Below, in pieces: positions 1 through 64,000 of a stretch of 64,000 nucleotides of DNA. Below the pieces are notes generated by a model. The model saw only the letters and a list, made by a program, of their open reading frames with translations. It made no database searches and had not been told where the DNA came from. Origin of the DNA: Closterium sp. NIES-65 (taxonomy: Eukaryota > Streptophyta > Zygnematophyceae > Desmidiales > Closteriaceae); assembly GCA_948144175.1 (NCBI GenBank), contig CANXME010002591.1:1484501-1548500 (forward strand), written 5' to 3'. A program made the position numbers and the translations under genes. Numbering within the stretch: the stretch's first letter is position 1; every line of letters begins with the position of its first letter.

Positions 1-887
1 TCTTGGCACTCTGCCAACAATGCTGACTGACGTGACGAGTGTCAAAAAACCAAGTTGACATGACACTGCCCACCAGACTCAACGGCTCCCCCCTCCCCTC
101 GCTCGACCCAGTTCAGCTTGACTTCACTCTCGGCCGGATCGGCCGGCGGATGTCAAGAGAACGGCTCTGGCAGACGATATCCGTCGACGACATTCCTCGA
201 GATAAAAGTAACATCGGTTACAGACAGTTCGAACAGTTTTCGCTTAACTGACGACTCCCGTCAGCTGTTAACGGACGCCGCCGGCAAATGTCAAGGGTAA
301 CACCACACAGAAGTCACCATAGCTGACCATCCATACACCCACCCAGCCATGCAGCAGAAGAGCCAAGACGTCACTGACTTGGGTGTGCACCTCATTCGCT
401 AAAGGGCGGTTCGATAAAGAGCTAAGTGTGATGATGGTGGAGGAGGGGTTCGATAAAAGAGAGTCCGCTGTCCGCACCCCGCAGAATCCAACAGGAACGC
501 AGCAGTTCGACTTGTAGACTTGAGATGTTCCCCCAAGCAGAGCACTGAATGCCACAAGGACCAAAGGCAGAGCAAGGACGGCAGATGAGCACTCCACCTG
601 TGCGCGCCACTGCAGCGTAACTGCGTCGGATCGGAAGAAATGGGCTCGTGCAATTGCGAGGAACTCCACGTCATCTCGTGATGGGCCACCACCAATGGGA
701 TGATCACCAATGGGTACGCCACCCCGCCAATGTCACATCCCGTCGTTGTTACTCCGAGCACTCTCCGCTCCCGCACCCATTCGCAGCACAACACGTCCTC
801 TCATGTTACGATATATCTCGAGGTCACTTCCATTAGACATCTCGTCTCGTTCTCTTTTCGTTTCTTGCGAGGACAACTCACGACACC
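1..887. other. Upstream intergenic region of the first gene
   Basis: No gene is supported here. Short open frames exist on both strands but show no domain or splice structure. The segment around 80-160 shares words (gacccagttcagc, ttgacttcact) with 12050-12110, suggesting an old dispersed repeat. The 5' UTR and promoter of the gene starting at 888 should lie here, but no clear TATA box was seen. Confidence 0.4.
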
Positions 888-3800
888 ATGTCTCTCGTTA
901 TCGTCGTCTCGCTCCTCTTGCTCTGCGCATCGCAGCCGTCCGTCACGGCGCAGATGCCAGGTGGGCAGATCGGCGGCGAGGCGGGTATCGAGCGAGCCAT
1001 GTCGCTGTTCCGAGTGAGTTCGTGCTGGCTCCCGTCGGCACACAGCTTGTTGATGGGAGCACATTTAATGAGCTTAGCTTGCGTGTCGCGGCTGCAAACT
1101 GATAGACCAAAGCACAGTTGGCTTCCCCTCTTCCTCTCCCTCTTCCTCTACCTTTCCCCCTCCTCCTTCCTCTCCCTCTCCTCGCCCCTCGCTCCTCACC
1201 CTTCGTTCCTCGCTACTCCGTCCTCGCGTCGCGCTCTGTCTTCCCTTGAACTCATCACTCCCCACCTCGTCTTGATGCGTCAGGTATGGGAGGAGGCCTA
1301 CGGATTGAAACACGACATCCACATGCCGCCCTCAAAAATCACCTTGCCGGCCATCGTGCCGCCCGCGCCGCACCTGGAGGAGTGCGAGGCGCTGACAGCG
1401 GCGAGGACGGCGTCGGAGAGACGCGAAGGCAACGGACAGCCTCCTCTGTGGGCGCGGCCGGCTGTTAACTGCTCCGAATGCAACCCGCAACCACCATGGG
1501 TGGGTAGAATATGATGGCATGGCACCGTGGGTTCTACTATATGATGGCGCGATGGGTACTATTAGTACGGCTACCATATGCTGTTGCTGTTGTTGTTGTT
1601 GTTGTTGTTGTTGTTTTTTTTTTTTTTTTTTTTTGCGCCTAGAAAAACGTCTGTCTTCGTCCTTCCTTGCCTCGCATGTCATGTGAGGGCTACTAGGCAC
1701 GAACGAGCATGTCATGTGAGGGCTTCTAGGCACGAACGAGCATGTCATGCTGTCGTAGTACTTCTCCAGGGAGGTGGGTGCAAGAAAGGCACAGGTGATA
1801 GAGACAGGGGTGTAAGGAAGACTAAGGTGTAAGGAAGACAAGTAGGAGATCTTCTCTCCAACTACCCATCACCATCCCCTGCCCACCCCCTCCCAACCCC
1901 CAGGTGCGCGGATCCGACGCGGACAACCTTCTGCTGACGCGCGTGGCGCAGCGGGATCTGTGGGAGCACCAGATCTTCAACGGCCGCTGCGACGGCAAGC
2001 GCCTGCTCGTCGTGCCCTGGCCCTCAGCCGCTACCCACGGCGTTGGCTCGCAGGTGGGAGAGGGCGTGCCTTATGGAAGGGGCCGTGAGAGTCGGAAAGG
2101 AAAGTGAGTTCGGTTGCTAGGTGGGTGGATATTGAGGGGAGTGCAATCGGACGAAAGTCTGGGAGCTCAGGAGTTGGGAATGTCTCCCTGGTCAGTTGGT
2201 GTCCCTTCCTCCCTCCCTCTCTCCCTCCCTCCCTCCCTCCCTCCCTCCCGTTCCCTCTCTCGCGTTTCCCCCTCTCCTTGCACGCACCCACCGGCGCAAT
2301 CAGATTCATCTGATGAGCACTTACCTGAGCCTGGCCTTGATCCACAACCGCACACTCGTGCCCACGCCTGGCTCGTACGACCGCGCGCTCACCGAGACAT
2401 GCAATGGTGAGCTCTCTCTCCGCCCAGCTTATGCTCAGCCTGTCTTTGTGCCCTGCGCGCAGACCTACACCCTACAACCAACGAGCCTCCATTTCTGTGT
2501 ATGTGGATATGTGCACGTTTTTACCGTATGTGTATCCGGTTGGATAGACGCGTGTTTCTATGGGTGTGTAATGCGTGGAGCTTCGTTACAATGTGTTTGT
2601 GCTGTCTGTTGTCTGTCTATGCGTACTGACATGACATGTGTCTTCGTGGATCTCTGCTTGTTTTTGCGTTTCCATCTGTGTCAGGGTGTCTCTGGTGACT
2701 GTCTATGCGTTTTTGTGTGTATGGTACGCGGATCCGTTCCTCCAACGCCGTACTGTGATTAACTTAACCATCTCCTCCCCCGACGCCTAGTCCCCACCGA
2801 GTCTCTTTATCACGTCAATGCCCTGCTCAACCGCTTCGTTTTCCCACACCCTCTCCCCGTTCCCCACGCACCACCCCCACACGTCCCCCCCACTCCCTCC
2901 GCCCTCCTTTCCCAGCCACCAGGACAGGCGGGTCGTGGAATTGCTACTTCTTCCCCATAGTGAATCCCGACTGTGAGCGCGTGGTGACAGACATGATAGC
3001 CAAGAACACCATGCCCGCCCTCTCCTCGGACGAGAAGGGCCACGACCGTGTCTCTGCCTCGGACGACCTTGTCGTTTACCTTAACTCCAGCTGCGACAGG
3101 CAGATGACCTACGAGTCCCGCGCTTCCAAGTGAGTCTCGGGTAAGGGGAACAGAGTAAGGGGAATGGGGTAAGGGGAAGGGGAAGGGGGGAAGGGGAAGG
3201 GGGTAAGGGGAACGGGGTAAGGGGGAGGGGGGAAGGGGAAAGGGGGAATCAGAAGGGGGAAGGGGAAGGGGGGAAGGGGAAGGGGGGAAGGGGAAGGGGG
3301 AAGGGGAAGGGGGGAAGGGGAAGGGGCGAAGGGGAAGGGGGGAAGGGGAAGGGGCGAAGGGGAAGGGGCGAAGGGGAAGGGGGGAAGGGTGTGGGGTGTG
3401 AAGGGTGCAGGGAATGTGGGGTGGGTGCATGGCTGAATGTCGCCATTGAGATGGTTCTGAGGCCCAGGCTAATGATTTAGGGTTGTGGCAAGGTGAAGGG
3501 GGTCAGGAGGTGTGTGCAGGGCCAAAGTGCCAGGAGGATATACATTCGCGTCCTCTATTCCCTCGCACCTCTCCCGCCCTCTCCCTCTTCCCCCTCTCCT
3601 GCTCCTTACCTCTGCCACCCACTCTCCCTCCCTCCCCCTCTCCCACTCTCCCCCCTCCCTCCCTCCCCCTCTCCCACTCTCCCCCCCTCCCTCCCTCCCC
3701 CTCTCCCACTCTCCCCCTCTACCTCTCTCCCGCACTCTTGTACTCCTGCGCTCCCCCACACCCCTCTCCCCTCCCCTCCTCCATGCTCCTATTTGCTTCC

Positions 3801-5166
3801 CAAGCTCAAAGCCCCACCCCCGCCTCCCACTTTCCCAGGCTATGGGGCGATGCGTACCTGAGGGCTCCGAATGTGCTGGATCACATGGGGGAGCGGCCAT
3901 ATGTTAACAATATATACCTCATGGTGCGTATGTGTGCGCGCGCTTGCGCGTGGGTGCGGGTGCACAAATGAATCAGCATCGTACAAAATTAGCTGGCTGG
4001 TACGCAGGGTTAACATATCATATCATCCACATGGTAAAAGCCCACCCAGACCACGTCCTTGCCCCGTAACCTCTCTCTTCCGGCCACCCTCTCCCACCCT
4101 TCCCCCACCCTCCCTCTCCCCTTCCCTCCCCTCCTCTCCCTCTCCCCCTCTCCCTCTCCCTATCCTCCCTCTCCCTCCCCTTACCCCTCCCTGTACCCCT
4201 CCCCCGCTCACCTGCATTCCTCGGTCACCGGGCAGGTGAACTGGTGGCGCTCGCAGGTGACGCGCTTCATGATGCGCTGGCCCTCGCCGCACATGTGCCA
4301 CGAAACCAACAAGGAGCGCCATATGGCCTATGGGCTCCACACCGCGTCGTACCTCTCGCGCTACCTGGAAACGCAGGCCGAGATCATACGGGCCGTTGCA
4401 GGGAACGCGTCCGAGACAGACGAATCGAAGAAGCTTGTCGGGATCTCCACTGGCCCTCCGGGGCCCATCGAGACTCAAATATGGCCTGTCCGGGGCTTCG
4501 AGGGGTGCAATGAGACGTGCACGAGCGAGGCGGATGCCAAGGCGATAAAGGATACTTATGCATCGGTGGGGGTGGAGCCGTTTGTGATGCGGCCTATTGT
4601 GAGTGTGCACGTGCGGCAGAGCGACAAGGGGACTGAGATGCGCCTGTCGTCGTTCGCCACTCACATGTTCTTCGCGCATCGGCTGCGGCGCTTCGTGCCG
4701 GACCTGCGATATGTGTGGCTCAATACAGAGATGGAGGTGCGTGACGCGGGGCAACGAATGCTTGCCTACATTCCACCTCTTTCTCGCTTGGCAGCGGCTT
4801 CGTTTTCTTTCCCATGCTCGCCATCCACCCATTTTCCTGCCTTTCCTCCCATGTACCTTCCTCCCCACCTTCTCTCCCCCCCCCCCCCCCCCCTGACAGT
4901 CTGTGGTGAAAGAATCAGCATTGTACACTGACTGGAGGTTCCTCTTCTCCTCCAACTTGCGCCAGCCGGAGGATTCCAGGTCGAATCGCGAGTATGAGGG
5001 CAAGCAGTCAGTCACAGCGAGTTTCGCAAGCGCTATTATTGCGTCGCAGTGCGACTACTTTGTGGGTGCGCTTGGTTCTAACTGGAGCCGATTGATAAAC
5101 GAACTGCGCGCCACAAATGGGCGGTTGCTCGCCGGATTTTTCACAGTCAACATGGGGGATTGGTAG
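888..5166 (+). CDS. GT23/FUT8-like fucosyltransferase, secretory pathway
   Basis: Eight exons with consistent phases: 888-1013, 1284-1499, 1904-2053, 2304-2406, 2928-3129, 3839-3923, 4236-4736, 4900-5166, giving about 549 residues. The start at 888 opens a hydrophobic signal peptide or anchor (MSLVIVVSLLLLCAS). The C-terminal half carries SVHVRQSDKGTEMRL, which resembles the GDP-fucose-binding HVRRTDK..GTEA motif of FUT8-type alpha-1,6-fucosyltransferases. It is followed by YVWLNTEME and, near the C-terminus, CDYFVGALGSNWSRLI, typical of the same fold. Several N-x-S/T sites and paired cysteines fit a lumenal Golgi enzyme. Known for the family: fucose transfer from GDP-fucose to N-glycan or related acceptors. 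Inferred: the acceptor here is unknown. Introns start GT and end AG; introns 5 and 6 are purine- or pyrimidine-rich minisatellites. The downstream gene at 6408 is a distant relative of the same superfamily. Confidence 0.8.
3180..3400 (+). repeat. G-rich minisatellite in intron 5 of the GT23-like gene
   Basis: About 220 bp of GGGGAAGG-type units with almost no pyrimidine on the sense strand. Repeated G-runs could form G-quadruplexes in the pre-mRNA. The same intron is pyrimidine-rich further on (about 3560-3780). Confidence 0.85.
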
Positions 5167-6407
5167 CCACACGACTGCCTCTCCTGCTCAATCTATTTAT
5201 CCCCCCTTGGAACCTGGGGTGTTTGTACTAATGTTTCTAGGATTATTTGGAGCGGGTTTCACGAACTAGATGAATAATGAAATGCACTCAAGTCGTACTG
5301 CCTATGTTAATGTCCGACCAGGGTCTACAAACGAGGTTCTGAAAGGTACCGAATGGGCATTGGCGCCTCGGGAGTGGATCAGGACAAAATTGTAGGCCGA
5401 ATCCAGAGGAAATGACAGAGCGCCGTGTTTTCAAATTTCCAATTCCAATGGGCAGTGGTTTTGACAGCGCGTCGCTCTGCGCTCGCGTCCAATACCATGG
5501 GGCATAGTCTTTCTCAGTTTCCCCTTTGAAGTCCACAAATACAAGTTGTTTTTAGGTTACGGGGTATTAAAAATGTATTCGTCGTACATGGCAAACGCTC
5601 AGCTCGGGACAAAAAAAATATAACCCTCATGTATGGTATGCCACGAAGAGAGCATCAACCCTAAACACCATGAGGCAAGGTGTTTTGGGTTGATGCCTCC
5701 CAAATGGCTTGTCATCCGAGGGGGTTTTAGTTTTTCCACTGGCCTCTATACTGAATCCAGGTAATCTTAAGATTTGCCCTTCTATACGTTTGGTCATGAA
5801 AAACGGGAAACAGCAATATAAACTAACCGTGGGAATTGGGCGCGAGCGCGGTGGGAGTCGCTGTCAAAGCCACTGCCAAAAGGAATCGAAAACGCGCAAA
5901 CACGGCGGTCCGTCACTTCCTCCCGAATCCAGCTGACGCGAGACCCTCACAATATCTCCGATATTGAAAGTCTGGAGCGTACGTGGATGTGTGTTCTCTA
6001 TGCGTACTTACATCTATCCTCTTGGATCTGTACGCACCGAGTTCGTCCTACTCCGAGTTTGTCAGTTGACATCACTCTCAGGCCATTTGACCATGCGCTC
6101 GAGCATCCCTCCCTCGCATCAGCTGTACCAAGAGCTCGGAAGGACTCGTTATCCGGCTGGCATGCTCAGACTGACACACAATCCGGAGCAAATCGGCAGT
6201 GGAAGCGCACCTGCATTATACCTCTCCGGGAGTAGTCGTCACATTAGACGCATGGCATGCGGGAAGTCGTTCGAATAGTCGCGCATCGCGGCGGAACAGC
6301 GGACGTCTAGTCGCAAGTCTTAGGACTCCTCACTCGGAATGCGAACCAATCAGCGTTCAGGTGCCCTTGCGGCGAGTGCCTTCTCCGAGAGGCCTGACAT
6401 CAAGTCG
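5167..6407. other. Intergenic region between two fucosyltransferase-type genes
   Basis: No coding feature recognised. It holds the 3' UTR of the upstream gene and the promoter/5' UTR of the gene starting at 6408. It is less GC- and repeat-rich than the introns. Confidence 0.4.
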
Positions 6408-9400
6408 ATGATATCAAGGCGACTCGAAAGTAGCCAGCGCCACGTGGTCATGCTCGCCGTCTCCTTCGTACTAGTGGTGAGCGCACATTCCGTTCGAGGC
6501 GTGCACTCAAGTACACGTGCACACTGGCGCCGAATAGAACAGTTGAGAGACACATATGGGGACGCACAGCTCTGAGAGACACAGCGTTTCGTTTCGACCA
6601 ATAAGACACGGCCGCCCCGCACTCGATCGCCTGCATGAATGGCGGCGGTGCATCCCATCCGTGCTGTGTGCAGAGTGGCAATACCTCTGAGATAAGATAA
6701 CACACATGCCTGGGACGCAGCCTGTTTTTGAGTCGACTCAAAAACAGGCGATACCTCTGAGATAACACACGCGCCTGGGACGCAGTCACGAGAGCATCTA
6801 CATAGCTCAGCCCAGCCCCAGCGATATGCAACAGACTCCAAACCAAACCCTGAAGCCAACCTCCCTGAAGCCAACCTCCCTGAAGCCAACCTCCCTGAAG
6901 CCAACCTCCCCCCTCCCCTGGGATGGTTGGAAGTTTGAGATGGCGGTGGTTCGTGAGGGCACTGCACACCACCGTTAGAGGTGGTCCGCGTTACGAGTCG
7001 TCAGATTCAATTTAGACGGCAAGCCGACGAGCTGACGAGCCGCAAAGCTCTCTTGGCTCAGCCACCTCGTGCTCACTCCCACCCACCCACCCATGCTCAC
7101 TCCCACCCACCCACCCATGCTACGACTTTTGAGGCGCCCCAAAAGTCCTTCCGCCCACCCATCTTCACTCCCATCCTCTCATTTGCAAACCCCAATCGAA
7201 GCATTCCGTTCCGCCCCCTTCCCTTCTCCACTTCTTCCGTTCCACCCATCCCCCCCCGCCTCCCTCTGTGTCCCCCCTGGCGCAGCTCCTCTCTCCGTTG
7301 TGTGCATCAGCGTGTTTTTTGAGAATTATAAAAATCACCCTGCAATTCCACCCCTCCTCCCCTCCTCCGTCTGTGACCCCCCTGGCGCAGCTCCTCTCTC
7401 CGCTGCGTGCATCAGCGTCCCCTCCAAGGCCATTTCTGGATTTCACATTCTCTGAGGCAAACTGTGGCACCTGGGCGGATGACTACTCTGCCCTGCACTC
7501 CCGCATCCGCGAAGCTGCCCGCGCCCACGCCAGCACCCTCGCTCAGACTGCTGCTGCCGCTGCTGTAGCTGCTGCTGCTGCGAACGCACCACCATTGCCG
7601 CCGCTGCCACCACTGTCGCCATCACCCCCACCACCGTCACCACCACCACCATCACCCCCACCACCGTCACCCCCACCACCGTCACCACCACCACCATCAC
7701 CCCCACCACCACAACCCCTACTCTCCCCTCTTCCTCCCCTACCTTCCGCTCCTCAATCCCCCCCACCTCCGTCCCCTCCTCCTCCATCTCCCCCTCCTCC
7801 GTCCCCTCCTCCTCCATCCCCCCCTCCTCCATCCCCCCCTCATCCACCCCCACCCCCACCATCCCCCCCACCCCCAGCCGAATACCCGCAGCCTCGGAGG
7901 GACCCTACCATTCGCTTCCTCACATACGAGTGGCTGGATCAACCAGGTGGGCTAGGGGACTATCTCACAGGGCTGGCTACCACCTTCGTATGCGCCATGC
8001 TCACAAACCGCGCCTTCATAGTGAAGCATGCTCTCCTGCCGCTTGCATTCGAGCCGAACCTCGTTGATTGGTCCTTCTCACCAGAAATTCCTTTGGAGCC
8101 GGCTCGGAAAATGTCTATTGAGGAGGTGATGCAGGGATGGAGTGAGGGAGGAGGAGGAGGAGGAGGAGGAGGAGGAGGAGGAGGAGGAGGAGGAGGAGGA
8201 GGAGGAGGAGGAGGAGGAGGAGGAGGAGGAGGAGGAGGAGGAGGAGGAGGAGGAGAAGGGGCGGGAGGGCGAGGGGGGGTAGTGCAGGATGGGGAGGTTG
8301 TGGTGCTGGATCTGAAAAATAAATTGGTTGAGCCGGAGGATTTTTTCGGGCAGTTGGATAAGGCAATGAACGTGCGCGTGTCATGGAACAGAGGGCTGCT
8401 TATTCATTGGCTCGTGCAGGTGGGTGAAACGGTTCTACTGAACCAGGAAGAAACTCTTGTGTTCTCCCAAACGTTGAATAGAGTTGAGGAAGGCGAGAGG
8501 AAGGGGAGAGGAAGGGGAGGGGAGAGGAGGGGCATGAAAATAGGACCGCCTCGAGCCGCAACGAGCAGAGAGGTCGACGAGGTTAGCCAGCAGTTTAGCC
8601 GGCTCGTGGCTCGTGGCTCGTGGCTCGTCACATTGAGGCCAGCTGGGCAAGCCGGCCTATGCTGGTCTACGAGCCGAGAAGATCCAGCTCGTCACGTGAT
8701 GTGATGGTTTCGTTACAAGAGGTGCGAGTGAAGGTGTGAGTGAGCTGTCGGCCTGCTCGACTAGTCTATTTTTTAGTCGACTCGCTGGACTAGTCAGCCA
8801 AAAGGTCGCCGGCTTTGCTCGCCCGATGAGCTAACGAGCCAAGCCGAGGAGCCGAGCCGCCTGCTTGGATTTCCGCTCATGCCACAGGAGAGGACGAGAG
8901 GAAGACTGTTGAGTCGACTCGAACGTCACCTGAGGAGATGGAGAGAGAATAACAGAAGCAGTGGATAGAATGAGCGGTGGAGAAGATAGGGGAAGAAAGG
9001 TATGGTAGAAGTGGCACACACAGCCCGAGAGCCATGGGGATGCAGAGTAGCAACTTACTCGAATGAGCACGAGCTCAGAGTAGCAGCACACTCGCTCTTG
9101 TCATGCTCATGTGCTGTTCACGTAACACTTGGGTGGGTGGGCACAGGCGGAGGGCAAAAAGTGGAGTGAGCGGCTCAAGGACATGGGCATGCGGCCTCCC
9201 TACAGCTTTGGCTGCATCCTGCGCTTCCTTCTCAAGTACGCCCCCACTTGGAAACATGTTGATGCGCCTGAAAAGGCTGCATCTTTCTCTCTCTTTCTTT
9301 TCAAGTGCGCTCCCATGGATACCCGCGTGACATGCATATGAGATTTCGAGATGTGCCTGAAATATCACAAGGGGGCGCCATTCTATGTCCACCACACTTT

Positions 9401-11284
9401 CACTGTACTCCGCATTTCCCCTCAAAGGGTGCTGAACTCACCATTCATCTAAGCCATATACCACCTTCGTCTTGAGGTTTCGAGGCAACTCATGCCCTTG
9501 CCTTGCATTCCTGTCCCCCTTCCGGGCCCTTGAGCCTCGCGTTTCTCATCTGGGCCCAACACACCTGTCCTTAGCCGGCCCCTTTGACCCGCAACCATAT
9601 GTCTCATCAGCTGTCCACCACACCAAGCAACACTCTTTTGAGACGTCTCAAAGGCCGACCCCTTAGGCCCGCAACCATATGTCACGTCAACTCTCCACAC
9701 CAAGAAACACTCTACCAATTTGCCTGTGTGTCCATCCCATCCCAGTCTCCTATAACCCCTCTCCCCTGCCCCTTCACGAAGCCCCCTCCTCTCCCCCCCC
9801 GCCCTCCTTTGCGTTTCCCCATCCACCCCCACCCCACTCTACTCCTCTGCCACCACCAGGCCACGGCCGGAGATTCTGTCAAAAGCTGAAGCCACGTACC
9901 ACCACCTCTTCTCCCCTATTTCCTCCTCCTCCTCCCCTCCCCCCGCCCTCCTCCAAGCCCCAAATCACCTGAGCGCTGGTCAATCAGGGGCCTCCGGCTC
10001 CTGGCACAATAGGGTGGTGGTTATTGGGATTCACGTCAGGGTGGAGGATAGTTTCGTGTGGGCGGGCAAGAGAGGGTTTGGAGATCCCAAGGTTCTGAAT
10101 GAGACGGAGAAGGCTGAGCTCATGGCATTGGCGGACGATTATATTGCTTGTGCCCAGGTGAATGTGCAGATAGGGAAATGTGGAGTTATAGTGGGGAGAT
10201 TTTGTGGGGAGTTGCAGTTTAATATAGTCGAGGCTGGATAGTCGACAGTGGGTTTGGGCATTATGATAGTTTTGTGTTTCGCGAGTATTTCTCAGTCGTA
10301 GGGTTATAAATATGATTGCATCTAGCCCTTGTCTTCTCATACCCTTCACGCAAAAATGCATTTTCCTCTCTTTTCTCCATGCCCCTTCTTTTCCCGTGCC
10401 CCTTCTTTCCCCGTGCCCCTTCTTTTCCTATGCCCCTTCTTTCCCCGTGCCCCTTCTTTCCCCGTGCCCCTTCTTTCCCCGTGCCCCTTTGTTCCTCATG
10501 CCTCCATTCTCATTTCCTGGCCTCTGATTTCTGAGCCCCTCCCATGCCCATTTCCCTTATAGAAACTCGAAGCATGGTGGATGCCCCCTCCTATCATAGT
10601 TAAATGGCTAATTGTTAGCAACTCTCAGGATCTCAAGACAGGTTTAAGGCTCAAATATCCAGACAAGGTGTGTGCTTTCTCCTTGAGGCGGCGCAAGGGA
10701 CTGCCCGCCGTCACATGCTCCGCGCTGTGCAGTGTGCATGCATTAGCAGCCTGTGCAGTCTATCCTGCCCGCTGTCACATTGGCTTTCAATGCTTGTAAT
10801 GCACCTACACGCACATACATGCACACACTCATTCATACAACCGTCAACCTCCCCTCCACCCCCCTTTCACAGACGCACAGCCTCTATAGCACCCCCTCTC
10901 AACTCCCTCAGCCCCTCTCTCACATGCTTGTGCTTGGGCACGCCAATATCATCATCCCTACTTGGTTGCGTTGCGTCACAGGTGGTGGTGTCAGACATCC
11001 TCCCAATGCATATCAACAACCTCATGCTCAATGATGCTGAGCCCTCGTCGCCACCACCTTCGCCACAAGCTGCTCGCGATAAAGAAGCAGCTATATATAC
11101 CGGCGTTCTTACGGATTGGCTCCTTTTGGCATCTTCTGATGTGTTCGTTATATCCCAGTCTGGATATTCCACCACAGCAACATTCTTCTCGTATCGCCTA
11201 GGTACTGTCCATACCTCAAAAATCTGCCGCCCAGAGCAACCGGTTAACCTACAGACTGTAACACGCCTTACGAGTGGAATATGA
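6408..11284 (+). CDS. Fucosyltransferase-superfamily protein with proline-rich stalk
   Basis: Six exons in phase: 6408-6476, 7391-8419, 9147-9235, 9860-10157, 10563-10667, 10982-11284, about 630 residues. Exon 1 encodes only MISRRLESSQRHVVMLAVSFVLV, a signal peptide or anchor, and joins in frame to exon 2 at 7391. Then come an Ala-rich coil, an extensin-like SPPPP-repeat stalk (about 7590-7880), and PGGLGDYLTGLATTFVCAMLTNRAF followed by an NLVDWSF box typical of this fucosyltransferase group. Next is a run of 36 Gly, then FGCILRFLLKPRPEI, VVIGIHVRVED (the I-H-x-R donor-binding motif) and a C-terminal VFVISQSGYSTTATFFS segment matching the late donor-binding region. Family knowledge suggests fucosyl transfer in the Golgi or at the surface; the acceptor is unknown. 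The exon 2 acceptor region and the exon 3 donor region are each tandemly duplicated. Exon 1 is the least certain part. Confidence 0.72.
6678..6785. repeat. Palindrome at junction of a tandem duplication (locus 1)
   Basis: A perfect 28-bp palindrome at 6721-6748 (core TTTTGAGTCGACTCAAAA) sits exactly between two direct copies. Left copy: 6678-6720, containing atacctctgagataa and gcctgggacgcag. Right copy: 6748-6785. It lies in intron 1 of the 6408 gene. Confidence 0.9.
7070..7165. repeat. Palindrome locus 2 (GGCGCC centre)
   Basis: 7124-7147 is GACTTTTGAGGCGCC plus complement with one mismatched pair. Copies of a ctcactcccacccaccc unit lie on the left (7070-7118) and a diverged copy on the right. 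It lies in intron 1 of the 6408 gene. Confidence 0.75.
7237..7418 (+). repeat. Tandem duplication of the exon 2 acceptor with degenerate palindrome
   Basis: Two copies of about 75 bp (7237-7313 and 7345-7418) each contain ctggcgcag followed by ctcctctctccg. Only the second acceptor (exon start 7391) is in frame with exon 1. Between them, 7315-7335 is a T-rich/A-rich imperfect palindrome resembling a decayed form of the recurrent element. Confidence 0.7.
8147..8254 (+). repeat. (GGA)36 coding microsatellite, polyglycine
   Basis: Thirty-six consecutive GGA codons inside exon 2 of the 6408 gene, in the same frame as the flanking conserved segments. They place 36 Gly between the first and second conserved blocks of the enzyme. 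Perfect repetition implies recent slippage and likely length polymorphism. Confidence 0.95.
8755..8955. repeat. Two decayed palindrome loci in intron 2 (loci 3 and 4)
   Basis: Around 8771-8783 a TTTTTAGTCGACTC core lies between the 12-bp direct repeats 8755-8766 and 8784-8795 (GCTNGACTAGTC). At 8909-8923 a GTTGAGTCGACTCGAAC core lies between the similar segments 8886-8908 and 8933-8955. Both are diverged from the consensus. Confidence 0.6.
9577..9712. repeat. Palindrome at junction of a tandem duplication (locus 5, GACGTC centre)
   Basis: TTTGAGACGTCTCAAA at 9637-9652 separates a 59-bp left copy (9577-9635) from a 60-bp right copy (9653-9712). Both contain cgcaaccatatgtc and end in acactc. 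It lies in intron 3 of the 6408 gene. Confidence 0.9.
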
Positions 11285-12760
11285 TGGTTTGGTTTGGTGC
11301 TCCTCCGCTTGTTCCATGATGATATGATATACCAATGCCTGCTGGTTCTGCTCATAATAGAAACATGATGTGATACAACAACAGCACCATTGGTTCGTTT
11401 GGCTCTGCTGGCTGGTTGGAGACCTGCAATGCTAACTCCACTTCTTGGTCCATTGGCTATAGAAAATCTTGTGGTACTAGAGCATCACATGTAGTAGAGG
11501 ATGCTTCAAATTCAGCAGTGGGAGCTTCGGGTTATACTTGTGCTGGTCTCTTCAGAATGTATAGTAGAATTGGTCATATGGAGAAAAGGATGCTTCAGGA
11601 GTGTGGCCTCTAGTTATACATGACTCTATTGTAACTGAAAAATATTCTTACAACCATCGTGTAGTTTTGAGGTGTCACAGGTGCTGCCAAAAGTAGCCCC
11701 ATAATCGTCACCTTGATCGTATTTTGTTTTGAAAGTTGGCAGGCTCCCCTCCCCAGTCAACCAGCCAAATTTCTGACCGGAATGAAATAGTGGCGGTATT
11801 TCTAGCTCGGAACCAGGTCGGATTCAGAAGCGGTGCAAGTACGCTTAGTAAAAGCAACATATAGTAAAAGCTAAACCTGGTGTTACGTTCCGGGGAACTA
11901 GCCTCGTGACTTGTCCGGCACCATTCGTGGTCAGCATCAGTTCAGTGCTCTTGCCCTTATCAAGGAACGATAAGTACAGCACACAGAACACAGTCAGCCT
12001 CAACGACCTTCAAACATGTGGTCAGGGCTTGCCCTCGAAACGAGACTCCCCTCCTAGACCCAGTTCAGCCTCATGGGGGAGCACTTGACTTCACTCCACC
12101 TTTCAAGGTTCGGCATCGCCAAATCTCGTGAACGGCTTGGATGTATCGTTTCGCTTTTTACCAATTGAGATTTTTTCGTGCAGGTCAGCCAACTTGTACA
12201 ACATTTTTCAAGGGTCACTACTACTCCCCTCCCCGAGAAACAGAGATGAAATGCACAGCATATACAGTACTAAAAACCTGTTTACACTAAACAGCCCGGT
12301 TACGTCCTAAACTGCAGTCTTTTATTTCTCCAGTCACCGACCTCCCAGGCCTGATAGCAGTCACCTCAAGATTGCCCCCTACTCCTTTCTGCGGTAAAGC
12401 TCTTTGAAGTTTATTGGGACTTGATGAGTTACTACATGCGCCAAAATCACCGCCAAACCGAATCCCTCCTATAATATACCATCAGGTGTTGATGCTCTGC
12501 TGCCCTGCCGAGCAAATCGATGATTCGAACTTCTCAAGTCTGGTTGGGCGAACTTTGTCTACTGGACTCCCTGGTCTGATGAAGTTGTTGGTCCTTCCGC
12601 CATTTGCGTGCTAGGTTTTTACCTACGACTGTCCCGCCGATCCGTTGTTATTTCGGTGCCCTAAACTGGCTGCGATGTTTTTGTACGGGAGAAAACAATG
12701 AGTGGACTCCCATCATAATTCGTGCTTTTCCTTCGCGACAACGCACCCGTACGATCCGCC
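11285..12760. other. Intergenic region
   Basis: No gene recognised. 12050-12110 shares words with the window start at 80-160. Otherwise this is unremarkable moderate-GC sequence holding a 3' UTR and the promoter of the gene starting at 12761. Confidence 0.4.
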
Positions 12761-14827
12761 ATGGGAACGAGAATGAACCTCCTGACATCGCGCTTCTCTG
12801 ACGGGATAAATCAGCGCTTTATCCGGGAGAAGCTAAAGCAGTTAAAGTTACCCACTAGCAACATTGGGAAGGGACTCGTGGGAGTGGTGTTGCTCGCGCT
12901 TCTCATGCTTGTCGGCTCCTTCTCGCAATCCACGTCACAAGCGCCCAGTGTCCTCCTGCCGTGGGGCCATGAAAGGTGAGAATTCCCGCCGTGGGGCCAT
13001 GTCCGCTTCTACCACGCGCGTCCGCGCGTCTTGTCCATTACTGCTCATTCTCGCTGCACCTTCGTCGATGCACCTTCTGGGCTCTAGTTTTACAGTTTCC
13101 CGCTACTCTCTGACTGCTTTCCTGCATTAGTCGTCACAGCCCAACCTCATAGCCTCGTCGGCGCCCGATCGCGTCGCTCCTTCTCCGGCACCTCACATGC
13201 CAGGTTCTGCGGTTTCCGTGCCCTATCCAGTGCGCGCCCAATCCCTTGCGCATGCACACTATCCAATCCCCGCCCTCCGCCAGGTTGGTGCACGACGCGG
13301 CGGAGCTACAGCTGTGCCGCATAGAGCTGGAGCGCGTGCGGCGGGATCCGGGCGCATCGGAGGCCGTGGGCAAGTGCCAGGAGCGGCTGGTGCGACTCAT
13401 GGGGACGCCCTCTGTCACCCACGCCAACGGCACCATCGCGCCCGCGGGTGAGCGGTGACGACAGGGGGGTGAGCGGAGGCGGTGAGGGGAGGGAGTGAGG
13501 GGAGGGGATGATGGGAGGGGGGGATGAGGGGAGGGGATGATGGGAAGGGTTGAGGGGAGGGGGCGATGGGAGAGAGGGGGTGAGGGGAGGGGGTGATGGG
13601 AGAGAGGGGGTGAGGGGAGGGGGTGAGGGGAGGGGGTGATGGGAGAGAGGGGGTGAGGGGAGGGGGTGATGGGAGAGAGGGGGTGAGGGGAGGGGGTGAG
13701 GGGAGGGGGTGATGGGAGAGAGGGGGTGAGGGGAGGGGTTATGGGAGGGACCAAGCAGTTTTCTTATTGTTTCTCAGTTCCACTTGCTCTCGTGCTGTGG
13801 ACCCTCTGGGCCAGCGCCTTCTTGCTGCTAAGACGTCACTCCCCCCCCTCTCTCCCCCTCCATTCCTTCTCTCCCCCCCTCTCTCCCCCTCCCTTCCCTC
13901 TCTCCCCCCTCTCTCCCCCTCCCTTCCTTCTCTCCCCCCCCTCTCCCCCTCCCTTCATTCTCTCCCCCTCCCCCCCCCTCCCTTCATTCTCTCCCCCCCC
14001 CCCCCCCCCCCCTCCCTTCCTTCTCTCCCCCCTCTCCACCCCCTTCCCCCCCACTCCACACCACGCTTCTCCTATACTCACTCTCTCCTGTACCTGTGTG
14101 CCCCGCCCCCCCTTCACCCCCCACTCCCCTCTCCTCCCTTCCCCGTCCTCTCCGTCCTGCCCATGTGCTCTGTGGGGTGTGGGGTGCGGGCCGTGCAGCG
14201 ACGCCATTCGAGGACGTGGAGAGCATGAGTGCTGTGGAGCTCAAGAAGGAGGTCATTGACCTCAGGGTGAGTGGGCGTGGGCGTGGGCGTGGGCGTGGGT
14301 GTGGGCGTGGGCATGGGAGTAAAGAGGGAAGGTAAGTGTAATAGAAGGAGTGGGAGTGGGAGTGGGAGTGACCACACCTCCTCTCGTTGTTTGGCTGGAG
14401 CCTCCTCAAAAGGAAGTCATCCCGCTGCGTTTAAGGCACCGATATGTTTTATTTTTTCAAACTTCACGCGGACTTTTAGGCGCCTTCAGAAGGGGGAGGG
14501 GGGTTGTTGGGGTGTGACAGGGAGAGCAAGATATAGAAGGTTTAGTCCCATAGATGTAATAGGCTCTCCTTGCACACTCCTTGCAGTTGTCTGTACCTCA
14601 TTTTCTACACCAATGAAAGGACCGTTCGAGAAGGGGAAGGGGAGGTATCCTCTCCGTCCCCACTCCTCTTCTCAACCTCTTTCGTTCCTTTCCCCCACCC
14701 CCCTCCCGCCCTGTCGCCCGGCACAGATAGAGGTGGCAATCCTGAGGCAGGAGAAGCTGCGGTTGGAGAGTGCAGAGAAGGAGCGTGCCGTGTGGGACAA
14801 CGCCCTCGTCCCCAAGTCGGTGAGTCA

Positions 14828-14920
<93 letters not shown>

Positions 14921-15778
14921 GCACGCCGCTCCTACCTACCTAGTACCAACCAACCAACCAACCACTGTGCGAGCCCAACCCTGAGCTTTCACCAGCCCTG
15001 CGCTGCTGGCCTGGCAGCCCTACGCCGCTGGCATGCTCCTCTCTTGAAGTGTTCGTTGTTCTCCCTTTCTATCGCGCACTCACACACTCTTTCTTTTCTG
15101 TTCTCTTACTCGTTCCCGTTCCCGCTGTGTCCTTGTCCCCTCTCGTTGCCCGCGACACCACCATGATCAGGCAGTGGAGGGAGCGCGCATGGTAGTGGCA
15201 GCAGGTCACACGTACCCTGTGGTGCCAGGAGCGCTGGTCAACGGAACACGCGCCAACTCTGGCTTTTTAGGCTAGCCTCTGAAGTCTCCGCTTTTGTGTC
15301 CCTTTCGCTCCGCACCACCACCACCACCATGAGCAGGCAGTGGAGGGAGCGCGCATGGTGGTATCAGGCCACACATGCCCCGTGGTGCCAGAAGCTCTCG
15401 TCAACGGCACGCACGTCAATTCCGTCTCAGGCCTGGCTGAGCTCGTGACTGAGGCAACGGCGCAAGCAATCAACGCCTCTGTTGCTGCGGCTGTCGCTGC
15501 TGGGAATGGCACGGACGGCAACAGCACGTTGGGCGGGGCCGCGGTGTTTCCGGTGGTGACGAATGATGCTGCGCTGGCGGCTGTTGCGGGGGATGTGAAG
15601 GAGGGGGAGAATACGACCCTGGCGAGATGGAATGTGAGTTGTGGGGAGTGAAGACTTGTGTGCATGCGTGCGTGTGAGAGTGTGTGAGTGTGAGTGTGTG
15701 TGTGTGTAGTGAGTATGAGTGTGTTTGTGTGTGTGTGTGAGTGTGAGTGTGAGTGTGTGTGGTTCAGTGTGAGTATGA

Positions 15779-15843
<65 letters not shown>

Positions 15844-18800
15844 GCGCACGCACGCGTGCATGCGGGTGATCTGTGCAAGTGCGATGTGTCAATGCGGATC
15901 AGGCACAATATCCGAGAGTGCGTACGGTACAATCTCAATAGTAGTGCACACGGTATCGCTCTCCATCCATCAGCCATCCACTCGCCCAGACACCTGCACT
16001 GCCCATGCGTGTGCGTGCACTCTCACGCTCTCTCACCTCACGCACACACCCAACGCTTTCAGACGCACACGCTCACCCAGTTCTGCACGCTCCCACGCAC
16101 ACTCTCGTGCCCTTCGCTCGCACACGCACATGCCCGGCCGCACAATCACAGGGCTACGAGTGCAGGCGAGCATAGCGCACATGCGGATGTTTTGAGTCGA
16201 CTCAAAACACGGCTCATAACACGCACAATCACAGGGCCACGAGTGCAGGGCGAGCATAGCGCATATGCAAATTTACCTCAACCACACAGTCTCTGCGCCG
16301 TATTGTTGCCGGCGCTGACATGCTGCCAGCCAAACATGCCCTTACTCTCTCCCCCATTGCCCCACAACCACAACCACCACCGCAGGGCTACGAGTGCAGG
16401 GCGAGCATAGCGGACATGAAGAGGTACCTCAACTACACAGTGCGGGCGGACTGCCCGCACGACTGGTTCTTCGTGCAGCGCCTCATGTTCATCAAGGACT
16501 GCTTCTCGCTGCCGCGCCGCCGCTGCTTCACCATCACGCCCCGCGCCGTGCAGGAGGTGCGTGCGTGCCTCTGCCTCTGCCTCTGCCTCTGCCTCTGCCG
16601 CTGCCTCTGCCTCTGCCGCTGCCTCTGCCTCTGCCTCTGCCTCTGCCTCTGCCGCTGCCTCTGCCTCTGCCTCTGCCTCTGCCGCTGCCTCTGCCTCTGC
16701 CTCTGCCTCTGCGTCTGCCTCTGCCTCTGCCTCTGCCTCTGCCTCTGCGTCTGCCTCTGCCTCTGCCGCTGCCTCTGCCTCTGCCTCTGCCTCTGCCGCT
16801 GCCTCTGCCTCTGCCTCTGCGTCTGCGTCTGCCTCTGCCACTGCCTCTGCCTCTGCCTCTGCCTCTGCCTCTGCCTCTGCCTCTGCCTCTGCCTCTGCCG
16901 CTGCCTCTGCCTCTGCCTCTGCCTCTGCCGCTGACTCTGCCTCTGCCTCTGCCTCTGCCTCTGCCTCTGCCGCTGCCTCTGCCTCTGCCTCTGCGTCTGC
17001 GTCTGCGTGGCCTGGCTTCCATTCCATCGTAAGTGTCGCTCGTGCTTTTCCTGCTGTTTGTGAAATGTGCCTGCAATCTCTGTTGTGCCTGCAATCTCTG
17101 TTGTGCCTGCAATCTCTGTTGTGCCTGCAATCTCTGTTGTGCCTGCAATCTCTGTTGTGCCTGCAATCTCTGTTGTGCCTGCAATCTCTGTTGTGCCTGC
17201 AATCTCTGTTGTGCCTGCAATCTCTGTTGTGCCTGCAATCTCTGTTGTGCCTGCAATCTCTGTTGTGCCTGCAATCTCTGTTGTGCCTGCAATCTCTGTT
17301 GTGCCTGCAATCTCTGTTGTGCCTGCAATCTCTGTTGTGCCTGCAATCTCTGTTGTGCCTGCAATCTCTGTTGTGCCTGCAATCTCTGTTGTGCCTGCAA
17401 TCTCTGTTGTGCCTGCAATCTCTGTTGTGCCTGCAATCTCTGTTGTGCCTGCAATCTCTGTTGTGCCTGCAATCTCTGTTGTGCCTGCAATCTCTGTTGT
17501 GCCTGCAATCTCTGTTGTGCCTGCAATCTCTGTTGTGCCTGCAATCTCTGTTGTGCCTGCAATCTCTGTTGTGCCTGCAATCTCTGTTGTGCCTGCAATC
17601 TCTGTTGTGCCTGCAATCTCTGTTGTGCCTGCAATCTCTGTTGTGCCTGCAATCTCTGTTGTGCCTGCAATCTCTGTTGTGCCTGCAATCTCTGTTGTGC
17701 CTGCAATCTCTGTTGTGCCTGCAATCTCTGTTGTGCCTGCAATCTCTGTTGTGCCTGCAATCTCTGTTGTGCCTGCAATCTCTGTTGTGCCTGCAATCTC
17801 TGTTGTGCCTGCAATCTCTGTTGTGCCTGCAATCTCTGTTGTGCCTGCAATCTCTGTTGTGCCTGCAATCTCTGTTGTGCCTGCAATCTCTGTTGTGCCT
17901 GCAATCTCTGTTGTGCCTGCAATCTCTGTTGTGCCTGCAATCTCTGTTGTGCCTGCAATCTCTGTTGTGCCTGCAATCTCTGTTGTGCCTGCAATCTCTG
18001 TTGTGCCTGCAATCTCTGTTGTGCCTGCAATCTCTGTTGTGCCTGCAATCTCTGTTGTGCCTGCAATCTCTGTTGTGCCTGCAATCTCTGTTGTGCCTGC
18101 AATCTCTGTTGTGCCTGCAATCTCTGTTGTGCCTGCAATCTCTGTTGTGCCTGCAATCTCTGTTGTGCCTGCAATCTCTGTTGTGCCTGCAATCTCTGTT
18201 GTGCCTGCAATCTCTGTTGTGCCTGCAATCTCTGTTGTGCCTGCAATCTCTGTTGTGCCTGCAATCTCTGTTGTGCCTGCAATCTCTGTTGTGCCTGCAA
18301 TCTCTGTTGTGCCTGCAATCTCTGTTGTGCCTGCAATCTCTGTTGTGCCTGCAATCTCTGTTGTGCCTGCAATCTCTGTTGTGCCTGCAATCTCTGTTGT
18401 GCCTGCAATCTCTGTTGTGCCTGCAATCTCTGTTGTGCCTGCGATCTCTGTTGTGCCTGCAATCTCTGTTGTGCCTGCAATCTCTGTTGTGCCTGCAATC
18501 TCTGTTGCGTTTTGAGTCGACTCAAAACACACATGTGCCTGCAATCTCTGTTGCGTTTTGAGTCGACTCAAAACACACATGTGCCTGCAATCTCTGTTGC
18601 GTTTTGAGTCGACTCAAAACACACATGTGCCTGCAATCTCTGTTGCGTTTTGAGTCGACTCAAAACACACATGTGCCTGCAATCTCTGTTGCGTTTTGAG
18701 TCGACTCAAAACACACATGTGCCTGCAATCTCTGTTGCGTTTTGAGTCGACTCAAAACACACATGTGCCTGCAATCTCTGTTGCGTTTTGAGTCGACTCA

Positions 18801-21800
18801 AAACACACATGTGCCTGCAATCTCTGTTGCGTTTTGAGTCGACTCAAAACACACATGTGCCTGCAATCTCTGTTGCGTTTTGAGTCGACTCAAAACACAC
18901 ATGTGCCTGCAATCTCTGTTGCCACGTATTTCCCCGCTCTCCTCTCTCCCTTGTCTCCCGAATCCCCGTTACCCACACTCCCCACTCTCTCAACGCAGCC
19001 CGTCGCACAGCCCAAGCTGTTCTCCTCCCCTGGTCCCTGGCCCATCTCCCCTCTCCCGTCTCCCCATTCCCCACCTCCCACACCCCCCTCCCCAACCCCC
19101 CCACTGCCCATTGCAGCCCATAGCGCGGCCCAAGTCGCTGTTCTCGCAGGGGGCACTGATGGACTCGAACGTGCGGTGGGACCTGCACCAGTGCAAGTCG
19201 TTTGGGTGCCTCAACTCGCGCGTGGAGGGTGATTGCCGCAACTGCTTCAACATGACCCTCGAGAGCAACCGCTGGAAGGCGCCCTTCCGCGGCTCCATCA
19301 CCATGGCTGCTGTCATCGCCATGAAGCCCGGATCGCTCAGGTGGGTGGCAGGTGTGGTGGGGGAAGGGGCAAGGGCAAGGGGGGGTGAAATGCAGGAGAG
19401 TATGCTGGGGTCCTCCTGGGGGCGCCCTTCCGCGGCTCCATCACCATGGCCGCTGTCATTGCCATGAAGCCCGGATCGCTCAGGTGGGGTGAGGGAAGGG
19501 GGGGAGAGGCAAGGGCAAGGGGGGGTGAAATTAAGGGGGAGTATCATGGGGTCCTCCTGGGGGCTGTTGGGGCTGCCTGCGATGCTCCATCACCATGGCC
19601 GCTGTCATCGCCATGATGCCCGGGACCCTCAGGTGGGTTGAGGGACGGAGGGAGGTGGGAGGGGGACGTGAAGGATGATGGGTGGATGAGAGGCGGTGTG
19701 GGAAAGGAGGAAGGGAGGGAGGGGCGGATGGTTTTGGGACGCCTGGAGAGCTTTGCTGTGGGAGTGTTTGTGGTCCTGTTTCCATCAGGCCAAGCCTTCT
19801 CCCAAGCACTTACCATGCAAAGTCGCTCACATCTCTCCACCCCTTTCTCCCTCTGCTCCCCTCTCTTCCTCCTCTCCCTGCCCCAACCCACAACCCCTCC
19901 GTCTCCCTCTACCTTCCCCACTTCCTCCCCCCAGCCGTATCTTCTCCTTCAACCCATCTCGTCGCCCCCATCCCCATCTCTTCCCCCTAACCACGCCCCC
20001 CCCCTCCCCCCAACCATCTGCCCCCCAACCCATCTCCATCTCTCCCCTCCCCATGTCCAGGCTGGGGCTGGATGTGGGGGGCGGCACGGGCAGCTTTGCG
20101 GCGCACATGGCACGGTACGGTGTGACAGTGATGACCACCGCATACAACGTGGAGACCACCGCCAATCGCACGGGCGGCCTGCCCTACATGGAGGCCATTG
20201 CGCTCAGGGGCCTCATCCCCCTGCACTCGCCGCACAAGGTGCATGGGCAGTGGTGTGGTGTGGTGTGGTGTGGTGTGCTGTGCTGTGCTGTGCTGTGCTG
20301 TGGTGTGCTGTGCTGTGCATGGGGTGTGGATCTTTGTGGATGTGGTTTGGCGCAGGGAGAGGGGAGGGGGGGAGTTGCGGTGTGGCCATCGCATTGAGGG
20401 GCCCCATCCCCCCTGCACTCGCTGCACAAGGTGCACGCCGTGCTGTGCATGTGCGGTTTCTAATCATTCCCAAATAACACTCGCGGCAAAGGTGGGGGGG
20501 ATTATGGGGATGGTGGGGGTTTGGGGGGCTATGATGGCTCCTCCCCTCCTTGGAGTGCAGCTGTGCAGGTTAGCTGCTCCTGTCAGGTTTCAATGCCTTG
20601 ACTTGTGTGTTATGTTCCAATGCCCAGCTTGCCACGCTATGTCTGAAGGCACACGTATGGCAAACTTAACAACAGCAACTGGTCAAACACACATGCACGC
20701 CTCTCATCCCATCTCCCTAACCTTACCAATTCCTCCTCTAACCCGCATGTGCGCAGGCGCGGTTGCCGCTGTACGATGCGATGTTGGACATAGTGCACAC
20801 GGTGAACTGAACAGCAGCAAGTGCACGTACCGGTAGGTTGTCGCCGCCATCCCATCTCCCCCCCCCCCCCCCCCCCCCCTCCCTGTCCCCCCCCCCACCC
20901 CGCTCCCCCCTCCCCAATGTGCCCAGGGGCGGTTGCCGCTGTACGATGGGACGTTGGACATAGTGCACACGGTGAACAGCGTCAAGTACCTGCCCATGCT
21001 CGAGTTCGAGGAGATGCTCTTCGAGTGGGACCGCGTGCTCAGAGGAGGTCCGTCCTGCTCTTGCTCTTGCTCCTGCTCTTGCTCTTGCTCTTGCTCTTGC
21101 TTCTGCTCTTGCTCATGCTCTTGCTTCTGCTCTTGCTCTTGCTCTTGCTCTTGCTCCTGCTCTTGCTCTTGCTCCTGCTCCTGCTCCTGCTGCTCTTGCT
21201 CCTGCTCCTGCTCCTGCTCCTGCTCTTGCTCTTGCTCCTGCTCTTGCTCATACTCCTGCTCTTGCTCCTGCTCTTGCTCATACTCCTGCTCTTGCTCCTG
21301 CTCTTGCTCATACTCCTGCTCTTGCTCCTGCTCTTGCTCATACTCCTGCTCTTGCTCCTGCTCTTGCTCATACTCCTGCTCTTGCTCTTGCTCTTGCTCA
21401 TGCTCTTGCTTCTGCTCTTGCTCTTGCTCTTGCTCTTGCTCTTGCTCCTGCTCTTGCTCTTGCTCTTGCTCTTGCTCCTGCTCTTGCTCTTGCTCCTGCT
21501 CCTGCTCCTGCTGCTCTTGCTCCTGCTCCTGCTCCTGCTCCTGCTCTTGCTCTTGCTCTTGCTCCTGCTCCTGCTCCTGCTCCTGCTCTTGCTCCTGCTC
21601 CTGCTCTTGCTCATACTCCTGCTCTTGCTCTTGCTCTTGCTCATGCTCTTGCTTCTGCTCTTGCTCTTGCTCTTGCTCTTGCTCTTGCTCCTGCTCTTGC
21701 TCTTGCTCCTGCTCCTGCTCCTGCTGCTCTTGCTCCTGCTCCTGCTCCTGCTCTTGCTCTTGCTCTTGCTCTTGCTCCTGCTCCTGCTCCTGCTCCTGCT

Positions 21801-24145
21801 CTTGCTCCTGCTCCTGCTCTTGCTCATACTCCTGCTCTTGCTCTTGCTCATGCTCTTGCTTCTGCTCTTGCTCTTGCTCTTGCTCTTGCTCTTGCTCCTG
21901 CTCTTGCTCTTGCTCCTGCTCCTGCTCCTGCTGCTCTTGCTCCTGCTCCTGCTCCTGCTCTTGCTCTTGCTCTTGCTCTTGCTCCTGCTCCTGCTCCTGC
22001 TCTTGCTCCTGCTCCTGCTCTTGCTCCTGCTCTTGCTCTTGCTCTTGCTCCTGCTCCTACTCTTGCTCCTGCTCTTGCTCTTGCTCTTGCTCTTGCTCCT
22101 GCTCTTGCTCTTGCTCCTGCTCCTGCTCCTGCTGCTCTTGCTCCTGCTCCTGCTCCTGCTCCTGCTCTTGCTCTTGCTCTTGCTCCTGCTCCTGCTCCTG
22201 CTCCTGCTCTTGCTCCTGCTCCTGCTCTTGCTCCTGCTCTTGCTCTTGCTCTTGCTCCTGCTCCTACTCTTGCTCCTGCTCTTGCTCTTGCTCTTGCTCT
22301 TGCTCCTGCTCCTGCTCTTGCTCCTGCTCTTGCTCTTGCTCTTGCTCTTGCTCTTACTCATGCTCCTGCTCTTGCTCTTGCTCTTGCTCTTGCTCCTGCT
22401 CTTGCTCTTGCTCTTGCTCATGCTCCTGCTCTTGCTCTTGCTCTTGCTCCTGCTCTTTCTCTTGCTCTTGCTCCTGCTCTTGCTCCTGCTCCTGCTCCTG
22501 CTCTTGCTCCTGCTCCTGCTCCTGCTCTTGCTCCTGCTCCTGCTCCTGCTCTTGCTCCTGCTCTTGCTCTTGCTCATACTCCTGCTCCTGCTCTTGCTCC
22601 TGCTCTTGCTCTTGCTCTTGCTCTTGCTCTTACTCATGCTCCTGCTCTTGCTCTTGCTCTTGCTCTTGCCCTTGCTCTTGCTCTTGCTCCTGCTCCTGCT
22701 CTTGCTCCTGCTCTTGCTCTTGCTCTTGCTCTTGCTCTTACTCATGCTCCTGCTCTTGCTCTTGCTCTTGCTCTTGCTCCTGCTCTTGCTCTTGCTCTTG
22801 CTCATGCTCCTGCTCTTGCTCTTGCTCTTGCTCCTGCTCTTTCTCTTGCTCTTGCTCCTGCTCTTGCTCCTGCTCCTGCTCCTGCTCTTGCTCCTGCTCC
22901 TGCTCCTGCTCTTGCTCCTGCTCCTGCTCCTGCTCTTGCTCCTGCTCTTGCTCTTGCTCATACTCCTGCTCCTGCTCTTGCTCCTGCTCTTGCTCTTGCT
23001 CTTGCTCTTGCTCTTACTCATGCTCCTGCTCTTGCTCTTGCTCTTGCTCTTGCCCTTGCTCTTGCTCTTGCTCCTGCTCCTGCTCTTGCTCCTGCTCTTG
23101 CTCTTGCTCTTGCTCTTGCTCTTGCTCATGCTTCTGCTCTTGCTCTTGCTCTTGCTCTTGCTCCTGCTCTTGCTCTTGCTCATGCTCCTGCTCTTGCTCT
23201 TGCTCTTGCTCCTGCTCTTGCTCTTTCTCGTGCTCTTGCTCCTGCTCTTGCTCTTGCTCTTGCTCTTGGTCATGCTCCTACTCTTGCTCTTGCTCTTGCT
23301 CCTGCTCTTGCTCCTGCTCCTGCTCCTGCTCCTGCTCTTGCTCCTGCTCCTGCTCCTGCTCCTGCTCTTGCTCTTGCTCTTGCTCTTGCTCCTTCTCCTG
23401 CTCCTGCTCCTGCTCTTGCTCCTGCTCCTGCTCCTGCTCCTGCTCTTGCTCTTGCTCTTGCTCCTGCTCTTGCTCTTGCTCCTGCTCCTGCTCCTGCTCT
23501 TGCTCCTGCTCTTGCTCTTGCTCTTGCTCTTACTCATGCTCCTGTTCTTGCTCTTGCTCTTGCTCTTGCTCTTGCTCTTGCTCTTGCTCTTGTTCCTGCT
23601 CCTGCTCCTGCTCCTGCTCTTGCTCTTGCCCTTGCTCATGCCCTTGGTTTTGCTCTTGCTCTTGCTCTTGTGCTGCTTGCTGCCCTGCTGCTCTGCTTCT
23701 CTGCTGCTCTGCTCCTCTGCTGCCAATACAACCCTCCTCTCCCTCTCGCCCTCTCACCTCCATCCCCCCCGGGACTCGTCTCCCTCCTCTCCCTCCTCTC
23801 CCTCCTCTCCCCCTCCCTCCTCCCCCTCCTCCCCCTCCTCTCCCTCCTCTCACTGCTCTCCCTCCCCCCCCACTTTCCGCTTCCTTCACTCTCCCACGCC
23901 CCTCCCCACCAGGCGGGCTGCTGTGGCTGGAGATGTTTTACGCGCCCAAGGAGGAGATGCCGGCGTACGTGGCGCTGATAGAGCTGCTGGGCTACAGCAA
24001 GCGCTACTGGAACTACTCGCCCAAGAACGACGTGGGCGAGAGGGAGGGCGAGCACGTGTACCTCAACTGCGTGCTGGAAAAGCCCTTCCGCCCCGGCACC
24101 CAGGTGCTTGACGGCCCTCCCAAGGAAGACCTCTCCTGGGACTAA
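12761..24145 (+). CDS. Type II membrane SAM-dependent methyltransferase-like protein
   Basis: Ten exons in phase: 12761-12975, 13284-13447, 14199-14266, 14727-14819, 15337-15633, 16386-16556, 19117-19340, 20061-20238, 20927-21047, 23913-24145, about 587 residues. A short cytosolic head and one membrane anchor (about residues 37-54) are followed by a charged, probably coiled stem (about 70-180) and a Cys-containing lumenal domain. The SAM-binding loop is GLDVGGGTGSFAAHM (about 413-427). Then come LPLYDGTLDIVHTVNSV, EWDRVLRGGLLWLEMF and a conserved C-terminal tail. This order matches the plant Golgi-type methyltransferase-like family related to DUF248 proteins. Family knowledge suggests wall-polysaccharide methylation; the substrate is inferred only. 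Introns 6 and 9 are 2.5-2.9 kb of repeats. Seven exon edges have nearby tandem copies. The start at 12761 or the next Met (12773) are both possible. Confidence 0.82.
12959..13001 (+). repeat. Short duplication of the exon 1 3' edge
   Basis: ccgtggggccatg ends exon 1 at 12959-12971, just before the donor, and recurs at 12989-13001, 30 bp downstream inside intron 1. Confidence 0.7.
13448..13745 (+). repeat. G-rich minisatellite at start of intron 2
   Basis: About 300 bp of gggtgaggggagg and gggtgatgggagagag units beginning directly at the GTGAGC donor. It has quadruplex potential on the sense strand. A C-rich tract follows at about 13845-14040. Confidence 0.85.
14465..14495. repeat. Possible degenerate palindrome copy (GGCGCC centre)
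   Basis: CTTTTAGGCGCCTTCAGAAG resembles the recurrent palindrome with several mismatches. I did not find a convincing flanking duplication. It lies in intron 3 of the methyltransferase-like gene. Confidence 0.35.
14830..14920 (+). repeat. Compound (CT)n(AC)n microsatellite
   Basis: About 60 bp of CT repeats run directly into about 26 bp of AC repeats, a few bases after the exon 4 donor. Confidence 0.95.
15155..15262 (+). other. Decoy copy of the exon 5 5' edge
   Basis: A diverged copy of 15321-15424, 166 bp upstream of the real exon 5. It includes an acceptor-like CAG, gcagtggagggagcgcgcat and the following coding-like stretch. It would give an alternative acceptor. Confidence 0.8.
15690..15843 (+). 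repeat. (GT)n microsatellite in intron 5
   Basis: GT/GAGT-rich sequence ends in about 30 perfect GT dinucleotides at 15784-15842. Confidence 0.95.
16141..16269. repeat. Palindrome between decoy copies of the exon 6 5' edge (locus 6)
   Basis: A perfect 22-bp palindrome at 16188-16209 separates two copies (16141-16184 and 16224-16269) of cacaatcacagggcyacgag plus gagcatagcg. Both are copies of the start of exon 6 (16386 onwards), so this boundary exists in triplicate. Confidence 0.88.
16566..17009 (+). repeat. (CTGCCT)n hexanucleotide array
   Basis: About 74 hexamers with CTGCCG, CTGCGT and rare variants, beginning ten bases after the exon 6 donor. All frames stay open because the period is a multiple of three. 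Confidence 0.95.
17067..18506 (+). repeat. 18-bp minisatellite, 80 copies
   Basis: Eighty head-to-tail copies of gtgcctgcaatctctgtt, with essentially one substitution (a cgatc variant near 18442). Such uniformity implies recent expansion or gene conversion. It lies in intron 6 of the methyltransferase-like gene. Confidence 0.97.
18507..18922. repeat. Nine-unit 46-bp array containing the palindrome (locus 7)
   Basis: Perfect 20-bp palindromes (GTTTTGAGTCGACTCAAAAC) start at 18509, 18555, 18601, 18647, 18693, 18739, 18785, 18831 and 18877, exactly 46 bp apart. Each is separated by 26 bp made of cacacat plus one 18-bp minisatellite unit. The palindrome has therefore entered the minisatellite and been co-amplified. 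Confidence 0.97.
18990..19030 (+). other. Decoy copy of the exon 7 5' edge
   Basis: cgcagcccgtcgcacagccc plus aagctgttctc resembles the true acceptor and exon start at 19112-19145, 118 bp downstream. It begins soon after the palindrome array. Confidence 0.65.
19271..19632 (+). repeat. Three tandem copies of the exon 7 3' edge and donor
   Basis: The segment from gcgcccttccgcggctccat through the CAG/GTGGG donor occurs at 19277-19340, again ending at 19483, and as a more diverged copy ending at 19632, with offsets of about 143 and 149 bp. Each copy keeps a usable donor. Only the first keeps phase with exon 8 if the intervening sequence is intronic. Confidence 0.85.
20382..20439 (+). other. Decoy copy of the exon 8 3' edge and donor
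   Basis: A copy of 20195-20245 (ggccattgcgctcaggggcc and ctgcacaaggtgca) placed 192 bp downstream, with the AAG/GTGCA donor context intact. Confidence 0.8.
20754..20834 (+). other. Poison-exon-like duplicate of exon 9
   Basis: A copy of the exon 9 start placed 170 bp upstream. It has its own acceptor (gcgcag), about 50 bp matching exon 9, then an in-frame TGA at 20807-20809 and a GTAGGT donor at about 20833. If included, it would truncate the protein before the C-terminal domain. Confidence 0.7.
21050..23670 (+). repeat. 2.6-kb (TGCTCY)n array in intron 9
   Basis: Roughly 435 hexamers, almost all TGCTCT or TGCTCC, with scattered TGCTCA/TAC variants and CTGCTGCTC breaks. A higher-order repeat of 384 bp is visible: the ctcttactca variant block at 22351 recurs at 22735, and another at 22627 recurs at 23011. 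A 36-bp sub-repeat occurs about five times at 21248-21378. Confidence 0.95.
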
Positions 24146-25604
24146 CCTGCCTGGCCACCTGGCCACCTGGCTGATGCCTGGCAACTGGCACTTGACCTGG
24201 CTGTTTGTGGAGTGTGTATCTGTAGATATCGTAGATGCATCCATCCATCCATCCATCCATCCAGCTATCCATCCAGTGGTGCTGCTGTGTTGTAGCGGCG
24301 CTTCGAATGTTGTTTTGGTTCGGAGCTCTGTCCATGCCTTGCCGCTGTGCTTGTGGTAACGTACCGATTATCCATGCTGTGTGGTACTCGCATCGCATGG
24401 GCCGTACCGTACCGTACCACAATAGAAGATGTGTGTGTAGGGTATACTGCATTACCGGTACCACAACAAATGTGCTGTGTGGGCAAGAGGCATTTTGCTA
24501 GTGAGTGTTTTTTTATTTAGATGATGTCTGCCTAACCGTTTGTGTAGTAATTCCAGTACATGGTGATTCCTGAAGCAACGTGGAAATGACAACCAACCAG
24601 AGAGCCTGCATGCATGCATAGATCTGTGCAGGGAATCCTTTTCTGGACAGGCCACATGCATGCACCTGGTTGCAGTCACTTATGCAGCAAAATGGGTCAG
24701 AGACAGGAACTGAAGCATATGCACTGGTGTGCAGAGTACTAGAAGCACATGGAACCATGGTGAAGTGTGGGAAGGGAACCCAACTGCTGCTCTTTTGATG
24801 AGAATCAATTCAGATGACACTGACTAAGACCGGTATGGGTGAATGCTGCTCTCTCTTCCTCTCTCTAGGGTCTACGGCCCGTCCGTGGCGAAAGCTATCC
24901 AGCCAGCTGTGTATTGCAGGGTAGCTAATAACCTACCGGCAGTAACACTACTAGCAAACCACACAGCATGCAGCAGTTATGTTCCAACTTTGGCATCTCC
25001 TCGCTCACACCTCACGCACACACACAAGCGGTGTGGCACAGGGCGGGGTGTGCTGGGTGGGAGCAGATGAAGCCGACTTGATATGCAAGTTGCAACCATT
25101 CCAACAAGCAATGCAGCAGGGAGGAAGCACGATAAAGCGGGAGGGAGGGAGAGAGCGTGAGAGAGAAAAAGAATGCTGATTGCAGCAGCACTGATGACTT
25201 AGAATGCAGGGTGCTTCAGTTAGTCACCCTTCTCCCACCTCTCCCTCTTTTCCCACCTCGCCCTCTGCTCCCTCTTCTCCTCCATCTTCCATCCAAGTGA
25301 GCAACACTCACACCGACCCATTCCCCCCAACACCATGGGTGCTTCTCATCTCATGCCATGCACGCACAAAGCATGCGATCACTCCAACCGCTACATCATC
25401 CCACGACCAAATATTCAAGCCACCTCATGTTTTGAACTCATTTCTCAGCACATGCCCCCTCCTCTCCTCCCTTTTGAGGCGCCTCAAAAGTCGCCTCAAC
25501 TTTTGAAGCGCCTCAAAAGCCACCTCATGTTTTGATCTCATTTCTCAGCACATGCCCCCTCCTCTCCTCCCCCTCTCCTTCCCACCCCTTTTCACCTCCC
25601 ATTC
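24146..25604. other. Tail-to-tail intergenic region
   Basis: Lies between the convergent 3' ends of the methyltransferase-like and kinase genes. It has a short (ATCC)n run near 24238-24262 and palindrome locus 8 at its right end. No gene recognised. Confidence 0.5.
25420..25570. repeat. Double palindrome between 51-bp duplicates (locus 8)
   Basis: A perfect CTTTTGAGGCGCCTCAAAAG at 25471-25490 and a one-mismatch copy at 25500-25519 lie between two 51-bp direct copies (25420-25470 and 25520-25570) differing at about one base. It lies just downstream of the kinase stop codon, probably in its 3' UTR. Confidence 0.93.
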
Positions 25605-26735
25605 TCATTCCCCTTGGTCTCCCTCGATGCTCCCATCCTCCCCGCTCCCCGCCCCCTCTGCTCTCTCCCCTCGCCGCTCCCTGCCCCACTTCTCCCCGCC
25701 CCCCCACACCGCAATAGCACCATCGCTACTGCCCCCCTGCTGCTTTCCCCGCGGGCGAGCCTGGGAGGAGGAGAGGCGACGGGGTATCGAGGGTGGGCGG
25801 GGAGCAGAGGAGGAGGCGGAGGAGAGGGCAGAGGAGAGGGTGCGGCTGGTGGGACTAGTGGGACTGGTGAAACTGGAGCGGTTGGTGGGGCTTGTCAGGT
25901 TGGTTGGGCTCGTGAGCGCATTTTCGAGTTCAAACGAGCGTGACCGGCTGTGGCGGAGTGAGAAAGGGGAGTGGTGGGATGGGGAGTGCGGGGGAGGGGA
26001 GCTTCCATACGCACCAGCTGCGCCTGCGGCTGCGGCTGCGGTTGCTTGCGATCTGTACGTGTGTTCAGGTTCGCCGTCTGAGTCAGCATTAGGCAAACCG
26101 TTCACTGCTGCTGCTGCTGTCCCTCCTGCTGCTGCCCCTGAAGCCCCTGCTGCTGCTCCCAAAGGTACTGCGAAGCCAGCATTTGAATTAGCAGCTCTGC
26201 TAGCACCTACACTGCCTCTCATCCCACCACCAGCACCCCCACCACCGGAAACACCCCCACCCATCAATCGCCCCTTCGCCTCCTCATTCCCACCTCTTCC
26301 AAACCCACTCAACCCATCGATCCACCCTCCAACCGCTCCCCCTTCCCCACCACCAAAGCCCCTATCAGCCCCGCACGCTTTCCCTTCACTCGGCCCCTCC
26401 CAGCTCAGCCTAGCCCCAAACCTGGACACGGGACCTGCTGCTCCGCCCAGCCCTACCCCAACCGCCCAGCACGAGTCCCTGGGGGAAGCGGAGCTCTGGC
26501 GGCGGAAGGGGGCTCCGCGGTTGGCTTGATTAGCCCTCTGCAGCCGTGCTGTCGCCGCTGCTAGCTCTGCTGCTTGCGAGCTCGTTTGGGCGCTCATGAC
26601 TGAGTCTGAGTCTTGCTCTGTGACTGGTGTGAGATGCGCAGAGGCAGCCCATGGGGAGGAAACGGTTGCTGAGATCAGATGCTGCTGCTGCTGCTGCTGC
26701 TGTTGGTGTTGCTGCTGCTGGTGTTGCTGCTGCTG

Positions 26736-26779
<44 letters not shown>

Positions 26780-27798
26780 AATGGTGCTGTTGTTGGTGTT
26801 GGTGATGGTGTTGGTGTTGGTGGGAGGAAGGAGAGGGGAAGGTTCGGCGAGGGGATAAGAGCTTGGGTGAAGCTGGGCACCCTACCCCTTGCCCCCCTCC
26901 TTGCCCCCCTCCCGCCCCTCCTTGTCCTCCTCTCCCCACCGCTCCTCCAGCAGCATCTGTGAAGCTGTGCTGATCGCCAGAGGGAGGATAGCGCGACTTT
27001 TGAGACATCTCAAGAACCGCCCCTCCTTGTCCTCCTCTCCCCACCGCTCCTCCAGCAGCATCTGTGATGTTGTGCTGATCGCCGGAGGGAGGAGAGCGTG
27101 ACACACCTTCACCTAGGTTCACGCCAGCATTGTCAAACATGGCAGCACCGCCCTCAACAGCAGCACCAGCAGCACCAGCAGCACCGGTTGCACCAGAAGC
27201 ACCGGAAGCAGCGGCAGCATCACTATTTGTTGTTATGGAATTCCTTCCTGCTATGCTGCTGCCACTGCCACCGCTGCCGCTGCTGCTAAAATTGCCGCTG
27301 CCACTGCCAACCCTGCTGCTGCTACTGCTGTTGCGACTGCTACTGGTGCTACCGCTGTTGCCCCTACTGCACATGTCTCTGCCAGTGCCGCTCTCTCGTG
27401 ACGTCCCATCCCTGCCACCACCCAGCACGTCTCCACTACTGCTGCTGCTGCTGCCACCACTTCGTAATCCCCCACTGGCAGCACCATCAGCAGCGGCAGC
27501 AGCAGCAGAGGAACCGCTTTCAGCAGCGCCAGCATCACCCGAGCAGGACAAAACTGACGCTCTCCCTGTGCCAACACCTACCCCGGCAGTAGCAACAGCA
27601 GCACTGGCACCAGCACCAGCACCTGTACCCACCCGCCTAGCTTCCACCATGCCGCCCCTAGGGTTGCCCTGCCCACCTGCCCCTGCTGCAATGCCCAAAG
27701 AAGGGCCCCCTCTGCTTCGCTGTCCCGCAATAGTACTCGTGCTGCCCATTGCACCGCTGCCCACACTGCTGCTGCTGATGCTGCTGCTGGTTACAGCA

Positions 27799-27831
<33 letters not shown>

Positions 27832-30800
27832 CCACCACCACCACCACCACTTTCCACGATCCCGTGCCGTCTCTCTTCCAGCCGCCCTTCCTCTCCAGCC
27901 CTCTCTCGTTCCAGTAAACCCCTCCCATCCACCCCTCCTCCTCCCCCTACCATCCCTCTGCCCCTGCCACCCATCCGCCCCCCTGCCTTGCCACCTCTCC
28001 CACCCCCAACCCCGGACACCCCAAGCACCACACCACCCCCTGCACTCGCCCCACCAGTGACAGTCAGCCCACCACTTAACCCACCGACTACCCCACTACT
28101 AGCCCTTCTTAGAGGGTTCATTGAAGAAGACAAAGACGGACCTACTCTTTCCCCTCCTCCTGTATGCATCCCCCCTCCCCCAACCCCTCCCCCAACATAC
28201 CCTCTCCCCCCACCTGCCGCCCCTCCCCCACCTATCCGCCCCCCTCTTCCACCCACACGCTCCTCCTCCATCCTGTGCGTCCCCCCCACATGCGTCCCCC
28301 CACCATGCGCGCCCCCCCCAAGTGTCCCCCCTGCATGAACCCCTCCTCCGTGCTGCCCCTTTCCAATCGCTATCCTTTCACTGGAATGTCTTTGCTGCCC
28401 CTGCCCTCTGCCCTCCTCCAAGCTCCCAGCCCCGCTGTCTCTCTCCCTCTGCCCCAAGTCACCAGCCCCACCGTACCTGCCTTCCTCTCTGCTCCCACCA
28501 CCACCCACTCCCCCAAGCCCCTCGCCTCCCTCTCCTGAACCCTCTGCCTCTCCAGCAGCAGCAACAGAAGCAGCAGCAGCAGCAGCAGATCCAGAAGCAG
28601 AGGCAGACGCAGAGGCAGCAGTACCAGCAGCAGAACCAGCAGCATATCTCGAAACCGGTCTTCTCGGCGGCGAAACAAGCCTAGCAGCCGCACCCCCGCC
28701 TGGCTGCCCAGGCGAGCGCACAGAGCAGGGGGAGAGCGGAGAGCTCCCCAGATACGACCCCCCAATGCCACTAGCAAGCGCGCTCCCTCCCCGCCTACCC
28801 ACTCCCCCCACTCCTCCCCCTCCAGGTCTCGTCTCGGCTGTGCGTGGCCGCTGCACGGGCGCACACACGCGCCTGCCTGCTCGGGACGACCCGATGCTGC
28901 TGATGTGCTGGTATGTGGGGCGCCGGCGCGGCTGTGACGAGGACGAGGAGGACGACCCGCCTTCGTCCTGCTCTGCATCCCCTGCTGCTGCTGCTGCTGC
29001 TGCTGCACTGTCCTGTGGTGAGCCTGCCGCCCCTGTTGCTGCCGCTGCTGCTGCTGCTGCTGCTGTTGGAGGTGCTGCTGCTGTTGCTGATGCGTTGGGT
29101 GATGCAGAGTCAGGAGAAGTAGCACTGCTGGAGCTGCCTCGTCTCTCCTCACTAACACTGCCCCGAGTGCCAGCCCGAGCGTCAGCACCTGCTGCCTCCC
29201 TGCTTCTCTCATCCCCCCGACTCCAAACCCCAACAACACCACCACCAGCAGCAGCACCAGCACCATCAGCAGCACCAGCTGCACCAGCTGCTGCCACCCT
29301 TGTGCTCGCGCTTGCCTCAGCATCCCCACTCCTGGTTTCCCTTCCACTCCTGTCAACCCCGGCCCTCTCCCCAGCCATGTCCACAGCACCCAATCCCCCT
29401 CTGCCTGATCGTCCCCCCGACCTGGGTGTGCCACAGCCTAGGCCCTCTGCTTCTGCTGCCAACACTGCTGCACTGCCTGCTCGAGCCTCCATCGGCCCCG
29501 CATTCAACGCAGCCGCAGCAGCAGAAGAAGAAGCAGAAGAGGCAGCGGTACTGGTTCCACGTGGGGAGACGTGAGGTGCATGTGCATGCACCACCGGTCC
29601 AGTATCAGTGGCAACAGCATTGCTGCGACCACCTGCCGACGTTGCTGCTGCTGCTGCTCCTGCGGTTAAACCACCACCGCCGGTGCCACTGACCCCTCTC
29701 GCCCGCCCCGCTCGGCTTCCACCTGCCACTCCTCTCCTCCCGCCCACCCTCCTCCTCCTCCCACTACCCGTCCTCTCATCCGCATCCTCCATCCCATCAT
29801 CCTCCCCCCCATCCTCACCCTCTACCGCCCCCCCACCCCACGCACCATCCCTTCCCCTACCACGCCCTTCCCCATCCGCACTCATCCCCCCCTCACCCGC
29901 CGCGTCCTCCCCTTCCTCCGCCCAATCATCCCCGTCCTCCCGCTCACCCTCCCGATCCTCTGCCTTCCCCTCCTCTGCATGCATATCAGCACCGCCACCA
30001 ATATCATCCCTATCAGGCCCTCTCCAGGCGGCAGACATGAGAGCACTGTCAATTCCGCTCTTCGACCGCAGAGGCAGCACCCGCCTTTTCAATGCCATCT
30101 CTCCCCGCGGCTGCGCTCTCCTATACTTGCTTGCGCTTGAACCTCCACCAACAGCACCACCACCAGCACCACCGGCACCGCCGCCACCACCAGCAGCAGC
30201 CGCATCAGCGGCACCAGCTGTGGCTGTAGCAGCAGCGCCTGCTGCTGCCGCTACACCCACCGCCCCGTCCGCGTCAAACCCATCACCAGCAGAGTCAGCA
30301 AGGGCAGCAGCGGCGGCGGCGGCAGCAGCAGCAGAGACGGAGGGAGAGAAAAGCGAGCCGGCGCGGGCAAGAGCGAGCTTGCAGGGAGCAGGGGAGAGCG
30401 AGGAGGATGAGAAGGAGGCGGAGGAGGAGGAGGACGACGACGACGAAGCACCACCGCCACCACCGGCAGTCGAAACAGCAGCAGCGGCAGCAAGCCAGCG
30501 GTGGGAGAGGACGTGGTGCAGGGAGGGACGGTGCTGGGGGTCTAGGGAGCACATGCGCTGTATGAGGTCCTTGGCTGCTGGCGAGATGAGCTGCCACTGC
30601 CGTGACGTGAAGTCCAGGTACCCCTGGCACACGCTCTCATACGTCTCCTCAACCGTCTCGCCCCAGAAGGGTAGGATGCCTGGCCAGGGAGGGGGGACAG
30701 GGGGGAACGCGGGGGTGGGCAGGGGAGAGTGTTGTTGAGATGTCTCAAAAGAAGGGTATGATGCCTGGCCAGGGAGGGGAAGCAGAGGAGGGACGGGGGG

Positions 30801-31638
30801 TTGTGCAGAGGAAAGGAAAGGTGTAAGACGTGTCGAGAGAAGGGTGGGTTGCCTGGCCAGGGAGGGGAAGCAGAATGGGGGACTAGAGGGGGTTGGGCCG
30901 ACGAGAGGCGTGCAAGGAGGGAGGCGAGCGGGCATGGAGCGAGAGGGCAGGGAGCTTCACAGCGGTGCGAGGTAGGAGGGAAAGAGAGCATCCCATCCCA
31001 TCCCACAGCTTGCTGTTGCTGTTGCTGTTGCTGCTGTTCCGTTCCCACAGAGCCTTGCTGCCGACCCTTGGGAGCCTCGGTTGGGGGACCTGTGGCACGT
31101 CCTGGAGGACGGCCAGGGCCGAGGCTGGAGCTGGGAGGAGTAAAAGGGGGGGCGGCCTAGAGCCCTGTGAGTGATAAGGGCCGACCTGGGTTGCCCAGGG
31201 GCTAGGCTAGGCCAAGACGAGACCAGAGACGGGATGCTGGCGGCTGGGGTGGGGCCTTGGAATGGGGCGGCTGGGTCACTTGCAGATTGGGGGTAGGAAA
31301 CCAGTGTAGGCTCTAGGCTTGAATGTTCACTGCCTACCTTGCCTATATGCCTAGGTTTGCTTGCTTGTTAGACCCACCTCTGCCATGCCTGTACCTAAAA
31401 AAATATCAATGAAGGACCGCTTGAGAGAACGGAAGCGCCCACCTGAGAGCATGATGTAGAGCAAGACTCCTAAGCTCCACACATCCGCGGGGAAGGAGTA
31501 GGCCATGCCCTGCACGACCTCCGGCGCCATGTAGAACGACGACCCCGCCAGCCCCACGGCGCGCGCGCCCGGGGGCAGGTGCACGGCGAGGCCAAAGTCG
31601 GCGAGCTTGGGGTTGAGCGCGGAGGCGTCGGCGAGCAG

Positions 31639-31673
<35 letters not shown>

Positions 31674-33139
31674 TCTTGCCGTGACAGTACCCCACCGCGT
31701 CCACTATCTTCCTGGGAGGGGGGAGATGGGGGCGGGTGGGACGAGATGGGGGGGGTGACGGGGAGATGTGGGAGGGGGGGTGGTGAGGGGGAGATCGGGG
31801 GGAGGGTTGAGGGGGAGATGGGGGGGAATGTGGAGGGAGATGTGGGGAGATGGGAGGGGAGGGAGGAGAGGTAGGTAGGGGGAGTGGGTTGGGGCAGGGG
31901 GGAGGAATAGGGCATGCTGTGGCAGCCAGCCCCTCTGTCGGCAAGGAAAATGGTCTTGCCCTGATGGTACCGGGTACCCCACTGCGTCCACTATCTTCCT
32001 GGAGGGGTGATGCGGGGAGATGCAGGGGGGAGTGGATGAGGGGGAGATGGGGGGGATGGGGAAGTTTTGGGGGAAGATGTGGGGAGACGGGGAGAGGGAA
32101 TCGGTTGGGGCAGGGGAATGGAGTAAGGCGAGGGAAGGGGGTCGGTTTGGCCGCACGTCAGCACCCAGCATCCAGGAGAGGGAATGGGTTAGGGTGCACA
32201 GCGCACAGCACGCAGCTGCCAGCGCACCCAGCACCCTAGCACGCCCCGCACCCACCACCCAGCGCGCAACTCCCCGCGCGCAGCACCGCACCCCACCACC
32301 CTCCGCACCTGAACATGTGGCGCGCGTCGCTCTCGGAGAGGTGGTCGGAGCGCGCGAGGAGGTCGAAGAGGTCCCCGCCGTGGCAGAGCTCCATGACCAT
32401 GTGCACGTGCTCGTCGTCCTCGTACACCGCCTCCGCCTCCACTATGTGCGCGTGCCCCACCACCGCGCGCATCACCGCCATCTCCGTCCGCAGCTCCTCC
32501 ACCTGCTGCTCCTCCTGCGCGCGCGAGGGAGCGGGGGAGCGGGAGAGCGCGGGAGAGGGAGAGCGGGGGGGGTGCAATGGGGGGATGGGGGAGAAGGTCG
32601 GGGAGGGAGTGCGCTGATGGGGAGGGAGGTACGGGGGAGGGTACGAGGGAGGGTGGGGGCCTGTTTGTGCGGGGTGGGGGAAGGTGGTGCGGCTGCGTAA
32701 AGTACCAGCCATGCCACCAGAGCGATTGGCTCGGTTGCAACGTCTGGAAATGTGGTTGCGGGTGCTGATGCTGACGCGGGTGCGGGTGCGGGTGCTGGCG
32801 GCGAGTGCGCGTGCGCATGTGCTTGTGCGAGCGCGTGCGGAGGTCGTGCGGAGGTTGCGCGGAGGGCGTGCGGAGGGCGTGCGGAGGGCGTGCGGAGGGC
32901 GTGCGGAGGGCGTGCGGAGGGCGTGCCTTGAGATTGGCCTTGCTGATGGACTTGCACGCCAGCACGCGCCCCGTCTTGCGGTGCACGCACGGCCGAACCA
33001 CGCCGTACCGCCCGCGCCCAAACTCCTTCCCGCGCACCATGTAGTCGCGGTGCAAACTGCGCTTCGCGTACGCTAAGATGTACCCGTTGCTTCCGCTTCC
33101 GCCGCTACTTCCGCCACCGCCACCGCCGCCACCTGGCAT
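25605..33139 (-). CDS. CDPK/CAMK-like Ser/Thr kinase with very long low-complexity tail
   Basis: Four exons: 33139-32927, 32514-32309, 31711-31443, 30679-25605, about 1,920 residues. The catalytic domain occupies about 35-292. It has the Gly loop FGRGRYGVV (40-48), Lys63 in ACKS, HRDLKPEN (156-163), DFG (178-180), APE (202-204) and SGILPFWGET, a CDPK-like subdomain. The rest, about 1,630 residues, is Ala/Gly/Ser-rich with polyglutamine and polyhistidine tracts. No EF-hands or autoinhibitory domain are visible, so calcium regulation is not supported. The first intron appears to be GC-AG (AAG then GCACGC at 32926). The tail frame is open for 5 kb and continuous with the kinase exon, but high GC could extend a spurious frame, so the C-terminal end is less certain than the kinase domain. 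Exons 3 and 4 have duplicated acceptors. Confidence 0.75.
26912..27102 (-). repeat. In-frame coding duplication with palindrome (locus 9)
   Basis: Two 86-bp copies (26912-26997 and 27017-27102) flank TTTTGAGACATCTCAAGA at 26998-27015. One copy plus spacer is 105 bp, or 35 codons, so the kinase-tail frame is kept and gains a protein repeat (PPSGDQH..TDAAGGAVG). The palindrome encodes LEMSQK. Confidence 0.88.
30665..30905 (-). repeat. Triplicated exon 4 acceptor with palindrome (locus 10)
   Basis: Three copies of gggtaggatgcctggccagg-like sequence start near 30668, 30753 and 30841. A TTGAGATGTCTCAA palindrome (30735-30748) lies between copies 1 and 2, and a very decayed one (about 30820-30838) between 2 and 3. 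Only the first copy joins exon 4 in phase, giving SGILPFWGET. Confidence 0.8.
31677..32010 (-). repeat. Duplication spanning the exon 3 acceptor
   Basis: The exon start read on the + strand as ccccaccgcgtccactatct (about 31690) recurs at about 31977 as ccccactgcgtccactatct, with similar G-rich intron flanks. The outer copy encodes KIVDAVGY and then diverges, so it is a decoy. Confidence 0.75.
32840..32926 (-). repeat. 11-bp tandem repeat abutting the exon 1 donor
   Basis: About seven GCACGCCCTCC units (- strand) begin exactly where the kinase homology stops at 32927. The first repeat unit therefore forms the non-canonical GC splice donor. Confidence 0.8.
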
Positions 33140-35565
33140 GCGCGGGTGCGGTCAGATTGGGCGGAAAAAGGAAGGTTGATGACAGATAGCAGGCGGGATG
33201 GCAAGATGGCGGGGTGAAGGGGAACAGACAGGGCGGCGGGGAGGGTAGATGCGCACGCCAGGCCAAACCACGGAAAGGATTCGAAGGATAAAATGAGCAG
33301 AACAAGAAGAACGAGAGGGACGAGAGGGACGAGCGGGATGCTACGCAGGACGAAAATGCACATGGATATTTCAAAGGCTTGACGTCGCGGCGAGCTGATG
33401 AAGCTACTAAATGCATGACGCGCGATGGGCGCTGCCAGCGCCGGTCGTGAAGAGGGCGGGAGGTGAACGGCGGCGATGCAATGAGTATTAATTCTCGATA
33501 TTCGGAAAACATCCGGCCTACGACACGGAATAGGACTTGTTGAGTAAGGCGCCGCGTCTTAAACTAAATAGAGCTCCCAGGATTGGTAAACGTCGGCTCG
33601 CGGTGGCAAAAACGTGGCCAATGGGTTCAACGGATCGGATGGCTTAGCGAGGTGGATGCAATGCAATGCAGGGAGACTGCGAAGGGCAATAACCTGATGC
33701 CATGGACGGCCAGTCGAGCCGCGAAAGGCGGCAATCAAGGCCCTGATCCCGCCACCGCCTTGTGCTCGCGCCGACACCCTAAGCCTCCGAAGTCACATCC
33801 TATCATGGCGCGAGCACTGCGAAGATTACGCTGGCGACAAAGCAGCGATTCTGCCAGAAGGTTAGATTCGATAGGTCGCTGCAGAGGACGGATGCTACCA
33901 TCGCTTGACCTTTCCTGCATTGTTGATAGCAAAGCAAGACGGGGGTCCAGCAAGAATTCAAGCATACGCTATGGCAGGGTGTGGTGTAACGCCATCCAAA
34001 AGGAACTCTGCTGTACATCTCATCATCAAGCCCATACTTGTCAAACCAAGGATGTACGCCCTAATGAATCCACCCATATTCACAGACTTCAGACAGGATT
34101 TACCCATTCGAGTCCAACTATATTCAGAGAGTTCAGAGGCGGACTTCCCCGTTATGAAATCCTGGGTACTTCTAGTACTTTTTCTGAACTTCGATCTAGC
34201 CAGAATTCACGTGTCTGAACCAAAATTCTGCTTGCCACATCGCGTCATGTCTTCCAGGTTGACACAGCAAAATGGCCTAGTTCTGTTTGCAAACGCTGGT
34301 TTTAACAAAACGCTAGTCAGTTAGGGAAACTTCTGGGCCACAGAATAGAGCAGAATTGACCTGGAGCAGGTCTCGCTACACGGAACGGGACACAGGATGA
34401 GGGCAGAGGACCAGAAAGAGGGACCAAACAAGAGTATCATTCGTTGTACTATATTAAAACACGTGGTTGTGTTTCGGTTCCGATTTCGATGCAGAGCAGA
34501 TTGAACTCCCAGTGGAACGTGCCAAATGAAACACTCAAGTTGAGCGAAGGGTGTGGAGGGATGTGCGGGGGCTGCGCCGCCACCTTGGCGGGGAAGGCTG
34601 AAAGTTGGGGGTGCTGCGGGCTCGGGGTCAAGAGCCGCTTCTTTCATCCCCCTAACATATCCCCCTCCCTCTCCCCTCCCCTTTCCCCCCCGCCTCCAAA
34701 TATTCCCCCACAAAGCCCTGGCGTGCCGCCGATCTGTTCGGCAGGTCATGGGAGAAGGAAATCATTCCATTTCAAGGGGATGAAGGAGAAGCAAATGAGG
34801 GATGGGTGGAGTGGGTGGGAGATGGGGGAGTTGTTGAGATCGCGCTCCGAGTCGAATCGAATGGCAGCCTGGAGAGCGTCCGTTGTCGTATACGACGACG
34901 GACAGGTCGTCCGTGAGTTGGCTCCAGCTTCGTCATCGGTCCTCCTCGTGCTGTGTGCCAGCTTTGTTGGTCCGGAAAAGTCGTGGATTTTGAGCCAACA
35001 CTGATTGTGGCGCAAGCGGAAACCAATAACAAACAAAAATGATATTTTGCCTTGGATGTGTGGCACCTCAGGAGAGTAATTCATCTGCACAACAAGCAGG
35101 CCCCAACATTGGCTGAGGCATGTTAATGGATTAGTCTTGCCAGGCACTGCAGCCCTCACAATCAGTATAAATTTCATGGAAGGTTTTTTCAACAGTGAGA
35201 AATGACTCAGACCCTAAGCAGGAGGATAATACAAAATTTGTGCATAATATCAATGCAATCACTGCTAGGATGATGGATGATCAGAAACTCCTATGTAGCA
35301 TGAAGCATCTGCTACTGCACCTGTGGTCAGGCAAGCAGATACCCTGTGTGTTTTGACTTATTTCCAATTAGGACCCGTTTGCAAGGCCTGCTTCTCACCT
35401 CTCCAGCGTGCAGGCAATAGCATTGCAGAGAGTCCCACATGTCCTCATTGCATCTTGACTACCGTACTATCACATGCCACTGTGTAACGCATAAAACCGC
35501 ACTGCATGCAGCCTCACATCACAAATCAGCTCGGCACCAGAACCAACCGCACAGCACCACTCACA
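33140..35565. other. Intergenic region between the kinase and NUP88 genes
   Basis: Holds the kinase promoter/5' UTR and the NUP88 3' UTR. Several open frames occur on both strands but none shows a recognisable domain or splice pattern. Confidence 0.4.
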
Positions 35566-38213
35566 TCACACGGCACCACCGTTGCAGTGCAGCCCTTGCA
35601 TGTCTAGTCTAAGCAGCTCCGCATCCACCTCCCGCACCATGTCCGCCAGCTGCTGCACCGTGTCACTCAGCTGCCCCAGCGCCCGCCGCACCCGCACTGC
35701 CTGATGCCCGTCCAGCCCTCGCTTCTGTACAGACACAGCAGCAGCAGCAGCAGTACCAGAGCCAGAAGCAGCGCAAGTTGCAGCAGCGCTAGTTGCAGCA
35801 GCGCCAGCAGCAGTGGCTCCGTCAGAGGGTTTGCGGCCAATGCTGTATGGATCGGGTTTCGCAGGGCTTTGCTTGTCGCTGCTCGTGCTGCTGCTGGTGG
35901 GGGTGCTGGTGCTGTCCGCATCAGCTATGTGCTCCCAGCGCGACTGCAGGTGAGCGGCAGAGTCCAGCAGCAGTGGCAGCTCGTGATGCTGTAATGCATC
36001 TGTGGTGCACAAGAATATGGGGATGGTTCGGTGGGGGAGATGGAGGGAAGGGTGGATGGGGTGATGGTTGCATGGGTGTATGGGTGTATGGGGTGATGAG
36101 TGCATGGGTGCATGGGGTGCATGGGTGCATATGGATGAGCAGGAAGGACAATAAGGGGGCGTTACATGGGGCCAGGCAGGTGAGTGAGACAGGCAGGTGT
36201 GTGCACGTGCGTGGGGCAAACTCCCCTCCGCTCCAACTCCCCCACAACTCACCAAGTTCCCCCTTGAGCTGCCGCTCAGCCAGAGAGAGCGTGTGCCGGC
36301 CCCAACAAGCCCGGGCGCGGGCCTTCTCAACGCGGTGCATGAGGCGCTGGTTCACGCGCAGGCGCTCCTGCACGCGCGCTGCTAGCCCCGCACACACGTC
36401 CCCCTCCACCTGCGCTATTCGCTGCAGCCGCTCTGCCCGCGCCTGCTGCTGCTCCACCTGCTGCTGCGCCCACTGCTCGTGCGCCCGCACCTCCACGTAT
36501 GCCTGCCCAGGAGGGGAGGGACGGGGGGAGGGGAGAAAAGAATGGGGGCAATCTTGAGTCAATTCAAACACCTGCAGCTGCACCCACTGCTCGTGCGCCC
36601 GCACCTCCACGTATGCCTGTGGGGGAGGTGGGGGGGAGAGAAGGAGGGGAGGAAAGAATGAGTTTAGGAGTTTGGAGAGAACGGGCGGAGACCCGAGTGA
36701 TATGGGTGTGGGGGGGCGGAGTTAACGGGGATTTGTGAAGAGTGAAGGTGCACAAGCACATGGTGGCACTGGGGCACATCGATTTTTGAGTCGACTCAAA
36801 ACTCGAAGCACATGGTGGCACTGGGGCACATACGGCATGAGCGTAGGCGACGTGAGAGGCATGCAGCGCCTTGGCACAGGAGTGCAGCATGGCCTTGCCC
36901 TCCATTGATGATGCCGCTGCCTTGCGCACCGCTGCTGGCACCTGCTGTAGCACCTGCATGTGCCCCATGCCATGCCCATGCCATGCCATGCCATGCCATG
37001 CCCATGCCCATGCCATGCCATGCCATGCCCATGCCATGCCCATGCCCATGCCCATGCCATGCCATGCCACCCACATGCATGTGACATGCGGCACATGCGC
37101 ATTTACACAAGTGTGTGAACCCATGTCCGTCCATGCACATCCATGAAGCCGGCATGCGCATTGATTGAAAATGAGGCAGAGCAAGCAGTGGTCAAGGACA
37201 ACACAAATGGAACGAGGGGACAGAGAGGACAGAGGGGACAGAGAGGGGAGAAAGGAAGCATATAAGACAGTGGCAATGAATGAAAGAAAGAAAGAAAGAA
37301 ACAAAGAAAGGAACACAAAAGCAGTGGCACACGCGTGCGCACATACACAACTGTCTCCCTCCTTCCCCCTTTTCCCCCCCTTCCCCTTCCACACCCTCAT
37401 ACCATCCCTCACCCTCACCCTCATTGTCTGAGCACATTTCCTTCCTCACTTCCAGCTGTTCTTGCAGTTCCCGCATGGACACAAGGTGACTTTTAAGTCG
37501 ACTCAAAAGTCACCTCTGTCCTTCCAGCTCTCGAATGGACAAAAGACCCGCCCGCACCCCTCACTTCCACCCACTCCTCACCTGCGAGGCAGAAGAGGTG
37601 GGACCTCGTAGCACCCTCTCACTCACTCCCCGCCCTGCCATCTCCTCCTCTTCCTCCACACTCCTCCCCTCGCCTTCCTCCTCCTCCTCTCCCGCTCCCT
37701 CTACCCCTTCCACCAGCGCTATACCCGGCCGCCGCACTCTCAGCACAGCACACCCCCCTCGTGCGTCTACTGTCACCACCACCCGTTCCTCCCCATCCCC
37801 GCCCCTCTCTGCTGCTCCTGAGAGGCCCCTACTGCTGCGGGATAGCACTGCTAGGCCGATACAGGGGACCCCGGCAGCAGCTGTGGCAGAAGGAGGAGCA
37901 GGAGGAGAAGAGGCGGAAGACGGGGGAAGAGAAGAGGAGGGGCGCGAAGAGGAGAAGCGGGAAGAGGACGACAAAGACGAGGAAGAGGTGGAAGAGGAAG
38001 AGGAGGAGGAGATGCTGTAGACTTCTACTGAAGGGAGGGCCTTGTGGCGGGCGGAGAGGGCGTCGTGGTGATCTGAGAAGGGCAGCCAGCGCAGCAGCAC
38101 TGCATCCACGCCCCATGCGTGCGCACACAGCACAAAGTCAGGCACGCGCGCATCCACATGCAGGTCTATGCGCGGGAGATGATGCAGCGGCGAAGGGGAT
38201 GCTACCGATGCAC

Positions 38214-38255
<42 letters not shown>

Positions 38256-41200
38256 ACAGGCGTGACTGTGACTGTGACTGTGACTGTGATTGTGACTTGG
38301 ACGGCTGTGACTTGGACAATGGTGGCGGTGGTGACTTGGATGAAGTAGGGAGAGGGGAGGAGGTAGAGGGCAGTGAGAGGTCGACTCGGCCGAAGAGCAG
38401 CACTGGGGGGGGACGGCCAGCCCACACCACAGCACCGTCTGTCCCTCCCTCCCCTGCACTATCGGCACCACTAGCACCACCAGCAGCACCACCAGCAGCA
38501 CCACCAGCAGCAGCAGCACCTGGGGACGGCACAGGCAGCAGTTGTGAGCGAGCAGTCATGGCAACCGATTGCAGCGTGGCGTGACGGGAAGAGAAGACAA
38601 GAGAGGGCGCGCGGGCAGTGTCCCACATGGGATGCACCTCGTCCGCCATGACCAGCACTCGCACTGCGCCGCCCCTCTCCCCCACCAGCAGCACACTGTC
38701 CTGCCCCACCACTGTTAGCGCCACGCAGCAGGGCAGCGATTGGGGGGATGGAGGGAGAGAAGAGGAGGAGGAGGGGTGGAGGGGCGAGGAGGAGGGGGAG
38801 GAGAGGGATGGGTCGTCTCCGGTTATGGTGGGAAAGGGGCCCTGGTGGGTGGGCGGAGGGGGGATGATAAAGAGAGTGGAGGGGAGGGGAGGGGAGGGGA
38901 GGAAGGAGCAGGGAAACAGGAGTCAGGGGTGGGAGTGAAGGATGGGGGTTGCAGGGTGGGGGTGGACGGGGAAGGAATAGCTGGAAGAAGAGCAGAACAC
39001 AGCACAGCACAGCACAGCAACGCGGAGTCAAACACAACACACCCCACCCACCTGCAGCACGAGTGATGAGCTCCCAATGGCATAGCGAGCGGATTTCACC
39101 AGCCCGGCTCCCCCAGCCTCCCCCGCCTGCTCCCTCTCCTGCCCCGACCCAAGAAGCATCAGCCGAGAGCCAGCGGCGGCATCCGGGGAAGGGGAGGAGT
39201 GTTGTAAGTGTGCTCGGTGCGGGGGGGTTCGGGGTTGTGGGAAGGAGTGGGAGAGCCAGGAGGAGGCGAGGAGCGCGTGTGTGCGTGCAGGTGCGGAGAG
39301 GGAGCAGCAATCGGCGTCGGCCCTTAGCTCTGCAAGGGCTTTTGCAGACACCCACCTGGTGGGAAGGGTGTGGAGGATAGGGGGTGGGGGGTAGGGAGAA
39401 GGGAGGGAATGGGCAATGGAGGGAGGAAGGTTGGAAGGTGAGGGGCGGAAGATTAAGGTGAGGGGAGGTGAAAGAGTCGTTGTGAGGATGCAGAGTGGAG
39501 GGGGGAAAAAGCTCGTTGACAATTGCTGTGGTGCAGAAAAGACGTGCATAAGGGAGAGGTCTCTCCATATGTGCATGTGTGTATATATTTACAATTATAT
39601 ATATTTGAAAGTACAAGGGACAAAAGAAAGGACCGCACGCGAGGACAGGGGAGGAAATGGGGAGCATACGAGTTGAAGGGCAGCAGAGGGCAGAGCGCGT
39701 ATATGGAGCCATTCTGAAAACAGAAGAAGACCTGGGGGAGGAGAGCATGGCGGGGGTGCATGGCGGGGGTGCATGGCGGGGGTGCATGGCGGGGGTGCAT
39801 GGCGGGGATGGGCATGGTTGGGGGCAGGCGGCATGGGGGTGTGCATGGGAGAGGGATGCATTTAGGATGTGGCATTCGGGGGAATGTATTGGGGGGTGAG
39901 GGCAGGGGAGGGTGGGGGGGGGGCTTGAGCGGTTTGGATTGGGAGGAATGTACTGGGTGGGGTGGGGATGCATTCGTGGGAAATGTATTTGGGGGATGTC
40001 TTGGGGATGTTGCATTGGAGTTGAAGTGCAGGGCGAAAGAGAGAGAGAGAGCAGAATGATTGCATGATAGCACAAGCGAAGGTACTTGAGGGGCCAAGGA
40101 AAAAAAGGAGGCCAGAGGGGTGGGTGGGAGCGAGGTCGAGCTATTCAAGAACATCAAGTGGGACGGGAGTATATTCCACTGCTGCCCCACCCACCCACAT
40201 GCCACTGAGTCACCCTCAGATAATCCTAACACCCCAGCATCCCAGCAACCCACAATCCCGTTAGCCCACCATCCCATCATCATCCCAGCATCCCAGCATC
40301 ACAGCACGCAGCAGCAGTGCATGGAAGCAGGTGCGTGACTCACAGAGAAGCGCTCCCAGATGTGGTCGCCACCTAAGGCAAACCCCACGCACGCACCGGG
40401 CGACCCCGCCCCTGCACTCCCTCCACCTGCTGCTGCACCAGCTGACGTGGCAGCTGACGTGGCGGGCTGCAGCACGTACTCCTGCTCCACTGCTGCCGTG
40501 GCTGCTGCGCGCTGCTGTGGGGCGGTGGCTGCAGAGTGGGCGGCTGCTGAGATGTCGTACAGCCTGGCAGGGCGGCGCAGCACGGCAGGTAGTTGATTGA
40601 GCAGACGGGGGTAGGAATGGAGGGTGCATGAGGATATGAGACGAGTGGGCATGGTACACGGCATGGCATGGCATGGCATGGCATGGCATGGCATGGCATG
40701 GCATAACATGGCATGGCATAGCATGGCATGGTACACAAAGGCAGGACGTAAAAAAGGAAGGGGTGAAGTGAGGGAGGTAGGAACGGTGAGAGTCAAAGAG
40801 GGGGTGGAGGGAGGGAGGTGTGGAGGAGGGGCGAGTGGAGGAGGGGCGAGGGGAGGAGGGCGGGAGGGGAGGAGGGCGGGAGGGGAGGAGGGGGGCACCT
40901 GAAGACGTTGTCGGAGGTGAGGAGGGCGATGTGCGCGTCACTGAGGGGGTGCCATGCCGCCTGCACCACGTGCACCGCCTCCCCCTGAAAGTCTGCCACT
41001 CGCACACTGCCATGCATGCCCCGCGGAGGCACAGACGGGCGGGCAGGCGGGCAGGCGGACGGAAGCGATATGAAAGGGAAAGGGAAAGAGAGAGGCAGAG
41101 ACACGGGGTGACGCGAGGGAGGGAGAAAGGGGACAAAAGGAGGAGATTAATGAACAGAACCAATGGGTGGGAAGGAGCAAGGTGAGGTGAGGGGAGGTGT

Positions 41201-42294
41201 GGGGACGGGAGGGGATAGTGGTTAAGGAGACAGATGATTAAGAAGTGGGATATTAAGAGAGTTACAATCCATTATCAATGCCCAATCGTATAACTCACCA
41301 TCACCCATCACCCAGCACCCAGCACAACAACTCACCATCCCATCACCCACCGCCCATCACCACCATCCCCCACCCAGCACCATCACCCACCACCCACCAC
41401 GGAACAGCATCAGCATCCTCCGCGCGCATCTCTCCCCCCAGCGCCGGCTTGCCCGCGTGTGTGCGCAGGCGCGCCGCGGCAGAGGAGACGTCCGCAACGG
41501 CGAGGGCGGAGGGCGAGAGCAGCGCGAGGGAGCGCCCAGAGGGGGAGAGCAGCAGCTGCCGCACCGGCGCGGACGGGGCTGGGGAGAGCGGCATGCGGAT
41601 GGACTAGGGGCGAGGAATGGGGGAGAGGAGGGGGGGGGACCGGGGAACGGGAGGGGGAAGGGAGGATGGCGGGGAAAAAGGGGAAACGGGGAATGGGAGA
41701 AGGCGGAAGGTAGCAAGGGGGAGGAGATGAGAAAGGTGGGGTGTGGGAATTGGTGTGTACGCTGTTAGGTCTAGAGAAAGGACGAGGAACAATTAGGTCA
41801 ACCTTGGTGATTAGGTCCCAGCCTCGCTGTTTCACTGGGCTGCTAAACCACGCAGCAAACCGCACAGCAAACCACACAGCTTTCCATCCCGCACACCCCA
41901 ACAAGCCATCATACGCGCGGCGCCGCCACCAGCGCATCGCACTCACGTCACACGCGCCCGCGGCCGGATCCTCCGTTGAGTCCGCATCCGCGTAAGCGCC
42001 GCTCGCTGCGCGCGTACCGCATCCCACGACAGTCAGCGCCTCGCCGCCGGGCCGCCAGCAGTACAGCAACCCCTCGTTACTGTCACTCGCGACGAGCCTG
42101 TACGGAAGCGACGGCGACGCGCCATCGGCGGCAGCAGATAATGGGATTGGCGACGGCCCGCTAAACACGGCGGAGACTGCGGCGTGAAGATCGGAGTACG
42201 GAGCTGCAGCTGACGGAAGCCCCGCCGGCGCCGGCAGCGGCGATTGCGCAGCGGGAGCAAAAGCCACGCGCGCGAGCGTCGCGCCTTGCGCCAT
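35566..42294 (-). CDS. NUP88: Nucleoporin NUP88/MOS7 homologue
   Basis: Eleven exons: 42294-41947, 41603-41398, 41006-40899, 40563-40344, 39731-39670, 39355-39052, 38841-37582, a small exon ending at 37450, 36953-36834, 36502-36253, 35999-35566, about 1,110 residues. The N-terminal beta-propeller region carries [63 protein letters not shown] and [10 protein letters not shown], in the order seen in plant NUP88. The C-terminus is coiled-coil with [14 protein letters not shown]. The known role is at the cytoplasmic face of the nuclear pore, limiting export; the Arabidopsis protein is MOS7. It is longer than the roughly 800 residues typical of plants because of Ser/Ala/acidic insertions. The small exon's 5' boundary is obscured by a palindrome-linked duplication. 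An in-frame ATG at 42438 is an alternative start. Confidence 0.85.
36456..36661 (-). repeat. Duplicated exon 10 acceptor with decayed palindrome (locus 11)
   Basis: Copies of about 95 bp (36456-36553 and 36569 to about 36661) flank TTGAGTCAATTCAAA at 36554-36568. The outer copy offers an AG at 36617-36618, a 45-nt in-frame segment (36616-36572) and a GT at 36571-36570: a ready-made 15-residue cassette exon. Confidence 0.85.
36754..36832 (-). repeat. Duplicated exon 9 donor flank with palindrome (locus 12)
   Basis: A perfect TTTTGAGTCGACTCAAAA (36784-36801) separates two 27-bp copies of aagcacatggtggcactggg plus gcacat (36754-36780 and 36806-36832). The second copy abuts the exon 9 donor at 36833. 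Confidence 0.93.
36957..37072. repeat. CATGCC/CATGCCC repeat tract in NUP88 intron 8
   Basis: About 115 bp of catgcc, catgccatgcc and catgccc units directly after the exon 9 acceptor side. A related catgg tract occurs at 40663-40736 in intron 3. Confidence 0.9.
37456..37545 (-). repeat. Palindrome between 30-bp duplicates at the small NUP88 exon (locus 13)
   Basis: A 32-bp near-perfect palindrome (37484-37515, one mismatched pair, GTCGAC centre, GGTGAC arms) lies between 30-bp copies 37456-37485 and 37516-37545. The inner copy encodes MRELQEQ of the small coiled-coil exon. Confidence 0.88.
39755..39812. repeat. 13-bp minisatellite in NUP88 intron 4
   Basis: About four to five tandem copies of gcatggcgggggt. 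Confidence 0.9.
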
Positions 42295-42911
42295 GCTGGT
42301 TCCTCCGCGATAAGGCAGCGGCGGGAAACAGCAAGTACGGGGAGTGGGGGAACAAGCGGGAGGATGCGCAAGGACACCGCAGGCGGCGGAGACGGGATCT
42401 CCGTAAGCTGGCTTCGAATTGGATGCTAGATATCGCACATCGAACGCAGCATGATTATCGGCGCTTGGCGAAAAGCCTGCCTAGAAGTTGACACGAATCA
42501 CGACTCCTGATCGTGAACTTCACTGACACAGGGCGAAGAAGATCAACGGTAGGATGCGCGGATTCTAGCCATGCAAGGCTGGATATTCAGTATTATCTAA
42601 CGCCAAGCGACTACACTCGAACACTGCGAGTGGAAATACCCTAGCTCCCCGGTTTTCAAAAGAGCAAATGTGTATGCAGGTGCACTTGATTCTAAATTTT
42701 TCTCTCCCTACACTGCACTACTTTTGCCGGTTCCTCACTTTAACCATTTCCACTGATCACCTACAGTCGACTTCTCTTCATTCACTGAACTAGACGGAGC
42801 TTCATCCAAGTGAAACAATAATCAGCCCAGCCTGTGCAACAAGGACTACAGCAAGGCAACAGACAGACGTGCATCCTCTTTCATCTAGAGAGTCTTTCCA
42901 GGTCATTCTGT
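42295..42911. other. Intergenic region between NUP88 and eS26
   Basis: Holds the NUP88 5' UTR/promoter and the eS26 3' UTR. No other feature seen. Confidence 0.45.
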
Positions 42912-44704
42912 TCAGGTTCTGGGCGCAGCTGCAGCAGCACCAGGGGCACCGGGGGCACCCGGGCGAGCACCAGGCGCGCCAGGGGCACCAGGCTTGCCAC
43001 GGTCGTCCATCTGTTGACAGACAGCGGAAGACACGGGTGGGAAAAGAGGAGGGGAAGGGGTCAAGGGAAGGATGAAAGGAGGCGCGGAATGGCTTTGCAA
43101 GTGGTTTGGGAAGCAGACAGGAGAGGCAGGACGGAAATACAATCCGAAATATTTTGTGAGGGAGGATGAGGGTTTAAAACAACAGAAACGTGAAGCTGCT
43201 GCAGCTGAAGCGAAGAAAGTCCGCGCACCCATCCCCTTCTCCCCCTCCTTTCACCCCCTCCCCGGCCCAGCCCTGCACAAACCCCTCACCTTGCGCCCGG
43301 GCCTCTTGGGCGGCTCGCGGATGCGCCTAGCCTGGCGCGAGCGCACCCTGACGACGTGCGAGTGGATGGCGCACGAGATGCAGTACTGCACCTTGGCGTA
43401 CAGCTTCGGCAGCGCGTATCCTGCGCACACACAAGGGGGACGCGCGGAGTGGGGGGAGGGGAGGGGGGGGGGGGGGGGGGGTTTGGAGGTTGGCAAATGA
43501 CGAAAGGGAGGGAGGGAGGGAGGGGGGGAGGGAGAGAAAGAGGGCGAGAGAGAAAAGGGGGGAAGAAAGGGACCAATCTATTCAATGATAAGGACTGTAA
43601 GAGAAGAAAGGAGGCGGGAGAGAGAGGGAAGGAGAGGTGATAAACGAGGAGTAGGTGTTGCTGTTGACGGATGACGATGATGAAAGGACAAGGAAGGGAA
43701 ATGTGCGGGCTGTGAATTGAATAGAGACAGAAGGGAGGGGGAAGAGCAGGGGGGGCCAACACAAGGATGTGGAAAAGAGGGGAAGAGGGAGGGACGGATT
43801 TAGGGGAACGGGAGCCACGAAAAGAGGCGCGAAGATTGTAAGAAGTGCATCCACAGGCATGGCGATGACATGGGGCATCGGGTGAGGCGTGCGGAGTGCG
43901 ATGAGCGAAAGTCGGACGGCGGAACGAGGTGTGCGGAACCGGGGTGCGGAGCCGGGGTGCGGAGGCGGAAGGGGCAAGGCGGAGCGCACTGACCATCATA
44001 GACGCATGCCTCCTGCACGTCCCTGACTGCTGCCTGCTCCACAATGTTCCTCACTAAAAACCGCTTCACCGCCTTGTCCTGCTCGCACGCACACACCCAC
44101 GCAAGCACACAGACATACACACACCCACGCGCGCGGGATCGCGCATGCACATCATACGCGCGCATGCACATCATACGCGCGCATGCACATCATACGCGCG
44201 AATGCACATCATACGCGCGCATGCACATCATACGCGCGCATGCACATCATACGCCACGACAAGAGGTCAACATCACGGCAGCAAACGCACGACGGGAGGA
44301 GGGTTAGTGACTGTGACAACAGCACAGGGACATCCACGCAAATTTGAATCGCTCCCCGCGCTGTCATTACTTCAGCGAGCGACGACGGAATGAAAACAAG
44401 AAATCAGGGGGTAGTGGTGGAGAGGGAGGAGGGCGGGGAAGTGAAGGGGGTCTGGCCATGAGTAACGGAGAGAGACCGGGATTGGTGGGAGGAGGGCGAG
44501 TGTGGAGAGGGTGAGGCGCATGCCTTGGGGCAGCACTTGGCGCAGTTGGAGCAGCGGATGGGCTTCACATGCCCGCGCCCGTGCTTGTTGCGACCTCCGT
44601 TCCTTCGCTTCACAGTCTGCCACCACAACAATCGCCACCACCATCATCACCACCGTCACCACAATCGCAACAATCGCAACAATCGCAACCATCTCCAACA
44701 CCAT
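42912..44704 (-). CDS. RPS26: Small-subunit ribosomal protein eS26
   Basis: Exons 44616-44524, 44078-43994, 43420-43290 and 43010-42912 are in phase and give about 136 residues, close to the usual 130-135. Diagnostic sequence: [75 protein letters not shown] and a Gly/Ala/Pro-rich tail. The paired cysteines are the zinc-binding residues of eS26, which lies at the mRNA exit site of the 40S subunit. As in many RPS26 genes, the initiator Met seems to sit alone in an upstream exon; ATG at 44704-44702 followed by GTGTTG is my best candidate. The first coding intron is GC-AG (AAG then GCATGC), forced by the conserved CCPK-DKA junction. A telo-box lies upstream at 45045. Confidence 0.93.
44142..44254. 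repeat. 19-bp minisatellite in an eS26 intron
   Basis: Six tandem copies of gcgcgcatgcacatcatac with one variant (gcgcgaatg), in the GC-AG intron. It contains alternating purine-pyrimidine tracts (gcgcgcatgcaca). Confidence 0.93.
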
Positions 44705-45697
44705 CAAAGGGAGGAAAGGGGAAAAAATCCGGTGAGGAGGTGGAAGAGGATCGCGTGGAGGATCATGTCAATGGCGCTGTGCGATTGGAAGGGGTCAAGT
44801 CCGCTCTCGAGCAATGACGAGCGACTGGAGCCTTGGGAGTGAGAGGACCACCGAAGAAAAATCGCTCTAAAAATCCTGCGACAAGCAACCTGACGTCTCG
44901 ACTCTGACCAGCTTTAAGTGATTGATCGTCGTGGTGAGGCTTATTAATGCCTGATAACACCTAAAGAAGAATACGTAACCGCCAGTATTACAGACTCAGC
45001 GTACGTGGAAGGACAATGACGATCTACGTATGCCTGCAGCTCATAAACCCTAGACGATCCCACTCGCATCCTGTGCGCTCGACTAAAACGGTTTATACCC
45101 GCAAACCAGCGACGCGATGGCACGAAATAAGCATCGCAGCGACAAACGAGACGCCCCAAACACATCGTACCATGGTGCTCGGGTGGCGATTCGAGGAGAT
45201 TAAGGGACTGCTGGAGGAGTGCCGCGTTAGGCACACGGAAGAGGCAAGATGAGGAGGTGGAGAAAGAGAGGCGAGAGAAGGAGAGGGAGGGGGTTTGACA
45301 GGGTAGAGAGACGCTGCAGTAAGCAGAAACAGGATCAGCGAACGAGCTGTCGCGAAACAGGGTCAGCGAACAAGCTGTCGCGAAGTTCGTCAAAACAAAG
45401 CGAAACGGGTAACATGATGGACTGATATAAGTGGGCTCTTGCTACGTCGAACCTGTATGCTGAGAGAAACTTTTTCCCATATTCATGACCAACGTTTGGA
45501 CAGTTGACAATAATGGATCAGCCTCAGTCAAATTCCCACAATCAATATAGAACCAACCTTGGGGCAATTTATTATACTGAACACCAAAAACAAGCAAAAA
45601 CGCAACCCACACACTAGAAACCTTGCCTACTCAACCAATGTGACACATGACATTAACCTCACTATAAGAATCTTGGCTTTGAGCTGTCAGTTCCCAT
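44705..45697. other. eS26 promoter region and 3' flank of the MYB-like gene
   Basis: No coding feature beyond the flanking genes was recognised. It contains the telo-box listed separately. Confidence 0.45.
45045..45053 (+). promoter_or_regulatory. Telo-box-like element upstream of eS26
   Basis: AAACCCTAG, matching the AAACCCTA core common in promoters of plant ribosomal-protein and translation genes, lies about 340 bp upstream of the proposed eS26 ATG. Confidence 0.55.
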
Positions 45698-48600
45698 TCA
45701 CAAATGATGAGTGCGAGCAGCCGCCATGCTCTCAAGAACCATATCAGGTCGGGCGTAGAAATCCTTTCCAAAGAAATCTCCACCCACCACCTTCCCAACC
45801 TCCGCATTTGAGGCGGTGGAAGGAAGCGACCTGGGAACAACACAGCTATGGTCAACAGTGCCTGGGAGGAACTGAGGCACCCTCCGAGAGGCAAGGCTGG
45901 GTCTTTCTGGGACTGTCAAGAGGGCTGACACGGATGGAGGTGGGGATTGCATCAACAGATACGAATCCGAATGATCCATCAGCGTGTGCTTAAATGCATC
46001 TGCACTCAGCATCCAATCACGCTCCTTCTGAAGCATCTGGGACCCATGCTCCCATGCCACTGACGGCACCTCCTCCTGCGGCTGCTGCCCTTGCTGGTGC
46101 TGCTCAAACAGCGCTGCCACAGACTGCAGCTGCTCATACTCTGCCTGCACCTCACACGACCCCACAGCCGCTGCAGTCTCCGCAGGTGCGGCGGCAGGGG
46201 TATCAGCAGCAGCAGCATCTGAGGAACCAGAAACGGGAGGAGGGAGAGCAGCAGAGGCAGACGGTTGCCAGTCAGGAACCAGAAGGTCGCAGAGCCCATC
46301 CAACATCGCATCAAGAAGCACATCAGAACCCCCCTGCCCTTCCCCCGACACGGCAACGTTCGTCCCTGCTCCCACTGATGCAGCTGCAGCAGCAGCTCCA
46401 TATTTCGCTGCTGCTCCACCATCTCCGCCTCCAGAACCGTCCGTATCATGTGCAGCCAGTCCCGGATCAGGCAAAATGATTCCCGCTAGGGACTCATCTT
46501 TCGCTTCCACCCCTTGCCCATGCTCTTCGTTCACCCTCCTTGCCATGGATCCCAGCAGAGCCTGCAGGTGCTCTGGCCCGCCCCCGCCTCCATACATCCA
46601 CCCAAACACCCCTTCCTCCTTGCTTCTCTCTGCCAGCGCCCCGCCTCCACGCCCTGCCTCGCCCACCTTGGCACTTGCAACTGGCTTGGTTGGCGGGAGC
46701 ATGCGCGTTGGATTGTGCTCATTTTGCTTTGTCCGCGCTGACGCCATGGCGCCAGGTGCAGCAGAAGCACCACCACCACCACCAACGCTGCCACCGCCGG
46801 CAGCACTGGCAGAACCGGCAGAACCGGCAGCACCAGCAGGAGCAGGGATTGCGGAAGGTGCAGCAGCGAAGCGAGCACCACCGGCTAGAGCAGCAGATGC
46901 TGATGCTGCCGAATAAGCATGTGTTGGTGCAAACGGCACTGGCGAGCAACCGGGCAGCCGAGACCTCAGGACAGACGCCAGGGCAGCAGCTCTAGGACAA
47001 GGAGCAGCAGCACTACTCGCAGCAGCACCACCACCAGGAACAGCAGCAGTGGCAGCAGCAGTGTTGTTGGTGACGGCCGCAGCAGCGAAAGCATCAGCAG
47101 CATTGCGATCCATAGGCGAGTGCGCGAGTCTGGAGCGAGAGAGAGTGCTCCTTGGCACTACTTGCTCCTGCATGTGCCACCCAGACGCGCGCTCCCCCGG
47201 CACACACTGCGCCATGCACGCCTCGTCCCTGTCCACCTCCCCGCTCGCGGAATACCCCCCCCACTTCTTCCCCTGCGCGCCACTGCGCGTCGGGCCTGTT
47301 AATCCCGCGGACGCCACCGAGTGCGACAGCGAGAAGGACGTCGGCGCTATCGACGGCGACGCTGACGACGCGCACGGCGACGCGACAGGCACCGCGAATC
47401 CCGGTCTGTGGCTCGCCGCGGCGGCCGCGAACGCGGAGGCAGCGGGGGTTGCGCGACTGGGGGAGGAGGATGAGAGCGCCGCGGAGGATTGTGCGGGGGA
47501 ACTAAGGAGGTGGCGGAGGATGGCGGAGGAGGCGGGGAAGGGAGATGCTGCGAGATGAGCGGGCGGGCGCTGCGCCTGCGCGAATGCGCTCAGGGAAACC
47601 GACGCGGTCGCATCCGCGGCAGCTGCTTGCGGAGGACAAGTGGACGGCGAGGACGGGACGCGCGCTTCGCGCGCATCCGCAAAGAACGCGGAGGGAGAGC
47701 CAGCCGCAAACGCCACGGGGGCGGACGCGATTGACGCAGCTGCCGCCGCGGCTGCCGCCGCCGCCACCGACGACGACGACGCTGCAGCCACCGTATCGGC
47801 GGTACCTTCCGGCCCGCCAAAAACGGGCCGCGAACCCGCACCCAAGAACGCCCGAATTGATGGGAATAGGCGAACGGCGAGGTCTAGGTCCGCGCTCGCA
47901 GCGACGGCGGCGGCGGCGGCAGCGGCGCTAGGAAGGGATGCGGGGAAGGCTTGCACGTTGCTTGCGGCATCGACGCGCGGTTTGACACTGTGAGGACGAA
48001 GGAGGTGGAGAGGGGTCGAGGGTACACGAGAGGTGGGTAGAGTGGTGAGCGAGGAGAGCAAGTCGAGCTGGCGAGGACGACCATGACGAGGAGGACGAAG
48101 ACTAATAAAGCAAGAAAAGAGAAGAAGAAGAAAAAAAACAAACAAACAAACAAACAGATGAAGAAATCTGATCGTCGTGACATGGCTGAGAGTGTAGTTA
48201 CCTCCGGATCCACGGGGAATCGAGCTGGCCGCCGCAATTCGCCTCGACGTGTCCCCCTGGAAGAAAACGTTGCGCGGCGGGATTCACGCATTCGTCGGCC
48301 ATCATCTGCGTCCGAGCGCCTGCACTGCTAGCGGCGGCGGCGGAGGCGGCGGCGGCAGCGGAGGCAGCGGCTGCGCTCTCGTCGCGGCAGCGCTTGAGCT
48401 CGCCTTGGAGTTTCCGCCCCGCCGTGGCGGCCCACGTCATCAGTCGCTGGCTGCTCCGCGCCGCCGAATCCGTCCTGCACGCGCTCGCCTGTGACTCTCG
48501 ATTCGCAGCGCCTCCCGCCGTCGCCGTCGCCGTCGCCGTCGTCGTCGCAGACCCTATCGCTGAAGGAGTCACCGTGGTAGCCGCCGTGTGCGACAAATTT

Positions 48601-49405
48601 CGCGACGGGTCTCGCGAAGATCGCGCAGATTGGGAGTCGTTTGCGAGGGAGGACAGCGAGTCGCGCGGAAGTTGTAAGACCGACGAGGCAATGGCGCGGT
48701 CATCCCGAGACGAAAGTGCCTTGTTCTGACCTCTCTTGCCCCTCTCTAGAAAGTGACGCCTGCACACAGCGAAGGCGACGCGAGTCAGAACGCATGGGCG
48801 AGCGCGGCTCGGGCACGACTGGACTTGACAAACACACATCCGGGACAGAAAACCGAGCGGAGGTGAGGACCGAAGGCTCTACACTGTTTCAACGTTCACG
48901 AAGAGGTAATCAAATCGGGACACAAGAAACGCTGACGGAAGCGGAAAGAGTGCATGAAAAGGTCGGACGGATGGTGATACTTGGACAGGGAGGAGGGGGT
49001 GAGGGTGGGCGTTAGGGTGGGAGTTAAGGCAGATAGAATGTGTCGCACTTCTTTAGCAGAATGAAGCGGTTGCAACACGCCTTCTGGTCCCGATGCGGCA
49101 GCGTCCCCGACGCTTGAAGAAAGCCCCAATACTTGGTCCCGTGCACTGCCACGTGTCGCAAGAGCACCAGATCCTCCTGCGCCGCGAACAGGACACAAGA
49201 AACGAAGGCGGAGGAAAGAGATTCAGAAAAGGTGGAGATTATGGAAGAGAGAGAGAGAGAGGAGGGTAGGAAGAGAGAGGGCGGGGGAAAGTAGGGGACG
49301 GTGGGGGGAGGCGCGTGTACTAAGAAGAGAGGGTCCAGGTAGTGGGAAGGTGTGGATGGAGAGGATAGTAAGGGTGTAGTTAACAGACTCCGTAATGAGA
49401 GAGAC

Positions 49406-49500
<95 letters not shown>

Positions 49501-49578
49501 AAGAGAAAGATGAGTTACCTCTGAGGTCCAAAGTGAGCCGACTTGCCGCAAGAAGGGAAACGTTACTCCGTCAGCCAT
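45698..49578 (-). CDS. SANT/MYB-like protein with long low-complexity region
   Basis: Four exons in phase: 49578-49519, 49176-49049, 48759-48202, 47987-45698, about 1,011 residues. Exons 1 and 2 encode one SANT/MYB-like repeat: LWTSEEDLVLLRHVAVHGTKYWG, then LPHRDQKACCNRFILLKKRH, with spaced aromatic residues and a recognition-helix-like second part. The rest is Ala/Ser-rich, with scattered short non-repetitive patches and a C-terminal EVGKVVGGDFFGKDFYARPDM that looks conserved. A DNA-binding or chromatin role is inferred from the SANT-like repeat only; I cannot name the family. Intron 1 carries a (GA)n tract. Confidence 0.65.
49405..49495 (+). repeat. (GA)n microsatellite
   Basis: About 45 near-perfect GA dinucleotides in intron 1 of the MYB-like gene. 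Confidence 0.97.
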
Positions 49579-50687
49579 GAGAAGCTGGGTGCGATTCGAT
49601 CTAAATGCAAATTTTCCCGAAATCGGAGAACAGCTTCCGCAATCGAGGAGTAACTGAGATGGACACTCCTAGACTATGAGGTAAAGCTCTGGTAGGAAGA
49701 CCTGAGGTGAACGCTTCCAAGCAGTCATTCCTATCACATGGGCTTGAAGTTGGAGAAGGGGAGGATGCAGCAGGAGAAGTCATGGTGGAGTCAAGTGTAG
49801 TTGTGCTGTGGGTCCCTAGTAATTGAGGTGCCCGCCTTCACCGAAGTCCCAGTTGTATGGGCTGAGGCCTGGGAGGCTAAGGGACACGTGATTGGTGGAA
49901 CGGGGCTGCGGGCTTGGTGGGAGAAGGGACTCAAGATTCATCCAAATGGGAGTGTATCAATCGTCGCTCACCCTCCACCCAACTCTCTCCACAACCCCCC
50001 CCCCCCTCCTCCCCCACACCTCCACCTACCCTACCTCCACCCTCCGCTATTAGGGTTGATTTGTGAACCTCCTTTCAGAATTGAGGGGCTACATAGCTGA
50101 AAAAAAGCAAACCAGGTCCAGCATGGCGTGGACATTGATTGGCTGTCTCACAAATATCCCGCAAGAAGTTTTCTGTTGATGTGAACTGAGGGGGTGTTAC
50201 ATGTGCGGCAGAACTACTCTGGGCCGCGCTGGGCCGCTGAAGCCCAGGGGGATTTACGCGAACCATCACGGACCAGCGTGGACTAGCTGTTTGGACCAGC
50301 AGACGGCCCATGTAGTGACCCAGGTAGCCCCCCACGGACCAGCATGTACAGTGGTCGGTGGACGAGCAGGATTTGGGGGACCACTTCCAACAGTCGACCC
50401 CAATTTCGCGGCCCAGACACTCGCGAAAACTCCACGTCGCCCCTCTTCGCTAGCACAAGCTGAAAATTTAGCGATTCGGGCCGTCGCGAAATGTAGATCG
50501 CGTGTTACTAGGTGCGACTTTGTTTTCGTCCACCTTGCTTTTGCGAAACTGTAAAACACTGTGCTGTTGGGGTCGGCTGCAAGGGAGCACGTGGGTACCA
50601 GGCAGGGACCACTTTCGCAAGTGATCCCTGTAAACTGGTGCTCCCTTGTCTAAGCTGGTCCATTTCCTGTAAATGGACCAGCGCGCA
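49579..50687. other. Upstream flank of the MYB-like gene
   Basis: Contains the promoter of the MYB-like gene. At about 50190-50202 ggggtgttaca mirrors tgtaacacccc at 50688, hinting that another LTR-type boundary, or a related solo fragment, lies between them. No coding feature is supported. Confidence 0.35.
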
Positions 50688-51829
50688 ATGTAACACCCCC
50701 TGATTTTGGCTGAGTGAGGTCCTGAATTTCGATTCAGCTGGATGCCCAGATGGTTCAAAACAATGGAGTTTCATCTTTTCTATTGCATTTCTCGGGACGA
50801 AAGAACGTGTAACGACGCTTTTTCGGGGAAAATTGGGTTATGAGGAACTGCGACGGGCAAGTTTGTATAAACATCAAAACGGCAGTGAATCGAATCTGTT
50901 GGGGGTAAGGGATCTCGTTTGGTGGCCTGGTTGGCTTGGGATCGCTACATGAGCCAAGCCAAGACATCCCAATGGGGCAGGAGAAGAGCTGCAGTGTCCT
51001 GCCATTTATATCTACCCGATGTATCGGCTCCTGAAAGTCGGCACTCGGAGGTGGTTCCCAAACCCAAACCCTAAATCCGAAAACAACGAATGGTCACGAG
51101 TGCACGCGGTGTACAAAAAAGGTGTGCACTATCTACACACAAGCTTGTGAATTTTCCATCTGCCCAACGAATCTGCACATCACAGGCCAAGTGTGCTAGG
51201 GAGACTCCCGTCACATCCAAAACAAAGTGGACTGTGGAAGCGTGTACAGTACAGTTTGGGGAAAGAGGCAGTGCTCGATTCTCAACAACGACCTTTGTCC
51301 TGATATCCCGCCCGTATCCTGACTACAGATCTCAGTGACGTGTATTCAAACCCCTACCACTGCCCAACCACGTGACGAGACGATAAAACTTTCTCTTCAC
51401 CACCAAAACTAGACAGAGACCTTGTTTCATGAAGCTTCGGGACAAGACGGGATCTCTCGCGTTGTTCCACAACACGACAGATGAGCCAGGTGGTCCTGAC
51501 CCGGAAGAGCCAGACCAGGGCCTGAACCCGCAAACAGTTGCAGCCTTGTGTTACGAGTGCAATTCAGTGACCGAACGAGAATTGCACTATCGAAGCAAGA
51601 GTACAATGAGCGAAGGCATGAGCGAAGAATATATAGCGAACTACAGTGGTAACGGTAATGGACTATGGTTGTCGCGCGACGGGCCTGGGACTGAGGTTGG
51701 GAAAAAGTGTCGAAGCGGAGGCCCGGAGCGCGGGTCACCCACCGAGCCGTGAGGTCGGGGTGCGAAGGTGGCGGGCGGATTGTCGATGCGAGGGTTGCGA
51801 GTGGTAACGGTGCTGACTGTGGTGCTACA
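50688..51829 (-). repeat. Probable 3' LTR of the gypsy element
   Basis: Bounded by TGTAGCACC (- strand, at 51829) and GGGGGTGTTACA (ending at 50688), which have the TG...CA form. It contains a TATAAAT-like box near 51003-51011 and a telo-box at 51066. The other LTR is outside the window, so the limits cannot be checked. Confidence 0.4.
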
Positions 51830-51880
51830 GTGATGTACGCGTTGAGCAGGGATGCGAAGTAAAGAAAAGGAATTTTCCTT

Positions 51881-51881
51881 A

Positions 51882-51909
<28 letters not shown>
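51881..51909 (-). other. Polypurine tract of the gypsy element
   Basis: A run of about 27 C on the + strand (G on the element strand), soon after the chromodomain stop at 51924, in the expected place for plus-strand priming. It is unusually long and pure. Confidence 0.6.
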
Positions 51910-51912
<3 letters not shown>

Positions 51913-51923
51913 GGAGGTCCTCC

Positions 51924-53140
51924 TTACGAAATTGCGTGTACATCCCTGAAATTTCGGCTGCGCAGATACTCGGTGAGGACGGGGTGGTTTTCGATTCTAT
52001 CCGGGGGAACCCAATTGTCTTCGGTGAGTGTACGGTCCTTCCAGCGGAGTAAGAACTCGATCCTTCGGGCTCCTCGAGGGTCGCGAACTCTGTGACTCAG
52101 GATTTTCTCGGGGGTGATGATTGGTTCAGTTGGTGGTCTTGTCATGCTGGCTGGGCGATTGCGTAGCAGTTGGCTCGTGGACGGTACGTAAGGGCGAAGT
52201 AGGCTGACGTGGAATGAGGGGCTGACGTACCAATCAACAGGGAGGAGGAGGTGGGCGGTGACGGGTGTAAGCATGTGGCTTATGCGAAATGGCCCGCAGT
52301 ATCCGGGGCGGAGTTTCGGGGTGATGGGCAGTCGGAGGTTCTCAGTGTCAAGTAAAACTAAGTCGTCGGGCTGGTAAGTGACAGGTCTGCGGTGGCGGTC
52401 GACGTTGCGTTCAGCGATGATGTTCGATTTTTTTATTGCGTCTACTGCCCGAGTCCGTGCTGCTTGTAATATTTCGGCGAACTGTTGTGCTCGTGGTACT
52501 GGGTTGTCATGATTCGGTCATGTGTACTGTCGGGTCTTGTCCGTAGTTTAGGTAAAACGGTGACTGTTGGGTCGTGGCGGATGGCGAGTTGTTGTACGCG
52601 AATTCGATTAGTGGTAGTTGCTGTTCTCACGTGGTCGGGTCGTCACACGTGGTCCTGATGAGCTCTTCCATGGTCTGATTTGTCCGTTCTGTCTGTCCGT
52701 CGGTTTCGGGGTGGTATGATGAACTGAACTGCAGTCGCGTGCCAAACTGCTGCCACAGGTTCCGCCAGAAGTTGCTGGTGAATTTTGTGTCGCGGTCGCT
52801 GATGATCGCGGCTGGTATCCCGTGCAGTCGAACGACGGTGGAGATGAAGATGCGTGCTGTTTCTTCGGCTGTGATTGATTTTTTGCAGGCTGCGAAATGT
52901 GCCATTTTTCGTCAATCGATCGACGACGACCAGGAACGCGTCGTTCCCACTCGCCCCGGCTGGTAACCCCGTGACGAAGTCCATCGTCACCTGCTGCCAA
53001 GCACGCTCTGGGGGTGGTATCGGCTGCAACTGTCCCGCCGGCCGTTGTCGTGATGATTTCATGAGCTGACAAATGGGAGACGATGCCACGTGTCGTACGT
53101 CGGTCAACATTTCGGGCCAGTAATAATACCGCTGCAGCTG
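51924..53140 (-). pseudogene. Gypsy integrase core and chromodomain, frameshifted
   Basis: The integrase core begins at PICQLMK and DFVTGLP (first catalytic Asp), switches frame, and continues with ISDRDTKFTSNFW (second Asp) and HPETDGQTERTNQTMEEL (Glu). The chromodomain follows: EKILSHRVRDPRGARRIEFL, RWKDRTLTEDNWVPPDRI. The first Cys of the HHCC zinc finger appears to be Ser (VASSPIC). The polypeptide is broken by frameshifts around 52900 and 52610-52270. Confidence 0.85.
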
Positions 53141-53523
53141 CTGTCAGAATCCCAACCACTAGACCATTGGGATAAAAGGGCTTGTTTCAGTAGCGGCTCA
53201 GTGCGCCCATAACCCCCCAGGCGAACGCGCCTGTAACTCTCTCCAGGATCAATCGGGCATCCACAGTGCAGATCTACTGACACCCCCTCACACTGGGAGG
53301 CCCAGGACTAAGCACAGCGGCAACGGCCTACATGTGCATACACCGGGAATCGAACCCGAGACCGTTGTGATACCATGTCAGAATCCCAACCACTAGACCA
53401 TTGGGATAAAAGGGCTATTTTCAGTAGCGGGTCAGTGCGCCCATAACCCCCCAGGCGAACGCGCCTGTAACCCTCTCCAGGATCAATCGGGCATCCACAG
53501 TGCAGATCTACTGACATACTGAC
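53141..53523 (-). mobile_element. tRNA-related SINE-like tandem dimer
   Basis: On the - strand it contains TGGTCTAGTGG (a perfect pol III A box) and GGTTCGATTCC (a perfect B box) at about 53345-53402, spaced as in a tRNA. A body of about 110 bp (gtcagtagatctgcactgtg and onward) occurs twice, and the A-box half is repeated at 53150-53170 without its B box, so the unit is a truncated head-to-tail dimer. It splits the gypsy integrase zinc-finger segment, with a short cagctg duplication at the edges. Confidence 0.7.
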
Positions 53524-54191
53524 AGCTGTTGCTGTGTTTTTTCTACTCCGAAATGCCCCGAGGTAACTCCGTCGTGTGCCTCCTGTAACAGTAATTCCCG
53601 TAGCAGTGTATACCCAGGCACCCAAATGCGGTCAGTCTCGGTTTTTACGTAATAGACTCCCTTTGCTGCTGCGAACTGCTGCGAATTTCCTCCTGTGAAG
53701 AATGGATCCGTTTGGTACCCGTGGGTGAATAGGCCTGTTAGTAGCTGGCTAGTCTGGGCGAGTAGTATTGCGTGTATCTGAGCAGTGGGGCGGGTCAGTG
53801 CGTCGGCGATGTTCGAGGCTCCCTTTTTGTAAGTAACCGTGTAGTGAAAGTTGGACTCGAGGAAATCGAGCCAGCGAATCTGTCGTGGGTTGAGGTGTGG
53901 CTGTGCGCGAAGGTACTGTAATGATTTATGGTCTGTCCGCACTGTCACGTCCGCGCCAATCAAGTAACAGCGCCATACTTTGAACGCGTGCACGATCGCA
54001 AGCATTTCGCGGTCGTGTATTGGGTAATTTGTCTCGGGCGGATGCAGTTTTCGTGACTCGTATGCGATAGGCTGTAGGCAATTGCTGAAATCCTGTAGCA
54101 GTACGGCTCCGATGGCGATATCGCTTGCGTCGGTAACTACTTCGAATGAGCGGTGTGGGTCGGCGATGCGCAGGACGGGCGGTGAACAGAG
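53524..54191 (-). pseudogene. Gypsy RNase H domain and integrase start
   Basis: Contains FEVVTDASDIAIGAVLLQ, YPIHDREMLAIVHAFKVWR and VRTDHKSLQYL, with the catalytic acidic residues in place. Then come the connection region and HDGVTSGHFGVEKTQQQL (His pair of the integrase zinc finger), cut by the SINE-like unit. At its 5' side the frame runs directly into the copia element; removing that element and one target copy restores continuity with the RT at 61207. Confidence 0.9.
54187..54191. other. Target site duplication of the copia element (left)
   Basis: CAGAG immediately precedes the left LTR and is repeated at 61207-61211 after the right LTR: a 5-bp duplication, as expected for Ty1/copia integration. 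Confidence 0.95.
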
Positions 54192-54324
54192 TGTCAAACA
54201 TTATATATGTTATGCTTGTGTAGGCTACAGTGGGTTAGCCTATAGGGGGTACACAATTCTAGGGTTTCCTACTTGTACTCATTTTCACTGCTAGTTCATC
54301 CATTCCTGTTCGCTTATTCTCACA
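54192..54324 (+). repeat. Left LTR (133 bp) of the copia element
   Basis: Begins TGTCAAACATTATATATG and ends CTTATTCTCACA. Identical to 61074-61206. Very short for an LTR; it contains TATATAT near the start and a telo-box (reverse orientation) at 54259-54267. Confidence 0.97.
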
Positions 54325-54335
54325 TGGTATAGAGC
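54325..54335 (+). other. Primer-binding site of the copia element
   Basis: TGGTATAGAGC directly follows the left LTR and matches the initiator-Met tRNA-type primer-binding site (TGGTATCAGAGC) of plant copia elements with one missing base. Confidence 0.75.
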
Positions 54336-54429
54336 GGGTCCTTCTACGGACCATTTTTTTTTGGGCCCACCGAAGCGCCCCCCGAGGCGCGATCTTTTTT
54401 TTAGCGACCCCTCGGGTCGCCATTTCCCC

Positions 54430-55500
54430 TGCGGCCCCGCCGCCTTCACTGACGCGGCCCCGCCGCCCTCTCTGTCGCGGCCCCGCCGCCTGCTCTCACG
54501 CGGCCCCGCCCCGGCTCCTTCGCGGCCCCGCTGCCTGCTCTCGCGCGGCCCCGCCCCGGCTTCTACGCGGCCCCGCCCCGGCTTTCACGCGGCCCCGCCG
54601 ACGGCTTTGTCGCGGCCCCGCCCAGGCCCTTACGCGGCTCCGCCGCCTGCTCTCACGCGGCCCCGCCCCAGCTCCTTCGCGGCCCCGCCGCCTGCTCTCG
54701 CGCGGCCCCGCCCCGGCTTCTACGCGGCCCCGCCCCGGCTTTCACGCGGCCCCGCCGACGGCTTTGTCGCGGCCCCGCCCAGGCCCTTACGCGGCTCCGC
54801 CGCCTGCTCTCACGCGGCCCCGCCCCGGCTCCTTCGCGGCCCCGCCGCCTGCTCTCGCGCGGCCCCGCCCCGGCTTCTACGCGGCCCCGCCCCGGCTTTC
54901 ACGCGGCCCCGCCGACGACTCTGTTGCGGCCCCGCCCAGGCCCTTACGCGGCCCCGCCGCCTGCCCCCGTCGCGGCCCGGTCACCTCCTGACGGCCCCGC
55001 CGTCCCTTCGTGACGGCCCCGCCGTCCCTTCCTGACGGCCCCGCCGTCCCCTCCTGACGGCTCCTGCCGTCCCCTTCTATCGGCCCCGCAACTGCACCTG
55101 CTGGCCCCGCCGCTGCACCTACCGGCCCCCACCACCCACCCCCCCTTTTCCCGTCGCCTGTCGAGGCGACCTGAGGGGGCCGCTTGCGGGTGGCAGGTGT
55201 GTGGCCTCCCTTGCTTCTCCTCCTCCTTCATCTCCCACTGCAGCAGCCGAGCCGCCCCACCGCCGAGCCGCCCTGCACCCGAGCCGCCCAGCAGCCGAGC
55301 CGCCCTGCCGCCGAGCCGCCGGGTCGCTGAGCTGCTGAGCTGCAGTTGCTGCCGAGCCGCCCTGCCGCCGAGCCGCCGAGTCACCGAGCTTCTGAGCTGC
55401 AGTTGCTGCCGAGCCGCCTTGCCGCCGAGCCGCCCGAGTCGCCCGAGCCGCCGAGCCGCCGAGCTGCCGAGCCGCTGAGTCGCCGAGCCTACTCTTCCCA
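54430..55500 (+). repeat. GC-rich tandem repeats in the copia leader
   Basis: 54430-55010 is a nested repeat of gcggccccgcc units, with a larger unit of about 178 bp occurring nearly three times. 55235-55500 is a second gccgagccgcc array. Open frames across them encode only Pro/Arg/Ala repeats, so I do not call a gag protein here. Confidence 0.8.
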
Positions 55501-55629
55501 CCACTGGTGAGCTCTTGCCCTGCTAGCACGCTGCGCGTCGCCTGCTTGCCTGCCTGCCTGCCTTTTGGCTTGCCTGGCTGCCTGCCTCCCTGCTGCTAGT
55601 CCTGCTCCTGCTTCTACTTGCGGAGCCAA

Positions 55630-58600
55630 ATGCAGTCCCAGCGACGCCGGCGTGAGTCCCTCACGCCCCAGCAGCTGCGTGAGTGGTACGCTGGTTGGGG
55701 CTGTAGGGGTGGCGACGCTACTCCTACTACCACTCCTGCTGCTTCTACTCGTGGTGGCGGCCAGATGCAGCTCCCGCGACCCTCTCGCGTGTCTCTCACG
55801 CCTCGCCAGCTTCGTGAGTGGTACGCTCAGAGTGGAGGGTCTCTCAGTGCTGTTCGCTGCTCTTACGTGATTCGCACTGGTACTCGGACTGGTCAGCCTT
55901 GTGGGACACGTAGTCATACACCGTCCCGCTGCTTCGCCCGTCTGAGCGACGCCTGGCGTACCGTGTTTGGCGACGAGGCTGAGCTTCCCGACTGGGTGGA
56001 GTTGCTTAGGCAGAGGGTAGATATATATGCTCTTGACTATGATGCTATTCTCACTGCCATGTATGCATTGCCTACTAATGCTGACCGTGCCGGTCACCTG
56101 TGCGTCCCGCCTGACCCAGGTATAGGACCTGCTGCTCTAGCTACTGGTGAGGCTGCTGCTCTGGGTGCTAGTGAGTCTCCTGCTCCAGGTACAGGTGCGG
56201 CTGCTGCTCTAGGTGCTAGTGAGTCTGCTTCCTCAGGTGCGGGTGAGGCTGCGCTCTCAGGTACCGCGTTGGCTTCGGCCTCCCTCACCTTTACACTTGA
56301 CTCTGGGGCTTCTCGCTCCTTCTTTCGGGACCGCACCACACTCACGCCGCTTGGTCGGCCGGTTGCAGTCTCCCTGGCTGACCCCTCTGGGGGTCCTGTC
56401 CTCGCTCACTTCTCCACTGTCCTCCCGTGTCCGGCTGCCCCCTCGGGCACCCTGTCTGGCCTGTACCTCCCCTCGTTCTCGACGAACTTGGTGAGTGGTG
56501 CAGACCTACAGGATGCGGGGGTTCACCAGTTCACTCCTGCGAGTCAGCGGGTGACCCACTGCACGGACGCACGCACAGGCCGGCACCTGGCCACGTTCTC
56601 GCGTTGGCCGGGGTCGAGCCTCTACACCCTGACCACTGAGTCTCCTCCTGTCCCCGCGTCCGGTCAGGTAGCAGCGTCGGGTCAGGTGTTTGCTGCTGCG
56701 TCCAGGTCTGGTCCTGAGTCTGCCCCCTGTTCGTGTCGCCTCCTGTCTCACGAGACTCTTCTGTGGCACCACCGTCTAGGCCACCCCTCCTTGCCCCGTC
56801 TTCGGGGCATGGCTTCCCGTGTCCTTGTCTCTGGTCTTCACCAGTCTCTCCCTCCCCTTCCTTCGGGACCAGGACCTTCCTGTGTCCCCTGTGTCGAGGG
56901 GCGCCTCAGGGCTGCTCCTCACTCCTCCCAGTTTCCCCCGACAGAGGCTCCTCTGCAGACGCTTCACATGGACGTGTGGGGCCCGGCCCCCGTCCGTGGG
57001 CAGGGTCACGAGCGCTACTTCCTGTTGGTGGTTGACGACTACTCGCGTTACACCTCAGTCTTCCCCTTGCGCAGCAAGGGTGCTGTCACTGAGGTGCTGA
57101 TCGACTGGATCCGCGAGGCTCGTCTCCAGCTCAGGAGGAGCTTCGGCTCGGACTTTCCTGTTCTGCGTATGCACTCTGACCGAGGTGGGGAGTTCTCCTC
57201 TCGCCTTCTGCGAGACTACTGTCGTGCACAGGGGATCCGCCAGACCTTTACGCTTCCGGACTCTCCACAGCAAAATGGGATTGCTGAGCGCCGCATTGGC
57301 ATGGTCATGGATGTCGCTCGTACGTCCATGATGCATGCGGCTGCCCCCCATTTTCTGTGGCCGTTTGCGGTTCGGTACGCGGCGCATCAGCTCAACCTTC
57401 ACCCCAGGGTCTCTCGGCCCGCGATGTCCCCAGTGTTACTGTGGACGGGGAAGGTCGGCGATGCGTCTGCGTTCCGTGTCTGGGGATCTCGGGCGTTTGT
57501 CCGCGACTTGTCTGCGGACAAGCTGTCCCCCCGTGCTGCTCCCTGTGTCTTCCTTGGCTTCCCCCCTGACGCTCCAGGGTGGCAGTTCTACCACCCCTCC
57601 TCTCGTCGTGTTCTGTCCTCCCAGGACGTCACGTTCGACGAGTCAGTCCCCTTCTACCGCCTCTTCCCCTACCGTACTCCTTCCCTTCCCCCCCCACCGG
57701 ACTTCCTGGTACCAGTTCCCCCCCCGGTAGACCCCCTCCCCCCTCAGGTTCCTGCCCCTTCGGGTGTGTCCCAGGTAGACACGGTCGAGCCAGTCGAGGT
57801 TGCTGCTGAGTCTGGTGCTGCTGCTGGGGGTGCTGAGCCTGGGGGTGCTGAGCCTGGGGGTGCGAGGCCGGGGGGTGCTGAGTTTGGGGGTGCTGAGCCG
57901 GGGGGTGCTGAGCCGGAGGGTGCTACGTCAGGAGTTGCTGAGCCTGGGGGTGCTGGGCCTGGAGGTGCGGAGCCTGCGCCTGCTGGACCTGGGGGCTCTC
58001 CGGTTCTTCCGTCTCGGCGGGAGCCGCTCTCTCCACAGGAGCTACGCGAGTGGTTTGCTCGCCGCTGGAGGCGTGCTGCTGGAGCTGGAGCTTCTTCGCC
58101 TGCTGCGGGTGCTGCCGGTCCCGGAGCTACTGGACCTGCGGGTCCTACTGGAGCTGGAGCTACTGAGCCTGGGGGTGCTGAGTCTGGAGCTGCTGAGCCT
58201 GGAGGTGCTGAGTCTGGAGCTGCTGAGCCTGGGGGTGCTACGTCTGGAGCTGCTGTGCCTGGGGGTGCTGAGTCTGGAGCTGCTGAGCCTGGGGTTTCTC
58301 CTGCTGCTGCGTCTCGCCGGGAGCCCCTCTCTCCACAGGAGCTGCGCGAGTGGTTTGCTCGCCGCTGGAGGAGTGCTGCTGGAGCTGGAGCTTCGTCGAC
58401 CGTCGAGGGTGCTGGTGCTGCCGGTCCCGGAGCTGCAGGGCCTGCGGGTCCTACTGGAGCTGGAGCTGCTGAGGGTGTTGGTGCTGAGACTACTGCTGTC
58501 TGTCCTGGCGGTGGTTCTGCTGCTGGTGCTGCTGGAGGTCCTGCCGCTGGAGGTGTTGGTGGCGCTGGTGCTGTCGCTGAGGGTGCTGGTGCTGTCCCTG

Positions 58601-60867
58601 CTGAGTCTGGAGCTGCCGCGCGGCCTCGGCCGTACTTCGTTCCGCTCCTACAGCAGGTTCTTGGTCTTTCTCCTTCGGTAGAGTGTCCACAGCCTGTCCA
58701 GTCGCAGTCACTGTTGGAGCCTTCCTCTCCTCTGCCTGCTCCCTCTCCTTACACTGGTCCTACTGGAGGTCTTGCTGAGCGTCGTGAGCCTGCGTCTCGT
58801 CCCGCGTCGCCTGTTCGTGCTGCTCGCGCTAGTGGTCGCGGTTCGCGTCAGCGTCCTCCTCCTGTCCCTGGCACGCACCGGATGTCTCTGCGTCCGTCCA
58901 CTGCTCCTCTGCGTGCCCCTTTGCCTTCTCCTCCTGAGTCCTCTCTTCCTGCGCTTGCCGACCCTGAGTCGGACTCTCTTCGCGCTGCCGGTCCTACTGT
59001 CACGCGTCTGCTTGCTACTGTCGTCACTGACCCCTCTTTTGAGTCCACTGCTGCGTCTGCTCTAGTCGCTGAGCTCGTTGACTTTGCTGCTCGCTGTCGT
59101 CTCGACTACGCTGCTGGTCTTGTTGCTGAGTCTGCGTCTGTCTGTCCTCCGTCCGTCGGGGGTGAGTGTGCTCTTGGCACGGACGTCCTAGAGGACAGAC
59201 AGGAGGAGTTACAGTGTCTAGCGGCTGCTTCACCTCATCTCGCGTCTGTACTGCTTGCCCCTGAGGGAGACCCGGATGCACTAGACATCCCGACTCCGCG
59301 TTCTTACGCGGAGGCCGTAGAGGGTCCCTACTCCTCTCAGTGGCAGGCAGCTATGGATGCAAAGATGGCTTCCTGGAAGTCCACAGGCACCTACGTTGAC
59401 GCAGTTCCCCCTCCTGGGGCGAACATCGTCAGTGGCATGTGGATCTTCCGGGTGAAGCGGCCGCCGGGCTCTCCACCTGTCTTCAAGGCGCGGTACGTTG
59501 CTCGTGGCTTCAGTCAGCGGCAGGGAGTTGACTACTTTCAGACCTTCTCTCCCACCCCGAAGATGACCACTCTTCGGGTGCTGCTGCACATAGCCGCTCA
59601 GCGCGACTACGAGCTTCACTCTCTCGACTTCAGCACTGCGTTCCTGCAGGGTAGCCTGCACGAGGAGATCTGGCTGCGCCGTCCACCTGGCTTCACTGGG
59701 ACTTTCCCTCCTGGCACCCAGTGGAGCCTCCGACGGCCAGTCTACGGTCTCCGCCAGGCACCGCGTGAGTGGCACGACACACTGAGGACTACGCTTGCGG
59801 CTCTTGGGTTTGCTCCTTCTACTGCTGACCCGTCGCTGTTTCTGCGCACCGACACTTCACTGCCGCCGTTCTACATCCTCGTGTACGTCGACGACTTGGT
59901 CTTTGCCACAGCGGACACTGCTGGACTCGCCTACGTGAAGTCCGAACTGCTGAAGAGACACACGTGCACAGACCTGGGTGAACTGCGCAGCTACCTTGGC
60001 TTGCAGATCACTCGGGACAGAGCACGCCGCACCATTACCTTGACTCAGTCACACATGGTGCAGCAGGTCCTTCAGCGCTTCGGCTTCACGTACTCCTCGC
60101 CTCAGGCCACTCCTCTGCCTACTCGCCACTCACTCTCAGCTCTGCCTTCGGATGAGTCCGTAGAGTCGAGTGGTCCGTATGCAGAGCTTGTTGGCTGCCT
60201 CATGTACCTGATGACCTGCACACGACCTGACCTTGCATACCCTCTGAGCATTCTTGCACGCTATGTTGCTCCTGGGAGACACAGACCAGAGCACATGGCT
60301 GCAGCGAAGAGGGTATTGCGCTACCTGTGCAGTACGTCGGGCATGGGGCTTGTGCTTGGAGGGCGGAGTCCAGTGGTCCTTACCGGCCACGCGGACGCTT
60401 CTTGGGCTGACGACCAGGCTACGCAGCGGTCGTCACAGGGTTACACCTTCAGCCTTGGTTCCGGCTCTGTCTCGTGGCGGTCTACTCGCTCGTCTTCGGT
60501 TCTCGGCTCCAGCTGTGAGGCTGAGATCTACGCCGGGGCCATGGCTGCACAGGAGCTTCGCTGGCTCACCTACCTGCTGACTGACCTTGGAGAGCCGCCT
60601 CGTTCTCCTCCAGTGCTGTACGTAGACAACAAGGCCATGCTGGCCTTGTGTCGAGAGCAGCGCTTGGAGCACAGAACGAAGCACATTGCTCTCCGCTACT
60701 TCCTTGCTCGTGAGCTGCAGCAGCGTGGTCAGTTGCGACTTGCGTACGTGGCCTCTGAGGCCAACACTGCTGATGTGTTCACCAAGGCACTCGCGCCTTG
60801 TGACCATCAGCGCTTTTGCACCCAGCTGGGTCTTGTACCTGTCTTGCCTCACTTGCTCTCCTCTTGA
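55630..60867 (+). CDS. Copia Pol polyprotein (protease-like, integrase, RT, RNase H)
   Basis: About 1,745 residues without a stop; a TAG in frame at about 55594 supports the start at 55630. Order: two LTPxQLREWYA motifs, a Cys/His-containing segment (CGTRSHTPSRCF, then LDYDAILTAMYALP), the protease motif LDSGASRS, integrase with HHRLGHPS..C..C, MDVWGP, SDRGGEF and the Glu in SPQQNGIAERR. Next is a linker of about 420 residues rich in GGAEPGG with two further LSPQELREWFARRW motifs. RT follows (FSTAFLQG, YVDDLVFA), then RNase H (GHADASWA, SSCEAEI, VDNKAML) and ADVFTKAL near the end. All catalytic residues I looked for are present, so the protein looks functional. It lies in the copia order (integrase before RT). 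Confidence 0.95.
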   Translation: MQSQRRRRESLTPQQLREWYAGWGCRGGDATPTTTPAASTRGGGQMQLPRPSRVSLTPRQLREWYAQSGGSLSAVRCSYVIRTGTRTGQPCGTRSHTPSRCFARLSDAWRTVFGDEAELPDWVELLRQRVDIYALDYDAILTAMYALPTNADRAGHLCVPPDPGIGPAALATGEAAALGASESPAPGTGAAAALGASESASSGAGEAALSGTALASASLTFTLDSGASRSFFRDRTTLTPLGRPVAVSLADPSGGPVLAHFSTVLPCPAAPSGTLSGLYLPSFSTNLVSGADLQDAGVHQFTPASQRVTHCTDARTGRHLATFSRWPGSSLYTLTTESPPVPASGQVAASGQVFAAASRSGPESAPCSCRLLSHETLLWHHRLGHPSLPRLRGMASRVLVSGLHQSLPPLPSGPGPSCVPCVEGRLRAAPHSSQFPPTEAPLQTLHMDVWGPAPVRGQGHERYFLLVVDDYSRYTSVFPLRSKGAVTEVLIDWIREARLQLRRSFGSDFPVLRMHSDRGGEFSSRLLRDYCRAQGIRQTFTLPDSPQQNGIAERRIGMVMDVARTSMMHAAAPHFLWPFAVRYAAHQLNLHPRVSRPAMSPVLLWTGKVGDASAFRVWGSRAFVRDLSADKLSPRAAPCVFLGFPPDAPGWQFYHPSSRRVLSSQDVTFDESVPFYRLFPYRTPSLPPPPDFLVPVPPPVDPLPPQVPAPSGVSQVDTVEPVEVAAESGAAAGGAEPGGAEPGGARPGGAEFGGAEPGGAEPEGATSGVAEPGGAGPGGAEPAPAGPGGSPVLPSRREPLSPQELREWFARRWRRAAGAGASSPAAGAAGPGATGPAGPTGAGATEPGGAESGAAEPGGAESGAAEPGGATSGAAVPGGAESGAAEPGVSPAAASRREPLSPQELREWFARRWRSAAGAGASSTVEGAGAAGPGAAGPAGPTGAGAAEGVGAETTAVCPGGGSAAGAAGGPAAGGVGGAGAVAEGAGAVPAESGAAARPRPYFVPLLQQVLGLSPSVECPQPVQSQSLLEPSSPLPAPSPYTGPTGGLAERREPASRPASPVRAARASGRGSRQRPPPVPGTHRMSLRPSTAPLRAPLPSPPESSLPALADPESDSLRAAGPTVTRLLATVVTDPSFESTAASALVAELVDFAARCRLDYAAGLVAESASVCPPSVGGECALGTDVLEDRQEELQCLAAASPHLASVLLAPEGDPDALDIPTPRSYAEAVEGPYSSQWQAAMDAKMASWKSTGTYVDAVPPPGANIVSGMWIFRVKRPPGSPPVFKARYVARGFSQRQGVDYFQTFSPTPKMTTLRVLLHIAAQRDYELHSLDFSTAFLQGSLHEEIWLRRPPGFTGTFPPGTQWSLRRPVYGLRQAPREWHDTLRTTLAALGFAPSTADPSLFLRTDTSLPPFYILVYVDDLVFATADTAGLAYVKSELLKRHTCTDLGELRSYLGLQITRDRARRTITLTQSHMVQQVLQRFGFTYSSPQATPLPTRHSLSALPSDESVESSGPYAELVGCLMYLMTCTRPDLAYPLSILARYVAPGRHRPEHMAAAKRVLRYLCSTSGMGLVLGGRSPVVLTGHADASWADDQATQRSSQGYTFSLGSGSVSWRSTRSSSVLGSSCEAEIYAGAMAAQELRWLTYLLTDLGEPPRSPPVLYVDNKAMLALCREQRLEHRTKHIALRYFLARELQQRGQLRLAYVASEANTADVFTKALAPCDHQRFCTQLGLVPVLPHLLSS

Positions 60868-61073
60868 CTTCACTTGTACTGTGACATATATATATACCTG
60901 CTCTTGCTTGTCTAGTTTTATATGTATGTCTGTACTCCTGCATGTGAACTGGCCTCTGGCCCTGCTCTTGTGCTCGGACTGTGTGGTGACTTTGTGATCC
61001 ACCCTGAGCTTGCTTTGCTTTGCTTGACTGGTCTTGTGACCCCTTGTTCTCCCCCACTTTGCCTATGGGGGTG

Positions 61074-61206
61074 TGTCAAACATTATATATGTTATGCTTG
61101 TGTAGGCTACAGTGGGTTAGCCTATAGGGGGTACACAATTCTAGGGTTTCCTACTTGTACTCATTTTCACTGCTAGTTCATCCATTCCTGTTCGCTTATT
61201 CTCACA
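61074..61206 (+). repeat. Right LTR (133 bp) of the copia element
   Basis: Base-for-base identical to the left LTR as far as I can compare by eye; preceded by a G-rich purine tract and followed by the CAGAG duplication. Confidence 0.97.
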
Positions 61207-61985
61207 CAGAGAACACTTTTCAGGGCAGAGAAGGCAGCATGCTCTTTCTCCCCCCACGTAAAAGCGACCCCCTTCCGCAGTAAATATGTCAGTGGGGCAG
61301 TTAACCGTGCCATATCGGGGACGAACCGACGCACATAATTAACGAACCCTAAAAAGCTCTGCAGCTCCGTGATGTTCGTCGGGGGATGCCACGCTTTTAC
61401 CGTATCCAGCTTCTTTGGGTCGATTTCAACTCCAGCCTCCGAAATACCGTGCCCCAAACATTCTAACCTATCCTGGAAGAACTCGCACTTGGAACCGTTG
61501 GTCAGTAATATGTGTTCGTCTAAAACCTTAAACACTGCTTCTAGATCTGCTAAGCGCTGTTGCTTATCTCGACTGTACACTAGGATGTCGTCGAGGTTAA
61601 CTATTACACATTTATCTAAGAGCGGCCTAAATGCCTCGTTCATGGTCATCTGAAAAGTCGCCGGTGCGTTGGTCAGCCCGAATGGCATCACAGTGTACTC
61701 AAACGACCCGTACCTAGTCCTGAAAGCTGTTTTGGCGCAGTCCGATGGTTCGACCCTAATCTGATGGTAACCTCCTCGTAAATCTATTTTCAAAAAAACC
61801 CGTGCTGTTCGCAGTTGGTCGATCAGTTCGTCGGCGCGGGGAATGGGGTACCGCGACTTGAGTGTTACCCTGTTCAGTGCTCTGTAGTCGATACACACGC
61901 GAAAACCCCCGTCTTTTTTCGGCGTGAATAGTATCGGTGCGACGAACGGTGACGAGCTCGGTCTGATGAATTTTTTCTCTAACAT
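61207..61985 (-). pseudogene. Gypsy reverse transcriptase domain
   Basis: Open segment with FIRPSSSPFVAPILFTPKKD, FRVCIDYRALNRVT, FLKIDLRGGYHQIRV, FEYTVMPFGLTNAPATFQ and VNLDDILVYS. The usual Tyr of the YxDD box region is Asn, though both Asp are kept. It is cut at the RNase H side by the copia insertion, and preceded by in-frame TAG codons. Confidence 0.93.
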
Positions 61986-62036
61986 GTAATCTAACTACTT
62001 CCTTAGTTCGTCAAGCTTGGGCTGTGTCAGTCTGAA

Positions 62037-62900
62037 CTAGCGTTGTACGGTTGGCTGTGCCCCCGGTTCTAATTCGATTCGGTGGTCATGTGTTCGCTGA
62101 GGTGGCAGTCTTTCCGGTAAGCCGTCGGGGAAAATCCCGGGGTATCGTTTCAACAGGTCCTGTAATTCGGGCGGTACCGCTGCCAGCAGTTTCTTGAAAT
62201 CACTCGGCTGCTCTGCTTCCTCTACTACTGCGATGTCTACTGCGTACACGTCAGCTCCAGCAACGACAATCTTATCGTTGTGATGGCGTTGACGTGTACC
62301 GTTGAAGACTCGGGCGGCTGCCAGCGAAGTAGCTCGACCCAGTTACCACTACTTCGCACGGTGCAGCTACCCGTCGTCCAGTCAATTTGCGGGTTATATC
62401 GTCGCAGCCAATCACGTCCCAGTAAAAAATCGTGCCCATCTAGTGTCGTTGCGAGCATTTCGTGTGAAAACCCAAAACTTCCCCCGCAGCAGACTTTGAC
62501 TCTCCCTACCTTTTCCCATATGGCCAGTGGCGTGCCGTCGACTAAGCGTGCGTCTATCTCCGGTAAAGTGCCGTCAACGGCTAAGTATCAGTTGCAGTTT
62601 TCGTGCGGTTGCGGTATTAACTAGACTGTGGCTTGCTCCTCCGTCGATAAAAATCTTCACTACTGCTCCCTGTATTTTCCCGTGGATCAGTATTGGGCAA
62701 TCCGTCGCTGTACCCTCCTTATTCGTCCGAGTCCGATCGATAGCATGAATCGGTACTATGACTCGGTGAGGGTCGGTGGGGTTGGGCGAGCAGGCAGTCT
62801 TGTCAGTAGTTGGCCCGATTCCTACTGACTGCTGGCGTTTCCCTGCTTTGGAGACTCCCTCCCCTGCTCTGCTCCGCGGCGCCTTAGCTCCTCGGGGCAT
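62037..62900 (-). pseudogene. Gypsy protease region, fragmented
   Basis: Three overlapping frame segments: 62900-62574 with VKIFIDGGASHSLVN (the DSGA-type protease motif, here DGGA), 62458-62237 with DFLLGRDWLRRYNPQIDW, and 62249-62037 with the pre-RT region LLKRYPGIFPDGLP. Frame changes separate them, so no continuous Gag-Pol can be made. Confidence 0.8.
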
Positions 62901-64000
62901 TCACTCTTGCGATGGCCCGGCCTATTGCAAGCAAAGCAGCGCCCCTTAAACGACGCGGCAGCTGCGTTCGTCGCAACGGCGTGTACCGTGGCGTGCTCGG
63001 TCGGTCCCCGAGGACGATGTCCGTGGTAGGACCCCAGTCTCGGACGGCGTAAAATGTCGATTTTCTCGGCGTGCGCGAGAATCTCGTTGAAGTTCGAGAG
63101 CCCGCGTAGCATAATTTTGTGCGAGATGTCCAGCTTCAGCCCTCCGACGTAACGGTCCACCCGCTCCTCTTCGTGCATGTAGCCGACCTGCTCGCATAAT
63201 GCGAGAAAACCACTCGTATAGTCTTGAACCGGCCCGAGCTGCCGCCAAGTGCGCAATCTCTGACGCGCCGAAATAGAAGCCGCAATCGGCTCGAAGCGCG
63301 CCCGAAGCCCTGCGCACCACGCATCCCACGTGCTGTATTGGGCGGTCTCGCAGAATGAACTCCAGGTGACAGCTGGGCCCGTGGGCCCTTCCTCTTGCGA
63401 CGGTGGCTCGTAGGCGCGTAGCGACGTCACGATGACTCGCCACCAGTCCATGGCGGGGCCCCTTAGCAGCGAAACGGCATACCGAATCTTCGCTGCGTCC
63501 GACTCGATATAATTCGCGTCAAAGAAGACGTTCATCCTGAAGACCCACGATTGAACCGTCGGACCTCCACGCTGGCTCGGGTCGAAGCAGGGCGGGCGTT
63601 GCGGCTTGAGTGGCATTGGTGCCATAATGGCCTGTTCGCCACTTGTCGCCGCGAACTCCACATGCCGACGGGCTTCGCGAGGCTCCCGCGGGCTTGGTGC
63701 GACCCTGTTTCCTCCCATGCCAGGCATCGGCTGGGCGGCGCCATCGGTGGCTGCACCTGAGCGCTGTCCCACGCTGTTGTTTTGTGTTGGTGTGCCGGAC
63801 GAGATGACAATCGGCTCGTCTGATTGTGCACATGCATTTGTCGGTGCGTGTGGTGGCGCTAGAGTGTTCATCGTTGATTGGTGACGCGCGGAGTCACGTT
63901 CCGCCGTGAGAGTCGCAATTTCGAGCGCTAAATCTTCAAGTTGGCGCACCAGACGGTCGAGCTGCTCCTGCGTTAATGTGGCGAGCGTGAATTCGGCCAT
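62822..64000 (-). CDS. Gypsy Gag with CCHC zinc knuckle
   Basis: An intact frame of 392 residues that begins with ATG exactly at the window's right edge. It has an N-terminal coiled region (LTQEQLDRLVRQLEDLALEI), a retrotransposon gag domain (VFFDANYIESDAAKIRYAVS, WDAWCAGLRARFEP) and the knuckle CFACNRPGHRKSEC. It remains open although the downstream pol is broken. The true start could lie further right, outside the window. Confidence 0.88.
   Translation of the reverse strand: MAEFTLATLTQEQLDRLVRQLEDLALEIATLTAERDSARHQSTMNTLAPPHAPTNACAQSDEPIVISSGTPTQNNSVGQRSGAATDGAAQPMPGMGGNRVAPSPREPREARRHVEFAATSGEQAIMAPMPLKPQRPPCFDPSQRGGPTVQSWVFRMNVFFDANYIESDAAKIRYAVSLLRGPAMDWWRVIVTSLRAYEPPSQEEGPTGPAVTWSSFCETAQYSTWDAWCAGLRARFEPIAASISARQRLRTWRQLGPVQDYTSGFLALCEQVGYMHEEERVDRYVGGLKLDISHKIMLRGLSNFNEILAHAEKIDILRRPRLGSYHGHRPRGPTEHATVHAVATNAAAASFKGRCFACNRPGHRKSECPEELRRRGAEQGRESPKQGNASSQ

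Follow-up and report, generated by a model that had tools for sequence, protein, structure and literature searches.

Short palindromes between long local duplications in Closterium genes appear to be inserted together with the duplication of their target

The window analysed here, a 64-kb stretch of a Closterium sp. NIES-65 contig, holds genes divided into exons, one of them with a kinase exon, and a retrotransposon-rich part, and a short palindrome recurs in it. The core TTTTGAGNCGNCTCAAAA occurred 22 times with no more than three mismatches, against 0.15 occurrences expected, and nine of these belong to one array. Fourteen core positions had been listed in the first-pass annotation, of which 12 fit the consensus within three mismatches (8909 with exactly three), while 8771 and 36554 fall outside it. 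Alignment of 13 palindromes revealed an almost invariant TTTTGAG core, so that a constant junction sequence is present. The inserts at the measured sites (17–62 bp) consist of the palindrome and a few bases, with no internal sequence; both of their ends vary around a conserved centre, and the outermost palindrome bases are the least conserved. Judged by the palindrome only, the decayed cases do not reach significance (p 0.144 at 7325, 0.07 at 15275, and 0.055 at 27006). The sites are collected in Table 1.

Table 1 Sites in the window with a palindrome and flanking local copies (positions are those of the window)
Interval	Strand	Copies	Palindrome or spacer
6677–6785	.	6677–6720, 6747–6785 (44/39 bp)	CCTGTTTTTGAGTCGACTCAAAAACAGG, 6721–6748
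7083–7176	.	7083–7108, 7151–7176 (26/26 bp), weak, in C-rich DNA	7127–7144, GCGC centre
7240–7418	.	7240–7313, 7346–7418	decayed, TTTTGAGAATTATAAAAA, in spacer 7314–7345
9574–9713	.	9574–9636, 9654–9713 (63/60 bp)	9636–9653, ACGT centre
15122–15427	.	15122–15264, 15288–15427	23-bp spacer TTTTAGGCTAGCCTCTGAAGTCT
16139–16268	.	16139–16184, 16222–16268 (46/47 bp)	16188–16209, TCGA
18510–18895	.	nine 46-bp units, at the end of an 18-bp minisatellite	TCGA palindrome in each unit
25417–25571	.	25417–25471, 25517–25571 (55/55 bp)	double palindrome
26912–27102	.	26912–26997, 27017–27102 (86/86 bp), 94% identical	26998–27015
30665–30815	.	30665–30729, 30750–30815 (65/66 bp)	30733–30750
36455–36660	.	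36455–36544, 36569–36660 (90/92 bp)	decayed, 36552–36569
36754–36831	.	36754–36779, 36806–36831 (26 bp), 0 differences	insert 36780–36805
37456–37545	.	37456–37485, 37516–37545 (30/30 bp)	32 bp, AGGTGACTTTTAAGTCGACTCAAAAGTCACCT, 37484–37515

The direct copies of tens of base pairs reported around the palindrome were recovered when re-measured at ten sites (26/26 to 90/92 bp); the core at 36554, though decayed, sits between the longest of these, and the nine-unit array was confirmed. The copies are unrelated local sequence that differs site by site, so the earlier view that the palindrome is shared between sites and the duplicated DNA is not was borne out. The earlier 12/12-bp figure is unsupported: flank scores at 8771 and 8909 were 16 and 18, neither significant. 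Two decayed cases were added to the earlier list, one at 7314–7345 between 74/73-bp copies and one at 15265–15287 between copies of 143/140 bp, which shrink to 104/101 bp under stricter scoring; the spacer of the latter is read as a very decayed palindrome. The length of the duplication thus depends on the site, from 26 to approximately 143 bp. At 20 of 22 copy ends, the eighth base inward is a pyrimidine, a pattern noticed post hoc.

Several of the duplications lie across intron–exon borders. The copies at 7240–7418 run across the following exon's 3′ splice site, those at 15122–15427 also cross a 3′ splice site, and both copies at 16139–16268 hold a dead copy of the intron–exon border of the exon at 16386. 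Judged by eye, the copies at 30665–30815 look like crossing the 3′ splice site of the kinase exon (minus strand), and those at 36455–36660 likewise appear to cross a 3′ splice site on the minus strand. The first of these two sites has a third copy at 30838–30874, with a possible decayed palindrome. The duplication at 26912–27102 is in frame within a 1783-codon open frame of the minus strand, and that at 9574–9713 lies between the mapped exons 9144–9245 and 9858–10157. The youngest case is 36754–36831. Among 15 mapped exons, four have a strong copy of their own 3′ border just upstream (scores 79–102; a score of at least 40 was reached by 7.6% of 1500 controls) and two have a copy of their own 5′ border downstream. 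Insertion aimed at 3′ splice sites was considered and is weakened by sites in intron interiors (6735, 9645, and 18519) and at 5′ borders (19341 and 20244); selection-driven survival explains the bias toward splice borders as well.

A strict test, which demanded copies with a score of at least 30 within 15 bp on both sides of the palindrome, was passed by nine of 15 positions (6735, 9645, 16199, 18519, 27007, 30742, 36562, 36793, and 37500) and by 37 of 4000 random control positions with little tandem repeat; unlike these controls, the array site 18519, counted among the nine, lies entirely in masked sequence, and 36562 has 35% masking on its left. Positions 25481 and 25510 failed because the twin palindrome lies between the palindrome and its copy, 7136 fell 3 bp short of the adjacency cut, and 8781, 8916, and the final array unit at 18887 also failed. 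A scan for duplications that was blind to the palindrome and used complexity filters returned 13 local two-copy duplications in the window. Ten of them lie at 1–50 kb: all six with a spacer of at most 45 bp contain the palindrome, one with a spacer of 62 bp contains a very decayed one, and in three with spacers of 84–110 bp it is absent, as it is in the three duplications of the retrotransposon-rich part (53–58 kb). Four sets of copies, at 30742, 36562, 36793, and 37500, were lost to the filters, as was the spacer-less tandem duplication 19272–19564, which has no palindrome. A looser version of the scan gave 32 rows; 12 of the 20 in the first 50 kb carry the palindrome (three from the array, two decayed), the other eight being mostly of low complexity, and none of the 12 rows beyond 54 kb carries it.

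The two arms of the palindrome change together. Changes on both sides were counted in 23 cells, against 13.0 in shuffles, and the arm covariation score was 0.256 against 0.132, neither value being reached in 500 shuffles; two of five pairing measures were not significant (130/500 and 83/500 shuffles). The second pair from the centre is UA in six, AU in four, and GC in three palindromes, i.e., all 13 are paired at this position. Ten of the 13 have a self-complementary central tetranucleotide, and the remaining centres (ACAT, ATGT, and TCAA) are one CpG-type change away; at 26998–27015, for instance, ACAT is one such change from ACGT. The centre is loop-free, which speaks against a folded single strand, since this would need a loop. 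On this point, the earlier proposal of an inserted hairpin accompanied by target duplication is corrected. Copy divergence increases with palindrome decay (Spearman 0.65, p 0.03, 11 sites), and mismatches between arms (12 of 90 inner pairs, 10 events) occur at a rate similar to that of the copy differences (mean approximately 9%), as expected of arms that started out identical and have since decayed neutrally. Farther out, the arms vary between sites (CCTGT, CGA, and GT), the inserts at 16199, 18519, and 36562 are asymmetric, and 25472–25489 and 25501–25518 are two GCGC palindromes linked by a partial unit. GAC precedes TTTTGAG in six of 26 arms, against approximately 1% in flanks, and the unit TTTTGAGNCGAC matches two arms at 8/11 and 9/11 positions. 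There is a hint that the outer arms may derive from a 12-base repeat, this unit having been noticed post hoc in the same arms used for the test.

The palindrome was also seen, in translation, in predicted proteins of other Closterium strains, at loci other than those of the window. At one coding site, the predicted protein P0130 of Naga37s-1 holds three copies and two palindromes, in frame, while all four aligned orthologs (NIES-53, NIES-64, NIES-67, and Yama58-4) have one copy and no palindrome; therefore, palindrome and duplication arose together at this site. At a second coding site, P0122 has the order copy–palindrome–copy; the stretch is single in P0127, P0132, and P0131, P0124 and P0126 each have further copies peculiar to them, and the exon is missing from P0140. 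The P0122 translation, VTFENSQKS, is compatible with the same outer arm as the TTTTGAGNCGAC-like arms. Four of eight translated palindromes (22 proteins) are without a strong flanking repeat. An assembly artefact is excluded by the presence of the core in proteins predicted from the assemblies of several strains and by copy divergence that roughly tracks palindrome decay. The comparison with empty alleles suggested in the first-pass annotation was thus answered at the protein level by single-copy orthologs of the P0130 and P0122 sites, and these empty sites support its idea that some unrecognised element or break-repair process duplicates the target and leaves the palindrome behind.

In Closterium genes, the palindrome appears to be inserted, and its target duplicated, together by an as yet unrecognised process; the anatomy comes from the window and the joint origin from the proteins at other loci. 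We tentatively favour, at somewhat less than even confidence, a reading in which each site records a single event, which duplicated 26 to approximately 143 bp of local DNA and set the palindrome between the copies. The two chromosome strands would be cut tens of bases apart, and both 3′ ends would gain the same short tail, which would end in TTTTGAG followed by a few variable bases and have a specific origin, either in a template or in the termini of a mobile element not seen here. The identical tails would join head to head at TCGA, GCGC, ACGT, or AATT, because two identical tails can pair with one another only through a self-complementary final tetranucleotide. Fill-in synthesis would then complete the palindrome and, by copying the long overhang on both sides, produce the duplication. 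Within exons, the survivors would mostly be events that also duplicated a splice site and thereby kept one border intact. The tailing and annealing of the ends are what we infer, and no enzyme, template, or donor turned up. Against the mechanism stand outer arms more varied than expected from one template, the asymmetric inserts, the two non-significant pairing measures, the four translated palindromes without a strong flanking repeat, and palindrome-free duplications in the same genes. Unlikely, on present evidence, is its more specific form, in which a telomerase-like or other templated activity would add the 12-base TTTTGAGNCGAC to long-staggered 3′ ends, the identical tails being sealed via their self-complementary tip and gene structure being reshaped at intron–exon borders.

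Most of the facts agree about equally well with captured palindromic DNA or with a tiny mobile element. A mobile palindromic micro-element of 18–32 bp, whose transposase or integrase cuts the strands far apart and whose gap repair yields long, variable duplications, would explain why the core, with variants, is common to several strains and why insertion and duplication coincide at the P0130 site, single-copy in orthologs; the duplications of 8–514 bp made by IS1549 and IS1634, as given in the available text of PMC2266710, provide a precedent. Such an element is nevertheless rather unlikely, as both ends would have to overlap within one helix of 18–32 bp, which would be hard for a two-end synapse, conservation is lowest at the outermost bases, the opposite of what is expected of transposon tips, and a Pfam scan of 18 open reading frames of the window returned LTR-retrotransposon domains only.

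We regard as distinctly unlikely that the sites are footprints of a larger inverted-repeat element that duplicated a long stretch on insertion and subsequently disappeared through cleavage inside its repeats, with the ends joined at a self-complementary four-base overhang. The palindromic centre, the matching outer arms, and the linked pair at 25472–25518 would be accounted for, but a longer element between copies was found in none of the 13 listed parts of the window, and the tips are less conserved than the interior. Ordinary repair of staggered breaks, of the kind known from Cas9-nickase cuts, would make a small tandem duplication by fill-in and might trap an abundant palindromic fragment where the copies join. 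This would agree with the palindrome-free duplications nearby and with the similar lengths (43 bases in one design) that breaks with 3′ overhangs produce (PMC8355091, available part). However, the palindrome shared by all six short-spacer duplications of the filtered scan looks causal rather than an occasional filler, and this account is quite improbable. Palindromes can be fragile, and a pre-existing one might break or stall replication, with its flank duplicated afterwards; at two loci this is contradicted by orthologs with neither palindrome nor second copy, which makes it highly improbable.

Several known systems share single features with the Closterium sites. In bacteria, REP palindromes (20–40 bp) are likewise short and present in many copies, mobilised by RAYT proteins, but they are prokaryotic and are not known to make long target duplications. 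CRISPR spacer acquisition also inserts short DNA and duplicates a target of tens of bases; there, the repeat is fixed and the insert varies, whereas in Closterium the insert is fixed and the target varies. Small tandem duplications at staggered breaks were reportedly treated by Vaughn and Bennetzen in 2014. Breaks with 3′ overhangs give such duplications via fill-in and end joining, and tens of bases copied beside the original by long-overhang fill-in are found here too; the duplications in the available part of PMC8355091 have no constant junction palindrome, and the Closterium sites have one. Target duplications of tens of bases had been taken as foreign to known cut-and-paste or LTR elements, but long, variable ones have a precedent, as the bacterial IS1549 and IS1634 leave long, variable direct repeats resembling those found here; IS1634 family elements, however, are approximately 1.5–2 kb long and encode a transposase, in contrast to largely palindromic inserts of 17–62 bp. 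Introners resemble the Closterium inserts in repeated insertion into genes and interplay with splice sites, but their target duplications are 3–9 bp (PMC9860276, available part), against 26 to approximately 143 bp, and the present inserts are far too short to become introns and are in frame in P0130. Neither a fixed short target duplication nor terminal inverted repeats around an internal sequence, as in DDE cut-and-paste elements and MITEs, were observed, and neither was the constant 3′ end with variable 5′ truncation of target-primed LINE/PLE insertion.

A scan of viral contigs gave 11 palindrome-bearing stretches (best flank score 22), which were treated as chance matches because none has strong copies and ten of the 11 are below 50% G+C. 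The longer form GACTTTTGAGNNNNCTCAAAAGTC was matched exactly by no viral or prokaryote contig, an 801-bp query had no match in a plasmid similarity search, and Rfam at gathering thresholds gave none. A protein search with region 85–1700 of the long kinase frame returned nothing at E 0.001, perhaps being swamped by low complexity. Going by titles, the three papers listed with the shortest form of the core string deal with other subjects; among the papers listed on long duplications, palindromes, Closterium transposons, replitrons, long-repeat insertion sequences, and introners, judged by title and opening of the abstract, nothing similar was described, and "palindrom" is absent from the available text of the Closterium genome-size paper (PMC10407611).

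If the proposed process is real, it would be a kind of insertion for which the accessible literature offered no described eukaryotic counterpart, with a tiny, near-constant insert and a long, variable duplication. The repair of long-staggered breaks would become testable in close relatives of the land plants, and a route would be given for duplicating exon borders and in-frame protein repeats. The palindrome would also serve as a readable mark, with a rough clock from copy divergence, for counting events genome-wide and between strains.

At up to three mismatches, 22 matches to the palindrome TTTTGAGNCGNCTCAAAA were found in the window against 0.15 expected, and none of 100 shuffles reached 22; nine of these matches belong to one array, and the three-mismatch matches at 8092 and 9257 lie outside the finding. 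When the 130 bp to the left and right were aligned locally, direct copies adjoined 9 of the 15 positions tested versus 37 of 4000 control positions, and the sequence of the copies varied from site to site. The claims of the first-pass annotation that the palindrome recurs, that it separates direct copies at most of its sites and that the duplicated DNA is not shared between sites were thus confirmed; its sites 8771 and 8909 were not supported, and two decayed palindromes (7314-7345 and 15265-15287), non-significant when scored as palindromes alone, were added. A filtered scan for local two-copy duplications, run independently of the palindrome, returned ten in the first 50 kb: all six with spacers of at most 45 bp carried the palindrome (one decayed), the 62-bp spacer of another held a very decayed one, and three long-spacer duplications had none. 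A looser scan of the same 50 kb gave 20 rows, with the palindrome present in 12 and absent in 8, and a spacer-less duplication at 19272-19564 had no palindrome. The association of the palindrome with long flanking copies of variable length is real, in a sample of one 64-kb window with about 14 events and with several tests devised after the data had been seen.

The G+C content of the window is 58.7%. Its joined exon pieces led to 22 proteins, all from Closterium strains, and tblastn with these proteins placed plus-strand exons between 6339 and 24091. Beyond them lie minus-strand frames resembling a kinase gene and another gene, and LTR-retrotransposon frames from 53 kb on. Among the listed matches of the minus-strand kinase open frame (31351-32157) are many proteins of Closterium, a desmid alga; the single best match is a flowering plant protein. 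No palindrome with up to three mismatches was found in the window after 37508, retrotransposon frames included. Other repeats were also seen: a 141-bp direct repeat (53142-53282 and 53376-53516, 97% identical) with a palindrome-free 93-bp spacer near a retrotransposon piece, an unrelated 26-bp near-palindrome at 34878-34903 (GTCCGTTGTCGTATACGACGACGGAC), and, at 17064-18515, a minisatellite of about 80 head-to-tail 18-bp units (TGTTGTGCCTGCAATCTC) that terminates in the palindrome array. This array may stem from a palindrome that inserted into the minisatellite and was afterwards amplified along with it.

Features of the window by position
Feature	Position	Strand	Score
Exons with an upstream copy of the 3' border	7370, 15334, 16386, 20924		79-102
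Downstream copy including exon tail	19341		160
Downstream copy including exon tail	20244		69
Copia-type open polyprotein frame	55600-60864	+	
Other reverse transcriptase and RNase H frame piece	61176-61994	-	
Other reverse transcriptase and RNase H frame piece	53511-54200	-	

The palindrome also appears in translation in predicted proteins of other strains, as FESTQK, FETSQ and FENSQK, which on the presumed codons correspond to the centres TCGA, ACGT and AATT. The strict translated pattern occurred eight times in the 22 Closterium proteins (21,504 residues) and once in 120 kinases (42,447 residues), in the flowering-plant kinase P0038; none of the about 30 Closterium kinases among those 120 had it. 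Strong direct repeats flank four of the eight (P0122, P0126 and two in P0130; scores 74-139). The remainder, in P0121, P0123, P0124 and P0140, lack them (scores 24-34), and the first three of these appear to represent a single locus in strains related to each other. Since 11% of 1881 positions drawn at random from these repeat-rich proteins score at least 45, this count alone is only modest evidence. The decisive empty-site case, as judged from predicted proteins, is P0130 of Naga37s-1, which reads RRRLLVEPAGAAEGLQAAA-LETSQK-...-RRRLLVEAGGTVEGLQAAA-FETSQT-...-RRRLLVDPAGTVEGLQTAV. All four aligned orthologs (P0128 of NIES-53, P0134 of Yama58-4, P0138 of NIES-64 and P0129 of NIES-67; 79-94% identical) carry the stretch once and lack ETSQ, P0129 having some other extra residues just before the insertion site; putative empty alleles, proposed for comparison in the first-pass annotation, were thereby found at other loci. 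In P0122, ARLPFFDGSSGIIHSVN is followed by VTFENSQKS and then by a repeat of the ARLPFFDGSSGIIHSVN stretch. Among six aligned proteins, P0127, P0132 and P0131 have this stretch in one copy, P0124 and P0126 have their own extra copies near a FESTQK, and P0140 is without the exon. At both loci the predicted proteins show insertion and duplication as one apparent change relative to relatives, which points to a joint origin and speaks against a palindrome present first with its flank duplicated later. Separately, the C-terminal part of P0121-P0123 contains tandem units of ~50 residues, each with FEKSQK, which may reflect a decayed palindrome that was amplified within predicted coding sequence.

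The copies at 36754-36831 differ at 0 of 26 bases and those at 37456-37545 at 6 of 30. Over 11 sites, including 15265-15287 (very decayed, its centre placed by eye) and omitting the palindrome at 7136, the array and two weak sites, copy divergence rose with core mismatches of the palindrome (Spearman 0.65, p 0.03) and with mispairing of its arms (Spearman 0.66, p 0.03); therefore, the events differ in age, and palindrome and copies aged together. Of the 22 outer ends of the copies at 11 sites, 20 have a pyrimidine as the eighth base into the copy, a regularity noticed post hoc.

Centre alignment of 13 palindromes, with the array represented by one, revealed a nearly invariant TTTTGAG core. At the second pair from the centre, T-A occurs in six palindromes, A-T in four and G-C in three, so that pairing is kept in all 13; ten palindromes have a fully self-complementary central tetranucleotide, and the remaining centres (ACAT, ATGT and TCAA) are each one CpG-type change from self-complementary. 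The arms covary: cells changed on both sides numbered 23 versus 13.0, and the covariation score was 0.256 versus 0.132 (each 0/500 shuffles), with pairs changed on both sides (8 versus 6.7; 130/500) and further pair types (22 versus 19.0; 83/500) not significant. The arm bases just preceding TTTTGAG tend to AGG[CT]GAC, with GAC in 6 of 26 arms versus about 1% in flanks and AGGTGAC at no fewer than 5 of 7 matches in 4 of 26 versus 1.7%. AGGCGAC would also be the end of a putative unit TTTTGAGGCGAC, which was therefore matched against the stretch preceding the core in 28 arms; the mean match of 4.07 of 11 versus 2.67 (best arms 8 and 9 of 11, at 16198 right and 25480 right) is descriptive, the idea having been drawn from the same arms. 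The sole independent hint for TTTTGAGGCGAC is the VTFENSQKS of P0122, the expected product of an outer arm GTGAC. The arms of the palindrome at 6735 copy each other perfectly, yet depart from the family consensus, so that a single template fails to explain this site. At 37484-37515, the outer arm AGGTGAC resembles a 5' splice site (AG/GTGAC) on both strands, and inserts might act as splice donors.

The palindrome centre is paired throughout, with no loop. To fold back, a single strand would need about three or more loop bases, and these would not have to be self-complementary; two separate identical ends joined head to head must have a self-complementary tip. The loop-free self-complementary centre is hence the main argument for our tentatively preferred model, in which a long-staggered break would cut the chromosome, both 3' ends would receive identical tails, these would anneal at the tip, and fill-in would complete palindrome and duplication. 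A micro-transposon making long duplications is a rather doubtful alternative: bacterial IS1549 and IS1634 offer a precedent, with duplications of 8-514 bp, for which the source states that no mechanistic model had been proposed, and our insertions share with IS1634-type insertion the long variable duplication. With staggered-break repair they share the duplication half only, and capture of a palindromic fragment in ordinary break repair, whose duplication half has precedent in PMC8355091, seems improbable. That the inserts are the footprint of a larger element is also unlikely. The tested features of cut-and-paste transposons, introners and target-primed retroelements were not found in the palindrome insertions, and, judged by titles and abstract openings, the open-access papers listed by searches on these topics and on the core string, mostly without subscription papers, held nothing describing a palindrome with duplication.

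Among 15 exons placed by proteins, four are immediately preceded by a strong copy of the adjoining intron tail and exon head; a fifth upstream score above 40 (50, exon 23885) lies within the intron only, and 7.6% of 1500 control positions, which cover the upstream geometry only, score 40 or more. Three other downstream scores of 50-100 are intron repeats. A decayed palindrome occupies the spacer at exons 7370 and 15334, and the border copies of 16386 include the clear palindrome 16199; the duplications at exon 20924 and in the 5' cases 19341 and 20244 have none. On the minus strand, the sites at 30742 and 36562 resemble border duplications as read from the sequence, although no ortholog was found that would place these exons, and the palindromes at 6735, 9645 and 18519 lie in intron interiors. 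We read the border association as survival, an exonic event being tolerated while one intact border remains. In P0121-P0124 (Closterium NIES-65, NIES-64 and Naga37s-1), several repeats of the same exon head (GYTCDA...) alternate with stretches resembling intron tails; duplication of intron-exon borders thus seems frequent in the family to which this gene belongs, and these predicted proteins suggest that the same survival pattern may hold in other strains.
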